From the NCBI GenBank assembly GCA_037176725.1, contig JAZBRS010000014.1, positions 71,034,501-71,098,500 of the forward strand: a DNA stretch of 64,000 bases, written 5' to 3'. The translations under genes and the position numbers were made by a program. The notes beneath the pieces were generated by a model, which made no database searches, had not been told where the DNA came from, and saw only the letters and a program-made list of their open reading frames with translations. Below, piece after piece: positions 1-64,000 of this stretch. Each line of letters starts with the position of its first letter. Position 1 is the stretch's first letter. This DNA comes from Posidonia oceanica (taxonomy: Eukaryota; Streptophyta; Magnoliopsida; Alismatales; Posidoniaceae).

Positions 1-228
1 GCAACAACGTCAATAGCAAGCCCAATCGCAGCACCATCCAGGTCAGCTTCTCCTCCAACCCTAGCAGCTCCAGTGCTCCCTGCGCTGCCATCAGCAGCTC
101 CAGTGCTCCCCGCACTGCCATCAGCAGCTCTAGTAGCCCCAGTGCTCCTCGTACTGCCGACAGTAGACCCCACCGATAGCGTCAGCAGTGTAGAAGCAGA
201 CCCAGCACCTCCCTCCCAAGGTTGCTGA
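1..228 (+). pseudogene. A' gag C-terminal end (partial, 5' end outside window)
   Basis: This frame is open from the first base to a TGA at 226-228 and encodes the alanine/proline/serine-rich tail of a Tat-type Gag. It aligns with the tail of element A (about 25870-26069): both end in an SSV-x-ADPAPP motif just before the stop. Here the repeat APVLPALPSA occurs about three times, more than in A, so the tail is length-variable. Gag would form the particle that packages the element RNA; this piece lies past the zinc knuckle and holds no recognisable domain. No protease or pol follows. The visible part has no internal stop, but most of the gene is off the left edge. Confidence 0.7.
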
Positions 229-1879
229 CAGGTAAGCCCCTCTTACTTCTCTTTTGATTTCTGCATTGTCTTTTCTTTTGGTTTTGTTTTGTTTTTGCAT
301 TTTCTCGCCTTGTCAGAAAATCAAAAAAAACAAATAACATAAAATCAACAAAACCTGAAAACATGCATTTCTTTCTTCTTCATGTATTCATCACACCGGG
401 CTAGCTGCCCCAACTGCTCGGCGATAGGCCCGTTAGCTTATCTTCTTGCACATATATGTCACTTCCCGCACATGCATTCTTTTCCTCGCATGCACATATC
501 CCTTCCTGCATATAGATATCATTTCCTACATTCTGAAAAACCCAAAAATAAAAAAAAAACAAAACATGCAAAACTACAAAAACATGTTTCTCTTTCCGCT
601 AGTTTTCAACTTTATGTATTTTCTAAAAAAGCAAAAAACCATAAAAATCACAAAACCCACAAAAGCCCAAAAACATGTGTAAAATCTACAAAACACATAA
701 ACATTTGCATAATCCTAAGAACCTGGCTTCGGATAACAAGCAGCAGCACCGAGAGGATGTCAAGCATCGACAATCTCAGGCAGGTCTCACCCGAGCAGCA
801 CTATCTCTTTGCATGTGGCCATAGAGTGAGACTGAGAGCAGAACAGAGCATCTCGCTGAGCCAAAAACTCCCAGAAGTGAGATCCAGCCTATCAAGAGAG
901 TCCACCAAACATGGAGAGGACCAAAGCAGAGCAGAGCATAGCTAGAGGCTGCCCGTACACATTGTAGAGGCTGAAGGTGTACGCCGACCAGTAGAACTCT
1001 GAACACCTCATTCGGGACCGCTACCCCAAGAGGGCAAAGACATGCATATCCAAAAGAATAGATGTCATGTGAGAAAAAAAATGATAACAAGATATGCATG
1101 CTGGGCATAAAAGAAAAATGAAGAAAGAAGTTGAAGAAAGAAGATGCCCATGAGAGGAGTGACTCGGACAAGCATTAAAGCCCCCTCAACACTCAACTCC
1201 AAGCACCACATTGCTAACTGCACAGGAAACTTTATCAGGAGGACCTGGCCCCACCTTCCGAGCACAGCAGCACGCTCCACCCCCTTTGTGCAGACAACAA
1301 CCCCACATCCCTGGCAGGCTAGATGCAACTCCAGTCACTCAAGAGGAGAAAAGAAAAATCTACCCGAGAGCGTCAAAAGCGGTAGTCGGTCCCCGAGGAA
1401 TTAAGATGGAGGCTATGAAGCTACATCCAACGCTTCTGCTACCCGCGTGTAGCCAAAGGCTATACTCTGCAAAGCTGATGCCTCATCTCGAACTAAGAGT
1501 GAGAATGAGAGCCACTGATCACAATTCGACATGGGGTTGCTCGAGGATCGAGATCTCCTGAGTCAGAAAGTGCAGAAGCATCCTCTCACCAAACAGCTGC
1601 TTTTAATCCAAAGCCACAAAAACATACATGCATAATAAGTTATCTTCCCCTTCTTCTATTTTCGAAAACCGGAGTCAAGGGCGAGCACTTTTTGCCTGAA
1701 CTCGCTCAGAGGCTCCGCGCTTTTCAATTTTTTCCGCCCACCGCGTTGGGTAGGTCCGTGATGACCGGCATGTCCCTTGTTTGTCACTCTATGACATTGC
1801 ATCGCATACCCGCACCGAGACCATTGCACACCCACCACAATGGATTCCTGTTTCTTCTCTGCATCATTCTGCATTCCTC

Positions 1880-2275
1880 TACATCGGGCTGGCAGCTCTA
1901 ACTGCTCAGTTGACACCCGTTAGAATGTCATCCCGCATCTTCGCGTTGCATCAGGCTGGCAGCCCTAACTACTCGGTTGACACCCGTTAGAATGTCATCC
2001 CGCATCCTTGCGTTGCATCAGGCTGGCAACCCTAACTGCTCAGTTGACACCCGTTAGAATGTCATCTCGCATCCTTGCGTTGCATCGGGCTGGCAGCCCT
2101 AACTGCTCGGTTGACATCCGTTAGAATGTCATCCCGTATCCTCGCGTTGCATCAGGCTGGCAGCCCTAACTGCTCGGTTGACACCCGTTAGAATGTCATC
2201 CTGCATCCTCGCGTTGCATCAGGCTGGCAGCCCTAACTGCTCGATTGACACCTGTTAAAATGTCACCCTGCATTT
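1880..2275 (+). repeat. 67-bp tandem array of hairpin modules (A')
   Basis: About six head-to-tail units of roughly 67 bp, each reading GGCTGGCAGCCCTAACTGCT, then a hairpin with arms TGACA and TGTCA around the loop CCCGTTAGAA (for example 1978-1997), then a CATCCCGCAT-type tail. Units differ by scattered substitutions. These are members of the wider double-hairpin module family seen in A and B. Confidence 0.85.
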
Positions 2276-2604
2276 CTCTTTGCATTATCCCATTGCATTC
2301 CCCACTAGTATTGCACATTGCACGGTGAGCCCTTACATCCATCTCACTGCACCGGGCTGGTAGCCCTAACTACTCGGTTGTCCCCTGTATCTCCATCGAT
2401 ACTAGGGGCATCTTTATTTGGCTGCCCTCTGGTATCACATCTCCATCTGCATCTAGGCTGACATTCCCAACTGTTACGAGAGCGTCTACGGACCTCTACC
2501 ACACCTTCAGGTATGGTATTCCCGTTGCATTCGTGGTTACAAGTCATCCCACTTGTCACCACCCCTCTTGCCTGACAGACTCGCTGGCCTGTCACCATCT
2601 ACCC

Positions 2605-2800
2605 GGGTTGATAGCCCCAACTATCCGTGATGAGTCCGTTAACTCCTCACGGGCTGATAGCCCCAACTATCCGGTGATGAGTCCGTTAACTCCTCGCGGA
2701 CTGATAGCCCTAACTATCCTGTGATGAGTCCGTCAACTCCTCACAGGGCTGATAACCCCTAACTATCCGGCGATAGGTCCGTTAACTTATCACCCCTTCG
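2605..2800 (+). repeat. GATAG/CTATC hairpin modules (A')
   Basis: Four modules of about 50 bp. The first hairpin has arms GATAG and CTATC around CCCCAA or CCCTAA (2610-2625). The second has arms such as CGTGATGAG and CTCCTCACG around TCCGTTAA (2626-2651). In the third unit the outer pairs change together: CTGTGATGAG with CTCCTCACAG (2719-2746). Confidence 0.8.
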
Positions 2801-3695
2801 TCGTAGTGTAATAACATTTTATTGCATATCATGGCATCTCATTGCATGTCATCATGTAGCTTCCTTGTATCCCCCATAGAGTCAGTATTAGAATTGCATC
2901 TCATCATTACATGGACATCGCGCACTTAAGATTTGAACCCCTGGTTCACGTATTGGTTAGGGTAGCATCCTTAGCAACGCAAAACTTTTTACAGCATTAC
3001 CTGCTTTGGATGACACCTGCAGTAGTGCGCGGCCAGGATTGTTGTCTTGGTTTCGCGTGCCCAGTGTTACACTATATATACACTGCATTTCACTGCAGAA
3101 CATCGCATGACATTGCATTCTTATTGTGCTGCTACTCCTCTGTAGTCATTACCCCAACTTCCGCATCCGCCTCCCGGACATGGCATACTTAGGAATCGAA
3201 CCCCTAGTTCACGCATTGCTTAAAGTGACATCCTCAGCATCCGCAACTCTGCACAGTTTGCCACTTTGAATGACACCCGCGGTAGTGCATGGTCCAGGAT
3301 TGCTTCCTTGGCATTACATACCCACCACCGCAAACACATCCACAACAACTTGCATTTGATACCAAATCCACGCTGAAGCTACTTTAGCCCAGCGCACTTA
3401 AATCGTCCGGTTTTCCCGAAGTACTACCCGGTGAGCTTGCATTGCATTTTTTCACCACACCACGTGCATGCATCACCTGCTTTTCCCCTAGTGGAGTACA
3501 GCACAATGAGCGTTAGTGTAAGCATCGCATTAGCGTAAGCATTGCATCAACAACTGCATTCGGCAACGAGTCATTACTTTCGGTACATCCACCGAATAAG
3601 TGACTCACGCCCATAGTAACATCGCGCTCCTGCCGGTGTCAGGAGGGGTGTCTTGTCAACCATGAGTAGCGGCCTCGGTCCCCTTGACCTCGCTT

Positions 3696-3708
3696 AGGGA
3701 GGGACATC
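3696..3708 (+). promoter_or_regulatory. A' polypurine tract
   Basis: AGGGAGGGACATC lies directly before the LTR start TGTAGACACC. The same tract with one or two changes precedes the 3' LTRs of A, B, C3 and C2. It would prime plus-strand DNA synthesis. Confidence 0.85.
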
Positions 3709-4845
3709 TGTAGACACCCCATTTTGACAGCCTGGATGATGGTGGATTCTCCTGCAAGCTCGCTCGAACCTTGGGATAGCCAATTTCCACTTAAACCCCA
3801 TCCGAACCCTAAAACCAAGCCTAAAACCTCTCAACCATCACCCAAGCCTTCCTAAGCCTTAACCCAAACCCTAACCTGAGCCATAAAAACCAACTTAACC
3901 CTTTTAACCTCCTGGACTCATTGGACACAGGCCATGGCAGCATCCTACGTTGGACCCGCTCTGTGCCAACGTCCAATGTGTCGGGAACAGTCACTGCCTC
4001 CGCCACCTCTGGCTCACCGCTCCTGTCCTCTCCTCTATCAGCCCACTTACTACTGCATCCCCTCGACCACTTGCTCACCACTCTCGGCCACCCACTACTT
4101 ACCAAGGTCACTTACTCAACCTGCCACCGTGTCTTCTCTCCCCCGGTGGTCTTCCCGCTCTCACCACCACCCACTGCCACGGCCGCCTGTGCCCTACCAC
4201 CACCATGACTTCCGCGGCCTCCCTGACATCCCACTTACTCCTCCTGACATCCCCAGCTCCTTTCCCACTTTCCACAGCTTCTGCAACGCCGGCCATTGCC
4301 ATAGGGGACCCAAACAAAACCATTGGAACCCAACTTCCCATAGACCACCACACTCATCCTCCTGAGAATCCAGAGCCTCCACAACCTCGAGCGATCTCCC
4401 ACGAGTGCACCAAAGCCTTGAGCCACCGTCCCTGGCCTTCCCTCGCATCCTAGGAGCTCACCGGAGTTTAGCCTGCCACCTTCTTCCTTGTCTCCGGCCG
4501 ACTGCAAACACCTCCTTCCAGCCACGTTCAGGTGAGTTTCTCTTCGCCCTTGGCTTGCATGTGTTTGTAGTAGTGTGATAGGTTGGTTTTTACGCGCTTA
4601 GCACCGCACACACCTCCCTCCCACCTTAGCTTGCCGGCCGCGAGGAGGAGGAAGTGGGTGGAGCAATCCACCCACCTGTTTTTGGCACCGAGCACATGGA
4701 CATGCTCGTCGTCACTCACTCTAGCTTCCTAGCTAGTTAGTTTGTTATTTTTGGTCGATTTGGCCACCGGTCTTGGCCGGGAAAGATCCCGACCTGTTGG
4801 ACGCACAACTTGGTGCGTCCAATGTTGGACATGCCCTGTGGCAGC
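3709..4845 (+). mobile_element. A' 3' LTR, first 1.1 kb (interrupted)
   Basis: Starts TGTAGACACCCCATTTTGAC and matches the start of the A LTR at 19092, including the CCTAAAACC-rich stretch, the proline-codon-like CT-rich stretch (3960-4520) and a GTTGGACGC palindrome (4796-4823). It stops abruptly at 4845, where the C-family LTR begins. The corresponding point in the A 5' LTR is about 20290, so roughly two thirds of the LTR is displaced, probably to beyond the right edge of the window. The proline-rich open frames at 3920-4450 overlap on several frames and are not taken as genes. Confidence 0.8.
4841..4845. other. Candidate target-site duplication GCAGC (left copy)
   Basis: The five bases before the C LTR terminus TGTGGATG. 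The matching right copy would lie outside the window, after the nested C1 and B elements, so this is inferred from position only. Confidence 0.4.
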
Positions 4846-6333
4846 TGTGGATGTGGATTTGGGGGGTGTTTAAGAAGATGACTGCGCCTCCACGTATGTC
4901 GTCAACTTTTGTTGTAATTGTCACTCGCCTTTGGGTAGACAAGACACCTTGGGGGAGATTATGAAGATGTAGGTCCTCAGACCACTAGAACGGTGGCTGG
5001 ATGTCATCTAGCGGCTCCCTCGTGTTACGTAAGCGTTTTCCTTTCCTTCAAAACAAATAAACAAAAAAAAAGAGATCTAGGTAAGTTGGTGTGTAGTAAA
5101 TGATAACAAAGAAGAACAAAGAATACTAGAAACAAATAAATTTAATACTAACCGGGGGTTGTTCCCTGCATGCATATGCTATGGGTCCTATTTTAAGGAA
5201 TGCAATATGAAATGTAATGAAAAAGATTGGAAGAAGACATTCCCTTCACCCTCGTACTGTATGCAGTGGAGTAGAAGTGGAGGCACGGTCGGAGCTCCAG
5301 CTAGGCTCGAGATCTTTGGGATCGTAGTTGGGTGTAGTGATCTCTGGGATCTAGGTTTCTCTTTTGAAGGTGGAGACTAGGGTTTCTGGCTTGGAAACTC
5401 TAACTATTTGAAGGTGGAAGCTCAAAACCCTAAAAACCTAAAGGGAATTTCTCCAAGATAGGTTTTCCTCACAACTGGCCGGGGGTTCAAACACTGACCT
5501 ACGGGGTCTATTTATAGACTCCAAGGGGTGTGGGTGGTTAACACATAGAAATTTCTAGAAAAAGTGGCAGTTATGGCCAGTCACCACATGGGTAGGCGAC
5601 TAAGGCTAGCAACTGTCCAAGCAAACGTGTGGAAAACCGTAGAGATTCGGTTGATAGAGGCCACGATCGTTAGTCGCTAGTTAGGTTGGCGTCTAGAGGT
5701 TAGTCGCCGTCTTTGTTGGTGTCTAGCAGTTGAGGGGATCATGGAAAATAACCATTGCAGTTCCACGACCGTTAGTCGCCGTTTAGGTTGGTGCCTAGCT
5801 GTCAAGGGGATCGTGGGACACAACCGCCAAAAATAACCATTCGATTCGGTTAATGGAGCCCACGACAATTAGTCGCCGCCCAGAGTGGCGCCTAACTTAG
5901 TCGCCTCCCCAGCTGGCAACTGACTTAGTCGCCTCCCCAATTGGCAACTAACTTAGTTGCCTCCCCAACTGGCAACTAGCAAGCTCAGATCATTTCTAGC
6001 CCTAGCTTTTAGGTTTTGCCCATAGAAAACAAGATAAAAGGCCAGGAAACTTCAGATATCTTATGAAATCATAAAAACATCTTCTTTGACTCAAATCTGC
6101 CACAGATTTGAGTGGGATAAAGTGTGCTCAAGGTACTCGAACTTGCCACGAGTCTGAGTGCATCAGCTCTGCCACAACTAACAACCTTAAGTCAAGTAAG
6201 ATCAAGCATTGTTTTTAAGCAGATCATGGAAACTCCGGAAAATATGCTATTAAGCCTTACTTGTGTGATCTGGGTGCCTCAGAAGTTCCTATCCTCTATG
6301 AACTCTGGGAAATGCGAAAATGGGATATCTACA
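4846..6333 (-). mobile_element. C3 3' LTR (1488 bp)
   Basis: Read on the - strand it begins TGTAGATATCC (ending at 6333) and ends ATCCACA (4846). It is directly preceded on that strand by the tract AAGGAGGGGCATC. It aligns along its length with 16273-17719, and its first 460 bp on the + strand align with 12749-13206. Within it are several AGTCGCC / GGCGCCTAA imperfect hairpins (5570-5985) and a 28-bp tandem repeat of the type TTAGTCGCCTCCCCAACTGG. Confidence 0.9.
5570..5985 (-). repeat. AGTCGCC hairpin repeats in C LTR
   Basis: At least seven copies of AGTCGCC, most followed after 8-14 bases by GGCGCCTAA or a close relative (for example 5869-5877 with 5887-5895), then three near-identical 28-bp direct repeats at 5895-5985. 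The same unit recurs in the other C LTR (17040-17350), in the C leaders and upstream of both PMD genes. Confidence 0.8.
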
Positions 6334-6346
6334 GATGCCCCTCCTT
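6334..6346 (-). promoter_or_regulatory. C3 polypurine tract
   Basis: On the - strand AAGGAGGGGCATC, directly next to the LTR start TGTAGATATC. Identical to the tract beside the C2 LTR at 17720-17732. Confidence 0.85.
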
Positions 6347-9121
6347 GGAGTTGATCTTGGAACAATATTGAGTCCAAAGTAAGAACAAATGTCCCATTGA
6401 GCATTTCCTGAAAAGGGGAGCTCCACCTCAAACAATCCACCACAAGGGATGAAGGAAGATAATAAAAAAGGAAGAAGGGGTGAACTGACTCGGTGTCAGG
6501 AGATTGCCAAACGGCCGGGTGGTTCGATTAATTGCCGTCATATCGAAGACTCAGGCATGGAGGAGTCAAGTCGGAGCTATTTGAGCAGCTGATGTCAAGA
6601 CCAGGTCGACCATGTAGAGATGTACTTCAACGGGGCAAAAGCTAGGGAGGAAATCATGGGGCAGGACCCTTACACGATCGAAAAGGAGTGCTCTTGTGGC
6701 ATCATGTTTGAGATTTTACTCGGATTGGAATCGATAGAAGAATTGGTAGGAACTGAGTTGGCTCTAGGAGAATCACATGTCCTAAGGGTTTCTAACACTC
6801 TTGAAGGTCATTTGGCTCCGTCCGTGCTCCACTTCCAATGATATGAGAAAATGCATGGATGCATGATTCAAGCAAACAAATGCAAACGCAACATACGATG
6901 CAATGAATGGTCCATTTGCTAGGTTAGACAAGCGGGGTACGGTTGTTCCCAAACCATATGGACATATGCAAGATGAATGAATGCACTTTGTTGTGGTCAA
7001 GTGTTTTCCGTCTTCGAGTGTGACCAGCACTCTCTGGAAAGGGCCGTCGTCCCACAACTCGATTTGGCAAGTAAAGAGGTTCCATGATTAAAGAACCGGG
7101 TGAGGGAGTGAATCCTTTCGTTGCCAAACCAGGGTTTGCCTTGTAGTCAAAGTGGGTGTGCCTTTGCACACTATATGAGCCCCTTAGGCATGAGCTCATT
7201 CTTTATGTTGTAAGCTTTATACCTGTACACTTAACAAAAGATGTTAGTAATCACAGGTGAACCTTTCCCAGTTCCTAGGGAGATTGACTAAGTTATACTT
7301 GTAGAAGATAAAGTAGTCCCTTAATCAACATGTTTGGGAACTAGGTGGAGGGAATTAGTCTTGGCCTCAGCTGAGTGATGGAAAATCGGAGCCCAGTAGA
7401 CGCTGATTGTGAGTCATCGTAGATGCTCTAAAGATTATTGCAAAAGCAATGACTTTGTTGAGAAAACGCACCCAAGCCGTGTGATACGCTTGAGTAGGAC
7501 GCTATCTCCAAATCCGAGGTGAATGATTGTTGCATCACCGACCAAACTAATTCCAGTTTTCCTACTTACTAAGTTTTCACTTGTATGTAGGGTGGATGGT
7601 GCTTCTTTTTGGTTGGTTTTCTTGGATTTTCTAATTTTTTGATTTTTGTGATTTTTGTGATTTTTGATTTTTTTGGATTTTGGGATTTTCTATTTTTTTT
7701 GGTATTGTAGGTTTTTCTGATTTTTTGGGTTGTTTTGGATTGATGAGTGCAGTCGCAACCGTCTACTTATAGATTTTGCAGTATTGCCTTATATTATCTA
7801 GGGTGAGAGAACCTTCCCTTCTAACATGTTTAATCTTTTGAGACCTTAGGACCTCATACTGGCCTTAGTTTGATCGTTGTCTCCTTTATTTACATGGTCC
7901 TTGGACTTCTAGGGTTTCCTGCCCCTTGCCTGTAAGTGAGATAAGTGGAGGAAGTTTGAAGTACAGTAAGCTTTCGGCTTTGGCTTGGGTTTGAGTTTCG
8001 TTTGCCTACTTGGTCCTAATGCGCCTATTCATTTTCTAAGGTTTTCTCTTTTTTTCCGGATAGTTTTCTGTGCTACCCTTTTTTCACTCTTTGGACAGCT
8101 CTTTGCTGACCTCTTTTATTGTCTTCTCTTTTCTTTTTCTCACTTGGACAGCTTCTTTGCTGCCTTCTTTCCTCTCTAATTTGGGCAGTTTTTGCTGCCG
8201 TCTTTTTTTGGGCACTTTATTTGGCGAACGGCTCATACCATTAGCCTTTGCTCCGACACAGCCTTTCTCTTACCTCCCCGTGCAAGTGCATGTGCAGACA
8301 GGACAAGGTTGAGGTTCCCTAGTTGTTCAGTTCCTTTTCTATTTGGGATACAACTTTCTTTCCTTGGCTAGGATTCAGTCTTTGGTCCCTTCTAGAGTTT
8401 AGCATGCTAATTAAGGGTGTACTGTATGTAACTCCCATGGATCTAAAGATGCCTTTAGGTTGTTACAACCAGTGATTGGACCTTCCCTAGGTGTCACGGT
8501 CTCTGCTTAGGAATCTTAGGTAATATTTTGGCAGTTCTGCTTAATGCCTTAAGTTGTTAGGTATAGTCCACACTCATCAGTCATTTTTATTTATTTTATT
8601 CTATAATCTAACTTAGCATTAGATACCAAATAAAGAAAAAGAAAAACAGAGTACGGAAAGAAAAATGTCTTATTTATATGTTTTAATTGGATTAACCACT
8701 GTCCTCAGTCGGGTTCAGTGGAACTTTGCACCTCCCTTCCCAGATGAGGGGGCTTACCTGAGGGGTGACTGCGGAAGTCTGCCCCTGGCATTAAGTAGTC
8801 AGGTGCTTGTGGCGCATATTCTTGTCTTTCTTTTGGTTTGCGCCCGGTCCTTGCTTTCAGAGGATCAGAGTCGGACTCGTCTTCACCTGTCTCAAGCAGT
8901 GTGCCCCTGGTGGCTTTGTCTTTTACACTGGAGCCCCTTAGGATGTAACCGTTGATGTTTCCATTGGGCCCTATATTAACCTCTCCCTCATAACTGTAGC
9001 GTTCATGACTGCCCTTAGTGTGTCCGTTTGTAAGATCGAGCAGCTTGGGAGGAGGATCAGCTCTAGCTTGTGCTGCTTGGAGAGCTTGGCAGAGTGAACC
9101 AAGTGCAGGTTCTGCTTTATA
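6347..9121 (-). mobile_element. C3 3' spacer, non-coding
   Basis: The part up to about 7190 aligns with 17733-18466 and the part from about 7220 aligns with 37716-39060 of C1. C3 therefore runs directly across the point where C1 holds its PMD cassette. It includes a T-rich stretch of TTTTTGGATTTT type (7600-7745), repeated in C1 at 38170-38360. No RT, RNase H or integrase remains between this spacer and gag. The last 160 bp before gag are unassigned. Confidence 0.75.
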
Positions 9122-11297
9122 CTAGTCTGAATCTGCATACTCATTGTAGATGGGCAATTGGTCTTCTTCTGTTAAGTCCTGGAACACTTGAGAATCCACT
9201 GTCTGCTCATCGCACCAGTCAGCGTATTTGTCATAAACGGGCAAGCAGCCTTCCTTTGTTAAGTCCTGGAGCACATGGGAATCAAGGTCCTCTTTGCTTG
9301 ATGGGCTCTGTTCTGGATTTGCTGGTATGCACTGGATGGATGCAAATTCAGCTCGAGCAGCTGATAAAATGATCTCTGCATCTGCATGATCTACTCGGTA
9401 GTTGAACAAGGGCTCTTGGTGTATCTGCATCACCTGTTGTCCTTCCTGAGCCGCCTTTAGTCTGGCTTTGAGCTTAGAGCACATGATACCACCCTTGTCA
9501 TTCATATTGTATATTTTGTCTTTGACAGTGAAGCATTCTTCAAGGGTGTGCCCATTGTTCTGATGATAAGGGCAGTGTTTGGCCACATTAGCGTTTGGAT
9601 AGCTTGGGCTGGGCTCTGGGAGCTGCAGATCTCCACTCTCAACCAGCATCCTGAATGTATCAGGGATTGATTCAGGAAGCGGATGATAGTTTGCCTCTGA
9701 GAGCCTTTGTAGCTTCGTAGAGGAGGGACGCTGTGATAGTTCCTCTGCCCCTGTTGTTGCCCCTGGTGTGCATTGTCTGTCCATCCTCACTGGGCATGTA
9801 CCAAATAATCAGGAAGCTGTTGTTGTTGGTGCTGCGCTGGTTGCACTAACTGTCCCTGGTACTGCGCAGGTTGGCTTAGATACTGCTCCGGTTGATTTCT
9901 GGCCAAAAATGATTGGGGGTTCCCTTTCCCCTTCTGCTTTTGTTGAATTGAGACCTGGGTAATGTCGCCAGTGATCCCTTCAAGTGTATGGCCAGAAGCC
10001 TTCTTCTTGCCCCTTTTCTCAGGCTCTAGAAATGGTAGGTCCCTTTGGTGACAGAGGATTCTTGCAGCACGTTCATACAGTTGAGGGTATGTGTGAAGGT
10101 CACTCATCAGTAGCCCTGTTCTGAGTGCTCCTGTAGCGTTTCGAGATATGACCTCAACTGCTTGGCTTTCAGGAATATAGCATTTAGACCTTGCCGCCAT
10201 GTCTCTCCATCTACTCGCAAAAGTAGCAAACTCCTCATCAGGTTTCATCTTTTCAGCGAGGAGGTCGCTCATTGTGGGCTCGGGCTGGACGCGATGGACA
10301 TATTGGCGTAGAAATTTTTCCTAAACCATCTTGAAATCACTGAGGTCATATGCTGTGAGCGTGTTAAACCATCCCAGTGCTTCTCCTTCCAAGCTTTTAA
10401 AGAAGAGGGAGATTATAAGCCCATTGTCATATTGATAGGGTAGAGCGTCCATGGCAAATGTGGCTAGATGGCCCCTTGGATCCTCTATTCCACTGTATTT
10501 CCTCATTTTTGGCAATTTGAATCCAGGTGGAAGAGCAAAATGAGGAAATTTCGACGTGTCAAACCCTATCGGTGCTTTAGATGTAACTCCCGCCTCAGTG
10601 AGTGCTTCAGAGATCATCCTTTTGAGATCTGTCCCTGGTGTGGCATATTGCCCCTGGCTCGGGTGTCTGTGTGTCTGTGGGAATGGTGGTAATGACAGGT
10701 TATGTTGCGGGGGAAAGAAGGATAACTGGGGTCGTGTAGGGTAGTATTGTGTATTAATAGGAGGTTGTTGTGGATGGAAGAACGATGATGGAAGTGGAGT
10801 GGGGTAGTATTGTGTATTAGCGAGAGGTTGTGGTATGTATTGGGTTGTATATGGCGAAGTGTGATGGATGTAAGGGTAGGTGGGCGTTGTGTAGTATGGT
10901 GGGTAGGAACCTTGGTTAGGGAAGGTAGGGCTTGGTATGGCATGCGTATAGACTGGTGTATGGAATAGGTAGTTATGGTGTTCTTGGAGGGTGGAGGTTT
11001 GTGGGCTTGTGTGCGAGAAATGTTGCTGAGCCAGGGTCTGCCGAACCTCGTAGGTTTCCTCCTCAGTTGGATGAGAGGTAGTCACAACGGGAGGCACTAC
11101 ATGGGAAGTCAACTCCGGACGTGTAAGCTCAGGCTGAGTGTCCCATGTTTGAGAATGATTTGTCTCTCTTCCTTCTTCAGTATTGTAATCAAAGGGGATG
11201 GAGACGTGTGGGAACTATTGCCGTCCTGTTGCTTGTGAGAACCGAGGGGTTCCCGACCCTTCTGCTTGTGGAGTTGAGTCCCTGTAGAAGAACCCAT
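9122..11297 (-). pseudogene. C3 gag pseudogene (Tat-type Gag)
   Basis: Four overlapping frames on the - strand form one broken gag. The first (11297-11109) has no recognisable domain. The second (11112-10321) has a long Pro/Tyr/Gln-rich head and then the Retrotrans_gag-type core, with a FKLPKMRKYSG motif and GEALGWFNTL. After a TAG at 10321-10323 the same frame continues (10272-9787) with the rest of the core and a Gln-rich linker. After a frameshift near 9788 the last part (9790-9122) holds the knuckle CPYHQNNGHTLEEC, a C-x2-H-x4-H-x4-C pattern also found in C2, A and B. Protease and pol do not follow. The product would have been a particle protein; as it stands it cannot be made whole. Confidence 0.85.
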
Positions 11298-12727
11298 CTG
11301 GGCCTAGGGTCTGTTGCGTCATGGAGGTGGAGGTAGATGATGTGCCAGTGTATTCCATTTTTTCTTTTTTCTTTTTTCTCTTCTTTTTTTTTTTAGACTA
11401 TTAAAGACTATTACAGGAGATTTAAAAGGAAATTACAGACACAATACACTATCTAATACATACTAAATTAAAATGAAAGTAAAAATAAAACAGTAAACAG
11501 TTCCTGTTTTGATGTTTCTGCAACTTGTTAACGGAGATAATTAGATTCCTGCAAGCAAGGCACACCGAAGCGTTCTACCCTATAGTCGGCTGTATCTTAG
11601 GTGACCAAACAAGTCACCGGTTGACCAGGTGGTTGAGCGAGGCGCCTTCTGAACAGGCGACTTAAGCTCTGTTCTTCCAGCAGCCAAGGTCTATCCTGGA
11701 CAGACCGCGCAACAAACAGGAAAATAAAACAGTACAAGTTTCAGGCAGATCGTTGTTTTTACTGTTTAAGTGAATAGTTAATGGATTGATTAAACCTGCA
11801 TGTGTTTACACTGAATGGGATTTTTTCTCATAGGTACCACTCTTTGACCTTCTTTAGGGTCCACCAAAAGGGCCTAAGTGATGGGTTTGTCTCTCTAAAG
11901 AGGGGCCCAACACCTAGGATTCTGTCCTTAGGCTCAGATCTTAGCAAACCACAAAGTAGTAAATAGACATAAAATATTAAAGTATCAAGTATCTACTAAG
12001 GATTATTATTGACTCAAGGAAGAGAAGGAGTCAAAAATAAAACCCTAGGACACCTTGAGTTCTTAACTTAACTATCCTAACCAAACAGAGTATGGGTGAG
12101 CGACTTGCACTGGCTCGGTTCGCTCTGTTGATTATTTTAGTTAGGGAAAGGATTTTTCTCAAGGAACTTTAACTTTAATATCAACAAAATAGTTTCCACC
12201 TTAAGGGTGGACGCATACAAATCTAAAATCCGAATAAAATCTAAAACTACTGTGGACAAGATGTTAATTAGTTTTAAACTACTGTAGATCTAAAAAAAAT
12301 CAACACAAGCTACTGAAACTAATAAATGATCTGCACTGAAATTAAAGTCCAGATCCAGTCGCCTGTAATGGGTGCGCCTTGAGAGGTCGCCGTAGTGAAC
12401 TGCGACTGACTCAGGCGCTTGATTACTAGGCGGTTGGAAATCGGAGTTCTCTGTTTTTCAGAACAGTAGTAACCTGACCTTCTACAACCCTGGACAGGAG
12501 GTTGTCGTTGCCTCAAAGTGCTAACGAGACCTCTAGCCTTAAGATCAAGGTGGTTGGGTTAGAAAACTGTTCCAATGACAGAAAACACTACGGGGTTTAG
12601 GAGTCGTGAAAAACCTAAGCGTGCGGCCTCCTAAACCGAAAACAAACTAGATCTAGGAAAAGAAAAATAAATAAAGGAAGGGAAGAAGGAAACGCTCACA
12701 TAGCACAGAGGGTTGGCTAAAGCCAAG
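11298..12727 (-). mobile_element. C3 5' leader, non-coding
   Basis: About 1.4 kb between gag and the primer site. It has no credible ORF and is moderately A/T-rich. Its LTR-proximal part (12050-12727) aligns with the C2 leader at 15660-16255. It carries AGTCGCC-type motifs at 11610-11670 and 12355-12440. Confidence 0.75.
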
Positions 12728-12744
12728 TCCCACCGTGATCGCCA
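12728..12744 (-). promoter_or_regulatory. C3 primer-binding site
   Basis: TGGCGATCACGGTGGGA on the - strand, four bases inside the LTR end at 12749. It starts with TGG, as expected for pairing with a tRNA CCA end. It differs from the A-family site after the first six bases; I could not assign the tRNA. Confidence 0.65.
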
Positions 12745-12748
12745 CTTC

Positions 12749-13206
12749 TGTGGATGTGGATTTGGGGGGTGTTTAAGAAGATAACTGCGCCTCCACGTAC
12801 GTCGTCAACTTTTGTTGTGATTGCCACTTGCCTTTGGGTAGACAAGACACCTTGGGGGAGATTATGAAGATGTAGGTCCTCGGACCACTAGATCGGCGGC
12901 TGGATGTCGTCTAACGGCTCCCTCGTGTTACGTAAGCATTTTCCTTTCCTTCAAAACAAATAAACAAAAAAAAACAAGAGATCTAGGTAAGTTGGTGTGT
13001 AGTAAATGATAACAAAGAAGAACAGAGAATACTAGAAACAAATAAATTTAATACTAATCGGGGGTTGTTCCCCGCATGCATATGCTATGGGTCCTATTTT
13101 AAGGAATGCAATATGAAATGTAATGAAAATGATTGGAAGAAGACACTCCCTTCACCCTCGTGCTGTATGTAGTGGAGTAGAAGTGGAGGCATGGTCGAAG
13201 CTCTGG
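12749..13206 (-). mobile_element. C3 5' LTR fragment (U5-proximal 458 bp)
   Basis: Almost identical to 4846-5300 of the C3 3' LTR, starting TGTGGATGTGG on the + strand. It breaks off at about 13206, where protease-linker sequence of the C1 type begins, so about two thirds of the LTR is missing. Confidence 0.85.
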
Positions 13207-14224
13207 TCAGGTGTTTCGAGCGCGTCCCTCATTCCTTGCTCTTGGCGGTCGAGTCCTTTCCCCAAGGTGTACCTTATCCTGAGGAGAATCTCCCATGGCC
13301 TTTTCATGTGGTCCGGGTAATCGTATTGATTCATATCAATACTCCAGGGAGCAAAGACTTTCTTGACATTGTTTATGGCCTTGGCAGCTGAGTCCCTAAT
13401 TAATGGTGTCGGTGTGGTAGTTGGGACTGTCACTAGGTGGGCTTCCACCTCTATTGGCTCGTCTCCCAGTATTTTGATGATCTTCCCTTAGTAAGGGAAC
13501 TTCATGCATTGGTGGCGCGGGGAGGTGACTGCCTTGATCTCTTCGATCCATTGGCGCCCTAGGATGAGTCGATACGAGATTGGGGCATCGACTATTATCA
13601 GTTCTGTTTCTATTTGGAGAGGGCCAATGGTAACTCTGACGGTTATTCTCCCTAGAGCTGCTTTCTTGTTATTGTCGTACCCTGATACAGTTAAGGCCGC
13701 TGGGCATAATTGAGACTCTGTTAGCCTAATTAACTGTAGGGTTTCTAAGGAGCATACATTTAGAGTTGCCCCTGTATCCACATTACAATAGTAACACTTA
13801 ATGGCAGGGTCCTTCTTTCAGGACGAGCCAGCTCGAAATCAGTGAAGAAGACCGTAGGCTCTATGAACACAGCAGCGGCAGCGGCTGCCAGAGTTTTAGT
13901 GGGTATGTCCTCCGATACTTGGGCCTTCTTTAATACCCCCATCAGGATATCTCAGTGCTTCTCTGAGGCCCTGATCAGCTCATAGATAGAGATCTTTGCT
14001 GGTGTCTTCCTCAGCTGCTCCAAGATGTCGAAGGTGCCTTCTATTCTCCGAGTTATGTGGAACTCTTGGCGAGGTGGAGAAACGGCTCGTTCTGCATCAG
14101 GTGGAGGTGGTGCGACTTGGTTGGAGATCCGCCCTATTCTTGTGATGAGGGCTTGCTGAGCTTGGTTGTGCCCTTCCCTGGTGCACCTAGACTTAAGCAG
14201 AGACAGAGGTCTTTTGAGGAAAGA
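13207..14224 (-). pseudogene. Loose C-type protease and linker fragment
   Basis: Nearly identical to 43421-44410 of C1. On the - strand it encodes the pre-protease segment (13942-13760), the aspartic protease with the catalytic DTGA and the flap-side ILGRQW motif (13781-13488), and the following linker with a G-patch-like GKGLDRQEQGMRDA segment (13448-13207). A deletion of about 37 bp near 13780 removes bases present at 43990-44030 and breaks the frame at the protease start. It is bounded by C3 LTR on one side and C2 protease on the other, so it is a rearranged piece of a third C copy. It contains no RT. Confidence 0.75.
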
Positions 14225-14815
14225 CTACCCCTGATTTAAGGGCAGTTGGGATGAATTCAGCAATGCAGGCCTCTGAATCTGGGTACACCCTTGGATGGCT
14301 TGAACATCTGTGAGCTGCTGAAATCCTTGGATGCTTAGGGCTTCATTGTCCCAATCATCGATCCAACCACCTGTGCCATTTGGTGATGGACCTCCCATGT
14401 GAAATCCCGTTAGATAGGGTCTCCAGATCATTTCCAGGGTTGTTTCATGGTCTACCTTGATGGTGATCACCTCCGCTTGGAATTTGAACTTTAATAGCTG
14501 GTGTGTCAGGGATGCGACTGCACATATTTCTGCCAACCAAGTTCTTCCCAAGATTAACGGTTCTGCCAATTCACACTCCACCACCATCACCTTGGTAATG
14601 CTGGTGAGGGGGCCGATAGTAATTGCTAGCTGAACCGTCCCTATCACCTCTGTCCGACTGTTATCGAAACCCTTGCAGAAGATCTTTTCCTTGGTGATTT
14701 CTTCTTCTCTGACATCCATGTAGTCGAGTGTGTTTAAAGAGCATGTACTACGACTAGCCCCTATGTCTACAAGTATGCCAGGGAGGAGGTAACCGTTGAC
14801 TTCTACAGTGATCAC
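14225..14815 (-). pseudogene. C2 aspartic protease
   Basis: A 196-codon frame with the retroviral-type aspartic protease fold: the catalytic triplet region reads DIGAS instead of DTGA/DSGA, followed by an ILGRTWLAEI motif near residue 93. The active-site Thr-to-Ile change would probably inactivate it. It follows the C2 gag tail by 12 bases in the same direction, as in a gag-protease polyprotein. It is clearly diverged from the DTGA protease at 13488-13781, so C2 and the loose fragment come from different subfamilies. Confidence 0.75.
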
Positions 14816-14827
14816 TAAGGGCTAGAG

Positions 14828-15640
14828 CTATTTCTCTGGAACGGGTAGTTCTGAATCCTTGAAGACTATATTCCTCCGCTCATATCCTTTGATGATCTTT
14901 CGGGCTAGTTCAAAGGGATCTGTCTCGCCATTCTGCTCTTGGGGTTGACATTCTCCTGGGAGGAAATTGAAGTACTTGAGGAGCTCTAGGTCATTTGCCT
15001 TGCTTTCTCCGTCTTGTATTGCTTCTGTTGGGAATTCCCATTCTATGGATCCTTGTTCAGAACATATCTCAAACTCATTGCTTTCTGCAACGAAGGAAAC
15101 CAGCTCCAGCTCTAATTCGAGCAGGCAAATGGACACAGTCTCGGCCTCTGATGGACTGCCTTCTACCTCCAGGTTTGCCATTGAATGATGAGGCAGAGGG
15201 TTCTGGTGTATTTGTAACTTGTGTTGTCCTGTCCTGGCCTCTTTCAACCTGTCTTTGAGGGCCGACCACATTATTTCTCCCTTGTCATTTAGATCATATA
15301 TTCTGTCCTTTAACACATAACATTCCTCGAGTGTGTGCCCATTTTTCTGGTGATATGCACAGTACTTGGACATGTTTGCGTTGGGAGCGTTTGGCTTTGG
15401 CACTAGGAGTTGCAAGTCCCCACTTTCGACCAGCATTCTGAAGATGTCTGGGATTGTCTCTGGAAGTGGTGGGTAACTCTGTCTTCTTGGTCCTCTAAGT
15501 GCCTGTGGTGGAAGAACATTGTGGTAGTCCCTCTGCCCTTGTGGTTGTCCCTTGTATTGATTACTGCTTTGCCCCTGTTGGGCATTTATTGGGGAGTTAG
15601 AGTGTTAGGGTTGGAACTGTTGGAGTGGCTGCCTCTGATG
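14828..15640 (-). pseudogene. C2 gag C-terminal part
   Basis: The frame at 15436-14828 begins within gag, shortly before the knuckle CAYHQKNGHTLEEC (C-x2-H-x4-H-x4-C), and continues into an acidic Glu/Leu-rich tail before protease. The region upstream to about 15640 matches the gag segment before the knuckle in C3 but is frameshifted. It then joins leader sequence directly, so the first two thirds of gag, including the capsid core, have been deleted. Confidence 0.75.
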
Positions 15641-15649
15641 TTCCGCTTG

Positions 15650-16272
15650 ATCCAACTATTGCAATTAACACTGAGTATGGGAGAGCGACTTGCACTGGCC
15701 CGAGTTCGCTCAGGTTAATTGTTCTACCTAGAGGAAGACTACCTCAAGGAACTTCAACTTTAATATATAAGCAAATTAGTTTCCACCTTAAGGGTGGACA
15801 CAAACAAATCTAAAAACCGTCAAAAAAAACTAAAACATAGTGGAAAGGAATAGTTGTTTTTAGTTTTTATGCAACTGCAGATCCAAAAATACAGCACAAA
15901 TTACAGGAAAAAACTAATGTTCTGCAGTAAAAACGAACTGGAATGAGTCGCCTGTTTTAATGGCGCCTCTGTCAGTCGCTTCCCGGAGGTGCGGCTAGGA
16001 CAGATGCTCCTCGAACAGGCAGCTCACGGCCACAGTCTTCTGACCTCAGTAAAACAATCCCAGCTGTTGGAGCTTTGGGTTTTACTGATGTCAGAAACAG
16101 AAAAAACGAGAAAAAGGTTTGGGGTGCCGTGAAAACCTAAACGCACGGTTCCCAAACCAAAAACTACACTTAGATCTATAAAAATAAAAAGGGAAAGGAG
16201 GGAAGAAACTTGCTTACGTAGCACAGGGGTTGGCTGAAGTTGGGTCCCACCGTGAGCGCTAGAGAAGTATAG
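15650..16272 (-). mobile_element. C2 leader and decayed primer site
   Basis: Aligns with 12080-12748 of C3, including the conserved block around GAGCGACTTGCACTGG. At the LTR side, 16237-16256 reads TCCCACCGTGAGCGCTA on the + strand, a decayed form of the C3 primer site. An AGTCGCC / GGCGCCT unit lies at 15943-15990. No gene seen. Confidence 0.7.
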
Positions 16273-17719
16273 TGTGGAATTTGGGGAGGGGGGGTGGGTG
16301 TTTAAGAAGATGTCGGTGCCTCCACGTACGTCGTCAACTTTGTTATGATCGCCACTCGCCTTTGGGTAGACAAGACACCTAGGGGAGATTATGAAGATGT
16401 GGGTCCTCGAACCACTAGATTGACGACTGGATGTTGTCTAGCGGCTCCCTCGTGTTACGTAAGCTCTTTCCTTCCCTTCAAAACAAAATGAAATAGATCT
16501 AGATTAGTTCAAGTGTAGTAGTCAGTAACAGAAGTAAACAAAACAACATGACTAAAGAAACAAATACTAACCAGGGGTTGTTCCCCGCATGCATATGCTA
16601 TGGGTCTTATACTAAGGAATGTAAAAATGCAATGAAAAATTAAATTAGAGGAAGATACTCCCTTTCACCCTTATGCTGAATGTAATGAAGTTGAAAGGAG
16701 ACACAGTCGGAGCTCCAGCGTAGCTGGGAATCTCTGGAATGAAGGTGGGAATTGGGTTTCCCTCTCTGAAGGTGGGAGATAGAGCTTCTGGGTTGAAGGC
16801 TCTAGCTCTGGAAGGTGGAGACTTAACACTGACAGGGGGATTCCTCTCTCAAAAATTCCTCTTTCAAAAATTCCGACCCTCAAAAATTCCGACCCTCAAA
16901 CCACTGGCCTAAGGGATTTATTTATAGACTCTAGGGGGTGAGGACGGTTGGAATTCAGAAAATTCTAGAAGAAAAGTGGCAGTTAGGGTTAGTCACCGGT
17001 TGAGCTGGCGACTAAGGCTAGCAATCGCCCAGTCAAATATGGAAAAAACCAGGAACGAGGCCACGACTGTTAGTCGCCGGTTGAGTTGGTGCCTAACGGT
17101 CGAGGGAATTGTGGGAAACAACCGTGGAAAAGTGGTTCAAAGGAGGCCACGATCATTAGTTGTCGACTGAGATGGCGCCTAATGGTCGAGGATTGTGGGA
17201 GATAACCGCTGCAGTTCCACAACCGCCTAGTCGCCATTTTAGTTGGCGCCTAGGATGGTTGCCTCCACAGATGGCAGCTGACTTGGCCGCCTCCCTAGCT
17301 AGCAATTGACTTAGTCGCCTCCTCAGCTGGCAACTGACTAAGTCGCCTCCCAAGATGGCAACTAGCATCCCAGATCATTTCCAGCCCCACTTTCTGGGTT
17401 TTGGCCAGAGAAAACAAGATAGAAGGCCGAGAAACTACAGATAGTCTATGAAATCAAGAAGGCATCTCTGTTAACTCAAATCTGCCACGAATCTAAGTAG
17501 AAATAAAGGATACCCAGGGTACTCGGACTTGCCACAAGCCTGAGTGAGTTAGCTCTGCCACAGCCAACAACCTAAGTCAAGGTAGGATCAAGTGATGCTT
17601 TGAAGAAATCAAGGAATATCTGGAAGATGTGTTATCAAAACTTAGACACGAGATTTGGGGTGCCTCAAGGTTTCTATCCTCAGAAGAGCTCTCAGAAATG
17701 CGAAAATAGGATATCTATA
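16273..17719 (-). mobile_element. C LTR shared by C1 (3' LTR) and C2 (5' LTR)
   Basis: 1447 bp, aligned end to end with 4846-6333. The low-coordinate end adjoins a leader and primer-site remnant (C2 internal). The high-coordinate end adjoins the tract AAGGAGGGGCATC and the C1 3' spacer. One LTR with internal sequence on both sides is the arrangement produced by recombination between LTRs or by tandem insertion. The terminal CA on the U3 side has become TA in a CAG context. Contains AGTCGCC hairpin repeats at 17040-17350. Confidence 0.85.
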
Positions 17720-18466
17720 GATGCCCCTCCTTGGAGTTGATCTTGGAAAAATATCGGGTCCAAGGCAAGAACGATGTCCTATTGAGTATTTCCTGAAAAG
17801 GGGAGCTCCGTCTCAAACAATTTGCCACTGAAGTAGCCAAAGGAAAGATAAAAAGAGGGTTTAAATTGCCATCGTATTGGAGATTCAGGCATGGAGGGGT
17901 CAAGTCGGTTTCGAAACTTGTGTCGCAGCCGAGGTCAAGACCAGGTCAACCAGGTAGAGGTGTTCCAATGGGGCAAGAACTAAGGAGGAAATCGCGGGAT
18001 GTTATTCCGGCACGATCGAAAGGAGAGTGTGACATCTTGTTTGAGACTTTACTCAGATTGGAATTGATAAGAGGGTAGGTAGGAACTGGGTTGGCTCTAG
18101 GAGAATCACATGCCTAAGGATTTCCAACACTCTTGAAGATCAATGCTCCATCCGTGCTCCACTTCCAATGATATGAGAAAATGCATGGATGCATGATTCA
18201 AACATACAAATGCAAATGCAAGGTCAACACGCAATGCAATGAATGGTCCATATGCTAGGTTAGGCCGGCGGGGTACGGTTGGTCCCAAACCATATTGGCA
18301 TATGCAAAATGAATGAATGCAATTCATTGTGGTCAAGTGTTTTCCGTCCTCAAGTATGACTAGCACTCTCTAGAAAGGACCGTCGTCCCATAGCTCGATT
18401 TGGCAAGTAAAGGGGTTCTGTGCAAAGAGAACTGGGTGAGGGAGTGAACCCTTCATTTGCCAATCC
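17720..18466 (-). mobile_element. C1 3' spacer next to polypurine tract
   Basis: Collinear with 6334-7190 of C3: polypurine tract, the ATGATATGAGAAAATGCATG block (18168-18187) and the conserved end near TTTGCCAATCC. Similarity to C3 stops at about 18466, where the PMD cassette begins. No gene seen. Confidence 0.75.
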
Positions 18467-18792
18467 GATGTGTCGTCTGGTGTTCGCAGTGGTTGCGGCG
18501 GATGGTGCGCGAACTCAAGGCGAGAGTTCAGTCCTCGGCTTCGTAGTTCTAAGGTAGCATCACCTTGAATGGAAGGGATGCAGGGTTGTAGCAGATGGTC
18601 TGTTCTGATGGGTTAGTCGCCTCTTCATTAGACGACTAAGCTAGTCGCCGGTTGTTAGGCGACGCACGATCTCCTGGCTTATTTAGTTCAGAAATCGTTT
18701 TAAGCCCTGATTCTTTTGATAAGGGGAGATAAAGGACGGTCGTCCTTGCTTTTCAGGAAGCATTCTGCACAAGTAAACCCCTTATCTTGATC

Positions 18793-19091
18793 ATGAAGCT
18801 TCCTTCCTTTTCTTCTTCGACCTTCCAAGTGAAGAGGGTGGTTGATATCTCCAACCATTTGATGAAAGCCATCCGGGATGACCAGGTATGTTCTCCTCTT
18901 TGTCCCTTTTTGTCTTTGCATGCTTCTCTTTGTGGTTTTGCCTCTGAATGTTGCTTGTTTAGGCCATAGTGAACCTCACGGGATGCCTGGACTTCCACAA
19001 TTCTTTCCGATATACTCTGCCGTGGGTGGCCGGCTTGATCAATCGAGTAGAGGATAACAAGCATCTCTTCGGGTGTAGTGGTTTCGACAAG
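18793..19091 (+). pseudogene. PMD-1, 5' exons (split by element A)
   Basis: An ATG at 18793 opens a 31-codon exon ending at 18885. A 77-bp T-rich intron (GTATGT at 18886 to TTTAG at 18962) follows. Exon 2 starts at 18963 and stays open to 19091, where element A inserts after the host bases ACAAG. The reading frame resumes without a shift at 31101 on the far side of A. The N-terminal exon is Ser/Phe/Lys-rich; exon 2 leads into the segment before the PMD core. The ATG was chosen because the following codons and the intron phase fit the rest of the gene. It lies antisense to C1 pol, so its own promoter or an antisense transcript would be needed for expression. Confidence 0.7.
19087..19091. other. 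Target-site duplication of A, left copy (ACAAG)
   Basis: ACAAG directly precedes the LTR start TGTAGACACC. The identical five bases follow the 3' LTR end at 31096-31100. They belong to the interrupted PMD-1 codons. Confidence 0.9.
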
Positions 19092-20248
19092 TGTAGACAC
19101 CCCATTCTGACAGCCTGGAAGATGGTGGATTCTCCTGTAGACTTGCTTGGACTCTGGAATGGCTCTCTTTTCAAACTAACCCATTTCCACCCCAAAACCA
19201 AACCTAAAACCCTACCTAAACCTCAAAACCCTCAACCTAAGCCTTTTGCACCTTTTCAACCCTTTTTAAGCCAAAGCCCAAGCCCATTTCAGCCTTTGGC
19301 CTCCTGGGCATGTTGAACGCTGGCACGAGCAACGTCCAATGTTGGACGCGCTCTATGCTAGCGTCCAACATTGGACGCGCTCTGCACCAGCGTCCAACGG
19401 CTTGGGAGTTGCAGCGGCTACTCCGCCACCTTTGGCTCACCTCCCGTCCACTCCACTGCTCGCACACACTTACTACCCATCTCCTCACCTCACTACAGCC
19501 ACCCACTAGCCTCCAAGAGCGAGTAACTGCCCTGCCAGGCCGTTTACTCCTCCCCAGCGCCTCTCCCGCTCACTCCACCTCTCACTGCCACCGCCGCTAG
19601 ATTCTCTGCCACCAGCGACTTCGACGACCACCTCCTGCCAGCCCATGCCCTCTCTTGCCATGCCTCGTGGCCTCCCCTCACCCAGCAAGCCTGCCATGCC
19701 TCTGCCAAGACCTGCCAAAGCCTCTGCAACCTCGGCCTCCACCCATGAACCCAACACAAAACCACTCCAAACAGCCACCTTCTCGACGAGGCACAACACA
19801 CCACAGCCATTCTCTCCACAATTCAACCACTCTGAGAGCTCCAGAAAACTCCCACGACCCTCTCGAGCATCCAGCAGCTTCCCTCGAGCCTCCCTCGCGC
19901 CAAGCAAGCTCGCCGGAGTAGCCTCGCCGCCATCTTCCTTAACGCCGGCCACAACAGCAAACACCGCTTCTGGGCCGCAACCAGGTAAGCATTTCATCCC
20001 CTTAGCTAGCACACACACCTAGTAGCATGCTAGGATAATTAATTCGCACGCACGCTTCCTCGGTTGGCCGGAAAAGCCCTAGCCGCCAGCCGCAAGGAGG
20101 AGGAGGTGGGTGGAGCAATCCACCCACCCATTTCTGGCGCCGAGCATACCAACATGCTCGTCGTCACTCCCTCTTGCTTCCTAGCAAGTTGGTTGGCGAT
20201 TTTTGGCCACCTTGGCCATTGATTCGTGGCTGGGATCTTTCTCGACCT

Positions 20249-21480
20249 GTTGGACGCACTGCTTGGTGCATCCAACGTTGGACACACCATGTGCTGGCGT
20301 CCAACACCCTGCATGCATGCCTGCCCCTTTTTTGCTAGCCTTGCTCCTATTTTGCTATAGTTTGGTTGCTTTCTCTTATGCGTGATTGTTTCAAGCTTGC
20401 TTCCATGCCTTTAGATGCCATGCCATGCTTAGTATAATTCTTTGATCTTTAGTTTAAATCCATGCTTAAGATCTGCCTTGCTGTCTGTGTTGGACGTGGG
20501 TGTGTCTTGCGTCCTATGTTGGACGCAGGTATGCTCTACGTCCAATGCCTCTGTTAGCTTCTGCATGCTTTTAAATGCTTGAATGTTGCAATTATTTCTG
20601 TTACATGCTTATTCTGTGTTGCATGCCTTGATCTATCTTGCTCTCAGTAGTTTGCATGCCTATTTTAGTGGGTTTTTGAGCTTAGCTCCCCATTTGCAGT
20701 TTAGTTTGCATGCTTCTAGTGTTGGACACAGGTGTACTCTGCGTCCTATATTGGACGTAGATATGCTCTGCGTCCTATGCTTCTGTTCAGTAGCTTTGCT
20801 TGAATGCTTCCATGCTACTCTGATGTTTTATCTTGGCTATGATCCATGCTTGCGTGAGTGTGCTTGGCCTTCTTAGCAACTGCTCCTAGGCTTTTATGGC
20901 TTTTTATCTGGGATCTATGTGGATTTATCCAGGTTTGTTCCTTCCTCTATGTTGGACACAACCTTCGCTGGCGTCCAGTATTGGACGCTGATGTTTCTTG
21001 CGTCCAACACACAGGTTGTGTCTCTGTGCTTGCATGCTTTATAAATGCTTTACCTTTTGGACTTTTATGTGATCCTATGCTTGCATGTTCAGCCTATTCC
21101 TGCTTACAGTAGCCTAAATGCATGCTTACATATTTTGTTCATCATCTGTATGCTGATTTGCTATGCTGTCCTTTGGCCTGTGTTGGACGCCAGTCTCTCT
21201 GGCGTCTAACATTGGACGCCATGCCATCGGGCGTCCAACACCCTGCTTGTTTAAATGCTGATCTTTGCTTGCATCTTGCTCTGAATCTGCTTTTGACTTA
21301 CTGCCCTGTTTGCTCTGCATGCCCTGCACCCATTCTCTTGCATTTCTGCACCTGCATCGCATCCATATAGCTAGAATGCATCTTTTTTTCAAAAATTGCA
21401 TGTTGTTTGCCTCCAGCAGGTGTTGGACGCCAGCAATGGCAGCGTCCAACGTTGGACGCAGCTATTGCTGCGTCCAACGC
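20249..21480 (+). repeat. GTTGGACGC palindrome array in A LTR
   Basis: Six clusters of about 60 bp starting at 20249, 20488, 20720, 20950, 21181 and 21421, spaced 230-240 bp. Each cluster has the order GTTGGACGC, gap, GCGTCCAAC joined to GTTGGACGC, gap, GCGTCCAAC, so it can fold as two hairpins in a row or as one central palindrome. In the last cluster, GTTGGACGCAGC (21451-21462) pairs perfectly with GCTGCGTCCAAC (21467-21478) across a four-base loop. A related cluster lies at 19330-19400, with its counterpart in the 3' LTR at 30735-30805. Confidence 0.85.
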
Positions 21481-22039
21481 TTGCAGTTGGCTGAACCTGA
21501 TTTTAAAACGCCGATTTGGTTTCATTCGCCGTTTTCCGTGCTTTATCGCTTCTTATACATACTACTACCCCCATGCACGCTGCCTGTCCCCTTGTTTTGA
21601 TTTTGCACCTCGCCTTGCACGCTTTCCTGTGGTTTTCGCCTTGGACTCGCTTTTGCTTTCTCTTTTGCATATTGCTCGCTGCATCATTTTCCGCGCTTTT
21701 GCATCGTTTCCCGTGTTTGCATCGTTTTTCGTGCTTTTGCATTGTTTTTCGCACTCGCACCGTCTTCCGCGCCTGCTTTTGCTTTACCCCTTGCATGTCG
21801 CCTGCATTGCATAGCTTTCCCCGCAGTTTTGTTTTATCGCCTGCATTTGCATTAGGGCAATGATGCTTACTGCCTAGGAGTTCTCACGAACCAGGGTTCG
21901 CCCAATTCGGAACACTAGCAGTGCTGCTGAGCACATAAATAGTACGTTTATTTCCCATGCATAGCAATTAGACATTCATTGCATTTAGGCACTAGGCAAG
22001 CATCTACCTGCATTAGTGAGCGAGATTGCCTAAGAAAGA

Positions 22040-22115
22040 CCAACTCTCGGACGTATTGGGGGTGCCTAACACCTTCCCCGTGCGTAACAAGAGTCCTTGC
22101 CCTTTCTCTTGGCCC
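22040..22115 (+). promoter_or_regulatory. Conserved Tat LTR block (A)
   Basis: GGGGGTGCCTAACACCTTCC followed by CCGTGCGTAAC and AGTCCTTGCCC. The reverse complement occurs in the B LTR at 44710-44765 with few changes, although the surrounding LTR sequence is much less alike. Position near the 3' part of the LTR suggests the R/U5 region; the function is unknown. Confidence 0.6.
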
Positions 22116-22430
22116 GCAATGACCTTTCCTTCATCCTAGGCACGAGTCATAGCATAGCATAGCCTAGCATCGCATTGTGTTGCATCGCATGTCCTTGCAT
22201 CCGGTTTTGCATGTCTTTTCATGCATTACCCTCAGTTTTCCTTGTCTCCCAACTTAATAGACCTGGTGGCGACTCCGATTTGTCTTATCATTTCTTTTTC
22301 TTCTTTTTGCGAGTGTTTCCGAGCCAAGTTTCTTCCCTCGGATCCTGCCGCATATAGTGAGCCTATTTTGATCGATGCACGCGAGCTTTGGCATCGTGCA
22401 TGGACGATCAGAATTTTAGGATTACTATAG

Positions 22431-22447
22431 TGGCGACTCCACTGGGG
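22431..22447 (+). promoter_or_regulatory. A primer-binding site
   Basis: TGGCGACTCCACTGGGG starts two bases after the 5' LTR end. This is the form of site usual in Tat/Ogre-type elements, generally assigned to tRNA-Arg; the assignment is from memory of the family. Confidence 0.8.
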
Positions 22448-23584
22448 AGATGGGAATCATCAGCGGATATTCCACTGAAGATTCTAGACTTCGGCTTTCG
22501 TCTTGGCCTTCTCGCCGCTTGCTTTTGTGCTTTGCTTGCCTTATGCTTCTGCTTGCCTTGCTTGCTTACCTACCTGCTTGTTTATTTACTTGCTTTATGC
22601 CATGATTGCTTGCGTTGCTTTATTTTCCTACATCACATGCCTAAATACTTGCTTGGCGCACTATGCATGCTTTTTGTGTGATATGTGTTTTGTTTTACAC
22701 AAATACTATGTCACCATGCACGCACATGCCATGCATACTTGCTTTTTGATATGATAAGTGCTTTCTCTTCACTATCATGTCCACATACACTTGCACATGC
22801 CATGTCCATGCTTTTTGCCTTGCTGTGTGAATCGCTTGCATGCCATGACTTCTTGTTTCTCTCCCATTCGCATATGCCATGCCTAGGATAGTAGAAACTT
22901 GCTTGCTTCCCTCTTGTTTAATCTAAAAGCCACAATAAAGCGAAGCAACAGCATCTAAGCACAATTAGAGTCAAAACTTGCAATTTTTTCCCCTTGGTTA
23001 AATAAAACGCAAGTAAAACGCTCTAAAGCATTCGCATCAACATCTTAGAAAGCATGCATTCTTCTCATCTGAGTCAACCCACAGTCTGAGAAGGACGGTC
23101 CCGGCCTCTTGCCCCACTGCTTTGGCATGGCGCAAGTCAGTCGGTCTGTCCCCCTTGTCCAGGGGTCGCGTCGGTGCTATTGGAGGGTACCACCCGTGCT
23201 TCTAGCAGGGTCGAGGCCACCAATACACCACCCGTTATACCTGAGCTTTGGCAGGGTCAAGACGAGAGCCTTATTTTCTGACCTGGAGTCTGCATAATCC
23301 CATTACCCCTGAGTGCGTCCTGGTAGGTCATCTACTCAGGACATGCATGGTGAGAGAGTGCATATTAGGGCATTTATCTGCATCATGCCACCCCTAATAA
23401 CTCTTTTTTGCATCCAACCTCTGACGTGTTTATTGGTTTTGCAGGTAGGTGCGGGTTCCTTCAGCTAGGATCCTGAGCGTCCCTCTCTGTCTCTAAGCTG
23501 TCTGTCGCCTCCGACAATAGCCCGCCTTAGGTCTTGTGTCCCTACCTTCAGCCGCAAACCTGTTTGCTTTCGCTCGCCGTCTGC
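22448..23584 (+). mobile_element. A 5' leader, non-coding
   Basis: About 1.1 kb rich in CTTGCTTGC and CATGC motifs, without a credible ORF. It would hold the packaging signal, but none can be recognised by eye. Confidence 0.6.
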
Positions 23585-26069
23585 ATGGCCCAGCATACCA
23601 ACGAGCCCTCTTCCTCTTTAGCATCAGGGGAGATACCAACTTCGGTCTCTCCTTCCCCTGCTTTGGCGTCCCCCGTCTTCTCTCCACTTCTGGTACAGGA
23701 GACTTCCCAGCCCCTTTATCCGGATCAAGGGTCGACCCCAGTTGACCTGGAGCTTGTCACCAAGTCTGCCGCGGTGACCGCCACTCGGGCTCCAGGAGCG
23801 TCGCCTTCTGTTCCATCCCAAGGCCTTCCCGTCTCGGGAATCTAGCCTTCTGCGGCTGCCTCTTGTGTAGGATCCACCCCTATCGCTTCCTTGGTTTCCA
23901 CGCCTCCTCTAGCAAACACCTCTTTGCGTCCTGGCCCGTCGGTCGATGCTTTCTCTGCCTCGCAAGCGCAGCGTTTATTGGCTAAAACCGATAGGCTGCG
24001 AAGCATGGCTCTCGCACTTGACCCGACTGTGGTCTGCTCTTCCCGCCCAACCCCTGAGGTTCCGGTGCCGCCCTCTGTAGCCCTGCAGGCGCACTACACT
24101 GCACCTCCGCCCTTTCCATCACCCCAGCTCCTCACAACTCCAACGATAGGGGCACATTATCGGCCTCCTGCACCTGCACAGCACTTTGCATAGCATGCAA
24201 CTCCTTCCTTTGGTGGCTAGTCTTCTGGATTGGCAAGAGCACATCACCCCTCAGGCCCGTTGCCCGACACCGTGCCAGTGCAACAGTTGTTGCTCCCCTG
24301 CACTGCACCTTACACTGCACAGCATATTATCTATCCATCTTCTTTGCATCAGGTTCAGGCTCCTGCATACATAGCACCGCACTTTGCACCCTCGCACGGG
24401 TATGCTAGCCCTCACGCTACGACACCAGGTGGTGTGATGGTGGATCCGGAGGAGCGCTCTCGCGTGACCCGCACAGCATACGTGGTCCCTGCCTCTGTTG
24501 CACAACCATCACCAGCAGCAGCCTCAGATGCCCTCCTCGCCAGGTTGGGCGATCTAGAGAGAGCACTTCGTCAAGTGCAAGGTAAGGACCACCAGTCTTA
24601 CTAGTTTCGCGACCTCTGTCTCTTTCCCAAGGCCGCACTCCCTTCGAAGTTCCGTATCCCAGACTTCGATAAATATAATGGTAGAGGCTGCCTCATCTCG
24701 CATCTGAAGGCATACTACGGGGACCTTGCTCAGCTTTAGGCTGATGAAAGGCTCCTTATCCGCCTGTTCCAAAAGAGTTTGACTAGCCCCGCGCTCAGGT
24801 GGTTCACGTCCCTTGACATGGCTGCGGTTCAAACTTGGACTGGTCTTTCTCGGGCTTTCCTTGAGCAATATGCTTTCAACCTCAACTTGATCTCCAAGAG
24901 GGAGGATCTCGTCGCCATCCGACAGAGGCTCCAAGAGCCATTCGGGGAGTATGTCGGTCGCTAGCGCTCCACAGCCGCCCAGGTCAGGGATAGACCCTCC
25001 GAGGAGGATTCTATCGAGATGATCGTCAAAGGGACGCTGCCAGCGACTGGGACTCTGCTTTGCATCCAGCACATCACTAGTTTTGCATCGCTGATTAAGG
25101 CTGGCGCCCGCATGGAAAGCTCACTGCAAAGTGGGCATTTCTCCGCACTTTCTGCATTGGCTAGGCAGGCCAACAACACCAGCAATCGTTGCAGCAGCAA
25201 CAGCAGCAACAACTCCGCTTCCGACTGCCCCGAGCAGCACGCCGTCGCATGTGCTGATCCTCCTAAAGTGCCTGCCTTTACAGAAAGTCAGTCGGACCCT
25301 TTTCTGCTAGTGCACGCACCTATTTATGCACCCACTGCACACACTGTCACTGTTGAGCCGGTGCATCACGTCGCACCAGCTCAGCAAGGACAACAGCCTA
25401 AGCAGAGACGAGTCCGCTGCACTAAGAGTGACTTCACCCCACTTGGTGAACCGCTAAGCGCCGTCTTTCCCCAGGTTGTGTCGCTTCTGAGGCTCCCGGA
25501 AACTCGCCCGTCACCAAATCCTCTTCCAAGATGGTACGATGCGAGCAAGTATTGCGATTACCATCGAGCCACGGGGCATTCGACGGATAATTGCCTCACT
25601 CTCTAGGATGTCGTTCAGGACTTGATTGACAACGGAACCCTCGTCGTCAATCCGCAGGAGGCTGCTCATACACCTGCACTTGCACTCGCACACCCTAGCA
25701 TAGCTGGCCCTTCCTCTTCTGAGCCTGCGGGCTTTGAGGATGCCAGAACCTCAGGGGCTTACCCCAATCTTCTTTGAATCCAGCTCTGCCCCGATAGGTC
25801 CTTCCATTCCCATCGGCGCAATCCCCTCTTCGTATCTCTCCCTGTTTGCCCAGGGGACGCTCGGAAGCGCAACGGCAAAATCGACAGCAAGCCCAGTCGC
25901 AACACCATCCAGGTTAGCTTCTCCTCCAACATCAATAGCCCTAGTGCTCCCCGCATTGCCATCAGCAGATCCAACAGCCCCAATGCTCCCGGCACTGCTA
26001 ACAGTGGATCTCGCCGATAGCCTCAGCAGCGTAGGGGCAGACCCAGCACCTCCCACCCGAGGTCGCTGA
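23585..26069 (+). pseudogene. A gag pseudogene (Tat-type Gag)
   Basis: ATG at 23585 opens one frame that can be followed to about 25775, broken by seven stops, all TAG: 23843, 24191, 24218, 24602, 24737, 24962 and 25604. A frameshift then moves the Ala/Pro-rich tail (to 26069) to another frame. The capsid core (24602-25130) parallels the B Gag, with matching RLFQKSLT, AFLEQY and FGEYVGR motifs, and the knuckle CDYHRATGHSTDNC lies at about 25552-25593. The order is Ser/Pro-rich head, core, Gln/Ser linker, CHHC knuckle, Ala/Pro tail, then a stop. No protease follows, unlike B, where Gag and protease share a frame. It would supply or use particles; this copy cannot make full-length protein. Confidence 0.9.
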
Positions 26070-26224
26070 CAGGTAAGTCCCTCTTACCTCTCTTTTCTTT
26101 CCTGCACTGTCTTTTCTTTTCATTTTATTTTTTTTTTGTGTTTTCTTGCCATGTCAGAAAATCATAAAAAGCATAAAAACAGCAAAAACCCTAAAAACTT
26201 GCATTTTGTCCTGCATGCATCTAT

Positions 26225-26725
26225 CATTTGAGCTGATACCCCTAACTATTCAGCGATAGGTCCGTTAACCTATCATCACTGGACTGGCAGCCCTAATTGC
26301 TTGGCGATAAGTCCGTCAACTTATCATTTGGGCTGATACCCCTAACTATTCGGCGATAGGTCCGTTAACCTATCATCTGGGTTGGCAGCCCTAACTGCTC
26401 GGCGATAAGTCTGTCAACTTATCATTTGGGCTGATACCCCTAACTATTCGGCGATAGGTCCGTTAACCTATCATCTGGGCTGGCAGCCCTAACTGCTCGG
26501 CGATAAGTCCGCCAACTTATCATTTGGGCTGATACCCCTAACTATTCGGCGATAGATCCATTAACCTATCAACACTAGGCTGGCAGCCCTAACTGCTCGA
26601 CTATAAGTCCGTCAACTTATCATTTGGGCTGATACCCCTAACTATTCGGCGATAGGTCCGTTAATCTATCATCATTGGGCTGATATCCCTAACTATTCGG
26701 CTATAAGTCCGTCAACTTATCACTT
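26225..26725 (+). repeat. Dimeric double-hairpin module array (A)
   Basis: About five 98-bp dimers. One half has GGGCTGATACCCCTAACTAT and a hairpin GATAGG / CCTATC around TCCGTTAA (26255-26274). The other half has GGCTGGCAGCCCTAACTGC and GATAAG / CTTATC around TCCGTCAA (26306-26325). The two halves alternate, so the stem type swaps with every unit. Confidence 0.9.
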
Positions 26726-28144
26726 GCACATATCAATCACTTTGCATGCATATCAACCATCTTGCACATATCTATCATCATGCATTGTCATTTATTGCAT
26801 GTACATATCATTTCTTGCATCTTGTAAAGCATAAAGCCAAAAAAAAATTAAGAAAATAAAAAACAGTAAAAATATTTTCTTCGCCTTTCTACTGGTTTTC
26901 CCTTTTATGTTTTCCTAAACAAAAATCATAAAAATACAAAACCAATGCAAAACCCAAAATCATGTTTGTCCTTTCCCTTGCTAAAATATACAAAACCCAT
27001 ACACATTTGTATAATCAGAAACCGGCTTTGGACAAACAAGCAGCGCCTAGAGGATGTCAAGCAGTGACGATCCCAGGCAGGTCTCACCCGAGCGGTGCCA
27101 TCTCTTGCATGTGGCTACAGAGTGAGACCAGAGCAGAACAGAGCGTCTCGCTGAGCCCAATGCTCCCAAAGCGAGATCCACCATAACCAAAGAGTCCACC
27201 AGACATGGAGAGGACCAAAGCAGAGCAGAGCATAGCCAGGGGCTATCGACATGCCGAGGGCGTACGCCGATCAGCCGAACTCTCAATGCCTCACCTGGGA
27301 CCGCTACCCCAAGAGGGCGAAGTCATGCATATCCAAAAGAATATAGATCATGTGAGCAAAAAGAAATGATAACATGATATGCGTGCTGAGCACAAAAGAA
27401 GAATGCAGAAAGAAGTTGAAGAAAGAAGGCGCTCATGAGAGGAGTGACTCGGACAAGCGTCGAAGTCCCCTCAGCTTTCAGCTCCAAGTGCCACACTGGC
27501 AACTACACGGGATGCATTATCAGGAGGACCTGGCCCCACCCTCTGAGTGCAGCAACATGCTCCAATCTCCTCTGCAGACATCTCTACTCTCTTGGCAGGC
27601 TAGATGCAACTCCAGTCACTCATGAGGGGAAAAGAAAGATCTATACTGTGAGCATTAAAAGCGGTAGTCGGTCCCCGAAGAATTGAGACGGAGGCTAAGA
27701 AGCTGCATCCAACGCTTCTGCTACCTTGCAGCCAAAGGCTATACTCTGCAAAGCCAATGCCTCATCCCAAGCCAAGAGTGAGAAAGAGAGCCACCGACCA
27801 CAACTCGGCATGGCGTCACTCGAGGATCGAGTCTCCTGAGTCAGGAATTGCAGAAGCATCCTCATGGCACAGTTGCTTTGAGTCCAAAGCCACCAAAACA
27901 TGTATGCTATAATATATCTTTATCTTCCCTTCTCCCTATTTTCGAAAATCGGAGCCAAGGACGAGCACTTTTGCCTGCCTCGCTCAGAGGCTCCGCGCTT
28001 TTCAAATTTTGCCACCCACCGCATGGGCAGGTCCATGACAACCGGCATGTCCCTCGTTTGTCACCTCGTGATGCCACGAAGCATGCCCGTGCTGAGACCA
28101 TTGCACGCCTATCACGATGGGTTCCTGTTTCATTTCTGCATCCG

Positions 28145-28860
28145 GGCTGGCAGCCCTAACTACTTGGCGATGGGTCCGTCAACCTATCATTTATCATTTC
28201 TACATCCAGGCTGGCAACCCTAACGGCTCGGCGATGGGTCCGTTAACCTAACACTCCGCATTCCTCTGCATCGGGTTGGTAGCCCTAACTACTCGGTTGA
28301 CGCCCGTTAAAATGTCATCCCACATATCTGCATTGCATTCAGGCTGATATCCCCAACTATTCGGCGATAAGTCCGTTAACTTATCACCCTGCATTTGCAT
28401 TATTCCATTGCATCCCCCACCGTCATTGCACTTTGCACGGTGAGCCCTTACGTCCATTTCACTGCATTCGGGCTGGTAGCCCTAACTACTCGGCTGACAA
28501 ACCCGTTAGTGTTGTCTCCACCATGCATTTTGATGCTGCCCCATGGTATCCCATCTCCATCTGCATTTGGGTTGACATCCCTAACTGTTACGGGAGCGTC
28601 TACGGACCTCTGCCACACCATCGGGTATGGTATTCCCATTGCATTCGTGGTTACAAGTTACCCCCCCTTGTAATCACCCCTCTTGCCTGACAGACTCGCA
28701 GGCCTGTCACCATCCGCAGGCTGATAGCCCTAACTATCCGGTGATGAGTCTATTAACTCCTTGTGGGCTGATAGCCCCAACTATCCGGTGATGAGTCCGT
28801 TAACTCCTCGCGGACTGATAGCCCTAATTATCCTGCAATAGGTCCATTAACCTATCACCC
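28145..28860 (+). repeat. Mixed hairpin modules (A)
   Basis: About nine dispersed modules of the same plan. Examples: GTAG / CTAC around CCCTAA at 28279-28292, followed by TGACG / TGTCA around CCCGTTAAAA; and GATAG / CTATC around CCCTAA near 28722. Stem sequences differ between modules while the loops stay. Confidence 0.75.
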
Positions 28861-29999
28861 ATTTCATCTTAGTGTAATAGCATTTTGTTGCATCGCATTA
28901 GCATTTCATCATCTCACGGACATCGCACAACTAGGATTGTTTTCCCAGTTTCGCGTGCCCGGTGTTCCACTGTTTGTACACTGCATTTCACAGCATTCGC
29001 ATTACATAGCATCATATAGCTTCTTTGTATGCCTTGTAGAGTCAGTCCTACTACTGCATCTCATCATTACATGGACATCGCGTGCTTAGGATTCGAACCA
29101 TAGGTTCACGTATTGCCTAAGGCAGCATCCTCGTTGCCCACATGCTTCTTTTTATAGCATTGCCAGCTTGGGATGATGCTCACAGTAGTGCGTGGCCCAG
29201 GATCGCTTTCTCAGTTTGGCGTGCCCGACGTTCCGTTGCATATCCTGCATCCCACTGCTTAACACTGCATAACATTGCATCCTTATTGTGCTGCCACTCC
29301 TCTATGGTCCTTACGCCAACTTCCGCATTCCGCTTTCCCGGGCATTTTCGTACCCACCATTGCATGCACATCCCCTATTTTACTTTTAGCATCTTTACTT
29401 TCAGCTTTACTCCATGCACTTGCATTGCCATTCGTCTACAGCCGAGCTTTGCAAATGGCACCCTCGTCGCTTGGCCTACTTGCATTGGCCAGTGACAGCA
29501 TTGTATTGCATTTCCACTTTTCCACGTGCATGCACCATCCCGCTTTCCCCCAGAGGAGTGCAGCGCAGTAAGCGTTAGCGTAAGCATACCATTTGCATTA
29601 GCACAGCATTCTAGTGTTTGCATTCATCTGCATTTGCATTCACCCTCCTGCATTGCTTAGGGCATCCTTTGCATTGCATTGTCCTTCCCACCTTTTTGCC
29701 TGCTTGCTGCCTCGACCAGAGGCAAGCATTTTCTCCTTCTCGTGGCCTTGCGAGCTCCTGCTTGTTTCTCTTGTCCCGAACAAACAAGAACCTTTGGTCT
29801 CCCCCGGACTAGCGGCCAACCTGCCCGAGTGGCAAGCACGTTAGTCCTTCCAGAGCCGCTTTTGCGCAAGTTTGGACAAGCAGCCAACTTGTTGTGTTGC
29901 ATCGTAGAACCTTCTGCTTCTCCTCGCTTCAGCATGCATCACACTGCACTACCCTAGCATTCCCCGTTTGGTGGCTGCATTCGCAGCACCGGCACTCAC

Positions 30000-30340
30000 A
30001 GCATTAGCACTAGCACTCACAGCACTAGCACCAGCACTCACAGCATTAGCGCCCGCACTCACAAGCATAGCAAGCACTCACAACAAGCATTAGCACACGC
30101 AGCATAGCAAGCACCCACAGCATCAGCATCAGCACTAGCACCAGCACTCACCATGCATCAGCATAGCATCTCCTCATGCACAGCACCCGCACATGCATTA
30201 GTTCATATTAGTTCAACATCAGCATTCGCATCGCACACTAGTTCTGCATTAGCATCTGCATTAACATCTGCACTAGCTTCTGCATTAGCATGCATTGCAT
30301 CGCATTAGCATCTTGCATCTGCATTCGCATTGTGGCATCA
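30000..30340 (+). repeat. GCATTAGCAC low-complexity repeat
   Basis: Degenerate 10-18-bp repeats of AGCACTAGCACTCACAGC and, later, GCATTAGCATCTGCATT. Compositional; no structure recognised. Confidence 0.7.
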
Positions 30341-30466
30341 AGTCATGATTTCCGATGCATCCGCTAGATAAGTGACTCACACCAATAGCAATTTGCGCTC
30401 CTGCCGGCATCAGGTAAGGTGTCTTGTCTACCCTGAGCAGCGGTCTCACTACGCTTGACCTCGCTC

Positions 30467-30479
30467 AGTGAGGGGCATC
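30467..30479 (+). promoter_or_regulatory. A polypurine tract
   Basis: CAGTGAGGGGCATC immediately before TGTAGACACC; one interruption compared with AGGGAGGGGCATC in B. Confidence 0.8.
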
Positions 30480-31095
30480 TGTAGACACCCCATTTTGACA
30501 ACCTGGAAGATGGTGGTTTCTCCTGCAGACTTGCTTGGACTTTGGGATGGCTCTCTTTTCAAACTAACCCATTTTCCACCCCCAAACCAAACCTAAAACC
30601 CTACCTAAACCTAAAACCCTACCTAAACCCCAAAACCCTCAACCTAAGCCTTTTGCACCTTTTTAACCTTTTTAAGCCAAAGCCCAAGCCCATTTCAACC
30701 TTTGGCCTCCTGGGCATGTTGAACGCTAGCACGGGCAGCGTCCAACGTTGGACGCGATCTGTGCTAGTGTCCAACGTTGGACGAGCTCTACACCAGCGTC
30801 CAACGGCTTGAGAGTTGCAGCGGCTGCTTCGCCACCTTTGGCTCACCTCCCGTCCACTCCACCGCCCGCACACACTTACTACCCATCTCCTCACCTCACT
30901 ACAGCCACCCACTAGCCTCCAAGAGCGAGTAACTGCCCTGCCAGGCCGTCTACTCCTCCCCAGCGCCTCTCCCGCTCACTCCACCTCTCACTGCCACCGC
31001 CGTTGGATTCTCTGCCACCAGCGACTTCGGCGACCACCTCCTACCAGCCCACGCCCTCGCCTGCCATGCCTTGTAGTAATTTCAGGATTACTACA
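30480..31095 (+). mobile_element. A 3' LTR, internally deleted (616 bp)
   Basis: The first 590 bp match the 5' LTR start and the last about 20 bp match its end (AATTTCAGGATTACTACA against AATTTTAGGATTACTATA). The 2.7 kb between the equivalents of about 19670 and 22410 are missing. Because terminus and target duplication are intact, the deletion is internal and probably happened after insertion or during reverse transcription. Confidence 0.85.
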
Positions 31096-31100
31096 ACAAG
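31096..31100. other. Target-site duplication of A, right copy (ACAAG)
   Basis: Identical to 19087-19091; directly after the LTR terminus TACTACA. Confidence 0.9.
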
Positions 31101-32171
31101 CTGCTCGATCTGATTCGCATGCCTGTGCCTTGGCCATTGTTGCACGCTTTGATGGCTTTCTGGAATGGCTCCTCCAACACTTTCAACCTTCCTTGTGGGG
31201 AGACTTTGATCACATGTGAGGAGGTGTCTTCTTTGCTTGGATTGGCGGTGGAATCTACTGAAGTGGCAGATGATCGCTTCGCCATTTCTGTTGAGACAGT
31301 GGGCTCCAAGAAGATAGGTGGGTATTTAGCAATGGATTAGGAGGCTAGCAAGGCTTTAATGCACTCAGGGAGACTCTTTCTTCAAGGCCTGTGGGAGGTT
31401 CTTAGCACCAGGCAACTTGCTGAGACTGAGCTGAGGAAATGCTTGTTCGTAGCAGTTAGTGGTCTTGCTTTGTTCGCAGACGCAAATTTCACAATGGATC
31501 TTCACCACGCGGATCTTCTGATGTTGGTGGCTGTTCGTCCGGATTTGTGCATGGCTCTTGCTATACTGGCATACACCATGGAGGGGCTCACCAGTGCTTC
31601 TTGTTCAGGGAAGTTCTTTAGCTCCCTACTGCTGCTGCACAGGTGGTTCATGTCTCATTGTCGCTGTGATACAGATTTTGCCGGTCTGAGCTTCTATGAC
31701 TGCGTTCTCCGCCTTGGACGCTTGTCACTGCATGATTTCGACTTTATTCTGAAGCTGCCGGGAGCTCATAAGGTGCGGATGATGAGCACAGTTCACAGTG
31801 ATCTTGAGCTTGTCCTGGTGGGTGCCACATCGTTCGTGCTGTATCCCATCCATCGCTGTCCACGTTTGCTGAATCAGGAGCTTGTTGTTCAGGCTGATGC
31901 AGTTCTGACCCCTCTGATTCGTACTCGCAAGGAAGACGGTGATCGAGATGAGAGGATGGTCCAGGAGTACATAGCGCGCTAGGTTCACATCGGCAGGCGA
32001 GTGTCTCTGAATGCGGCTCGGCTTTCTGCAACTGCTTGGGAATCCCTCGAGATGAACTACGTGAAGTGGTATGCCCGACTTTGTCCCACTCCTCAGAAAT
32101 ATGCCAATGACAGGCGGGAATTCCTGAAGATGCTTGGGCTTAGCCGTTCGAGCATGGCAATGCATGGCTGA
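31101..32171 (+). pseudogene. PMD-1, main exon (continuation after element A)
   Basis: Continues exon 2 in frame with 18963-19091. It holds the PMD signature: a hydrophobic helix, then F-x-LPCGETLITCEEVSSLLGL, the pattern T-x-EEV/EDV-x3-LGL seen in plant mobile domain proteins (MAIN/MAIL and TE-borne relatives). In-frame TAG codons at 31338-31340 and 31980-31982 interrupt it. Beyond them the frame stays open to TGA at 32169-32171, giving about 430 codons in total with the 5' exons. PMD proteins occur both as host genes and as passengers of Mutator-like and Ty3/gypsy elements; their biochemical role is not settled. Here the gene is dead, by insertion and by two stops. Confidence 0.75.
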
Positions 32172-32845
32172 TTTTAGGATTAGTTAATGAAGATATTATG
32201 TTTTTGTTTTAAATTTTAATTTTAAGTTGAGTTGAATCATGTTTTAGTTTTTGAGTTTTTAAGTTTGGGCTGAATTATGTTTTAGTTTTTAAGTTGAAGT
32301 TCGAGTTGTATTATGTCTTAGTTTTTTTTAAGTCGTGTTATGTCGCTTGTTAATGTATAAGTTTGTATTAGAGGGAAATTAAAGGAAGAAACTGCTCTGC
32401 CCTCATCAGTCGCCACCTTCCGGAGCGCCTAGGAGCCATGCCCGCCAGCTTTTAAAGCGGAGCGGCAAGTTGCCGCCTTTGGGCTCAGTCGCCGTGGTTC
32501 GCGGCACCTAGTGCTGATGCGGTTTTCCAGAATGTTCAAAAGTACAAGACGGGAAAGTCGACGCGCGAAGAAGCTGAAGGGTCAGTTGCCTGTTGCGGAG
32601 GCGTCTGAGCGAGTCGCCGCTTTGCTTGGCGACCAGGGTGCGAGTCCAGTAGCAAAATTGGACCGTTGCCCCCCTTTTTTCAGACCTTCAAACCTTCTCC
32701 CCTCCTTCATTTTTCTTCTCCACCTCTCCTCTCCTTCGGGGATTCTCCCTTCATCCAGCGGCGTCTTCCGGCGGTGCAGCGGCGCAATCCGGCGAGCTCC
32801 AGCGGTGCGGGTGGTGGCGATCTTCTTCCCCCTTCCTCCTCCCTG
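32172..32845 (+). promoter_or_regulatory. PMD-1/PMD-2 intergenic region
   Basis: About 670 bp. The first half has T-rich TTTTAGTTTTTAAGTT repeats, which may contain the PMD-1 end. The second half (32395-32640) is GC-richer with four AGTCGCC-type units and should hold the PMD-2 promoter and 5' UTR. No clear TATA box was found. Confidence 0.45.
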
Positions 32846-35800
32846 ATGAGCGATAGAGAGGGAGACGGCGCGGGTGGTGACCCTCTTCCCCCTTCCTCCT
32901 CCCTGATGAGCGACAGAGAGGGAGACAGCGACAGCGAAGGTGGCAGTGCGGGCGGTGGCGCCGGCGGTGGTGACAGTGGCGCAGGCGTTCGGTCTCGTTG
33001 GAGACAGAGGTAGGCCTTTCCTTCCCTTTCTCTTATTTGGGTTGTTAATTTTAGGTTTTGGAATTATCATGGAAATTTTAAGTTTAATTGAGGAAATTTA
33101 ATTTAGGTATATGAAAATTTGATGTTTAATTTCAATTATTTTAATTTGAGTTTTAGTTTAATGAATTCAATTTTAGTTTAGTTTAATGAATTCTGTTTTT
33201 AGTTTAATTAAAAATTTTTAATTCGGTTTATAGTTAGGTTCATTATAGAAATTTTAATTTCAGTTTATGATGTAAATTTAGATTTTATGTAAATGGGAAT
33301 GGAAATTCATATTTTAATTGTGGAAATTTAATTTCAGTTAGTGTAATTTTAATTTCAGTTATTTAGTTTAGTTTTAACTTCAGTTTTAGTTTAGTTTAAT
33401 GAATTCAGTTTTTAGTTTAATAAAAAAATTTTTAATTCGGTTTATAGTTAAGTTTATGGAAAATCTGAACATTTTGAGTTTTAATTGTGGAAATTTGGAC
33501 TGTTTGGTTTAAGTTTTAATTCAGTTCAGTTATTTAATTCAGTTATTTAAAGTTATGTTTTAAATGTTAAATTTCTGATGTGAATGTGAAAGGGAAATGG
33601 AAATTTTGATGTAAATGTGAAAGGGAAATGGAAATTTTTATGTGAATGTGAAATGTGAATGGAATTTTTGATGTGAATGTGAAATGGACATGGAAATTTT
33701 TGATGTGAACGTGAAATGTGAATGAAAATCCATTTTTATGGAGATTGGAATGTTTATTTAGTCATTTTTGTGCATGTTGTTGATTTGCAGGAAAATGAAA
33801 AAAAAAATTAGTTGAAATTATAGGGGAGGTTATAGCGAATTTTTCCTAGAAATTTAAGAGATTAAATTAATAATTCTCTTTTTAATTTGAGGAGTTAATT
33901 TCTAAATTAAAATGTGGGTGGAATAAATTATTTAATGGATTAATTTGGAATTAAGAAATTGATTAAGGATTTTTGAAGTTAGTGATGGATTCATTTAAAA
34001 TAAAAGGATTAATTTGAGTTGAGAATTGAAAGTTGAATCTTAAGGTTTAGAGACTTTTGGGTTTTAAGGTTCGAATTTAAAGTTTGAATTTTTAAAGATG
34101 GATTTTAAAGATGGATTTTAAAGATGGATTTTAAGGTTGAATTTTAAAGTTGAATTTTAAAGTTGAACTTTAAAGATTAATTCCAAAGAAATAGACTTTA
34201 AGAGTTTTAATTTTAAGGATTAATTTTAAGAGTTTTAATTTAAAGGGGTTAACTTTAAGGGTATTAGTTTTGAGGAAGGACTTTAAAGATTAATTTCAAA
34301 GAGATTAACTTTTAAAGAGACTAGTTTTGAGGAAGAATTTTAGGGATTAATTTTTAAGGGTTGATTTTAAAGATAAACTTTCGTAGTTGGGTTCGAATGA
34401 AGCTTATGTCTTAAATGGTTTACATGCTTCGTTACTTAATCAAAGAGTTAGCATTAATGTGACTTTTAATGGTTGACGCTAATTTAAACATTAAGGTAAT
34501 TTTCCTCATTAAACAAAGCGGCAATGGTTCACATTAATTGGGCAAAGAGTTAGGTGATTAAGGTTTTCACTGGTTAATTAAGATGAAGAGTTTAAGCTTT
34601 AATTGGTTTTAACTATAGTTTAAGAATTAAGTTTTAATTAGTTAATGTCTAGGGTGGTTAATGATTAGTGGTTAGGATTTTGGAAGATTAATGCTTTAAT
34701 GATTTGGAAGATTAGGGAGATTATTGTTTAATTTAGCCCTGACTGACCAAACTCTACTCGTGCCGTTGTTTCAGGGTCTCTAACGAGGAGGCTGAGACGG
34801 GGAGGGGCGAGGCCGGTCCTTCCACTACGGAGGCGAGCTCCTCTTGTCCTCACAAGCTCCGGATGAGGCATCCACGTGCGCCGTCTCCTGTCTAGCTTGA
34901 GACTGGTGGCAGTGACAGGGACGACTCTGGTTCAAGTGCGGTCCCTCCACCTTCTAGGAGAGCTCGTACAACAGCAGAGCTTGCAGAGCTAGGCCAGGTG
35001 AGGTTACTTCATGTGTTTTTAGCTTTTATTCAGTTGTTAATGTTTTTTAATGTTTTCTTTTATGTCAGATGCCATTGCCGAGCTGGGCGCGCTCCAGCTG
35101 GGAGGACTTGCATGAGACGTATATCAATCTCTCAGAGTTTCAGCGGGTGAGACTTGCGAGGATGGGCTTCGGCCATTTCTTGGAGATCATGCCCTTTGAG
35201 ATCCACCTCGGACTCCTGGTCTCCTTTGCAGAGAGGTTCAACAGCAGTTCTGGCAGCTTCATTCTTCGTGTGGGTGAGATGATGATTACCTTGGAGGACG
35301 TAGTTCGGCTGGTGGGCCTGAGGGTTAACGGAGAGCCCGTGGTGGCGGTTTTGCAGCCTGACTATGGCAATGAGCTGGAGACCTGTTATGGTGTGCGACC
35401 TCCCCCTTCTGGTCTCTACCATACGCGTGTCAACGTCAAATGGCTGAAGGACCGACTGGATGACCTTCTTCTTGCTAACGAGGTGACTCCGAACATAGCG
35501 GATCAGCAGCTCCGGGCCTTCTTGTCTATTCTGTTTCATAAACTCTTCTTCGACACGTCTTCATAGATGCTTCATACCGGTTTTGCCCCTCTCCTTCTAT
35601 GTGTGGAGAGGATCGATACATATTCCTGGGTTTCAACCGTGTTGGTCTACTTGATCTCCCGGCTAGAGGCCTTTGCTGTGGGCCAAACCCACTCTCTCTC
35701 GGGTTGTCTGCCCCTTTTCCAAGTTCGTGCTTTATTTATTTGCCTACCTTTTGTTTAGTTGCCTACTTCAGACTTGGAACTGTTTCTTTGTGTGACAGAC

Positions 35801-37617
35801 CTAGATTTTTTAGCACTTCGTGTACCTTCGATCTGTAGTCCCAGGAGATGGCCCCGTCGAGTTTCCTCGAGCACGACGGTGGAGTGACATGTAGTTGGCT
35901 CCGGAACGACTTCGCCCTATGAGACATCTGGGCCGCTTCCTGTTAGAGATCCTCCCAGAGGAGTGGGTAAGTTTCAGTGTTTAGACCCTTCTTTCCCTAC
36001 ACAGTTTGTTGGTTTCTGACTGAGTTGTGCTTGCAGGTTGTCTGGAGACCCTACTCTGAGGACGAGCATGCCGTTGAGGAGCCCGTGGTGCACGGTTCCC
36101 ACTTATTTTTCCTGGAGTGTTGGCTCTTTAGCCTCTTCCAGTGCTACTACAGCCAGGTGGGCCGTGTCATGCGACAGTTTGGCCTTCGGCAGGTTGTCCG
36201 AGTGTCTGGTCCTATGGATTGTTCTCTAGGATCTACTAGGGGAGGTCGGACTGATGCTCCTCAGCGGTTTACAAAGCAGCTCAAGAACTGGCGCTCGGGT
36301 GGCACAACACCCCTTTCTAATGGTTCAGTAGAGACGGAGGCGGCGTGGAGGACCTGGTTTGATTCTAAGTTTGGTCATCTGATTGTCTTCCACCGTACTG
36401 TCTTTTTTGGTCGCTCCAACGTACCGATGGGCATTGGTCCTGGTGCGAGTGCTAGTGACCTTCAGTGGGAGTTGGCGACTGCTAACAGCCGCATTGATGA
36501 GCTGGTAAGCAACTCCCTTTGGTGTTCTTTCATTTTACCGCTTATTTACTTGTTCATTTGCTTACACATCTCCCTTGTTTGCACAGATGGATGCTTCAGA
36601 GGGGATGACTGAGGCGTTCAGGACTCAGCAGCAACAGCACTCCTTGAGAGTCACAGAGTTAGTACGGGAGAGGGACGAGCTCTTGTCCCAGATGGACGAG
36701 CTTCGAGCACGAGTGAGTCTCGTTTCGTCTTTTCAGTTGTTTGTGCCTATTTCTGCTTGTTTAACTATTGTCTTTGCTTTGATATAGGCCAAGGGTGCCT
36801 CGACAAGTGCAGAGCCTGCCCTTGCTGCCACCACAGGCCTAGCTGCTTCCCGTGCTGAGGGCATACTTGCTGAAGAGGTCCAGGCTCGTGATTCAGAGGT
36901 ACTACCGCACTTTTCTTGCTTTAAGTACTTGTAAATACCTGTCCTCTAACTCATATAGTTTCATTGTGCAGATTCAGGCGATGATGGATTTGATCCACAC
37001 ACCTCCAGCCACCGGTCCCACTCAGAGCCAGCTAGACGATGCCTTGGGGCGTGCTGAGGAGCTACAGGGGCATCTCAGTCAGGTGGAGCGAGAGCGTGAC
37101 AGTCGCATCCAGGAGTTAGAGGCCCTTGTGGCTGCATCTGACGCAGCCATGGCTAGGGTTCAGTTTGAGGCTTCCTCCATGTGAAGGGTACTTCTGTTCT
37201 GCTTTGATACTTTAGTTGTAGCTAGTCTTTCTACCTTTCTTGCTGATAAACTGCTTTGACTCTATGGTTTGCTGTTTCTTGTTGCAATTGAGTGACTTTC
37301 GAGCACAGCAGCTGTGGGACATGGAGGCACGACTGATGCAGACGGAGATGGCAGTCGCGACAGTTCTTCCCGGTTCTAATATAGCTGGTCTGATGCTTGC
37401 CCCTGTTGCTGCAACTCCTGCGGGGTCAAGGCATTCTAGGGCTCTGACGGCTGAGCAGATTACGAGAGCACGATCTTCTCCTCATCTTGAGATGGTTCGC
37501 TCTATACTGAGAGCGTCTCGAGAGAGGACCCAGAGTGGGGCGGCGTCTTCAGTTGCACAGCCTATGCTGGGGCCTCCAGATGGTGGACGTAGGGGTAACA
37601 GCGAGTCTGGCCACTGA
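32846..37617 (+). pseudogene. PMD-2, nine-exon plant-mobile-domain gene
   Basis: Exons I can phase: 32846-33009, 34775-34997, 35069-about 35720, about 35790-35966, 36037-36504, 36587-36712, 36788-36898, 36972-about 37180 and about 37293-37617. Most introns have clean GT...AG ends and keep the frame. The N-terminus is Gly/Asp/Ser-rich with a 60-bp direct duplication (MSDREGD twice). Exon 3 holds the PMD core: an ERF segment, then GEMMITLEDVVRLVGLRVNG near residues 195-215. Exons 6-9 encode a charged, Gln/Glu/Arg-rich segment likely to be coiled coil. TAG stops occur in exon 2 (34872 region), at 35564-35566 and in exon 4 (about 35892), with a probable frameshift in exon 4 and a weak last acceptor. 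It resembles plant PMD (MAIN/MAIL-like) proteins. It lies antisense to C1 pol. Confidence 0.7.
33010..34774 (+). other. PMD-2 intron 1
   Basis: 1765 bp, strongly A/T-rich, from GTAGGC at 33010 to TTGTTTCAG at 34774. It splits an AGG codon in a way that restores the frame. It contains degenerate TTTAATTTCAGTT and TTTTAAAGATGGA repeats and no ORF. Confidence 0.65.
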
Positions 37618-39059
37618 GTTTGTACCTTTCTTTTGTTTCTGTCAGAGTCTGTACTTTTCTTTTGCCAGAGTCTGTACTTGTAAAGATGTGAATATTCATA
37701 TGAAATGTTTTCTACTTTGTTTACCTGTACATGCTTACTTTTCTTGTTAGTAATCACGAAGCGTACCTTCCTTGGCGAAAGATTTGGTTAAGTTGATTAA
37801 TTAATCAAAGAGAAGATATGTTAAATGAAAAAGGTTCAAGCTAAGTTAATTAACTAACAAGAGGACAAAAATGTTAATGCTAAGATAGCATGCTTATTTT
37901 AAAATGGGTGGAGGGAATTAATTTCTGGCCTCAGCTAAAGAGATGGAAATCAGAGCCCAATAGACGCTGCTTGTGAGTCATCCGTGGTTGCTCTAAAGAT
38001 CATTATGTGAGTAATGTCTTTGCTGAGAAAGCGCACCCAAGCCATGAGACACGCTTGAGTAGGACGCTAACTCTGAATCCTAGTGAGTTGATGGTTGCAT
38101 CATTAGCCAGATTAATTCCAGTTTTCCTACTTACTAAGTTCTCACTTGTAGGTAAGTTAGATGTTTTGGTTTCTTGGTTTTTTTGTCTTTTTCTAGGTTT
38201 TGTAATATTTTTTTTTTTTGGTGTTTTGAGTTATGTGATTTTTTTTGGACTTTGGATTATGTGATTTTTTTTGGATTTTGGGGTTACGTGATTTTTTTGG
38301 ATTTTTGGGTTATGTGATTTTTGGATTTTAGGGTTGTATATTTTTTTGGATTTTTAATTTTTATAATGAGGAAAGATGAGTACCTACTTTAAGCATTAAC
38401 CTCGGAGTCTGTTTCAACCAAATGAGTGGGCCCTACATTCGTGGACATGTCCCTTGGGCCATGCCTGTACCTTTTAGAGACTTTGGTCCACATACTAGTC
38501 CTTACTTGGGTTGCTTTTCCCTAGGCCCTTTCAGTCCTGGACCACCTAAGGTTGCTTACTCCTTGCCTGTTAGTGGGAATAGGATAGGGGAGGTTTCGGG
38601 ATACAGTGAACTCTCGGTTTTGGCTTAGGCCTTGACTCCCGCTTGCCTTTCTTTGGTCCTTAATGCGTCTTTCTAGGGTTTATACTTTTAGATGCATAGA
38701 CAGCTTTTGCCATGCTCTTTTCCGCTCTTTGGACAGCTCTTTGCTGACCTCTTTTAGTTGGACAGTTTCTTTTACTGCCTCTTTTCGTTTGTTCCTCACT
38801 TGGACAACTTCTTTGCTGCCTTCTTTCCTCTCGGTTTGGACGGTTTTTGCCGCCGTCTTTTCTAGACGCTTTCTAGGTTACTTGACAAGCAGTTTGTATT
38901 CTAAGCCTCTACTCCGAGCCTACTTTTCCCTTACCTCCCCGTGTAGTGTGTATGTGGAGACAGGTCAAGGCATGGGTCCCCCCAGGTGTTCCTCTTCCTA
39001 CTGGCTTTGGGAATCTCTCCCCTTCTGGCTTGGTGTTAGGCCTAGGTCTTTTCAATGAT
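37618..39059 (-). mobile_element. C1 spacer between integrase and PMD cassette
   Basis: From about 37716 it aligns with 7220-8960 of C3. It includes the T-rich repeat TTATGTGATTTTTTTTGGA (38170-38360). No gene seen. 37618-37715 is probably the PMD-2 3' UTR. Confidence 0.65.
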
Positions 39060-40406
39060 ATAAGCATGCTGGTCATGGGTAGTACCTTTTCAGGTGCATT
39101 GCGTTCCAAGGGTCAGGAAGATCTGTCCTGTTCTGGGACAATCGATAGGCATTCCTTGAATATGCAGCAACCACTATGTAGGGCCCTTCACAGTTTGGCT
39201 TCAACTTTCCCTTAGGGTGGGGCTTATTGTAGGGCAACACTTCTTTAAGCACTAGATCACCAATTTTAAATTTGCGTTCAATTACTTTCTTTTGGTAAGC
39301 CTTTGTTGGTAGACACGCGTATGCTCAGTGGCTGCCAGCCGTTTCTCATCAAGGAGTTCCAAATGAAGGAGTAAAACTTGCCTCTTTTCTTTAGCAGACA
39401 TTCTCCTGTCAATCTTAATTCTTAATGAGAGGATCAGGATCTCGTATGGGACCACTGCTTCCATACCAAAGGCTAAAGCATAGGGGGTTTGACCCGTTAC
39501 CGTCCTTATGGTGGTGCGGTATGCCCATAACGCATCAACAAGCTTATCTGACCAATCTGATCCCTTAGCGTCTTCTACTGTCTTTTTAATGATTTTGATT
39601 AAGGTTTTATTAGTAGTTTCTGCTTGGCCGTTCCCTTGCGGGTAATATGGGGAAGAGTGGTGTAGAGTGATACTGAATTTTTGGCATAATCACTTGAACT
39701 CTTCTAAGATGAAGGTCGATCCGTTGTCTGCTACTAAGGCTTTAGGCACCCCGAACCTTATGATGATATTTCACTGTACGAATCGGCACAGGGTTGTGGC
39801 CTTGATGTTCGCGAACGCCTCCGCTTTTGCCCATTTGGTGAAGTATTCCGTCGCCGTTAGGATGAAAGTGTTGCCCTTTCCTTGATGGATGGGTCCCACC
39901 GCATCGAAGGCCCACATAGAGAAAGGCCATGGTGTCGATAAAGCGTGAAGCACTGAAGCTGGAGCATGAATCTTGTTGGCGTGTAGCTGGCAGCTCTTGC
40001 ACCGCTTGACTTTACTTGCACAGTCAGCTTCCATGGTAGGCCAGTAATACCCCCTTCTGATGATCAGCTTAGCCATGAACTGGGAGTTGATGTGGCCCCT
40101 ACAGACTCCCTCATGTGTTTCCTTGAGAATCTCGACTGACTCAAATGCATCCACACATCGGAGTTCAATCCCTATGGGTGTTCTTCGGAAGAGTGTGTTG
40201 GCTCTGATGTAGTACTTCATAGCCATCCTCCTCAATGCTTCTCTGTCCTTGGGAGTTGCATAGGTCGGGAAGGTGCGATCTTGTACATAATTCTGTATGT
40301 CATAATACCACGGGTTGCCATCGCCGTTTACTTCTGTAGCTCCTTGATAACAAACCTCTGTGCACTTTAAACTTTCCTGGTTTAATTCCTCTCTGAGTTT
40401 CTGAAC
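39060..40406 (-). pseudogene. C1 integrase
   Basis: - strand remains of a Ty3/gypsy integrase. 40235-39771 holds the HHCC zinc-binding part (THEGVCRGHIN, CKSCQ) and the start of the catalytic core (WAFDAVGPI). After a frameshift or stop at 39771 the next part has ADNGSTF and the GNGQAE glutamate motif near 39640. 39464-39282 continues to the GMEAVVPYE segment, and the GPY-type C-terminal module reaches about 39060. Stops and shifts make it inactive. Catalytic residues were present before decay. It sits next to the spacer and PMD cassette, as expected for a Tat element with accessory ORFs beyond integrase. Confidence 0.85.
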
Positions 40407-40944
40407 CTATTCGGTGGCAGACTCCACTGTTGGTGCGCTGATTCTTCGCACCGTGATGGATTGCTTATCTGTCTCTAAGCTGAAGGGGAGCGAGGATGCC
40501 AGTGAGGCCAATGAATCGGCCAGGATGTTGTTGCTTCTAAGTACGTGCACATACATAACCCTGTCAAATTTCTTCAGTAAGGCTTTAGCTAGGTTTCCTA
40601 CAGCTTTGGCGAGAGGGTCTTGTATTTGTTGAGGACTTGCCGTATGACAAGCTGTGAGTCCCCAACTACTTTTAGTCTTCTTGCCCCTAGATCGAGAGCC
40701 ATTCGGAGCCCTAGATGAGTGCCTTGTATTCTGCAATGTTATTACTCACTGAGAAGAGTAGTTGGGCTGCAGTGGGGAGAACAATACCCACTGGAGTGAG
40801 GAGTGTTACCCCTATTCCGGCGCCCTGTGAATTAAGCACTCCATTGAAATGGAGGGTCCATTCTCTGATGAGTGGCATGACACTACTGATTGCCAGTATC
40901 TCCTCGTCTGGGAAATCTGTTGACACTGGCTGATATTCCGACAC
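40407..40944 (-). pseudogene. C1 second (archaeal-type) RNase H
   Basis: Two overlapping frames: 40944-40711 with the first Asp replaced (WTLHFNGVL where DG is usual) and NNIAEYKALI; and 40736-40407 with the NILADSLASLAS end motif. A stop after EYKALI and frameshifts separate them. A second RNase H domain between the Ty3-type RNase H and integrase is a mark of the Tat lineage. Asp-to-Asn at the first catalytic residue would abolish activity. Confidence 0.75.
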
Positions 40945-42326
40945 AGGTAGCCCGGCGAGTTGATCTGCGATAGCTTGCCCTTGATCGCCTTCTGAGTGAT
41001 GAACTGCAGGTCGAACTCAGTGAGGAGCATTTGCCATCGTGCTAGCCTTCCGGATAATGCTGGTTTCTCAAACATGTACTTGATAGGATCCATCTTGGCT
41101 AAGTAGCAGACTTTGTGTACCAGAAAGTAGTGTCTGAGCTTCTGTGAGGCCCATACTAAGGCTAGGCAATGTCTCTCGATCTAGGAGTACTTCCTCTTGT
41201 ATTCAATGAATGTTCTACTGAGGTAATAAACCGCTTTTTCCCTCCTTCCAGTCTCATCGTGTTGTGCTAGGACGACACCCACCGAGTTATCAGTGACGGC
41301 CAGGTAGAATAGCAATGGCCTCTCGGAGACAGGAGCAGTCAACACTGGAGGATTGAGGAGGTAGAGCTTTAGCTCATCGAAAGCCTTTTGACAGGTGTGA
41401 TCCCACTTGAATTTCGTGGCGCCCTTTAAAAGCTCATAGAACGGTCTACACTTCTTTGCATGCTGAGAGATGAATTTGCGGATAAATTGTAGCCTCCCTA
41501 TGAGTCCTCTGAGCTCCTTGACATTCTTCAGCAGTGGCATGGCTATTATAGCTTTAGCTTTGGTGGGATCCACTTCTATGCCCCTTTTGCTTACTATGAA
41601 GCCGAGTAGCTTTCCGACAGTGACCCCGAAGACACACTTCTTGGGGTTCATCCTGAGGTTGTACTGGTCTACCCTACAGAGTACTCATTCTAGTGCTTCA
41701 AAGTGTCCCTCTCTTGTTTTTTACTTTACTAACAAATCATCCACATAGCACTCCATGCAATCATGTATCATGTCGTGAAAGATTGCCATCATAGTCCTCT
41801 GATAGGTGGCTCCAGCGTTCTTTAATCCGAACAGCATGACTACATAGCAATAGGTTCCCCATGAAATGGTAAATGAGGTTTTCTCCTGATCTTCTTCTGC
41901 GAGTTTAATCTGGTTGTAACCGGAGAAACCGTCCATGAATGAGAGCATCTCATGGCCTGCTGTGTTGTCTATGAGGATGTCTATATGTGGAAGAGGGAAA
42001 TCATCTTTTGGGCATGCTTCATTAAGGTTTCTGTAGTCAATGCACACGCGCACTTTGCCATCTTTCTTCATTACTGGAACTATGTTTGCGATCCATTCCG
42101 GATATACCACAACTCTAATGAACTTTGCTTTATGTAGCTTGTCTATCTCTTCTTTGACTTTCAGAGCGAGGTCTAGACGTAGACGCCGGAGCTTCTGCTT
42201 CGCTGTCTTGGCGCCTGGCTTGAGAGGGAGCCTATGCTCCACCAGTAGTGAATCAAGCCTGGGCATTTCTCTGTAGGAGAAGGCCAATACCTTCACATAT
42301 CTTGTGAGTAGTTTCTTCATTCTGAG
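40945..42326 (-). pseudogene. C1 reverse transcriptase and RNase H
   Basis: 42320-41721 encodes RT fingers and palm with PLPHIDILIDN, FMDGFSGYNQ and the catalytic YVDD near residues 193-196. After a TAA and a TGA (near 41720 and 41691), 41651-41181 continues with NPKKCVFG, the thumb and the start of RNase H (LFYLAV, YYLSRTF). After a TAG at 41181, 41093-40945 carries the rest of RNase H (MDPIKYMFEKPAL). The order fits a single pol polyprotein. It is inactive through at least four breaks. Confidence 0.85.
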
Positions 42327-42906
42327 TCATTCATCTGAGTTGAGGGCAGAGCTTATCCGAGCTGGTTGTGGATCATCTTCAGTCCCTAGATTTATTTCTT
42401 CGGTTTCTTCAGCGGCAGCCTTGGTCTGCTCATCGTATTTCTTCATCATTTCTTCGAAGATGGCAGGGTCTACCGGTTCTTCTTCATCTGGGTCCTCTTC
42501 TGTGTCCACCAGCTCGAAGACTTCATAGTTCCCAGTATTTTTGCCAGTGATATTCGACACTTCTTCGACTAGGAAAATGGCGTGCGACGTGGCTAGCTCC
42601 CGTAGTAATGCCGTGGTATAATGACATATCATGACTGTTTGGGTGATTGGTTCCTTCCTATTTTGGCCTGCACGCTTAGTAGAGTGATTAGATACTTTTT
42701 GTGAGGACATGGTGGTGGTTAGGCCATCCCTGCCATGCCCTCGGCTATCTTTCCCATTATTAACTAGACTAGGAAGTAAATTGCCGGAAAGTAAATTATG
42801 CAAAAATAAAATGCAGGAATTGAAAGTGGGAAAGAAATTATTTACAAGAGTAGGGGGATTGCCCCTAGGTTTGCCTTCGTGGTGGAGGCGGTTCGCCATC
42901 GGGCAT
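42327..42906 (-). pseudogene. C1 protease-RT linker
   Basis: The frame 43016-42327 is in phase with RT but separated from it by TGA at 42327-42329 (probably from CGA). It is acidic near the RT side (VDTEEDPDEEEPVDP). A short A/T- and pyrimidine-rich stretch (about 42770-42852) within it begins GTAAATAATTTC and ends TTCCTAG on the - strand and could be an intron, as Ogre elements have between protease and RT. I cannot show splicing. Confidence 0.5.
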
Positions 42907-44417
42907 TCAGTCTGTGGCCCCGGCCCCTTCTTGCTCAGAGGGGCAAGGCCGTAAGTCACTGAAGAGACAGGTGAGCTCGCATACGGGGTCGGAGTCTTCT
43001 GCTTCAGTGCCTTCAATGGAGGTTCCAGAGGAGTCGCTTGTTGGGACGTCCGGAGGCAAGGGAGCTTCTAGAATAGTGAGGAGAGCAGCAGGGACCTCTT
43101 TTGTGCAAGAGGTTGGTACTTCTTTCTCGGGCTTCGTCAGAGCGTTGAGGATGACTGGAACTTCTTCTGGATGGGGAGAAGGAGTTGATGCCGTCTCGGG
43201 ATCTGTAAGAGTGCCGAGGATGACGGGCTTAGAGGCTTCTTCAAGGCGGTGAGAAGAAGTTGCAGCTGTTGTTGTTGCTGGGAGGTTGGGAACCGTATCT
43301 GACACTTGCTTGTCATGCACTTGTAGCCCAACTGAAATGAAGTGGTTGGCAAGTGACCATGCCAAGGGTTTGCTTGGATCTGGATGTCCAAGGTATCCAA
43401 GCCCTATACGACTGCGCTCCTCAGGTGTTTCGAGTGCGTCCCTCATTCCTTGCTCTTGGCGGTCGAGTCCTTTCCCCAAGGTGTACCCTATCTTAAGGAG
43501 AATCTCCCATGCCCTTTTCATGTGGTCCGGGTAATCGTATTGATTCATATCAATACTCCGGGGAGCAAAGACTTTCTTGACATTGTTTATGGCCTTGGCA
43601 GCTGAGTCCCTGATTAATGGTGCCGGTGTGGTAGTTGGGACTGTCACTAGGTGGGCTTCCGCCTCTACTGGCTCGTCTCCCAGTATTTTGATGATCTTCC
43701 CTTGGTAAGGGAACTTCATGCATTGGTGGCGCGGGGAGGTGACTGCCTTGATCTCTTCGATCCATTGGCGCCCTAGGATGAGTCAATACGAGATTGGGGC
43801 ATCGACAATTATCAGTTTTGTTTCTATTTGGAGAGGGCTAATGGTAACTCTAACGGTTATTCTCCCCAGAGCTGCTTTCTTGTTATTGTCGTACCCTGAT
43901 ACAGTTAAGGCTGCTGGGCATAATTGAGACTTGTTAGCCTAATTAACTGCAAGGTTTCTAGAGAGCATACATTTAGAGTTGCCCCTGTATCCACAAGCAC
44001 ACTACAAAGTTTATAATTGTTTATTACAATAGTAACACTTAATGGCAGGGTCCTTCTTTCAGGAGGAGCCAGCTCGGAATCAGTGAAGAAGACCGTAGGC
44101 TCTATGAACACGGCAGCGGCAGCGGCTGCCAGAATTTCAGCGGGTATGTCCTCCGGTACTTGGGCCTTCTTCAATACCTCCATCAGGATATCTCGGTGCT
44201 TCTCTGAGGCCCTGATCAGCTCGTAGATAGAAATCTTTGCTTGTGTCTTCCTGAGCTGCTCCAGGATGTCTAAGGTGCCTTCTATTCTCCACGATATGTG
44301 GAACTCTTGGCGAGGCGGAGAAACGACTCGTTCTGCATCAGGTGGAGGTGGTGCGACTTGGTTGGAGATCTGCCCTATTCTTGTGATGAGGCCTTGCTAA
44401 GCTTGGTTGTGCCCTTC
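42907..44417 (-). pseudogene. C1 protease and linker; gag removed by B insertion
   Basis: 44183-43905 has the pre-protease segment and the catalytic LVDTGATLN (D codon near 43989). A small deletion near 43930 shifts the frame. The protease then continues with a CGA-to-TGA stop at about 43785 and the ILGRQW motif, and from 43719 to 42907 runs the linker with the G-patch-like GKGLDRQEQGMRDA segment and a Pro/Ser/Thr/Val-rich tail. Upstream, C1 is cut at 44417 by the B LTR. Its gag and 5' LTR should lie to the right of B. Confidence 0.8.
44413..44417. other. Candidate target-site duplication of B (CCTTC)
   Basis: The five C1 bases before the B LTR terminus. The undisturbed C sequence at 14168-14180 reads through this point (GTGCCCTTCC), confirming the insertion site. 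The second copy lies outside the window. Confidence 0.6.
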
Positions 44418-44689
44418 TGTAGCAATCCCGATCGGAATCAGGCTCGCTATTAGCGGCGATTGGATCCGAGGAAGAGGCTCAACTCGAAAACACTTAAAAT
44501 CGAGGAGAAAAGAGAAAGATAAGACAAATCAGAGTCGCCACCATGTCCATTAACGGGAGACAAGGAAAACCGGGGGAAATGCGTGAATTAACACGCAAAA
44601 CCAAGCAAAAAATGCAAAGCAAAGCAATACAAGGGAAAACAAATGCAAATGCATGCAAAAGAGATGACTCTAGCCTAGGATAAGGGCAG

Positions 44690-44800
44690 TATGGTCATTG
44701 CGGGCCAAAAGACAGGGCAAGGACTCCTGTTACGTGCGGGGAAGGTGTTAGGCACCCCCGACACGCCCGAGAATCGGTCTTTCTAGGCTTACGCTCGCAT
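44690..44800 (-). promoter_or_regulatory. Conserved Tat LTR block (B)
   Basis: Contains the reverse complement of GGTGCCTAACACCTTCCCCG and AGTCCTTGCCC, matching 22040-22115 of A in order and spacing. Confidence 0.6.
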
Positions 44801-45019
44801 ACGCGGGAAAATGCAGATTTGAATGCCTATGTGCCTATGAATGCCTAAATGAATGCTCAAGGTGTGCTCTAAGTGGGAGGATGCAGAGCAAGGAAGTAAA
44901 CGTGCTCTCTAAGTGCTCAGCTACGCTGTCTGTGTTCCGAACCGGGCGAAACCTGGCTCGTGAGAACTCCAGGCAGTAAGCATCACAGCCCTATATGCAA
45001 ATGCAAGTGAAAAAAAAGC

Positions 45020-45310
45020 AAAACAACGGCAAAACCATGCAATGCAGGCGACATGCAAGAGAAAACGGCGTAAAACACGCAAAACGAGGCAAGAAACAAG
45101 AACGGCACGCGAAACGGCGCAAAAGGACAAGATCGATACGCAAAACGAGCGAGAAAGTAAGGCGGCACGCAAATCGGTGCAAAAGACGATGACAGGCACG
45201 CAAAACTGTGCCAAAAACAGGGCAAGCGCGCAAAACGGCCCGAAAGACAAAGCAGGCACGCAAAACGGTGCCAAAACGAGAGCGGGCTCGCGAAACGGTG
45301 CCAAAAGCAG
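45020..45310 (-). repeat. CACGCAAAACGGTGCC repeat in B LTR
   Basis: About eight degenerate units of 34-37 bp with core CACGCAAAACGG. A has the reverse-complement equivalent as TTTGCATCGTTTTTCGTGC at 21640-21800. Confidence 0.7.
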
Positions 45311-45949
45311 TGAGATAAAAACCTCGGAAAAGCCGTGCGAATGCAAATGCAAGGAAAAGATTAGAAGCAATAAAAGGAGAAGTAGAACAACGCATGTGTG
45401 AGAACAGGCCTGTCCGGGGCCACACAGAGTAGGTGTGAAGACCTACAAAGGGGAGGGTGAGCAAACGGAGGGATTACCACTCCTTTGTGACCGTTTCCCA
45501 CTAAACCATTCCATGATCTGTCTCGCACGCTGCCCAAAGCTCGCGATGCGATCGGATCGTGGAAAAGGGGGAAGAAAGTCACATTAAGTGGTAAATCCAG
45601 GGAAAACTCAACACAAAACACATGGGGAAACGCGAAACAGGGATCTAAGTTGCCAAGCAGAAAGGGGAGGTCCTATTCTACATGCTCAAAGAGACAGAAA
45701 TCGAAAACGAGGAAAACTATGCAAATGGCATGCAAATGAATGCAATGCAGGGGTTCAGGAGGACATACCTGGAAATCCGGGAGCTTGATCTGAGATCTGT
45801 CTAGTCCATGCTGAAGAGCGCTTCGCTGCGGTCGCCTGGGCAGCTTACTTGAGAAGATCCAACGGCCGGATTGGAAGATATCGCAGCTTCAAGGCAGAAA
45901 GGCCAGAACAGGGGAGAAGAACAGATCTAGGTGTTCAGGAGGTCCTAGG

Positions 45950-46900
45950 GGTGTGCAAAAGGTCCTCCCAAGTGAAGGGGAGCTAAAGGTGCTTAGCGTG
46001 TGCAAAAGGATGCTAAAATGCAAGACTAAATGGATGCAGGATGCATGCACAAGCAAGAAGAGACAAGGGGAAAAACTTGGAAAAGACAGGAGTTCAAAAG
46101 CATTTTTGAAAAAGAAAAGGGGCTAAATGCAAGTTTTCACAAAGGATAGGGTCCACAGAGGAGGGTTTTGAAAACAGGAGAGGGCAGGGCTTTATTTTGC
46201 AAAAGACTGGGCTCAGAAAGCTATTTTGAAAAGAGGGCATGCATTAGAAGAGGTTTTGAAAACAAAAGAAGTCAAAGTGCAATTTTGGAAAAAACTGGGG
46301 TCTAAAGTGCAAATTTTCCAGAAAACTGGGTTCTGGGGAGTCCGGGAATGCAAGTGGAGGGTCTACATGCAATTTTGTAAACATAGGAACTAAAATGCAA
46401 CTTCAGGGGCAAAACAGTCTTTTTACATGATTTTTAAAGGATGCAAGGACCTATGTGTGATTTTTGAATCATGCAGGGGTCAAATATGCAATTTTATATG
46501 TAAAACATGCTCTGAAATCAAAAGACAGGACTGATGTGCAATTTTTGGAAAAAACAGGGGCCAAAATGCAATGCAATAAGCAAAAATGCATGCAGGATGG
46601 TTACTGTCCATTTAAAATGGACCTAAATGCAAAAATGCAAAACCAGGAGGCAAAACATGCAATGCAATATGCAAAAATAAAAAATAAAACCTAAGTTTCT
46701 ACAGTGTATGGACCTAAATGCAAAATCAGAAACATGCAGGGGACCAAAATGCAATGCAATATGGCAAAATACATGCAAATAAATGATCTGATTTAAAACA
46801 GGATCCAAGTGCAAAAATTGAAAACAAAGGGGCTGAAGCATAGAATTTTATAACTAAACAGCACAGTAAAAGGACTGAAAAGAAAATACTGAAAAACACA
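45950..46900 (-). repeat. AAAATGCAA degenerate repeat in B LTR
   Basis: Irregular repetition of GGGGCCAAAATGCAATGCA and GGAAAAAACAGGGG phrases every 40-70 bp. No gene seen. Confidence 0.6.
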
Positions 46901-49900
46901 GATATTCAGAGCAATTTAGCATGGTTTTAAATTAAAAACAAAGCAAATTAAATGGCATAAGGACTGAAATGCAAAAGTGAAAGAACTTAGGCTAAGCATG
47001 CAATATTCACACAAAAACCATATAACTGAGAAAATAAAAGCACAGTGATCGTCGGCGGAGGTGAGTACTGTAGCAGTAAGCTTCCAGACCTCACCACCGC
47101 CGGCACAGGGGGGCTGCGGAGGCGCAGGAGGGCGGAGGCGGCTGCTGACGTCCGTACGGAGCTCCAGGGATCATCGGGACGGCGTTCCGCTGGCTGGGGC
47201 GTCGTGGAGATCGGAGAACGGCGCCGGAGAAGAGGAACTGACCGGTGTGTCGAGGACGGAGCAGGAGGGCCGGAGAATTGGTTCTGGTCGGCGGAAAAGC
47301 ATCAGGGGGAAGAGAGAGAGAGCGGGGGAGATTAGTGATTACCTGTCGTTGTGTCTGGAGCGCGCTCCCGACCTCGGCAGTGTCGGAGCTGGCCGGCGAT
47401 GGCTGTCTGGTTGCAGCGGCGACTGTCGGGCGCTCGCGGAGGTTGGGGCTGGCTCAGAGCGAGCTTCCGGTGCTTCCCAAACGTCCGGACGCGAGCTTCG
47501 AAGCTCGGACAGTGATTCGGCACTTTTTGGGTTCAGCAAAGTGACTGGAGGTGGGGGGAGGGTGTTGCTGCTCGTCGGACCTGGTGGAGCCTTCCGGGAG
47601 GTAGCTGGAGGTCCGGAGAGTGATGCTGGATGATCAGGTTAGGTTTCTGGAGAGTGTGGAGGGAGTTTGCAGGTTGGGTCGGTTTCTAGTCAGAAGGAGG
47701 CTTAGGTGTTTGTTGTGGAGTTCGGAAGCTGTGGTGGATGGTTGGGTTCGAGGTCGGAGGCTCTGGAAAGGTGGTGGTTCAGGGATTGTTTGGGTGGATT
47801 TTGGGAGAAGGCTGTAGGCTGAAGTGGAGGGAATTGCTGAAGGAGGAGTGTTGGGTTGCAATGGTGATTAGGTGGAGTTTCAGGACGGTTTTAGGTGGTG
47901 GAAAGGCAGTGGGATGGTGGAAGCAGGTGGCTGGTTGTTGGGTGAGATTGGGGGGACAACTGGGAGAAGTTTGAAGGCTCGCAGTGGTGTCGGATTGCTG
48001 GAATGGGAAGAGGGAAGTTTGCTGCGGATTTTAGCAGAGGAAGGGAAGGGAATTGCTGAAGAGAGGCTGGAGAATTGGAGGCTCTCTCCGGGATGCAGAG
48101 GGGGACACTCAGACCACTCTCTCTGGCCACTCTTTCTTCTGGAAATTGGAGGGTGAAGAGGAGGAAGAAGGGAGATCACTCAGGTGGAGGAAGTTGGCTC
48201 TCTCAGGTTGCTACTGCTCTAGCTGATGGTCTGCTAGTGCCTCTCTGATTGCTCACACGGATTGCCAACTGAAGAAGATGCTCTGAAGGAATGAATGGAA
48301 GCTTATATGGGGGAGACCGGCTGCTGGCGCGCTGCTGATTTTTGAACTCCACCGGCGGCACTGCAGCGGAAGGGATGGCGAGGCGACCGGCATTCAATGC
48401 CTCTTGGGAACGGTGCTGAGATAGAGGAGAAGCGGTGAGCTGCTGGGTGATTGGACGGAGGCTCAAATTTCAAATGGAGGAGGGAAGACTGTCGCAGCAA
48501 GCTTGCGGGAGGAAAAACCGGTGGAAAACACAGAAGGTTGAGGAAGAAGAAGGAAGAAGGAGGTCGGACTGTGGGCCGAAGGAAAAAGAAATAAAAGAAA
48601 AAAAAAGGAAAACGGGCTGGATTGGGCCCAGTAAGGAAAGGAAAGAAAGAAAAAGAGAAGTAAGAAAGAAGAGAGGGTAGAATGGGGAAATAAAATTAGT
48701 AAAAAGGAACTAAAAATAAATAAAAATACTAGAAAGGTTGTGATGTGAATTAGGGTTTTAATTAATTTTTTTAATGGCCATTTTGGATTGATTAGTGTGT
48801 TTTGGGCTTGATTAGGGTTTTAAGGTTTTGGTTTTGCTTTTAATTAGTTTTCACTTGATTAAATGTTTGTTAAACCTTTTTTAAAATTGTTTTAAAAATT
48901 GTGTTTCCCTTGTTGGACACTTAGGATATTGATTAGGATTTTTTAGGATTTATTTTCGTATTAACCAGGGTTGTTTTCAGGTTTTTAAGTTTTGGTCTTC
49001 TTAGGGTTTTTTCTTTCTTAAGTCTTTTAAATTATGCTTTGATTTTTATTTGTTGATTTTTCTTGAAGTTTTTAGTTAGATTTTTCTGGTTTGATGGGGT
49101 GTTTTTAAGTCTTTTAAATGTGTTTTTCTTTTCCTTTTAATTAAGTTTTTTAATTTGTTTTTTCTTAGGTTTGTTAGGTTAAGTCTTTTGCTTCTTTAAT
49201 TACTTGTTTTAATGTTTGTTTTTTTATTCTTCTTTTTAAGGTTTGTTTTTTTTTAAATCTTCTGATGGGGTTTTTACCTTTGGTGGGTTTTGATTCCATT
49301 TTAGTTCTTTTCTTGATTTTTCAGTGTTTTCTTTTGATTTGTTTTGCATTTTTTAGCTTACATGCTTGGTTTTCCTTTTAGCTTGATTTAGTTAAGTTTA
49401 GGTTTTTAATTGCTTGTTTAATGTTTTTTCATTGTTTTTCTTAGGATTCTAATTTGTTTCTTTCATGTTTTGGGGTTTTACAGATTTTTAGGGGTTTTTA
49501 TGGATTTTTGCAAAAGAGAGAAAAGGAAAAAGGAAGGAGGAAAGAAATGGAAAAAAGAGGGAGATAAAAGGAAAAGAGATAGGTTGGAGGAAAATGATTT
49601 CTAAAATTCAGAAAAAATGCTAAAAATAAAGTAAAAATAGGGATAAGATAGAGGAAGGACAGAAGCACAGAGGGGGCCCACAACTAGACCACAGAAAGGG
49701 TAAGAAGGGGATGAAAAGAGAGATGATAATCAGGAGAGAGAGAGGAGAGAGAAAATGATAATCCCGGAGAGAGAAAAGGATAATTTGAGTGAATGGAGGT
49801 CTTAAAGGTCTTGGATTGGGATGAAAGTTGGTGAGTAGGTAGTCTAGGATTTGAGGCGCTAGGTCTGAGGTTTTGGTTTGATTTCAAGAAGGCTTTAGAG

Positions 49901-50192
49901 GGGTTTCAAGGTGTAGAAAAAGGGTAGTTTCACCTAGGTTTTCTAGGGTTTTTGGGAACGGTCTAGGTTTGAGATTTTCTAAGTGTTCGGGCAAGTTTGC
50001 TAAGTGGGTATTGGTGGGTTTTCCTATGGATTTTGGTCAGGTTTTGAGCTTGGGAAGAGGAGTAAAGGCTTAGGTCAAGTTTGCTTTGTTTTGAAGGGTA
50101 AAGAAGAGGGTTAGGGTTTGGTTTGGGTTTGAGTCCAGCAATCACTAGGAGGGCTCCAAGTGGTCCAAGCCTGCCAAGATGGGGTGTCAACA

Positions 50193-50205
50193 GATGCCCC
50201 TCCCT
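50193..50205 (-). promoter_or_regulatory. B polypurine tract
   Basis: AGGGAGGGGCATC on the - strand, directly before the LTR start TGTTGACACC. It lies between the two arms of an inverted repeat (50177-50188 with 50249-50260, and 50202-50210 with 50233-50241). Confidence 0.85.
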
Positions 50206-50744
50206 GAGCAAGGTCAAGCGGAGCGAGGCCGCTGCTCAGGGTTGACAAGACACCCCATCTGACCGGCGGGAGCAGCGATTTGCTATGGGCGTGAGCTACT
50301 TATTCGGCGGATGCACCGAAGATCGTAGCCCGTTGCCGCAATGCAAAATGCAGGGTGCAGATGGATGATGCTAAGTGTGCAATGCATGCTGATGCAAATG
50401 CAATGCAAGAGTTAGTACAAAAGTTAGCCAAATAAAGGAAAATGCTGATGCTGTGCAAGTGACGTCGATGATACTAAAGTAGTATGCAGTGCTAGCTGAG
50501 AAGATGCAGAGATGATGCAAGAGAAAATGCTAAAAGGGCGCGATGTGGCGCAAGGATCTGGCAGGAAGGCCGGACTCATTCGACAAAGCAAAGAAACACA
50601 GGGTGCAGCTCATCCCCGCCTGGGGAGCAAGCTAGCAGAAGAGAAAAGAGGGGTGCGAGGGGAGAGAGGCCAACTCTCGTATCGCAAAAAAGGAGGTGCA
50701 TGACTTTGCCTTCCTGGGGCAAGGCCACGCCAAAAAGGGTGATA
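50206..50744 (-). mobile_element. B LTR-proximal spacer
   Basis: Matches the last 400 bp of the A internal region in order: inverted-repeat arm, CCGGCGGGAGCAGCGATTTG block (50262-50281), then TGCAATGCA-rich DNA. No gene seen. Confidence 0.6.
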
Positions 50745-51645
50745 AGGTGACAGGCTTATCGTCCGGATAGTTTACGGTCCTATCAACCGGGAGTGATAGT
50801 TTAGGTTATCAGCCTGGAGCGATAGTTTAGGTTATCAGCCTGGAGCGATAGTTTAGGTTATCAGCCTAGAGCGATAGTTTAGGTTATCAGCCTAGAGCGA
50901 TAGTTTAGGTTATCAGCCTAGAGCAGTTGTGAATGATAGTTACTGGATATCAGCCGTATAACATGGTTGTGTGGGATAGTTTACAGTCCTATCAACTGGT
51001 GGATAGTTTACAGACCTATCAACTGGCGGATAGTTTACAGACCATGAGTGATAGTTACTGGGTATCAGCCGTATAACGCAAATGCCGGATAGTTTACAGT
51101 CCTATCAACTGGAGCGATAGTTTACAGACCTATCAACTGGCGGATAGTTTACAGACCTATCAACTGGCGGATAGTTTACAGTCCTATCAACTGGGAATGG
51201 CATTGCGAGGGACAGTTACTAGGTGTCAGCCGTATAACATGATTGCACGTGATAGTTTAGGATATCAGCCTAGCGATAGTTTACAGTCTTATCAACTGGA
51301 ACGATAGTTTACAGTCCTATCAACTGGCGGATAGTTTACACGCCTATCAACTGGAACGCGCAATGATGAGGGATAGTTACTGGATATCAGCCGTATAATG
51401 CAATTGCTGGTGATAGTTTAGGATATCAGCCTAGCGATAGTTTACAGTCCTATCAACTGGTGGATAGTTTACAGACCTATCAACTGGCGGATAGTTTACA
51501 GACCTATTAACTGGAAACCGCAATTGCAAAGGACAGTTACTGGATGTTAGCCGTATAACACAACTGTGGGCCAACCATGGATCGGCCCAGATGATAGTTT
51601 AGGTTATCAGCCTGAGAGTGCTTGATTGTTTGATAGTTTAGGATA
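50745..51645 (-). repeat. GATAG hairpin array in B
   Basis: About 30 short units. On the - strand type 1 is GGCTGATAACCTAAACTATC and type 2 is GATAG, loop GACTGTAAA, CTATC (for example 50766-50784). Units are homogenised in blocks and interrupted by GGCTGATATCCAGTAACTAT variants about every 170 bp. These are diverged relatives of the A modules. Confidence 0.85.
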
Positions 51646-51659
51646 TCAGCCTAAGAGTG

Positions 51660-52760
51660 CTGGATTGTTGATAAGAGGGGATGAGATAATGATGAGAGGC
51701 TATTGCTAAAGAGGGGGGAGATCATGATGAGAGTTATTGCTAAAGAGGGGGATGAGGTCATGATGAGAATGATTGCTAAAGAGGAGGATGAGATCATGAT
51801 GAGAGTTATTGCTAAAGAGGGGGATGAGATCATGATGAGAGTTATTGCTAAAGAGGGGGTGAGATCATGATGAGAATGATTGCTAAAGAGGGGGATGAGA
51901 TCATGATGAGAGTTATTGCTAAAGAGGGGGTGAGATCATGATGAGAGGCTATTGCTAAGGAGGGGGGGAGATCATGATGAGAGTTATTGCTAAAGAGGGG
52001 GATGAGGTCATGATGAGAATGATTGCTAAAGAGGGGGATGAGATCATGATGAGAGTTATTGCTAAAGAGGGGGATGAGATCATGATGAGAGTTATTGCTA
52101 AAGAGGGGGGGAGATCATGATGAGAGTTATTGCTAAAGAGGGGGTGAGATCATGATGAGAGCTATTGCTAAAGAGAGGGTGAGATCATGATGAGAGTGAT
52201 TGCTAAAGAGGGGGATGAGATCATGATGAGAGTTATTGCTAAAGAGGGGGATGAGATCATGATGAGAGTGATTGCTAAAGAGGGGGATGAGATCATGATG
52301 AGAGTCATTGCTAAAGAGGGGGATGAGATCATGATGAGAGCTATTGCTAAAGAGGGGGTGAGATCATGATGAGAGCTATTGCTAAAGAGGGGGTGTGATC
52401 ATGATGAGAGTCATTGCTAAAGAGGGGGTGAGATCATGATGAGAGTCATTGCTAAAGAGGGGGATGAGATCATGATGAGAACTATTGCTAAAGAGGGGGT
52501 GAGATCATGATGAGAGCTATTGCTAAAGAGGGGATGAGATCATGATGAGAGTGATTGCTAAAGAGGGGGATGAGATCATGATGAGAGTCATTGCTAAAGA
52601 GGGGGTGAGATCATGATGAAAGTCATTGCTAAAGAGGGGGTGAGATCATGATGAGAGCTATTGCTAAAGAGGGGGATGAGATCATGATGAGAGCTATTGC
52701 TAAAGAGGGGGATGAGAGTTATTGATAAAGAGGGGGTAAGATAATGATGAGAAAGAGGGG
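51660..52760 (-). repeat. 35/36-bp tandem array in B
   Basis: Roughly 30 copies of a unit with core GATCATGATGAGAGTTATTG then CTAAAGAGGGGGATGA. Unit length alternates between 36 and 35 bp according to a GAT/GT difference at the junction. The 36-bp runs stay open in several frames on both strands, giving 12-residue repeats, but this follows from the unit length and I do not call a gene. Confidence 0.9.
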
Positions 52761-52799
52761 GTGAGGTAATGATGAGAAGAAATCATCCTACGACACCAG

Positions 52800-53165
52800 G
52801 AATATCATAGGGGAAAGAGGGGAAGAATGATACCAAGGGGCGATCAAAAGATGCCCCTGGTGTCGGGATGACACCAGGGGTTGGCCAACGCGTCCTTGGC
52901 ATCGAAAGCAGAGGGTGATGACAAGATTGTCGTGCTTGTCAGACGAGTAGTTTGGGGTACCAGCCCGCAGATGATGATCCAGCTGGGGATGATGACCAGC
53001 TGGGGATGATGACAGGTTGACGGACCTATCGCCGAGCAGTTTGGGGTGCCAGCCCGCTGGGGACTCAGCTGGGGATGATCAGCTGAGGAGGATGACAGGT
53101 TGACGGACCTTTCGCCGAGCAGTTTGGGGTGCCAGCCCGCTGGGGACTCAGCTGGGGATGATCAG
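52800..53165 (-). repeat. Hairpin modules next to B PMD ORF
   Basis: Two or three units of about 100 bp. On the - strand: GGCTGGCACCCCAAACTGCT, then GATAGG, loop TCCGTCAA, CCTGTC. This is the form closest to the A modules and links the two elements. Confidence 0.75.
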
Positions 53166-53453
53166 CTGAGGACGCCGAGTGGCGTAGCTTGACGACGCGG
53201 GTCCGCAGAGGTTCCGGACTCCGGATTGGGTGCTGAGGACTTTGCTGCGTTGTGATGGCTGCAAGTCTGGCCAGAGGGCCTGAGATGATGATGATAATGA
53301 ATATGCAATGCATTGAACAGTCTTGAAGTGCAAGCAGATAGCAGAAACAGTTTTTTTTTTTTTTGATAAAGCTTGATGAGTACAATGCCTGTGGCAGGCC
53401 AAAAGATGTACAGCATGACTTGAAAGAAGACCACATGATGGTTGCACAAGAGC

Positions 53454-54656
53454 CTAGTCAGTTCGGGCCTTCTTCGACTGCCTGCAGTCGGGAAATAGGG
53501 GGCCACCTGGTGGGATCTCAGTGATAGGCCAGAGCTCTCGGACTTCAGCTTCATATTCTGGGGTGCATCCCACACCTCTCACAGCTGCAATGTCTGTTGA
53601 TTGGACCCCATGCTGCATCAGACTAGCAAGCTTCTCGGTTGGGGCAGTTGTGCTGAGAGGGTATAGTTGAAGGAGCTCAGGCGCTGTACTGTCAATGAAG
53701 GCGCCCTGCTGGAAGCTGAACTGGCACATGACCCTGATTGGATGGTACTCTACGCCTGCTGTGAAGCCTGGTAGAATGATCAGCCGCGTGTCGCGCGCGC
53801 TGAAGAAGACAGTAAATGACTCGGCTACAGAGGGGACAATACGCCAGGTTACAGCGTCGTCAGTCAGTGCTGATAGCTTCTCGTATTCTTCTTTGACGCT
53901 CTTGTCTGTCTTGGCACGGGCGCTGCTGCAGTAAGCTTCAAAGGCATGCACTTGAGGGCGCAGGAGGTTCACTTCTAAGTGCGCAGTTAGCCAGACTTAT
54001 ATGAGTGCTCCGCAACCGTGGAAGTGGCGGCAGCGATGAGAGATGCGATCCAGCCCGCGATAGGTCTCTGCCAGGACAACTGGTGCCAGGTCTACGTGCT
54101 GGGTCACCACAGCTAATGCAACCTCTGCAACCTCAATGGCCACTGTTAGTCGACCATGAGTAAAGATCAGCTCGCCTAGGAAGCGGATAACAAATCCTCG
54201 GAGCCACAGCTCATCTCCGAGTTCTGCACGCTTGTTCATGATATCATCGAAGTGCGCAAGGCGAAGCATAGGTTCAGGCCCACTGGTGCAGATTAGTTTC
54301 TGTTGGCAGGTTCGAGTAGGGAGCCCTGTTAGCTGGCTCAGGACCTTGAGATATCCATCTCGCCTCATGAAAACAGGCGGCCCCAGGATCTTGGAAAAGC
54401 CGCAGATCCGACGCACCTCTTCCAGTGTAGGTGTCAGCTCAGTTTTGCCAAAGCGAAAGACATGGTGCGCCGGTTTCCAGAATCTTGCGGCGGCACACAG
54501 AAGGTGACGGCTGACTTCCACATCAGCAGCCTTCAGCAGTTTAGTTGGGACCCCCCAGAGGTGCAGCTTCTCACAGTCTTCTTGAGTAAGCCTGCCGATC
54601 CATTCTCGCAGGGTTTCCAAGCAGTGTGTGGGAGTCAGCAGAGTTGGGAAGCCCAT
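53454..54656 (-). pseudogene. B accessory ORF, plant-mobile-domain-like (sense)
   Basis: One frame of 401 codons on the gene strand, interrupted only by TAA at 53997-53999 (GALI then VWLTAHLE; a CAA or CAG codon is the likely ancestor). Residues 45-85 carry the PMD signature: ARFWKPAHHVFRFG, then TPTLEEVRRICGF. The second half is acidic/aromatic without further known motifs. It is intronless, unlike PMD-1 and PMD-2. A possible splice acceptor (GATAGCAG) lies just upstream near 54709, so expression could be from a spliced element RNA; this is inference. Similar ORFs (DUF7745/PMD type) accompany Tat elements in other plants. Its role is unknown. Confidence 0.7.
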
Positions 54657-54709
54657 TGCACTGGTTGCAGAAGACAGGCTGATAGTTGCGAAGCTTGAAG
54701 GTACCTGCT

Positions 54710-56110
54710 ATCAATAAACAGTCAGATCTCGCAGGTATGTGATCATTGACAACAAACAGAAGCTGAGACTGAAAATGTAGTTTCATATGCATCATAGCAG
54801 TCAATAACAGAACATAGCAATTGAGCACAAATAAGCAAGGGGATTCTGCAGCAGTCTTGCGGACACGGGGGCGAGGGTTGGCAGGAGATCTGGACCAGCG
54901 CAGCTCGAGTGTCGTCGATGCGCCCTGCTGGGGAGAAGTACTGTCTCAAGGCCGAAGCGCGTTGCAGAGCGGGAGAAATTGATAGGAAAGGAATGATAGA
55001 AGAAGATGCATGTATGCATGATGCAGGTGATATGCTTATGAAGATGAGTAGCATGCTTGGATGGATGAGTATGCTTGGATGCCCTCAGCATACGGAGTGC
55101 TTTGGTGCCTGCTGCAAAGGAAGGGAGTGGTCCCTGACTCACTGGGCCCTACTCAGACTCTTGGCTTGCTGGTGGCGCTCCGGAACAGGTGTTGGCATTG
55201 TACAGGTGGTGGTGTGGTGAGGACAGGCTATTGGCCAAACTCTCAGGACCTACACCTATTCTTTCAGCTCTCTTTTTTTTTGATTTCTCCCTCATAGGTA
55301 TGCAGTCTTTCTCTGCCCCTAGCCAGGAGAGGGTGAGTGTTCGCTCTTGAAGGGATGTGGTAGATTCTTTTAAGCTCGACATGTTGGGGATCTCTAGTGA
55401 AGCATGGGGGATAATGGTGCCTGTGTTTTTCGGGCTACATTTTCCTTTTTCTTCTTCTCTTTTTTTTGTTTTGTTTTTTTTTTTTTTTTGCTTTGCTTGC
55501 TTTTTCCCCCTTTTTTTTGGGTTTTTGTGCTATCACTCTTTTTTTTTGCTTGTTGTTTTGCTTTTCTCTCTTTTTTTTTCAGGCTTTTGCTATCCCCATT
55601 TTGGTGGCAAAAGGAGGGTGTTTGAAATGTAATGGATCTAGGCTTTGGGTCTGCTGTGTGATGGGTAGAAGGAGCAGGGTTAGACTGCACACCCCTATCT
55701 CTAGGGCCGGCTTCTGTCTTCGTCTTCTGTTCCTTGGATGTGCCCAAACCTAGATGTCTACTCTCGCTTTTTTCGAAATTCACATCCTAACATTTTTTTT
55801 CTCCCTCAGAGGTGTATGTCCTTACGAGATTAGGCAGTTCGCCTGTCCTCGTTGGTGGTGGCTCCCTCACTAGCTAAGACATCTGAGTAGTGCCAGGTGA
55901 GGTAGGGTGACTCTTTCCAGAGCAGGCAAGCACTTCCGGTTTTCATCACCGGGCCAAAGATACAATGCTTGAGAGGGTGACGATGATGATTTTGGAGAGA
56001 GTTGATGCAAGAGTTGAGAGGATGACGATGATGATTTGAAATAGAGGTTGCAAGAGGTGAGAATGCAAGTGCAAGTGGGGGGAGGGCATCTGCAACGGGG
56101 CTGCTTTCGG
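54710..56110 (-). mobile_element. B spacer between integrase and PMD ORF
   Basis: 1.4 kb without a credible gene. It includes a long A-run-rich stretch on the - strand (55440-55595) and GATGATGATTTGA-type short repeats (55975-56045). Small frames here are not supported. Confidence 0.6.
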
Positions 56111-57841
56111 TTACTGATAGTACTTCTTCAGATAGCGGAGGTTGACAGGCTCAGACTGCTCGACCCGGTCCATATCCTCAAGAGTTGCAGCGCCTCCTGA
56201 AAAGATCTGCTTGACCACAAAGGGGCCACGCCAATTGGGTCGGAATTTCCCTCGACCATCAGGCAAATGAATGGCGCGCAAGACAAGGTCCCCTGGCTGA
56301 AAGTTTCTGGGCTGGACCTTCTTCAAGAATGCTCTGGCCATCCGCTTCTGGTAGCAGTGAGCGTTGTGCATAGCTTGCAGTCTGCGCTCATCAATTAAAT
56401 TCAGTTGGACGCAGCGGTCTTCGACCCATTCTGCCTCTTCCAACTCAACTTCCCGCAGGATTCGCAGAGAGGGAATCTCTACTTCAACAGGTAACACCGC
56501 TTCCATTCCGTACACCAGAGAGTACGGGGTGGCTCCTGTAGAGGTCCGGATTGATGTCTTGTATGCCCAGAGTGCGTACGGGAGCTTGTCGTGCCAATCC
56601 TTGTGGGTTTCTGCCATTTTCTTCAGAATTTTGACAATGTTCTTGTTTGCAGACTCCACTGCTTCGTTCATTTGTGGCCGATAGGGTGAGGATCGATGAT
56701 GCTTGATCTTAAGACTCTGCAGGAATTCCTCGATCCTTTTGGCAATGAAGTTTGTGCCATTATCAGAGATGACTGAGTGTGGGACCCCATATCGGGCAAC
56801 GATATTGTTCCTGATAAATTTTTCTGTTGCCACAGCGGTGACTGTCTTATAAGAGGCTGCTTCCACCCACTTGGTAAAGTAATCGATCGCTACCAGAATG
56901 TAACGATGACCATTTGAAGCAGTTGGGTGGATAGCGCCGATGACATCGATCCCCCAGGTGGAGAAAGGCCATGGCGAAGACATGTTATGCAGCTGATGTG
57001 GAGGGGCCTTGATGAAGTTACCATGAATCTGACAGTTGTGGCATCTACGCACGAACCGGCAGCAGTCGGCTTCCATGGTCTGCCAGAAATATCCTTGCAG
57101 CATGATCTTCTTGGCCAGGAGGACGCCGTTCATGTGCGGGCCACAGGTCCCTGCATGCACTTGGAGCATCCGCGTGTCAGCCTCCGATTTGCTCAGGCAG
57201 CGCAGTAGCATCTGATTATATGACCTTCTGTACAGCTGCCCAGCCCCCAACACGTACTTTGACGCCAGACGCGCCAGAGTTCTCTTGTCTGCTGCTGCGG
57301 TATCGGGAGGAAAAGTGCCGGACTCCAGGAAAGATTTTATATCTTGATACCAAGGCTGCTCCTCTGCTGGATCCGCCTCTTCTATGTTCAGGCAATATGC
57401 AGGCTGCTCAATGTGAGTAACAGATACATCCACTGCACCGTCTTCAGATATAGTGAGCCAGGATGCCAAAGTTGCCAATGCGTCTGCGTACGCGTTCTTG
57501 GCTCTGTTCATGTATGTGAAGCAGATGCTCTCAAATTCTTCCATCAGCCTCAGCAGGTGTTCGTGATACGGCACAAGCTTGGGATCTTTTGTCCTCCAGT
57601 CGCCGTTCACTTGAGAAATTACCAGCATGGCATCACCGTGCACATGCAGCTTCTGCGCCTCATGTTCGAGGGCGACTTTCAACCCTAGGATGCATGCTTC
57701 ATACTCCGCTTCATTGTTTGTGCATGCGAAAGTCAGCTTCCTCGCGAAGGGAATCATCTGTCCCTGGGGCGTGGTCAGCACTACGCCTACGCCTCGGCCC
57801 TTTTTGTTGACTGCACCATCAAAGTAGAGCTGCCATTCCTC
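56111..57841 (-). CDS. B second RNase H and integrase
   Basis: In frame with RT after a TAA at 57842-57844; 577 codons. It begins with the second RNase H: LYFDGAVN (first Asp), then, counted from the Met at 57781, NNEAEYEA 22-29, GD 49-50 and NAYADALATLA 96-106, so all acidic residues are present. Integrase follows: zinc-binding H209, H216, C247, C250; catalytic D279, D340 and E376 with the standard D-35-E spacing; GPF-type C-terminal module (NWRGPFVV) and no chromodomain. It inserts the DNA copy into the genome. The frame has no internal stop; whether it is reached depends on passing the TAA or on a separate start. Confidence 0.9.
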   Translation of the reverse strand, partial: EEWQLYFDGAVNKKGRGVGVVLTTPQGQMIPFARKLTFACTNNEAEYEACILGLKVALEHEAQKLHVHGDAMLVISQVNGDWRTKDPKLVPYHEHLLRLMEEFESICFTYMNRAKNAYADALATLASWLTISEDGAVDVSVTHIEQPAYCLNIEEADPAEEQPWYQDIKSFLESGTFPPDTAAADKRTLARLASKYVLGAGQLYRRSYNQMLLRCLSKSEADTRMLQVHAGTCGPHMNGVLLAKKIMLQGYFWQTMEADCCRFVRRCHNCQIHGNFIKAPPHQLHNMSSPWPFSTWGIDVIGAIHPTASNGHRYILVAIDYFTKWVEAASYKTVTAVATEKFIRNNIVARYGVPHSVISDNGTNFIAKRIEEFLQSLKIKHHRSSPYRPQMNEAVESANKNIVKILKKMAETHKDWHDKLPYALWAYKTSIRTSTGATPYSLVYGMEAVLPVEVEIPSLRILREVELEEAEWVEDRCVQLNLIDERRLQAMHNAHCYQKRMARAFLKKVQPRNFQPGDLVLRAIHLPDGRGKFRPNWRGPFVVKQIFSGGAATLEDMDRVEQSEPVNLRYLKKYYQ

Positions 57842-59323
57842 TTATTTTTCAGGATTTTTCTGCTCAGAGTCCTCCATTGCAAAGAGAATGTCTTCATCAG
57901 GGAACTGCGTCTGGAGGGGTTGGTATTCAGGTAGAGGAAGGTCAGCAAGATGGTCTGCCATGGCCTGACCCTTCATGGATTTCTGTGTGACAAAGGTGAT
58001 GTCGTACTGAGACAATAACACCTGCCACTTTGCACATCTGCCTACCATGGCCGGCTTTTGGAAAAGGAACTTGATAGGATCATGCTGGCATAAGAGCTGT
58101 ACTGGGTATGCCATCATGTAGTGCCTTAGTTTCTGTGCAGCCCAGACAAGGGACAAACAGGTCTTCTCTAGTGTACTGTACCTGGCTTCGCATTCATTAA
58201 ATTTCTTGCTCAGGTAATAGATGGCACGCTCCCTTCTACTAGATTCGTCATGTTGGCCCAAGACGGCGCCCATGGAATGCTGCGTGGTAGAAAGGTAGAG
58301 AAGCAAAGGTCTCCCTGGTGTAGGCGGGACCAGGACAGGAGGCTTGATCAACAACTGCTTGATCTTGGCAAATGCATCCTGACACTCTTCGCTCCAGTGG
58401 ATCTGCGCATTCTTCCTCAAGAGCTTGAATATGGGCTCGCAGATGGGCGTAAGCTGTGCAATAAAGCGACTGATATATTGTAAACGCCCAAGCAGACTTC
58501 TGACTTCTTTTTCAGTTCTAGGGGGTGGCATGTCCACGATGGCTTGTGCTTTCAACGGGTCCACCTCAATCCCCCTTTGGCTAACAATGTAGCCGAGCAA
58601 TTTGCCAGAAGACACCCCGAATACGCACTTCTTGGGATTCAGACGCAGTTTGTACTTTCGTAGACGGTCAAAGAGCTTTTTGAGACAGGTAAGATGATCT
58701 TCAGGCTCTTTGGTTTTAGCAATCATGTCGTCTACATAGACCTCTACTTCTTGGTGCATGAGGTTGTGGAACAGCGCAGTCAGGGCCCTCTGATAGGTCG
58801 CACCAGCATTTTTCAGGCCGAACGGCATGACTTGGTAGCAGAAGACTCCCCAAGGGGTGATGAATGAAGTCTTTTCCATGTCTTCTTCTGCCATTTTGAT
58901 TTGATTGTATCCGGAAAAGCCGTCCATGAAGGAGAGCATATTGTGGCCTGCTGTATTGTCGACTAGGACATCAATGTGAGGCAGGGGGAAGTCGTCCTTG
59001 GGACTCGCCTTGTTCAGGTTCCTGTAGTCGATGCAGATCCGGATTCGGCCATCTTTCTTGGGCACAGGTACAATGTTCGCCAGCCACTCAGGATAAAGAA
59101 CGACCTTCAGAAAGTTGACTCCGAGCTGCTTCATTATCTCTTCTTTGATCATGAGCAGCCACTGCGGTCGCCATCTTCTTAGCTTCTGCTTCACTGGCTT
59201 GGCATCCGGGTTTAAGGGCAGATTGTGCACCACTATTTCTATGTCAAGGCCAACCATATCCTCGTAACTCCAGGCGAAGACATCCGCATATGTTTTCAAG
59301 AATGCGATGAATTCTGCTCGAGC
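57842..59323 (-). CDS. B reverse transcriptase and RNase H
   Basis: In frame with gag-protease after a TAG at 59324-59326. Counted from the Met at 59299: RT fingers with FPLPHID 104-110, FMDGFSGYNQ (catalytic D126), FGLKNAGATYQ 160-170, and YVDD 188-191; thumb with NPKKCVFG; then the Ty3-type RNase H with LYLSTTQHSMGAV and YYLSKKFNECEARY, and a C-terminal DHLADLPLPEYQP segment. Copies element RNA into DNA and degrades the RNA strand. All key residues are present. It ends at TAA 57842-57844, directly before the second RNase H. Confidence 0.9.
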   Translation of the reverse strand, partial: ARAEFIAFLKTYADVFAWSYEDMVGLDIEIVVHNLPLNPDAKPVKQKLRRWRPQWLLMIKEEIMKQLGVNFLKVVLYPEWLANIVPVPKKDGRIRICIDYRNLNKASPKDDFPLPHIDVLVDNTAGHNMLSFMDGFSGYNQIKMAEEDMEKTSFITPWGVFCYQVMPFGLKNAGATYQRALTALFHNLMHQEVEVYVDDMIAKTKEPEDHLTCLKKLFDRLRKYKLRLNPKKCVFGVSSGKLLGYIVSQRGIEVDPLKAQAIVDMPPPRTEKEVRSLLGRLQYISRFIAQLTPICEPIFKLLRKNAQIHWSEECQDAFAKIKQLLIKPPVLVPPTPGRPLLLYLSTTQHSMGAVLGQHDESSRRERAIYYLSKKFNECEARYSTLEKTCLSLVWAAQKLRHYMMAYPVQLLCQHDPIKFLFQKPAMVGRCAKWQVLLSQYDITFVTQKSMKGQAMADHLADLPLPEYQPLQTQFPDEDILFAMEDSEQKNPEK

Positions 59324-62300
59324 CTAGGAGGACAGCTGGGCACTGATACGAACTTCTCTGACTTCCTCAGCTGTGCCGATGTTGACAACCTCTGTTTCTT
59401 CTTCAACATGGAGGTTGGGGCCTTCTGGGTCGTCGTCATAGGGCCGGAACTCGGGCAATGATTCATCAGTCTCATCCATGCCCGTATCATCCTCCTCTCC
59501 ATAAGCAATAAGTTCCGAGAGGATCTCTTTCTCAAATGAAGGACTTGTGATGTCGAAAGAGTGCATGTGTTCCGCTGCTTGGCCCTGGTGACGCTTCAGG
59601 ATGGTCACGCTTACTCGAGTGTTCTTGTAGCCCCGGTGCGCGACCTCCGTCTCAGCAACTCCTTCTACTGCTTGCTTTGGCCTGACTGATTCTGCTGAGT
59701 ACTTTACTGATACTGCTAAGGGCCTTGCTGACTCTGCTGCTGAAACTGCTGACTGTTCTGCTGCTGAGGCTGCTGACAGCTCTGTTACTGATTCTGCTTT
59801 CTGCTCTGTTACTGCTGCTGCTTGCACTGCTGATGCTTCCTCCTCTGGGTCTTCCAGTGTGCTTGTGGAGGGTATGCCGGACTGGTGGCTGCTCTGGGCA
59901 TTGCCGCTCGCTATGCTGCTCAAATGAGGCATGTGTTGCACAAACCACCTAGACCCGCCTTCTGATTGGAGAGTGATGAGCTCATCTGGTCTAGGGAAGT
60001 CCGGCGCTGCTGAGTCTTCTTCCAGGACCATGATAGAGGCATGGTCTTCTTGCAGAGGAGGGTCCGTAACCACGGCTTTCCCTTTCCTTTCTGCAGCTTG
60101 ATGCTCTGTCAGGTCTTCTGCTATCGACTTGAGCTGTTCTTGATAAAGTAGCTCTAAGTCAGACATCCAAGAATCGACCTGGGCTTCTATCGCCACTCCT
60201 TCTTCCTCGTCTAAGGGGGAGTCGACGTAGTAGGCGCCGGGAGCCTGCGGCACTGGCCCAGCTGCAAGACGGATTGCTGCCCTTGGAATCTGCATGATCT
60301 GGTTCACGGGCGCGTCCGATGGCGGCAACTCTGACGTAGAAGGCCCAAATAGATAGGTCAGCGGTGCCACAGATGGATAAGCTGCCAGGGTCACTGTTGC
60401 GGGTGAAGAGTAAGCAGAGACACTCTTCTGAGGGCTCAAGGGCCTGGAGAGTGTAGTGCTCAGTTGGCCTTTTGTATCGGGCCGTAACTGAGAGAGTGCA
60501 GCCTCTGACGCCATGGGGTCTTGACATGAGAGCTGCTGTTGGTTGTCAGGAGGATGCGAAGCGGACTGCGCCGGCTGCATTCCTGAAGGTGTGGCTGCTA
60601 AAGCGGGCTGAGCCGCGCTGCTGACTGAATTGATTAACTGCCCCTCCAGAGATAGGGACAGTGGCACTGGTGCTGCTATGACTGCTGGTAGCTTGCTTGA
60701 TTCTGCCAGAAGGAGTGTCTCTGACTCCTGCACTGCTGCTGTCTGTTCTTGAGATGCAGATGTGGATGCAAAAGAGTGGGAACTTGCTAGTTCTGCCACA
60801 GAGCCTGCTGAGCTGCCTGCTGTTTCTGCCAGAGGAAGAGCTGAATAGACTGACTGCGTGGCCTCTGCTCTGATTACTGCCTCTGCTATGCCGACTGGGA
60901 CTGCCTCTGTTGTGCCAGACTGCTCCTCATCCGAGTAGTAGTCCTCAACACACACCCAATCCTCTGTCGGTGCCGTGTCTTGATCATCGGTCGATCCCAG
61001 GTTTCCTGCACTGGTAAAGTTAGTGAGGTCTCTGGGAATGGCTGGTTCTGGATTGTTGAGCTGAAAGCAGTGATCTTTGTTGGGCTTGGGTTCGTAGCCG
61101 AGGCCTTCAGATTTCCTCCGCTCCACTGCTACGATCGGCTTTGCCATCCCCTGGCCGTGACGCCCGAGCGGCGTACCCTTTACGTAACCCCACCTGTGAC
61201 ATACATTCTCGACCATTCGAAAGGGGTTGCTGTGAACGGTCAAGGAGTTGACACGTTCAAGATCAGGAATGAAGTTAACCGGCTCGCACCGATTAACGCG
61301 ATATAGGGCTTCAGAAGTCTCGGGGTCAAACGGGATAAATTGCGAAGACACGGGGGAGACTGCTTCGATCCGCTCCTTCTCAAAGTTCTCCGCCATGACG
61401 ACAATGACATCATCACCGCGACGGTACTTTATCATTCGATGGAGGGTCGAAGGAAGGACCTGATGCTTGTGGAGCCAAGGGCGCCCAAGCAGAAGATTGA
61501 AATTTGGCTGCAAGTCGACGACATAGAATTCTACGTCGAAGACAACCGGGCCAATAGCAAGAGGGATAATCAGAATCCCTAGAGCGTCATGGTGAGTGTT
61601 GTCAAAAGCTGTCATTCCCTTCACGGCTGGCGTGATGTCCTCGGCTTTGAATCCGAGCTTGGTTGCAGTACGCAAGGGGCAGACGTTAAGGCCTGACCCA
61701 TTATCAACCAGTGTTAGGGGAATGCGAAAGTTTTTGAACTGCACCGTGACGAATAGGGGCTGGTTGTGATTAATCCCCGCCGGAGGCAGCTCATCACTAG
61801 TAAAAGAGATGACCTGGGGCTCCGCAATCAACCCAACCATGCTCTCCAAGGCTGAAGGCTCAATGGACTGGGACACACGGGCAGCCTGGAACACGCGAAG
61901 AAAAGCCTCACGGTGTTCGGCAGAGGTGTGGATCAAGTCCCAGATAGAAATGTCGGCTTTGACCTTCTTAAGTTGGGAGGTTATGTCTGCCTTAGGTTGG
62001 CTCTTTTTGGCAAGGGGAGGGGTAGTTCTGGCAGGCTCTAAGGGGGTAGCGGCAGGAAGCTGGGTTACTGCAGGTTGGGTAGGGATTTGGCTAGCTACAG
62101 GCTGGCTCGAGGTCAGATCTGCTATGGGTTGGCTAGAGGGTGGGGGCATAACAGGTCTAGGGTGAGTTGGCCTAATTGCCGGTGTTGGGGGCCTGTAAAC
62201 CCTCCCTGATCGCGTTACTTCCGCGCACATCTCTGTGGCGTAGCTGTAAGGGACGCGATGGGTGTCCAAGGTTAAGTCAATAACCATTGGAGCACGTGCT

Positions 62301-64000
62301 GCGAGTACAGGAGGGGTTACAGGGGGACCTACAGGATACTGAGGTCTCTCTAGAGGGTATGGTTGTTGGGGTGGGAAGGTTGGGGCAGGTTGAGGTCTAC
62401 CTAGAAGGTGTAGCTGAGGTCGCCCTAAGAGGTGGATGGGGGAACTAGGCTGGGCCCTAGCTAGAAGGTGCATAGGGGGTTGAGCCTGGGGAAGCACGGT
62501 GGGAGGCGCTAGAGGGCGCTCCGGCCTGGCACGCTGTCGGATCATGTGAATTCCCGACTCGGAGCCGGCAACTGCCGCGAGATAGAGATCTTGAGGGAAA
62601 GGCTCAGAGATGTCAGAGATGAGATCAGAAGGGTCTACCATAGAGGTAGCAGGCCCAGAAGGAAAGACAGAGTGGATGCCTGAGGTCCCCGCCCCTCCCG
62701 GATAAGAGTGCTCCGGTAAGGGTTGGTGGATGATGCCAGAAAGAGGGGGAACAGTTGAATGTGCAGATGCATGTGTGTGTGCTTGAGTGGATGCCTCGTG
62801 CGTGTCGATCACAATCGTTCCCGATTCGATCAAGTCCTGAATAGCGTTCCGCAGGGAGAAGCAATTGTCCGTCGAATGCCCGGCGCTTCGATGGAAATTG
62901 CAAAAGAGGTCCGGCCTAAACCAATGCGGCAGAGGACTTGGTGGCGGACGAACCTCCGGGAACTTCAGGAGCGATGCAACCTTTGGCAAGATGACCGTGA
63001 GCGGTTCCACCAGTGGGGCGAATCTCCGCTTCTCAATGGGTGGCCTTCTTTGCCTCTGGTATGAGCCTTGCTGAACCGGTGCGGCAGGATAGACCGGTCT
63101 AGCGGTGGTAGTGATGTGTGGTGTAGGTGGATTCCTAGGTGCAGGAGCGTACACCATCTGAGCTGGGGTAGGCCGGGATGGCAAGCGAACAGGTACAGCA
63201 GGGGAGTCGACGAATGCAACAGCTGTTTTCGGCGAGTCCTTCCTCTTCGGGCGGTTGCTGTTGCTGCCGCTGTTGTTGTTGGAGGCGCTGCTGTTGGCAC
63301 TGTTACTGCTGATCACTGCCTGCTTAGCGAACGCAGAGAGAGCCGGGAAGTTGCCACTCCGCAAAGAACTCTCCACGCGCGCTCCAGCTCTGATGAGTGC
63401 CGCAAAAGTAGTGACTGGTTGGATGCTAAGCAGAGCTCCGAGAGACGGCTGCGCCCCTTTGATAACGATCTCGATAGACTCCTCGTCAGAAGGTCTATCT
63501 CGAACCTGAGAGGCAAGGGCGCGCCAGCGGCCGACGTACTCCCCGAACGGCTCGCCAGAATTCTGCTTGATTGCGATCAAGTCCGCCCTCTTTGGGACCA
63601 GATCGAGGTTGAAGGAGTATTGTTCCAGGAACGCCTGACTGAGGTCGTTCCAAGTCTTGATGGCTGACATATCAAGTGATGTAAACCACTTGAGTGCTGG
63701 CCCGGTCAAACTCTTCTGGAACAAGCGGATCAGCAACCTCTCGTCAGCCTGAAGCTGAACGAGATCACCGCAATACGCCTTCAAGTGGGCTATGGGGCAG
63801 CCCCTACCATTATACTTCTCGAAGTCCGGGATTTTGAACTTCGGAGGGAGTACCGCCTCTGGAAAGCAGCAGAGGTCCCAGAATTGGTAGGTCTGGTGCT
63901 CAGTACCCTGCACTAGTCGTAGTGCCTTCTCCAAGACGTCCATCCAGTTATTGATGGGGTCTGGGATTGCTGCTGTAGGAGAGGGATCAGCAGGGGTAGC
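59324..64000 (-). CDS. B Gag-protease polyprotein (5' end outside window)
   Basis: Open from the right edge to TAG at 59324-59326. Residues are counted from the Met at 63943, although the frame continues upstream. Gag core about 25-195 (RLFQKSLTGPALKWF, AFLEQYSF, FGEYVGRWRALA); Asn/Ser linker; CHHC knuckle CNFHRSAGHSTDNC near 345-358; Pro-rich region; aspartic protease near 730-850 with catalytic VDNGSGLN and NLLLGRPWL; G-patch-like GTPLGRHGQGM near 920; then a long Ser/Ala/Glu-rich, low-complexity segment before RT. Protease active-site DNGS, not DTGA, is common in this lineage. The length and single frame are normal for Tat gag-protease. No internal stop is present, which suggests a young copy. 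Confidence 0.9.
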   Translation of the reverse strand, partial: ATPADPSPTAAIPDPINNWMDVLEKALRLVQGTEHQTYQFWDLCCFPEAVLPPKFKIPDFEKYNGRGCPIAHLKAYCGDLVQLQADERLLIRLFQKSLTGPALKWFTSLDMSAIKTWNDLSQAFLEQYSFNLDLVPKRADLIAIKQNSGEPFGEYVGRWRALASQVRDRPSDEESIEIVIKGAQPSLGALLSIQPVTTFAALIRAGARVESSLRSGNFPALSAFAKQAVISSNSANSSASNNNSGSNSNRPKRKDSPKTAVAFVDSPAVPVRLPSRPTPAQMVYAPAPRNPPTPHITTTARPVYPAAPVQQGSYQRQRRPPIEKRRFAPLVEPLTVILPKVASLLKFPEVRPPPSPLPHWFRPDLFCNFHRSAGHSTDNCFSLRNAIQDLIESGTIVIDTHEASTQAHTHASAHSTVPPLSGIIHQPLPEHSYPGGAGTSGIHSVFPSGPATSMVDPSDLISDISEPFPQDLYLAAVAGSESGIHMIRQRARPERPLAPPTVLPQAQPPMHLLARAQPSSPIHLLGRPQLHLLGRPQPAPTFPPQQPYPLERPQYPVGPPVTPPVLAARAPMVIDLTLDTHRVPYSYATEMCAEVTRSGRVYRPPTPAIRPTHPRPVMPPPSSQPIADLTSSQPVASQIPTQPAVTQLPAATPLEPARTTPPLAKKSQPKADITSQLKKVKADISIWDLIHTSAEHREAFLRVFQAARVSQSIEPSALESMVGLIAEPQVISFTSDELPPAGINHNQPLFVTVQFKNFRIPLTLVDNGSGLNVCPLRTATKLGFKAEDITPAVKGMTAFDNTHHDALGILIIPLAIGPVVFDVEFYVVDLQPNFNLLLGRPWLHKHQVLPSTLHRMIKYRRGDDVIVVMAENFEKERIEAVSPVSSQFIPFDPETSEALYRVNRCEPVNFIPDLERVNSLTVHSNPFRMVENVCHRWGYVKGTPLGRHGQGMAKPIVAVERRKSEGLGYEPKPNKDHCFQLNNPEPAIPRDLTNFTSAGNLGSTDDQDTAPTEDWVCVEDYYSDEEQSGTTEAVPVGIAEAVIRAEATQSVYSALPLAETAGSSAGSVAELASSHSFASTSASQEQTAAVQESETLLLAESSKLPAVIAAPVPLSLSLEGQLINSVSSAAQPALAATPSGMQPAQSASHPPDNQQQLSCQDPMASEAALSQLRPDTKGQLSTTLSRPLSPQKSVSAYSSPATVTLAAYPSVAPLTYLFGPSTSELPPSDAPVNQIMQIPRAAIRLAAGPVPQAPGAYYVDSPLDEEEGVAIEAQVDSWMSDLELLYQEQLKSIAEDLTEHQAAERKGKAVVTDPPLQEDHASIMVLEEDSAAPDFPRPDELITLQSEGGSRWFVQHMPHLSSIASGNAQSSHQSGIPSTSTLEDPEEEASAVQAAAVTEQKAESVTELSAASAAEQSAVSAAESARPLAVSVKYSAESVRPKQAVEGVAETEVAHRGYKNTRVSVTILKRHQGQAAEHMHSFDITSPSFEKEILSELIAYGEEDDTGMDETDESLPEFRPYDDDPEGPNLHVEEETEVVNIGTAEEVREVRISAQLSS

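Follow-up and report, generated by a model that had tools for sequence, protein, structure and literature searches.

Results

The C element carries two PMD genes on the strand opposite to pol

We analyzed a 64,000-nt window of Posidonia oceanica DNA (contig JAZBRS010000014.1, positions 71,034,501 to 71,098,500, forward strand) and scanned the 2.96 Gb genome for copies of its features. The window contains element C, whose pol is on the minus strand, and two PMD genes, PMD-1 and PMD-2, which are arranged head to tail on the plus strand within 18467-37715, between the integrase (INT) and the C 3′ end (Table 1). The PMD-bearing accessory region of C is about 10.4 kb, with the nested element B excluded. 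Through Pfam searches, RVT_1, RT_RNaseH, RT_RNaseH_2 and Integrase_H2C2 were found in C pol, all on the minus strand, and a second RNase H (aRH) segment was detected when the aRH/INT protein of E was used as a tblastn query. C therefore has an aRH besides RH, with INT downstream, the arrangement that defines the Tat clade; the ORF of E itself shows RVT_3 and rve. Only one LTR was seen for C; its edges are approximate, its terminal TG..CA is indistinct, and it seems to be common to C and the truncated element D on the left. A 5′ LTR of C was not found, and the C 5′ end was placed beyond more nested insertions, right of 72447 in window numbering.

Table 1. Features of the C element, its PMD genes and the neighbouring elements (window numbering)
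Feature	Position	Strand	Basis or remark
Element A, C relative without pol or PMD cassette	4845..13203	-	blastn, alignment
LTR of C/A family, adjoins C 3′ region	16128..16716	-	blastn, 12605-13203 matches 16128-16715, 76%
C 3′ internal region, LTR to PMD-1 start	16717..18500	-	77.5% to A 5881-7127
PMD-1 exon 1	18793..18885	+	
PMD-1 intron, 77 bp	18886..18962	+	GT..AG; found in 2/2 other copies aligned
PMD-1 exon 2, 5′ part, broken by B insertion	18963..19091	+	TSD ACAAG 19087-19091
Element B, Ogre-like LTR insertion within PMD-1, outside cassette	19092..31095	+	TSD ACAAG 19087-19091, 31096-31100
PMD-1 exon 2, 3′ part, ends at stop codon	31101..32171	+	Pfam PMD 4.1e-9 on joined protein
PMD-2 exon 1	32846..33009	+	
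PMD-2 exon 2	34775..34997	+	includes alignment of copies
PMD-2 exon 3, PMD domain begins	35069..35722	+	Pfam 3.8e-17; dN/dS 0.31
PMD-2 exon 4	35799..35966	+	acceptor 35798, not 35813; 12-copy alignment
PMD-2 exon 5, PMD domain ends	36037..36504	+	Pfam; alignment
PMD-2 exon 6, post-domain tail	36587..36712	+	alignment
PMD-2 exon 7	36788..36898	+	alignment
PMD-2 exon 8, 3′ end uncertain	36972..~37177	+	
PMD-2 last exon, to stop codon	37309..37617	+	5′ end uncertain, candidates 37293-37312
C region, INT to PMD-2 3′ end, shared with A-type elements	37747..38991	-	blastn A 7344-8308, 72-79%; alignment
C integrase, zinc-binding and core	39079..40580	-	Pfam Integrase_H2C2; tblastn with E aRH-INT
C second RNase H (aRH), Tat hallmark, degenerate	40601..40863	-	tblastn E aRH-INT residues 2-89, 50%
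C reverse transcriptase and RNase H	40974..42311	-	Pfam RVT_1, RT_RNaseH_2; tblastn 57.6% to E
C gag/protease region, cut by E	42907..44417	-	G-patch under Pfam cut-off; 92.5% to D 13207-14176
Element E, inserted in C, continues to 72022	44419..64000	-	LTR pair 98.5%; TSD CCTTC

The ends and a PBS-like stretch of B were identified, and its LTRs (5′ about 19092-22430; 3′ 30480-31095, internally deleted) are 91% identical by blastn; its LTR and PBS features suggest an Ogre-like element. The insertion site of E is empty in element D. E lies outside the cassette and is a useful comparator, as it carries a sense PMD ORF (53454-54707, one in-frame stop; Pfam PMD on 53997-54707) that the alignment showed to be uninterrupted at the PMD-2 intron sites. 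In A, the sequences matching the two flanks of C are at most about 120 bp apart, and the PMD cassette is absent from all three A-type relatives seen (A, A2 and A3).

Gene models of PMD-1 and PMD-2

We re-derived the PMD-1 gene model and recovered the exon coordinates and the 77-bp intron of the original prediction. The joined PMD-1 comprises 431 codons with two internal stops, compared with a mean of 17.6 and a minimum of 7 in shuffled sequences (n = 1000), and matches Pfam PMD (PF10536) at 36.5 bits, barely above the cut-off of 34.9. Both in-frame stops are TAG, and the window copy is a pseudogene. The gap at 19092-31095 is not an intron but an LTR element with TSD ACAAG on both sides: PMD-1 is split because B inserted into it. 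The insertion site is empty in two other copies (L039 and L041), in which the C 3′ internal region is 87-89% identical.

For PMD-2, at least six frame-keeping GT...AG introns had been predicted, and our gene model has at least seven, of spliceosomal type; seven are clear, and there are probably eight in total. The spliced core gave one Pfam PMD match of 124 bits, whereas the unspliced sequence gave two pieces of 62.9 and 20.4 bits; moving the exon-4 acceptor accounted for a rise from 115.7 to 124 bits. A count by eye of the six short introns in 12 copies (the window and 11 others) gave GT at the start in 72 of 72 cases and AG at the end in 65 of 72. The introns contain 57-75% A+T and 40-56% T, the exons 43% A+T and 24.5% T (with the exon-4 start at 35814), and the length of six of the seven introns is not a multiple of 3. 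The window copy of PMD-2 is also a pseudogene, with five in-frame stops across exons 2-7, all TAG.

The PMD genes are repeated through the genome in a fixed geometry

A first look at the genome gave 19,144 candidates for PMD-2 exon 3 (query 35069-35563), 17,944 for PMD-1 (query 31341-31979) and 74,093 for INT. The best 150 of each were all near full length, with identities of 85-91% (apart from the window itself), 86-91% and 90-94%, respectively. Each PMD gene thus has at least 150 scored copies, spread over many contigs. Among these best-150 lists, PMD-1 and PMD-2 lying within 15 kb of each other were on the same strand in 11 of 11 pairs, PMD-2 and INT were on opposite strands in 17 of 17 (at 4.4-4.9 kb), and PMD-1 and INT were on opposite strands in 9 of 9; about 0.2 (0.23) neighbour pairs would be expected by chance in each case, and the window contributes one pair to each count. 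In both copies that were read in context (C44 and C30), the LTR is followed by the 3′ region, then PMD-1, then PMD-2 and then the INT side; C44 is broken within INT, C30 is without 40001-42578, and neither holds the whole pol.

All neighbour pairs found share one geometry of PMD-1, PMD-2 and INT, and the cassette is therefore a built-in antisense component of a repeated element rather than a locus of the host. PMD-1 and PMD-2 form one cassette that is repeated through the genome with the C element. The prediction of two PMD genes antisense to C pol inside a Tat retrotransposon was confirmed by Pfam, tblastn and this geometry, and that of a gene cassette carried by the element is supported, since the cassette has multiplied with the C family as one unit. 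Absence of the cassette from other C copies, combined with a host-gene setting, had been named as the contrary outcome; instead, the cassette was present in C44, in C30 and in all 17 PMD-2/INT pairs.

PMD-2 exon 3 is under purifying selection

We ran the dN/dS comparison across cassette copies proposed with the original prediction. PMD-2 exon 3, the first half of the PMD core, is under purifying selection, with a dN/dS of 0.31 (bootstrap 0.22-0.41) versus 0.83 and 0.84 in shifted frames. The copies compared had been selected for the resemblance of their protein to exon 3, and this may depress its dN. Constraint is unclear beyond this exon: exon 5 gave 0.51 versus 0.59-0.64, exon 2 gave 0.66 with a lower value in a wrong frame (0.38), and exon 7 gave 1.22. 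Over three copies, the ratio was 0.29-0.51 for PMD-1, where a shifted frame was lower in one of three pairs (0.46 vs 0.51), and 0.17-0.32 for INT, where one shifted-frame comparison was lower (0.21 vs 0.31). Exons 2-7 contain one or more in-frame stops in all 12 aligned PMD-2 copies, and some of these copies have indels. Many of the best 150 PMD-1 copies keep a stop-free open frame of 399 aa.

Discussion

An antisense accessory region with introns

Introns are normally stripped by RNA-mediated retrotransposition. We consider it very likely that 18467-37715 represents the antisense accessory part of C, a much repeated Ty3/gypsy family of the Tat clade that bears pol; its PMD genes would be expressed after integration, and PMD-2 looks to have been captured as DNA. 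The PMD introns would persist because the genomic RNA would hold them as their reverse complement, which the spliceosome would leave in place during the retrotransposition cycle. After integration, a putative element-internal promoter would give a plus-strand transcript, from which the host spliceosome would then excise the introns, yielding one or two PMD proteins. The claim that the introns survive only because they are antisense was upheld in part: orientation explains them well, and the sense PMD of E reads through the same sites, but the exclusive wording is unproved, as these sites are also uninterrupted in a host-like PMD gene and in the part of PMD-1 that follows its single intron, and as Ogre elements retain one sense intron (PMC6317226). 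The further claim that the cassette is expressible only from its own promoters is an inference. Two PMD-2 introns match those of a MULE-borne PMD gene in position and phase (read by eye and then aligned), which suggests that PMD-2 derives from a PMD gene with introns and was captured as DNA.

The constant place and direction of the PMD genes in neighbouring copies suggest that the element uses them. The host PMD proteins MAIN and MAIL1 act in silencing, with PP7L. By analogy to them, the likeliest though still tentative role of the C proteins would be that of a nuclear accessory factor that lowers silencing of the element or tunes its transcription.

It is unlikely that the cassette is a passenger, that is, a DNA transposon or gene inserted into an ancestral C and multiplied unused while its PMD frames decay neutrally. 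The stops in every aligned PMD-2 copy, an apparently abundant PMD MULE with two same-place introns in this genome and A-type relatives that manage without the cassette would all fit this reading, whereas the exon 3 ratio against its shifted frames and the open PMD-1 frames do not. Pfam found no match to a Mutator-type transposase in the scanned window ORFs (part of 75 ORFs of at least 120 aa), which also speaks against a passenger; the inverted-repeat search covered 18300-19091 and 31101-38400 separately, so that a pair spanning B is undetectable by it.

We also regard as improbable that the antisense RNA matters rather than the proteins, with plus-strand transcription over the 3′ region giving dsRNA or siRNA by which the element is tuned or silenced. 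Such action of antisense transcription is proposed in a review (PMC7264820), and in tea phasiRNAs arise from PMD genes (PMC10673657), but an RNA function needs neither protein-level constraint in exon 3 nor introns that keep the frame. Still less likely is the view that the introns persist since the packaged genomic RNA is unspliced, orientation not being the cause. Its precedent is the Ogre sense intron between gag-pro and pol, described as spliced in only some transcripts (PMC6317226), but here at least seven introns with plant-like splice sites would all have to evade splicing together, and E's sense-oriented PMD is uninterrupted at the same sites. Finally, an ordinary host PMD locus with retrotransposon pieces merely on both sides, a reading prompted by the window copy's place among nested elements and by PMD genes that are also ordinary plant genes (PMC5418596), is refuted by the many copies, the uniform pair geometry and the LTR and 3′ region that adjoin the cassette in both fetched copies, and its probability is negligible.

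In retroviral vectors, intron-containing genes are carried backwards as a trick, and the C element would be a natural counterpart, since the seven or more introns of its accessory gene lie on the strand beyond the reach of genomic-RNA splicing. A possible, still speculative reading is that a multi-exon host-type gene has been kept antisense through RNA copying, that the PMD proteins form a post-integration programme, probably directed against MAIN/MAIL1 silencing, and that PMD passed from genes to Gypsy elements. As part of this reading, the introns shared with the MULE may indicate movement from an intron-containing (genic) ancestor into a Gypsy element, at least in this lineage; if true, the transfer bears on a question that Ikeda et al. 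2017 left open (PMC5418596). Several points become testable: expression of Tat antisense accessory genes as spliced mRNA, a search called for by a 2020 review; interference of element-encoded PMD proteins with the silencing pathway of the host's own PMD proteins; and, from shared intron positions, the direction of PMD movement between genes and retrotransposons.

Comparison with known systems

Ikeda 2017 (PMC5418596) describes the PMD-A1/A2 clades, whose proteins Gypsy retrotransposons encode throughout the angiosperms, and also MULEs that have captured a PMD gene, for which it cites Babu 2006; its main text has no match for "intron", "exon" or "orientation". Our own PMD tree had nine rows, long branches and no reference members. 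The MULE seen here (C62) has Mutator transposase domains and terminal inverted repeats, and its PMD shares 27% aa identity with PMD-2.

Like Ogre (Neumann 2019, PMC6317226), C belongs to the Tat clade, has an aRH between RH and INT, and carries PMD in an extra ORF, a feature that is frequent, not universal, in Ogre (57% of elements). Introns and orientation of the Ogre PMD ORFs are not given in the portion of that source used here, whereas those of C are antisense and intron-bearing; this genome also holds a second arrangement, that of E, whose sense PMD is uninterrupted where PMD-2 has its introns.

Retand, also of Tat (Vicient 2025, PMC11963269, in part), and C share a Tat-type pol, a long pol-to-3′ LTR region and a constant antisense coding region, and the antisense ORFs of C lie between pol and the 3′ LTR as in Retand. 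In Retand the usual antisense domain is TRP28 (PF04195), in a region of 2.9-6.6 kb, whereas the larger region of C holds two PMD genes, one of them with multiple introns; a Pfam search of PMD-1 and PMD-2 that admitted E-values up to 1 gave no TRP28 match, and "PMD" and "intron" have no occurrence in the main text of Vicient 2025. Maize Grande gene23, an antisense accessory gene between pol and the 3′ LTR that is transcribed from its own promoter, has a placement similar to that of the C genes; the section of PMC7264820 concerned does not call it a PMD gene, whereas the accessory genes of C belong to the PMD family. Tat elements with antisense ORFs and Gypsy elements with PMD domains were already known; the conserved multi-exon antisense PMD genes of C appear to add a new form to these.

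Organization of the antisense PMD genes in element C

The window, 64 kb at G000:C6:71034501-71098500, is made up of nested LTR elements. Two genes with a plant mobile domain (PMD, PF10536), here called the cassette, lie on the plus strand between the integrase (INT) and the 3' end of the minus-strand Tat-type element C, which is interrupted by the Ogre-like element B and by E. The two LTRs of E (~5.8 kb each) are 98.5% identical, and its two long pol frames of 493 and 576 codons are open in the window; E is a young element. Its target duplication is CCTTC, and the uninterrupted site was seen in the related element D. A tandem array (36-bp unit, ~29 copies) lies between the sense-oriented PMD and the 3' LTR of E. 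C and D belong to the same family (92-96% identity), and one LTR apparently serves both, a pattern that seems to be as after recombination between neighbouring elements.

Positions and strands of the features in the window
Feature	Position	Strand	Evidence or remark
C gag/protease	44417-42907	minus	Pfam
C RT-RH (reverse transcriptase, RNase H)	42311-40974	minus	Pfam, tblastn with element E
C second RNase H, degenerate	40863-40601	minus	tblastn with element E
C integrase	40580-39079	minus	Pfam, tblastn with element E
PMD-1	18793-19091, 31101-32171	plus	
PMD-2	32846-37617	plus	
B	19092-31095	plus	inserted in PMD-1, target duplication ACAAG
E	44419-72022 (past window end)	minus	inserted in C gag/protease region
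E sense PMD	53454-54707	minus	
E tandem array	51673-52717		
LTR shared by C and D	16128-16716		apparently serves C as 3' LTR and D as 5' LTR

Joined across B, PMD-1 has 431 codons, one intron of 77 bp and two internal stops, compared to a mean of 17.6 and a minimum of 7 in 1000 dinucleotide shuffles. Its match to the PMD profile was weak (36.5 bits), yet over the Pfam cut-off. For PMD-2, where at least six introns had been predicted, seven were clear and there is probably an eighth; they contain 40-56% T versus 24.5% in the exons, and T-rich introns are usual in plants. The first model, of 701 codons, had three stops, compared to a mean of 25.9 and a minimum of 13 in the shuffles. From the alignment of 12 copies, the exon 4 acceptor at 35813 was replaced by 35798, and the corrected gene has five stops in exons 2-7. 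Once spliced, the PMD core matched positions 1-322 of the 347 in the Pfam profile as a single hit of 124 bits, and the unspliced sequence gave two separate pieces of 62.9 and 20.4 bits. All seven in-frame stops counted in the two genes of the window read TAG, which may be left over from decay at methylated sites in silenced copies; TGA and TAA also occur in other copies.

The cassette is part of the element

Besides the window, we read two copies in context, on contigs C44 and C30. In both, the LTR, 3' region, PMD-1, PMD-2 and INT side follow in the order and orientation of the window, and B is absent, with 19091 joining 31096 by exactly the 5-bp overlap expected for an empty site. C44 is broken inside INT at 40308 and C30 lacks 40001-42578, with the gag/protease region present beyond the gap, so the whole pol was seen in neither copy.

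Searches of the 2.96-Gb genome returned 17,944 first-look matches for the PMD-1 piece, 19,144 for the PMD-2 exon piece and 74,093 for the INT piece, the last count possibly including other Tat families. The best 150 of each, which represent the best-scoring copies only, were all near full length and, with the window itself excluded, 85-94% identical to the window queries. Among these lists, pairs at most 15 kb apart showed no exception to the strand pattern: PMD-1 and PMD-2 were on the same strand with PMD-1 upstream (11/11, 3.4-6.8 kb apart), PMD-2 and INT were on opposite strands with INT 4.4-4.9 kb downstream (17/17), and PMD-1 and INT were likewise on opposite strands (9/9). About 0.23 pairs were expected by chance, and the window contributes one pair to each count. 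These results show that the cassette is part of C, as originally predicted for antisense PMD genes inside a Tat retrotransposon. The opposing case, a host locus merely flanked by retrotransposon pieces and missing from other C copies, is ruled out by the two context copies and the constant geometry.

The cassette could also be read as a DNA transposon in its own right that sits within C. After exons 3 and 4, PMD-2 has introns that share position and phase, as judged by eye, with those of a PMD gene of the same genome borne on a MULE, identified as such from its domains. Since the ORFs scanned held no transposase and the arrangement relative to INT does not vary, a DNA transposon is retained solely as a possible origin of the cassette, to which the shared introns may point.

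The top-scoring PMD matches looked into in the genome (contigs C62, C15, C28 and C75) were rejected as relatives: the first three are MULE copies with 26-28% identity to PMD-2 exon 3, and the fourth is a host-like gene. The latter (locus L023, G000:C75:7960001-7970000, 5008-7104, minus strand) has 698 codons and a PMD domain without introns (Pfam 1e-97), and is perhaps a host MAIN/MAIL-type gene. On C62 (G000:C62, ~0.36-1.86 Mb, L009-L012), PMD matches are spaced ~25.47 kb apart; two adjacent units are 99.2-99.6% identical over the stretches compared, and the one unit read through holds a MULE with transposase and PMD gene, adjoining a germin-like (cupin) gene. The protein database searches gave one match in total, a Rhododendron PMD protein (28% identity over 18% of the query), and there were zero matches in the viral contigs and in the solved structures searched. 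A PMD tree of 9 rows was too weak to place PMD-1 and PMD-2.

Introns and orientation

The intron alignment comprised 12 copies, the window plus 11, from 12 loci cut out for the best PMD-2 exon-piece matches (L027 is the window itself; the longer L039 and L041 stand in for L028 and L032). Read by eye, the six short PMD-2 introns start with GT in 72/72 cases and end with AG in 65/72. The PMD-1 intron, also predicted, is present in both further copies.

A sense PMD lies downstream of INT in each of the three E-type copies looked at, namely the window, L021 (tblastn) and L025 (DNA match), so sense and antisense arrangements both occur in Tat elements of one genome. According to the original prediction, the introns survive only because they are antisense, and would thereby escape the spliceosome while the element copies itself. 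In the alignment, the sense PMD of E is uninterrupted at the PMD-2 intron sites, which is consistent with such an escape. This is not proof, because the host-like gene L023 and PMD-1 are likewise uninterrupted at these sites.

Selection on the cassette

We pooled dN/dS of PMD-2 by exon over the 66 pairs of 12 copies. Exon 3 gave 0.31 (codon bootstrap 0.22-0.41) versus 0.83 and 0.84 in shifted frames, a constraint that may be inflated because the copies were picked by likeness to exon 3. The values were 0.37 for exon 4, 0.47 for exon 6, 1.22 for exon 7, 0.51 (0.36-0.71) for exon 5, not separable from its shifted frames (0.59 and 0.64), and 0.66 for exon 2, with a lower value of 0.38 in one shifted frame. 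For PMD-1 and INT of these copies, which were not themselves picked in this way, dN/dS was 0.29-0.51 (three pairs; shifted frames 0.46-0.81, one pair lowest in a shifted frame) and 0.17-0.32 (two segments, three pairs each), respectively. Of the 12 shifted-frame values for INT, 11 lay above the in-frame value for their own pair; the remaining one was 0.21 versus 0.31. The proposed comparison across copies therefore revealed clear constraint in exon 3 of PMD-2, and not in the remainder of the gene. All 12 PMD-2 copies have at least one in-frame stop in exons 2-7, which may be expected for old insertions.

Relatives without the cassette and comparison with known elements

In the three A-type elements looked at (A inside the window, A2 on its right-hand side and A3 on C15), we found no pol or PMD matches, and the two flanks of C lie close together (~120 bp apart in A). 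They appear to form a non-autonomous branch of the family, which would have either lost the cassette or never possessed it.

In published work, one survey of plant Gypsy consensuses found PMD to be their commonest extra domain (PMC9289625), two PMD clades are encoded by Gypsy elements (PMC5418596), and a 2020 review calls for a search for antisense and spliced transcripts (PMC7264820). No description of introns in antisense PMD genes was found in the literature listings and passages searched. Antisense accessory genes of Tat elements are already known; in C they are two PMD genes, with at least seven introns interrupting one of them, and form a cassette that a much repeated family has kept, with a putative role in the element. 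PMD is found in 57% of Ogre elements (PMC6317226), and C also carries it, on the antisense strand and with introns. In every potentially recently active Retand cluster surveyed, antisense coding regions occupy the stretch from pol to the 3' LTR (PMC11963269), and C likewise has such a region, there with two PMD genes.
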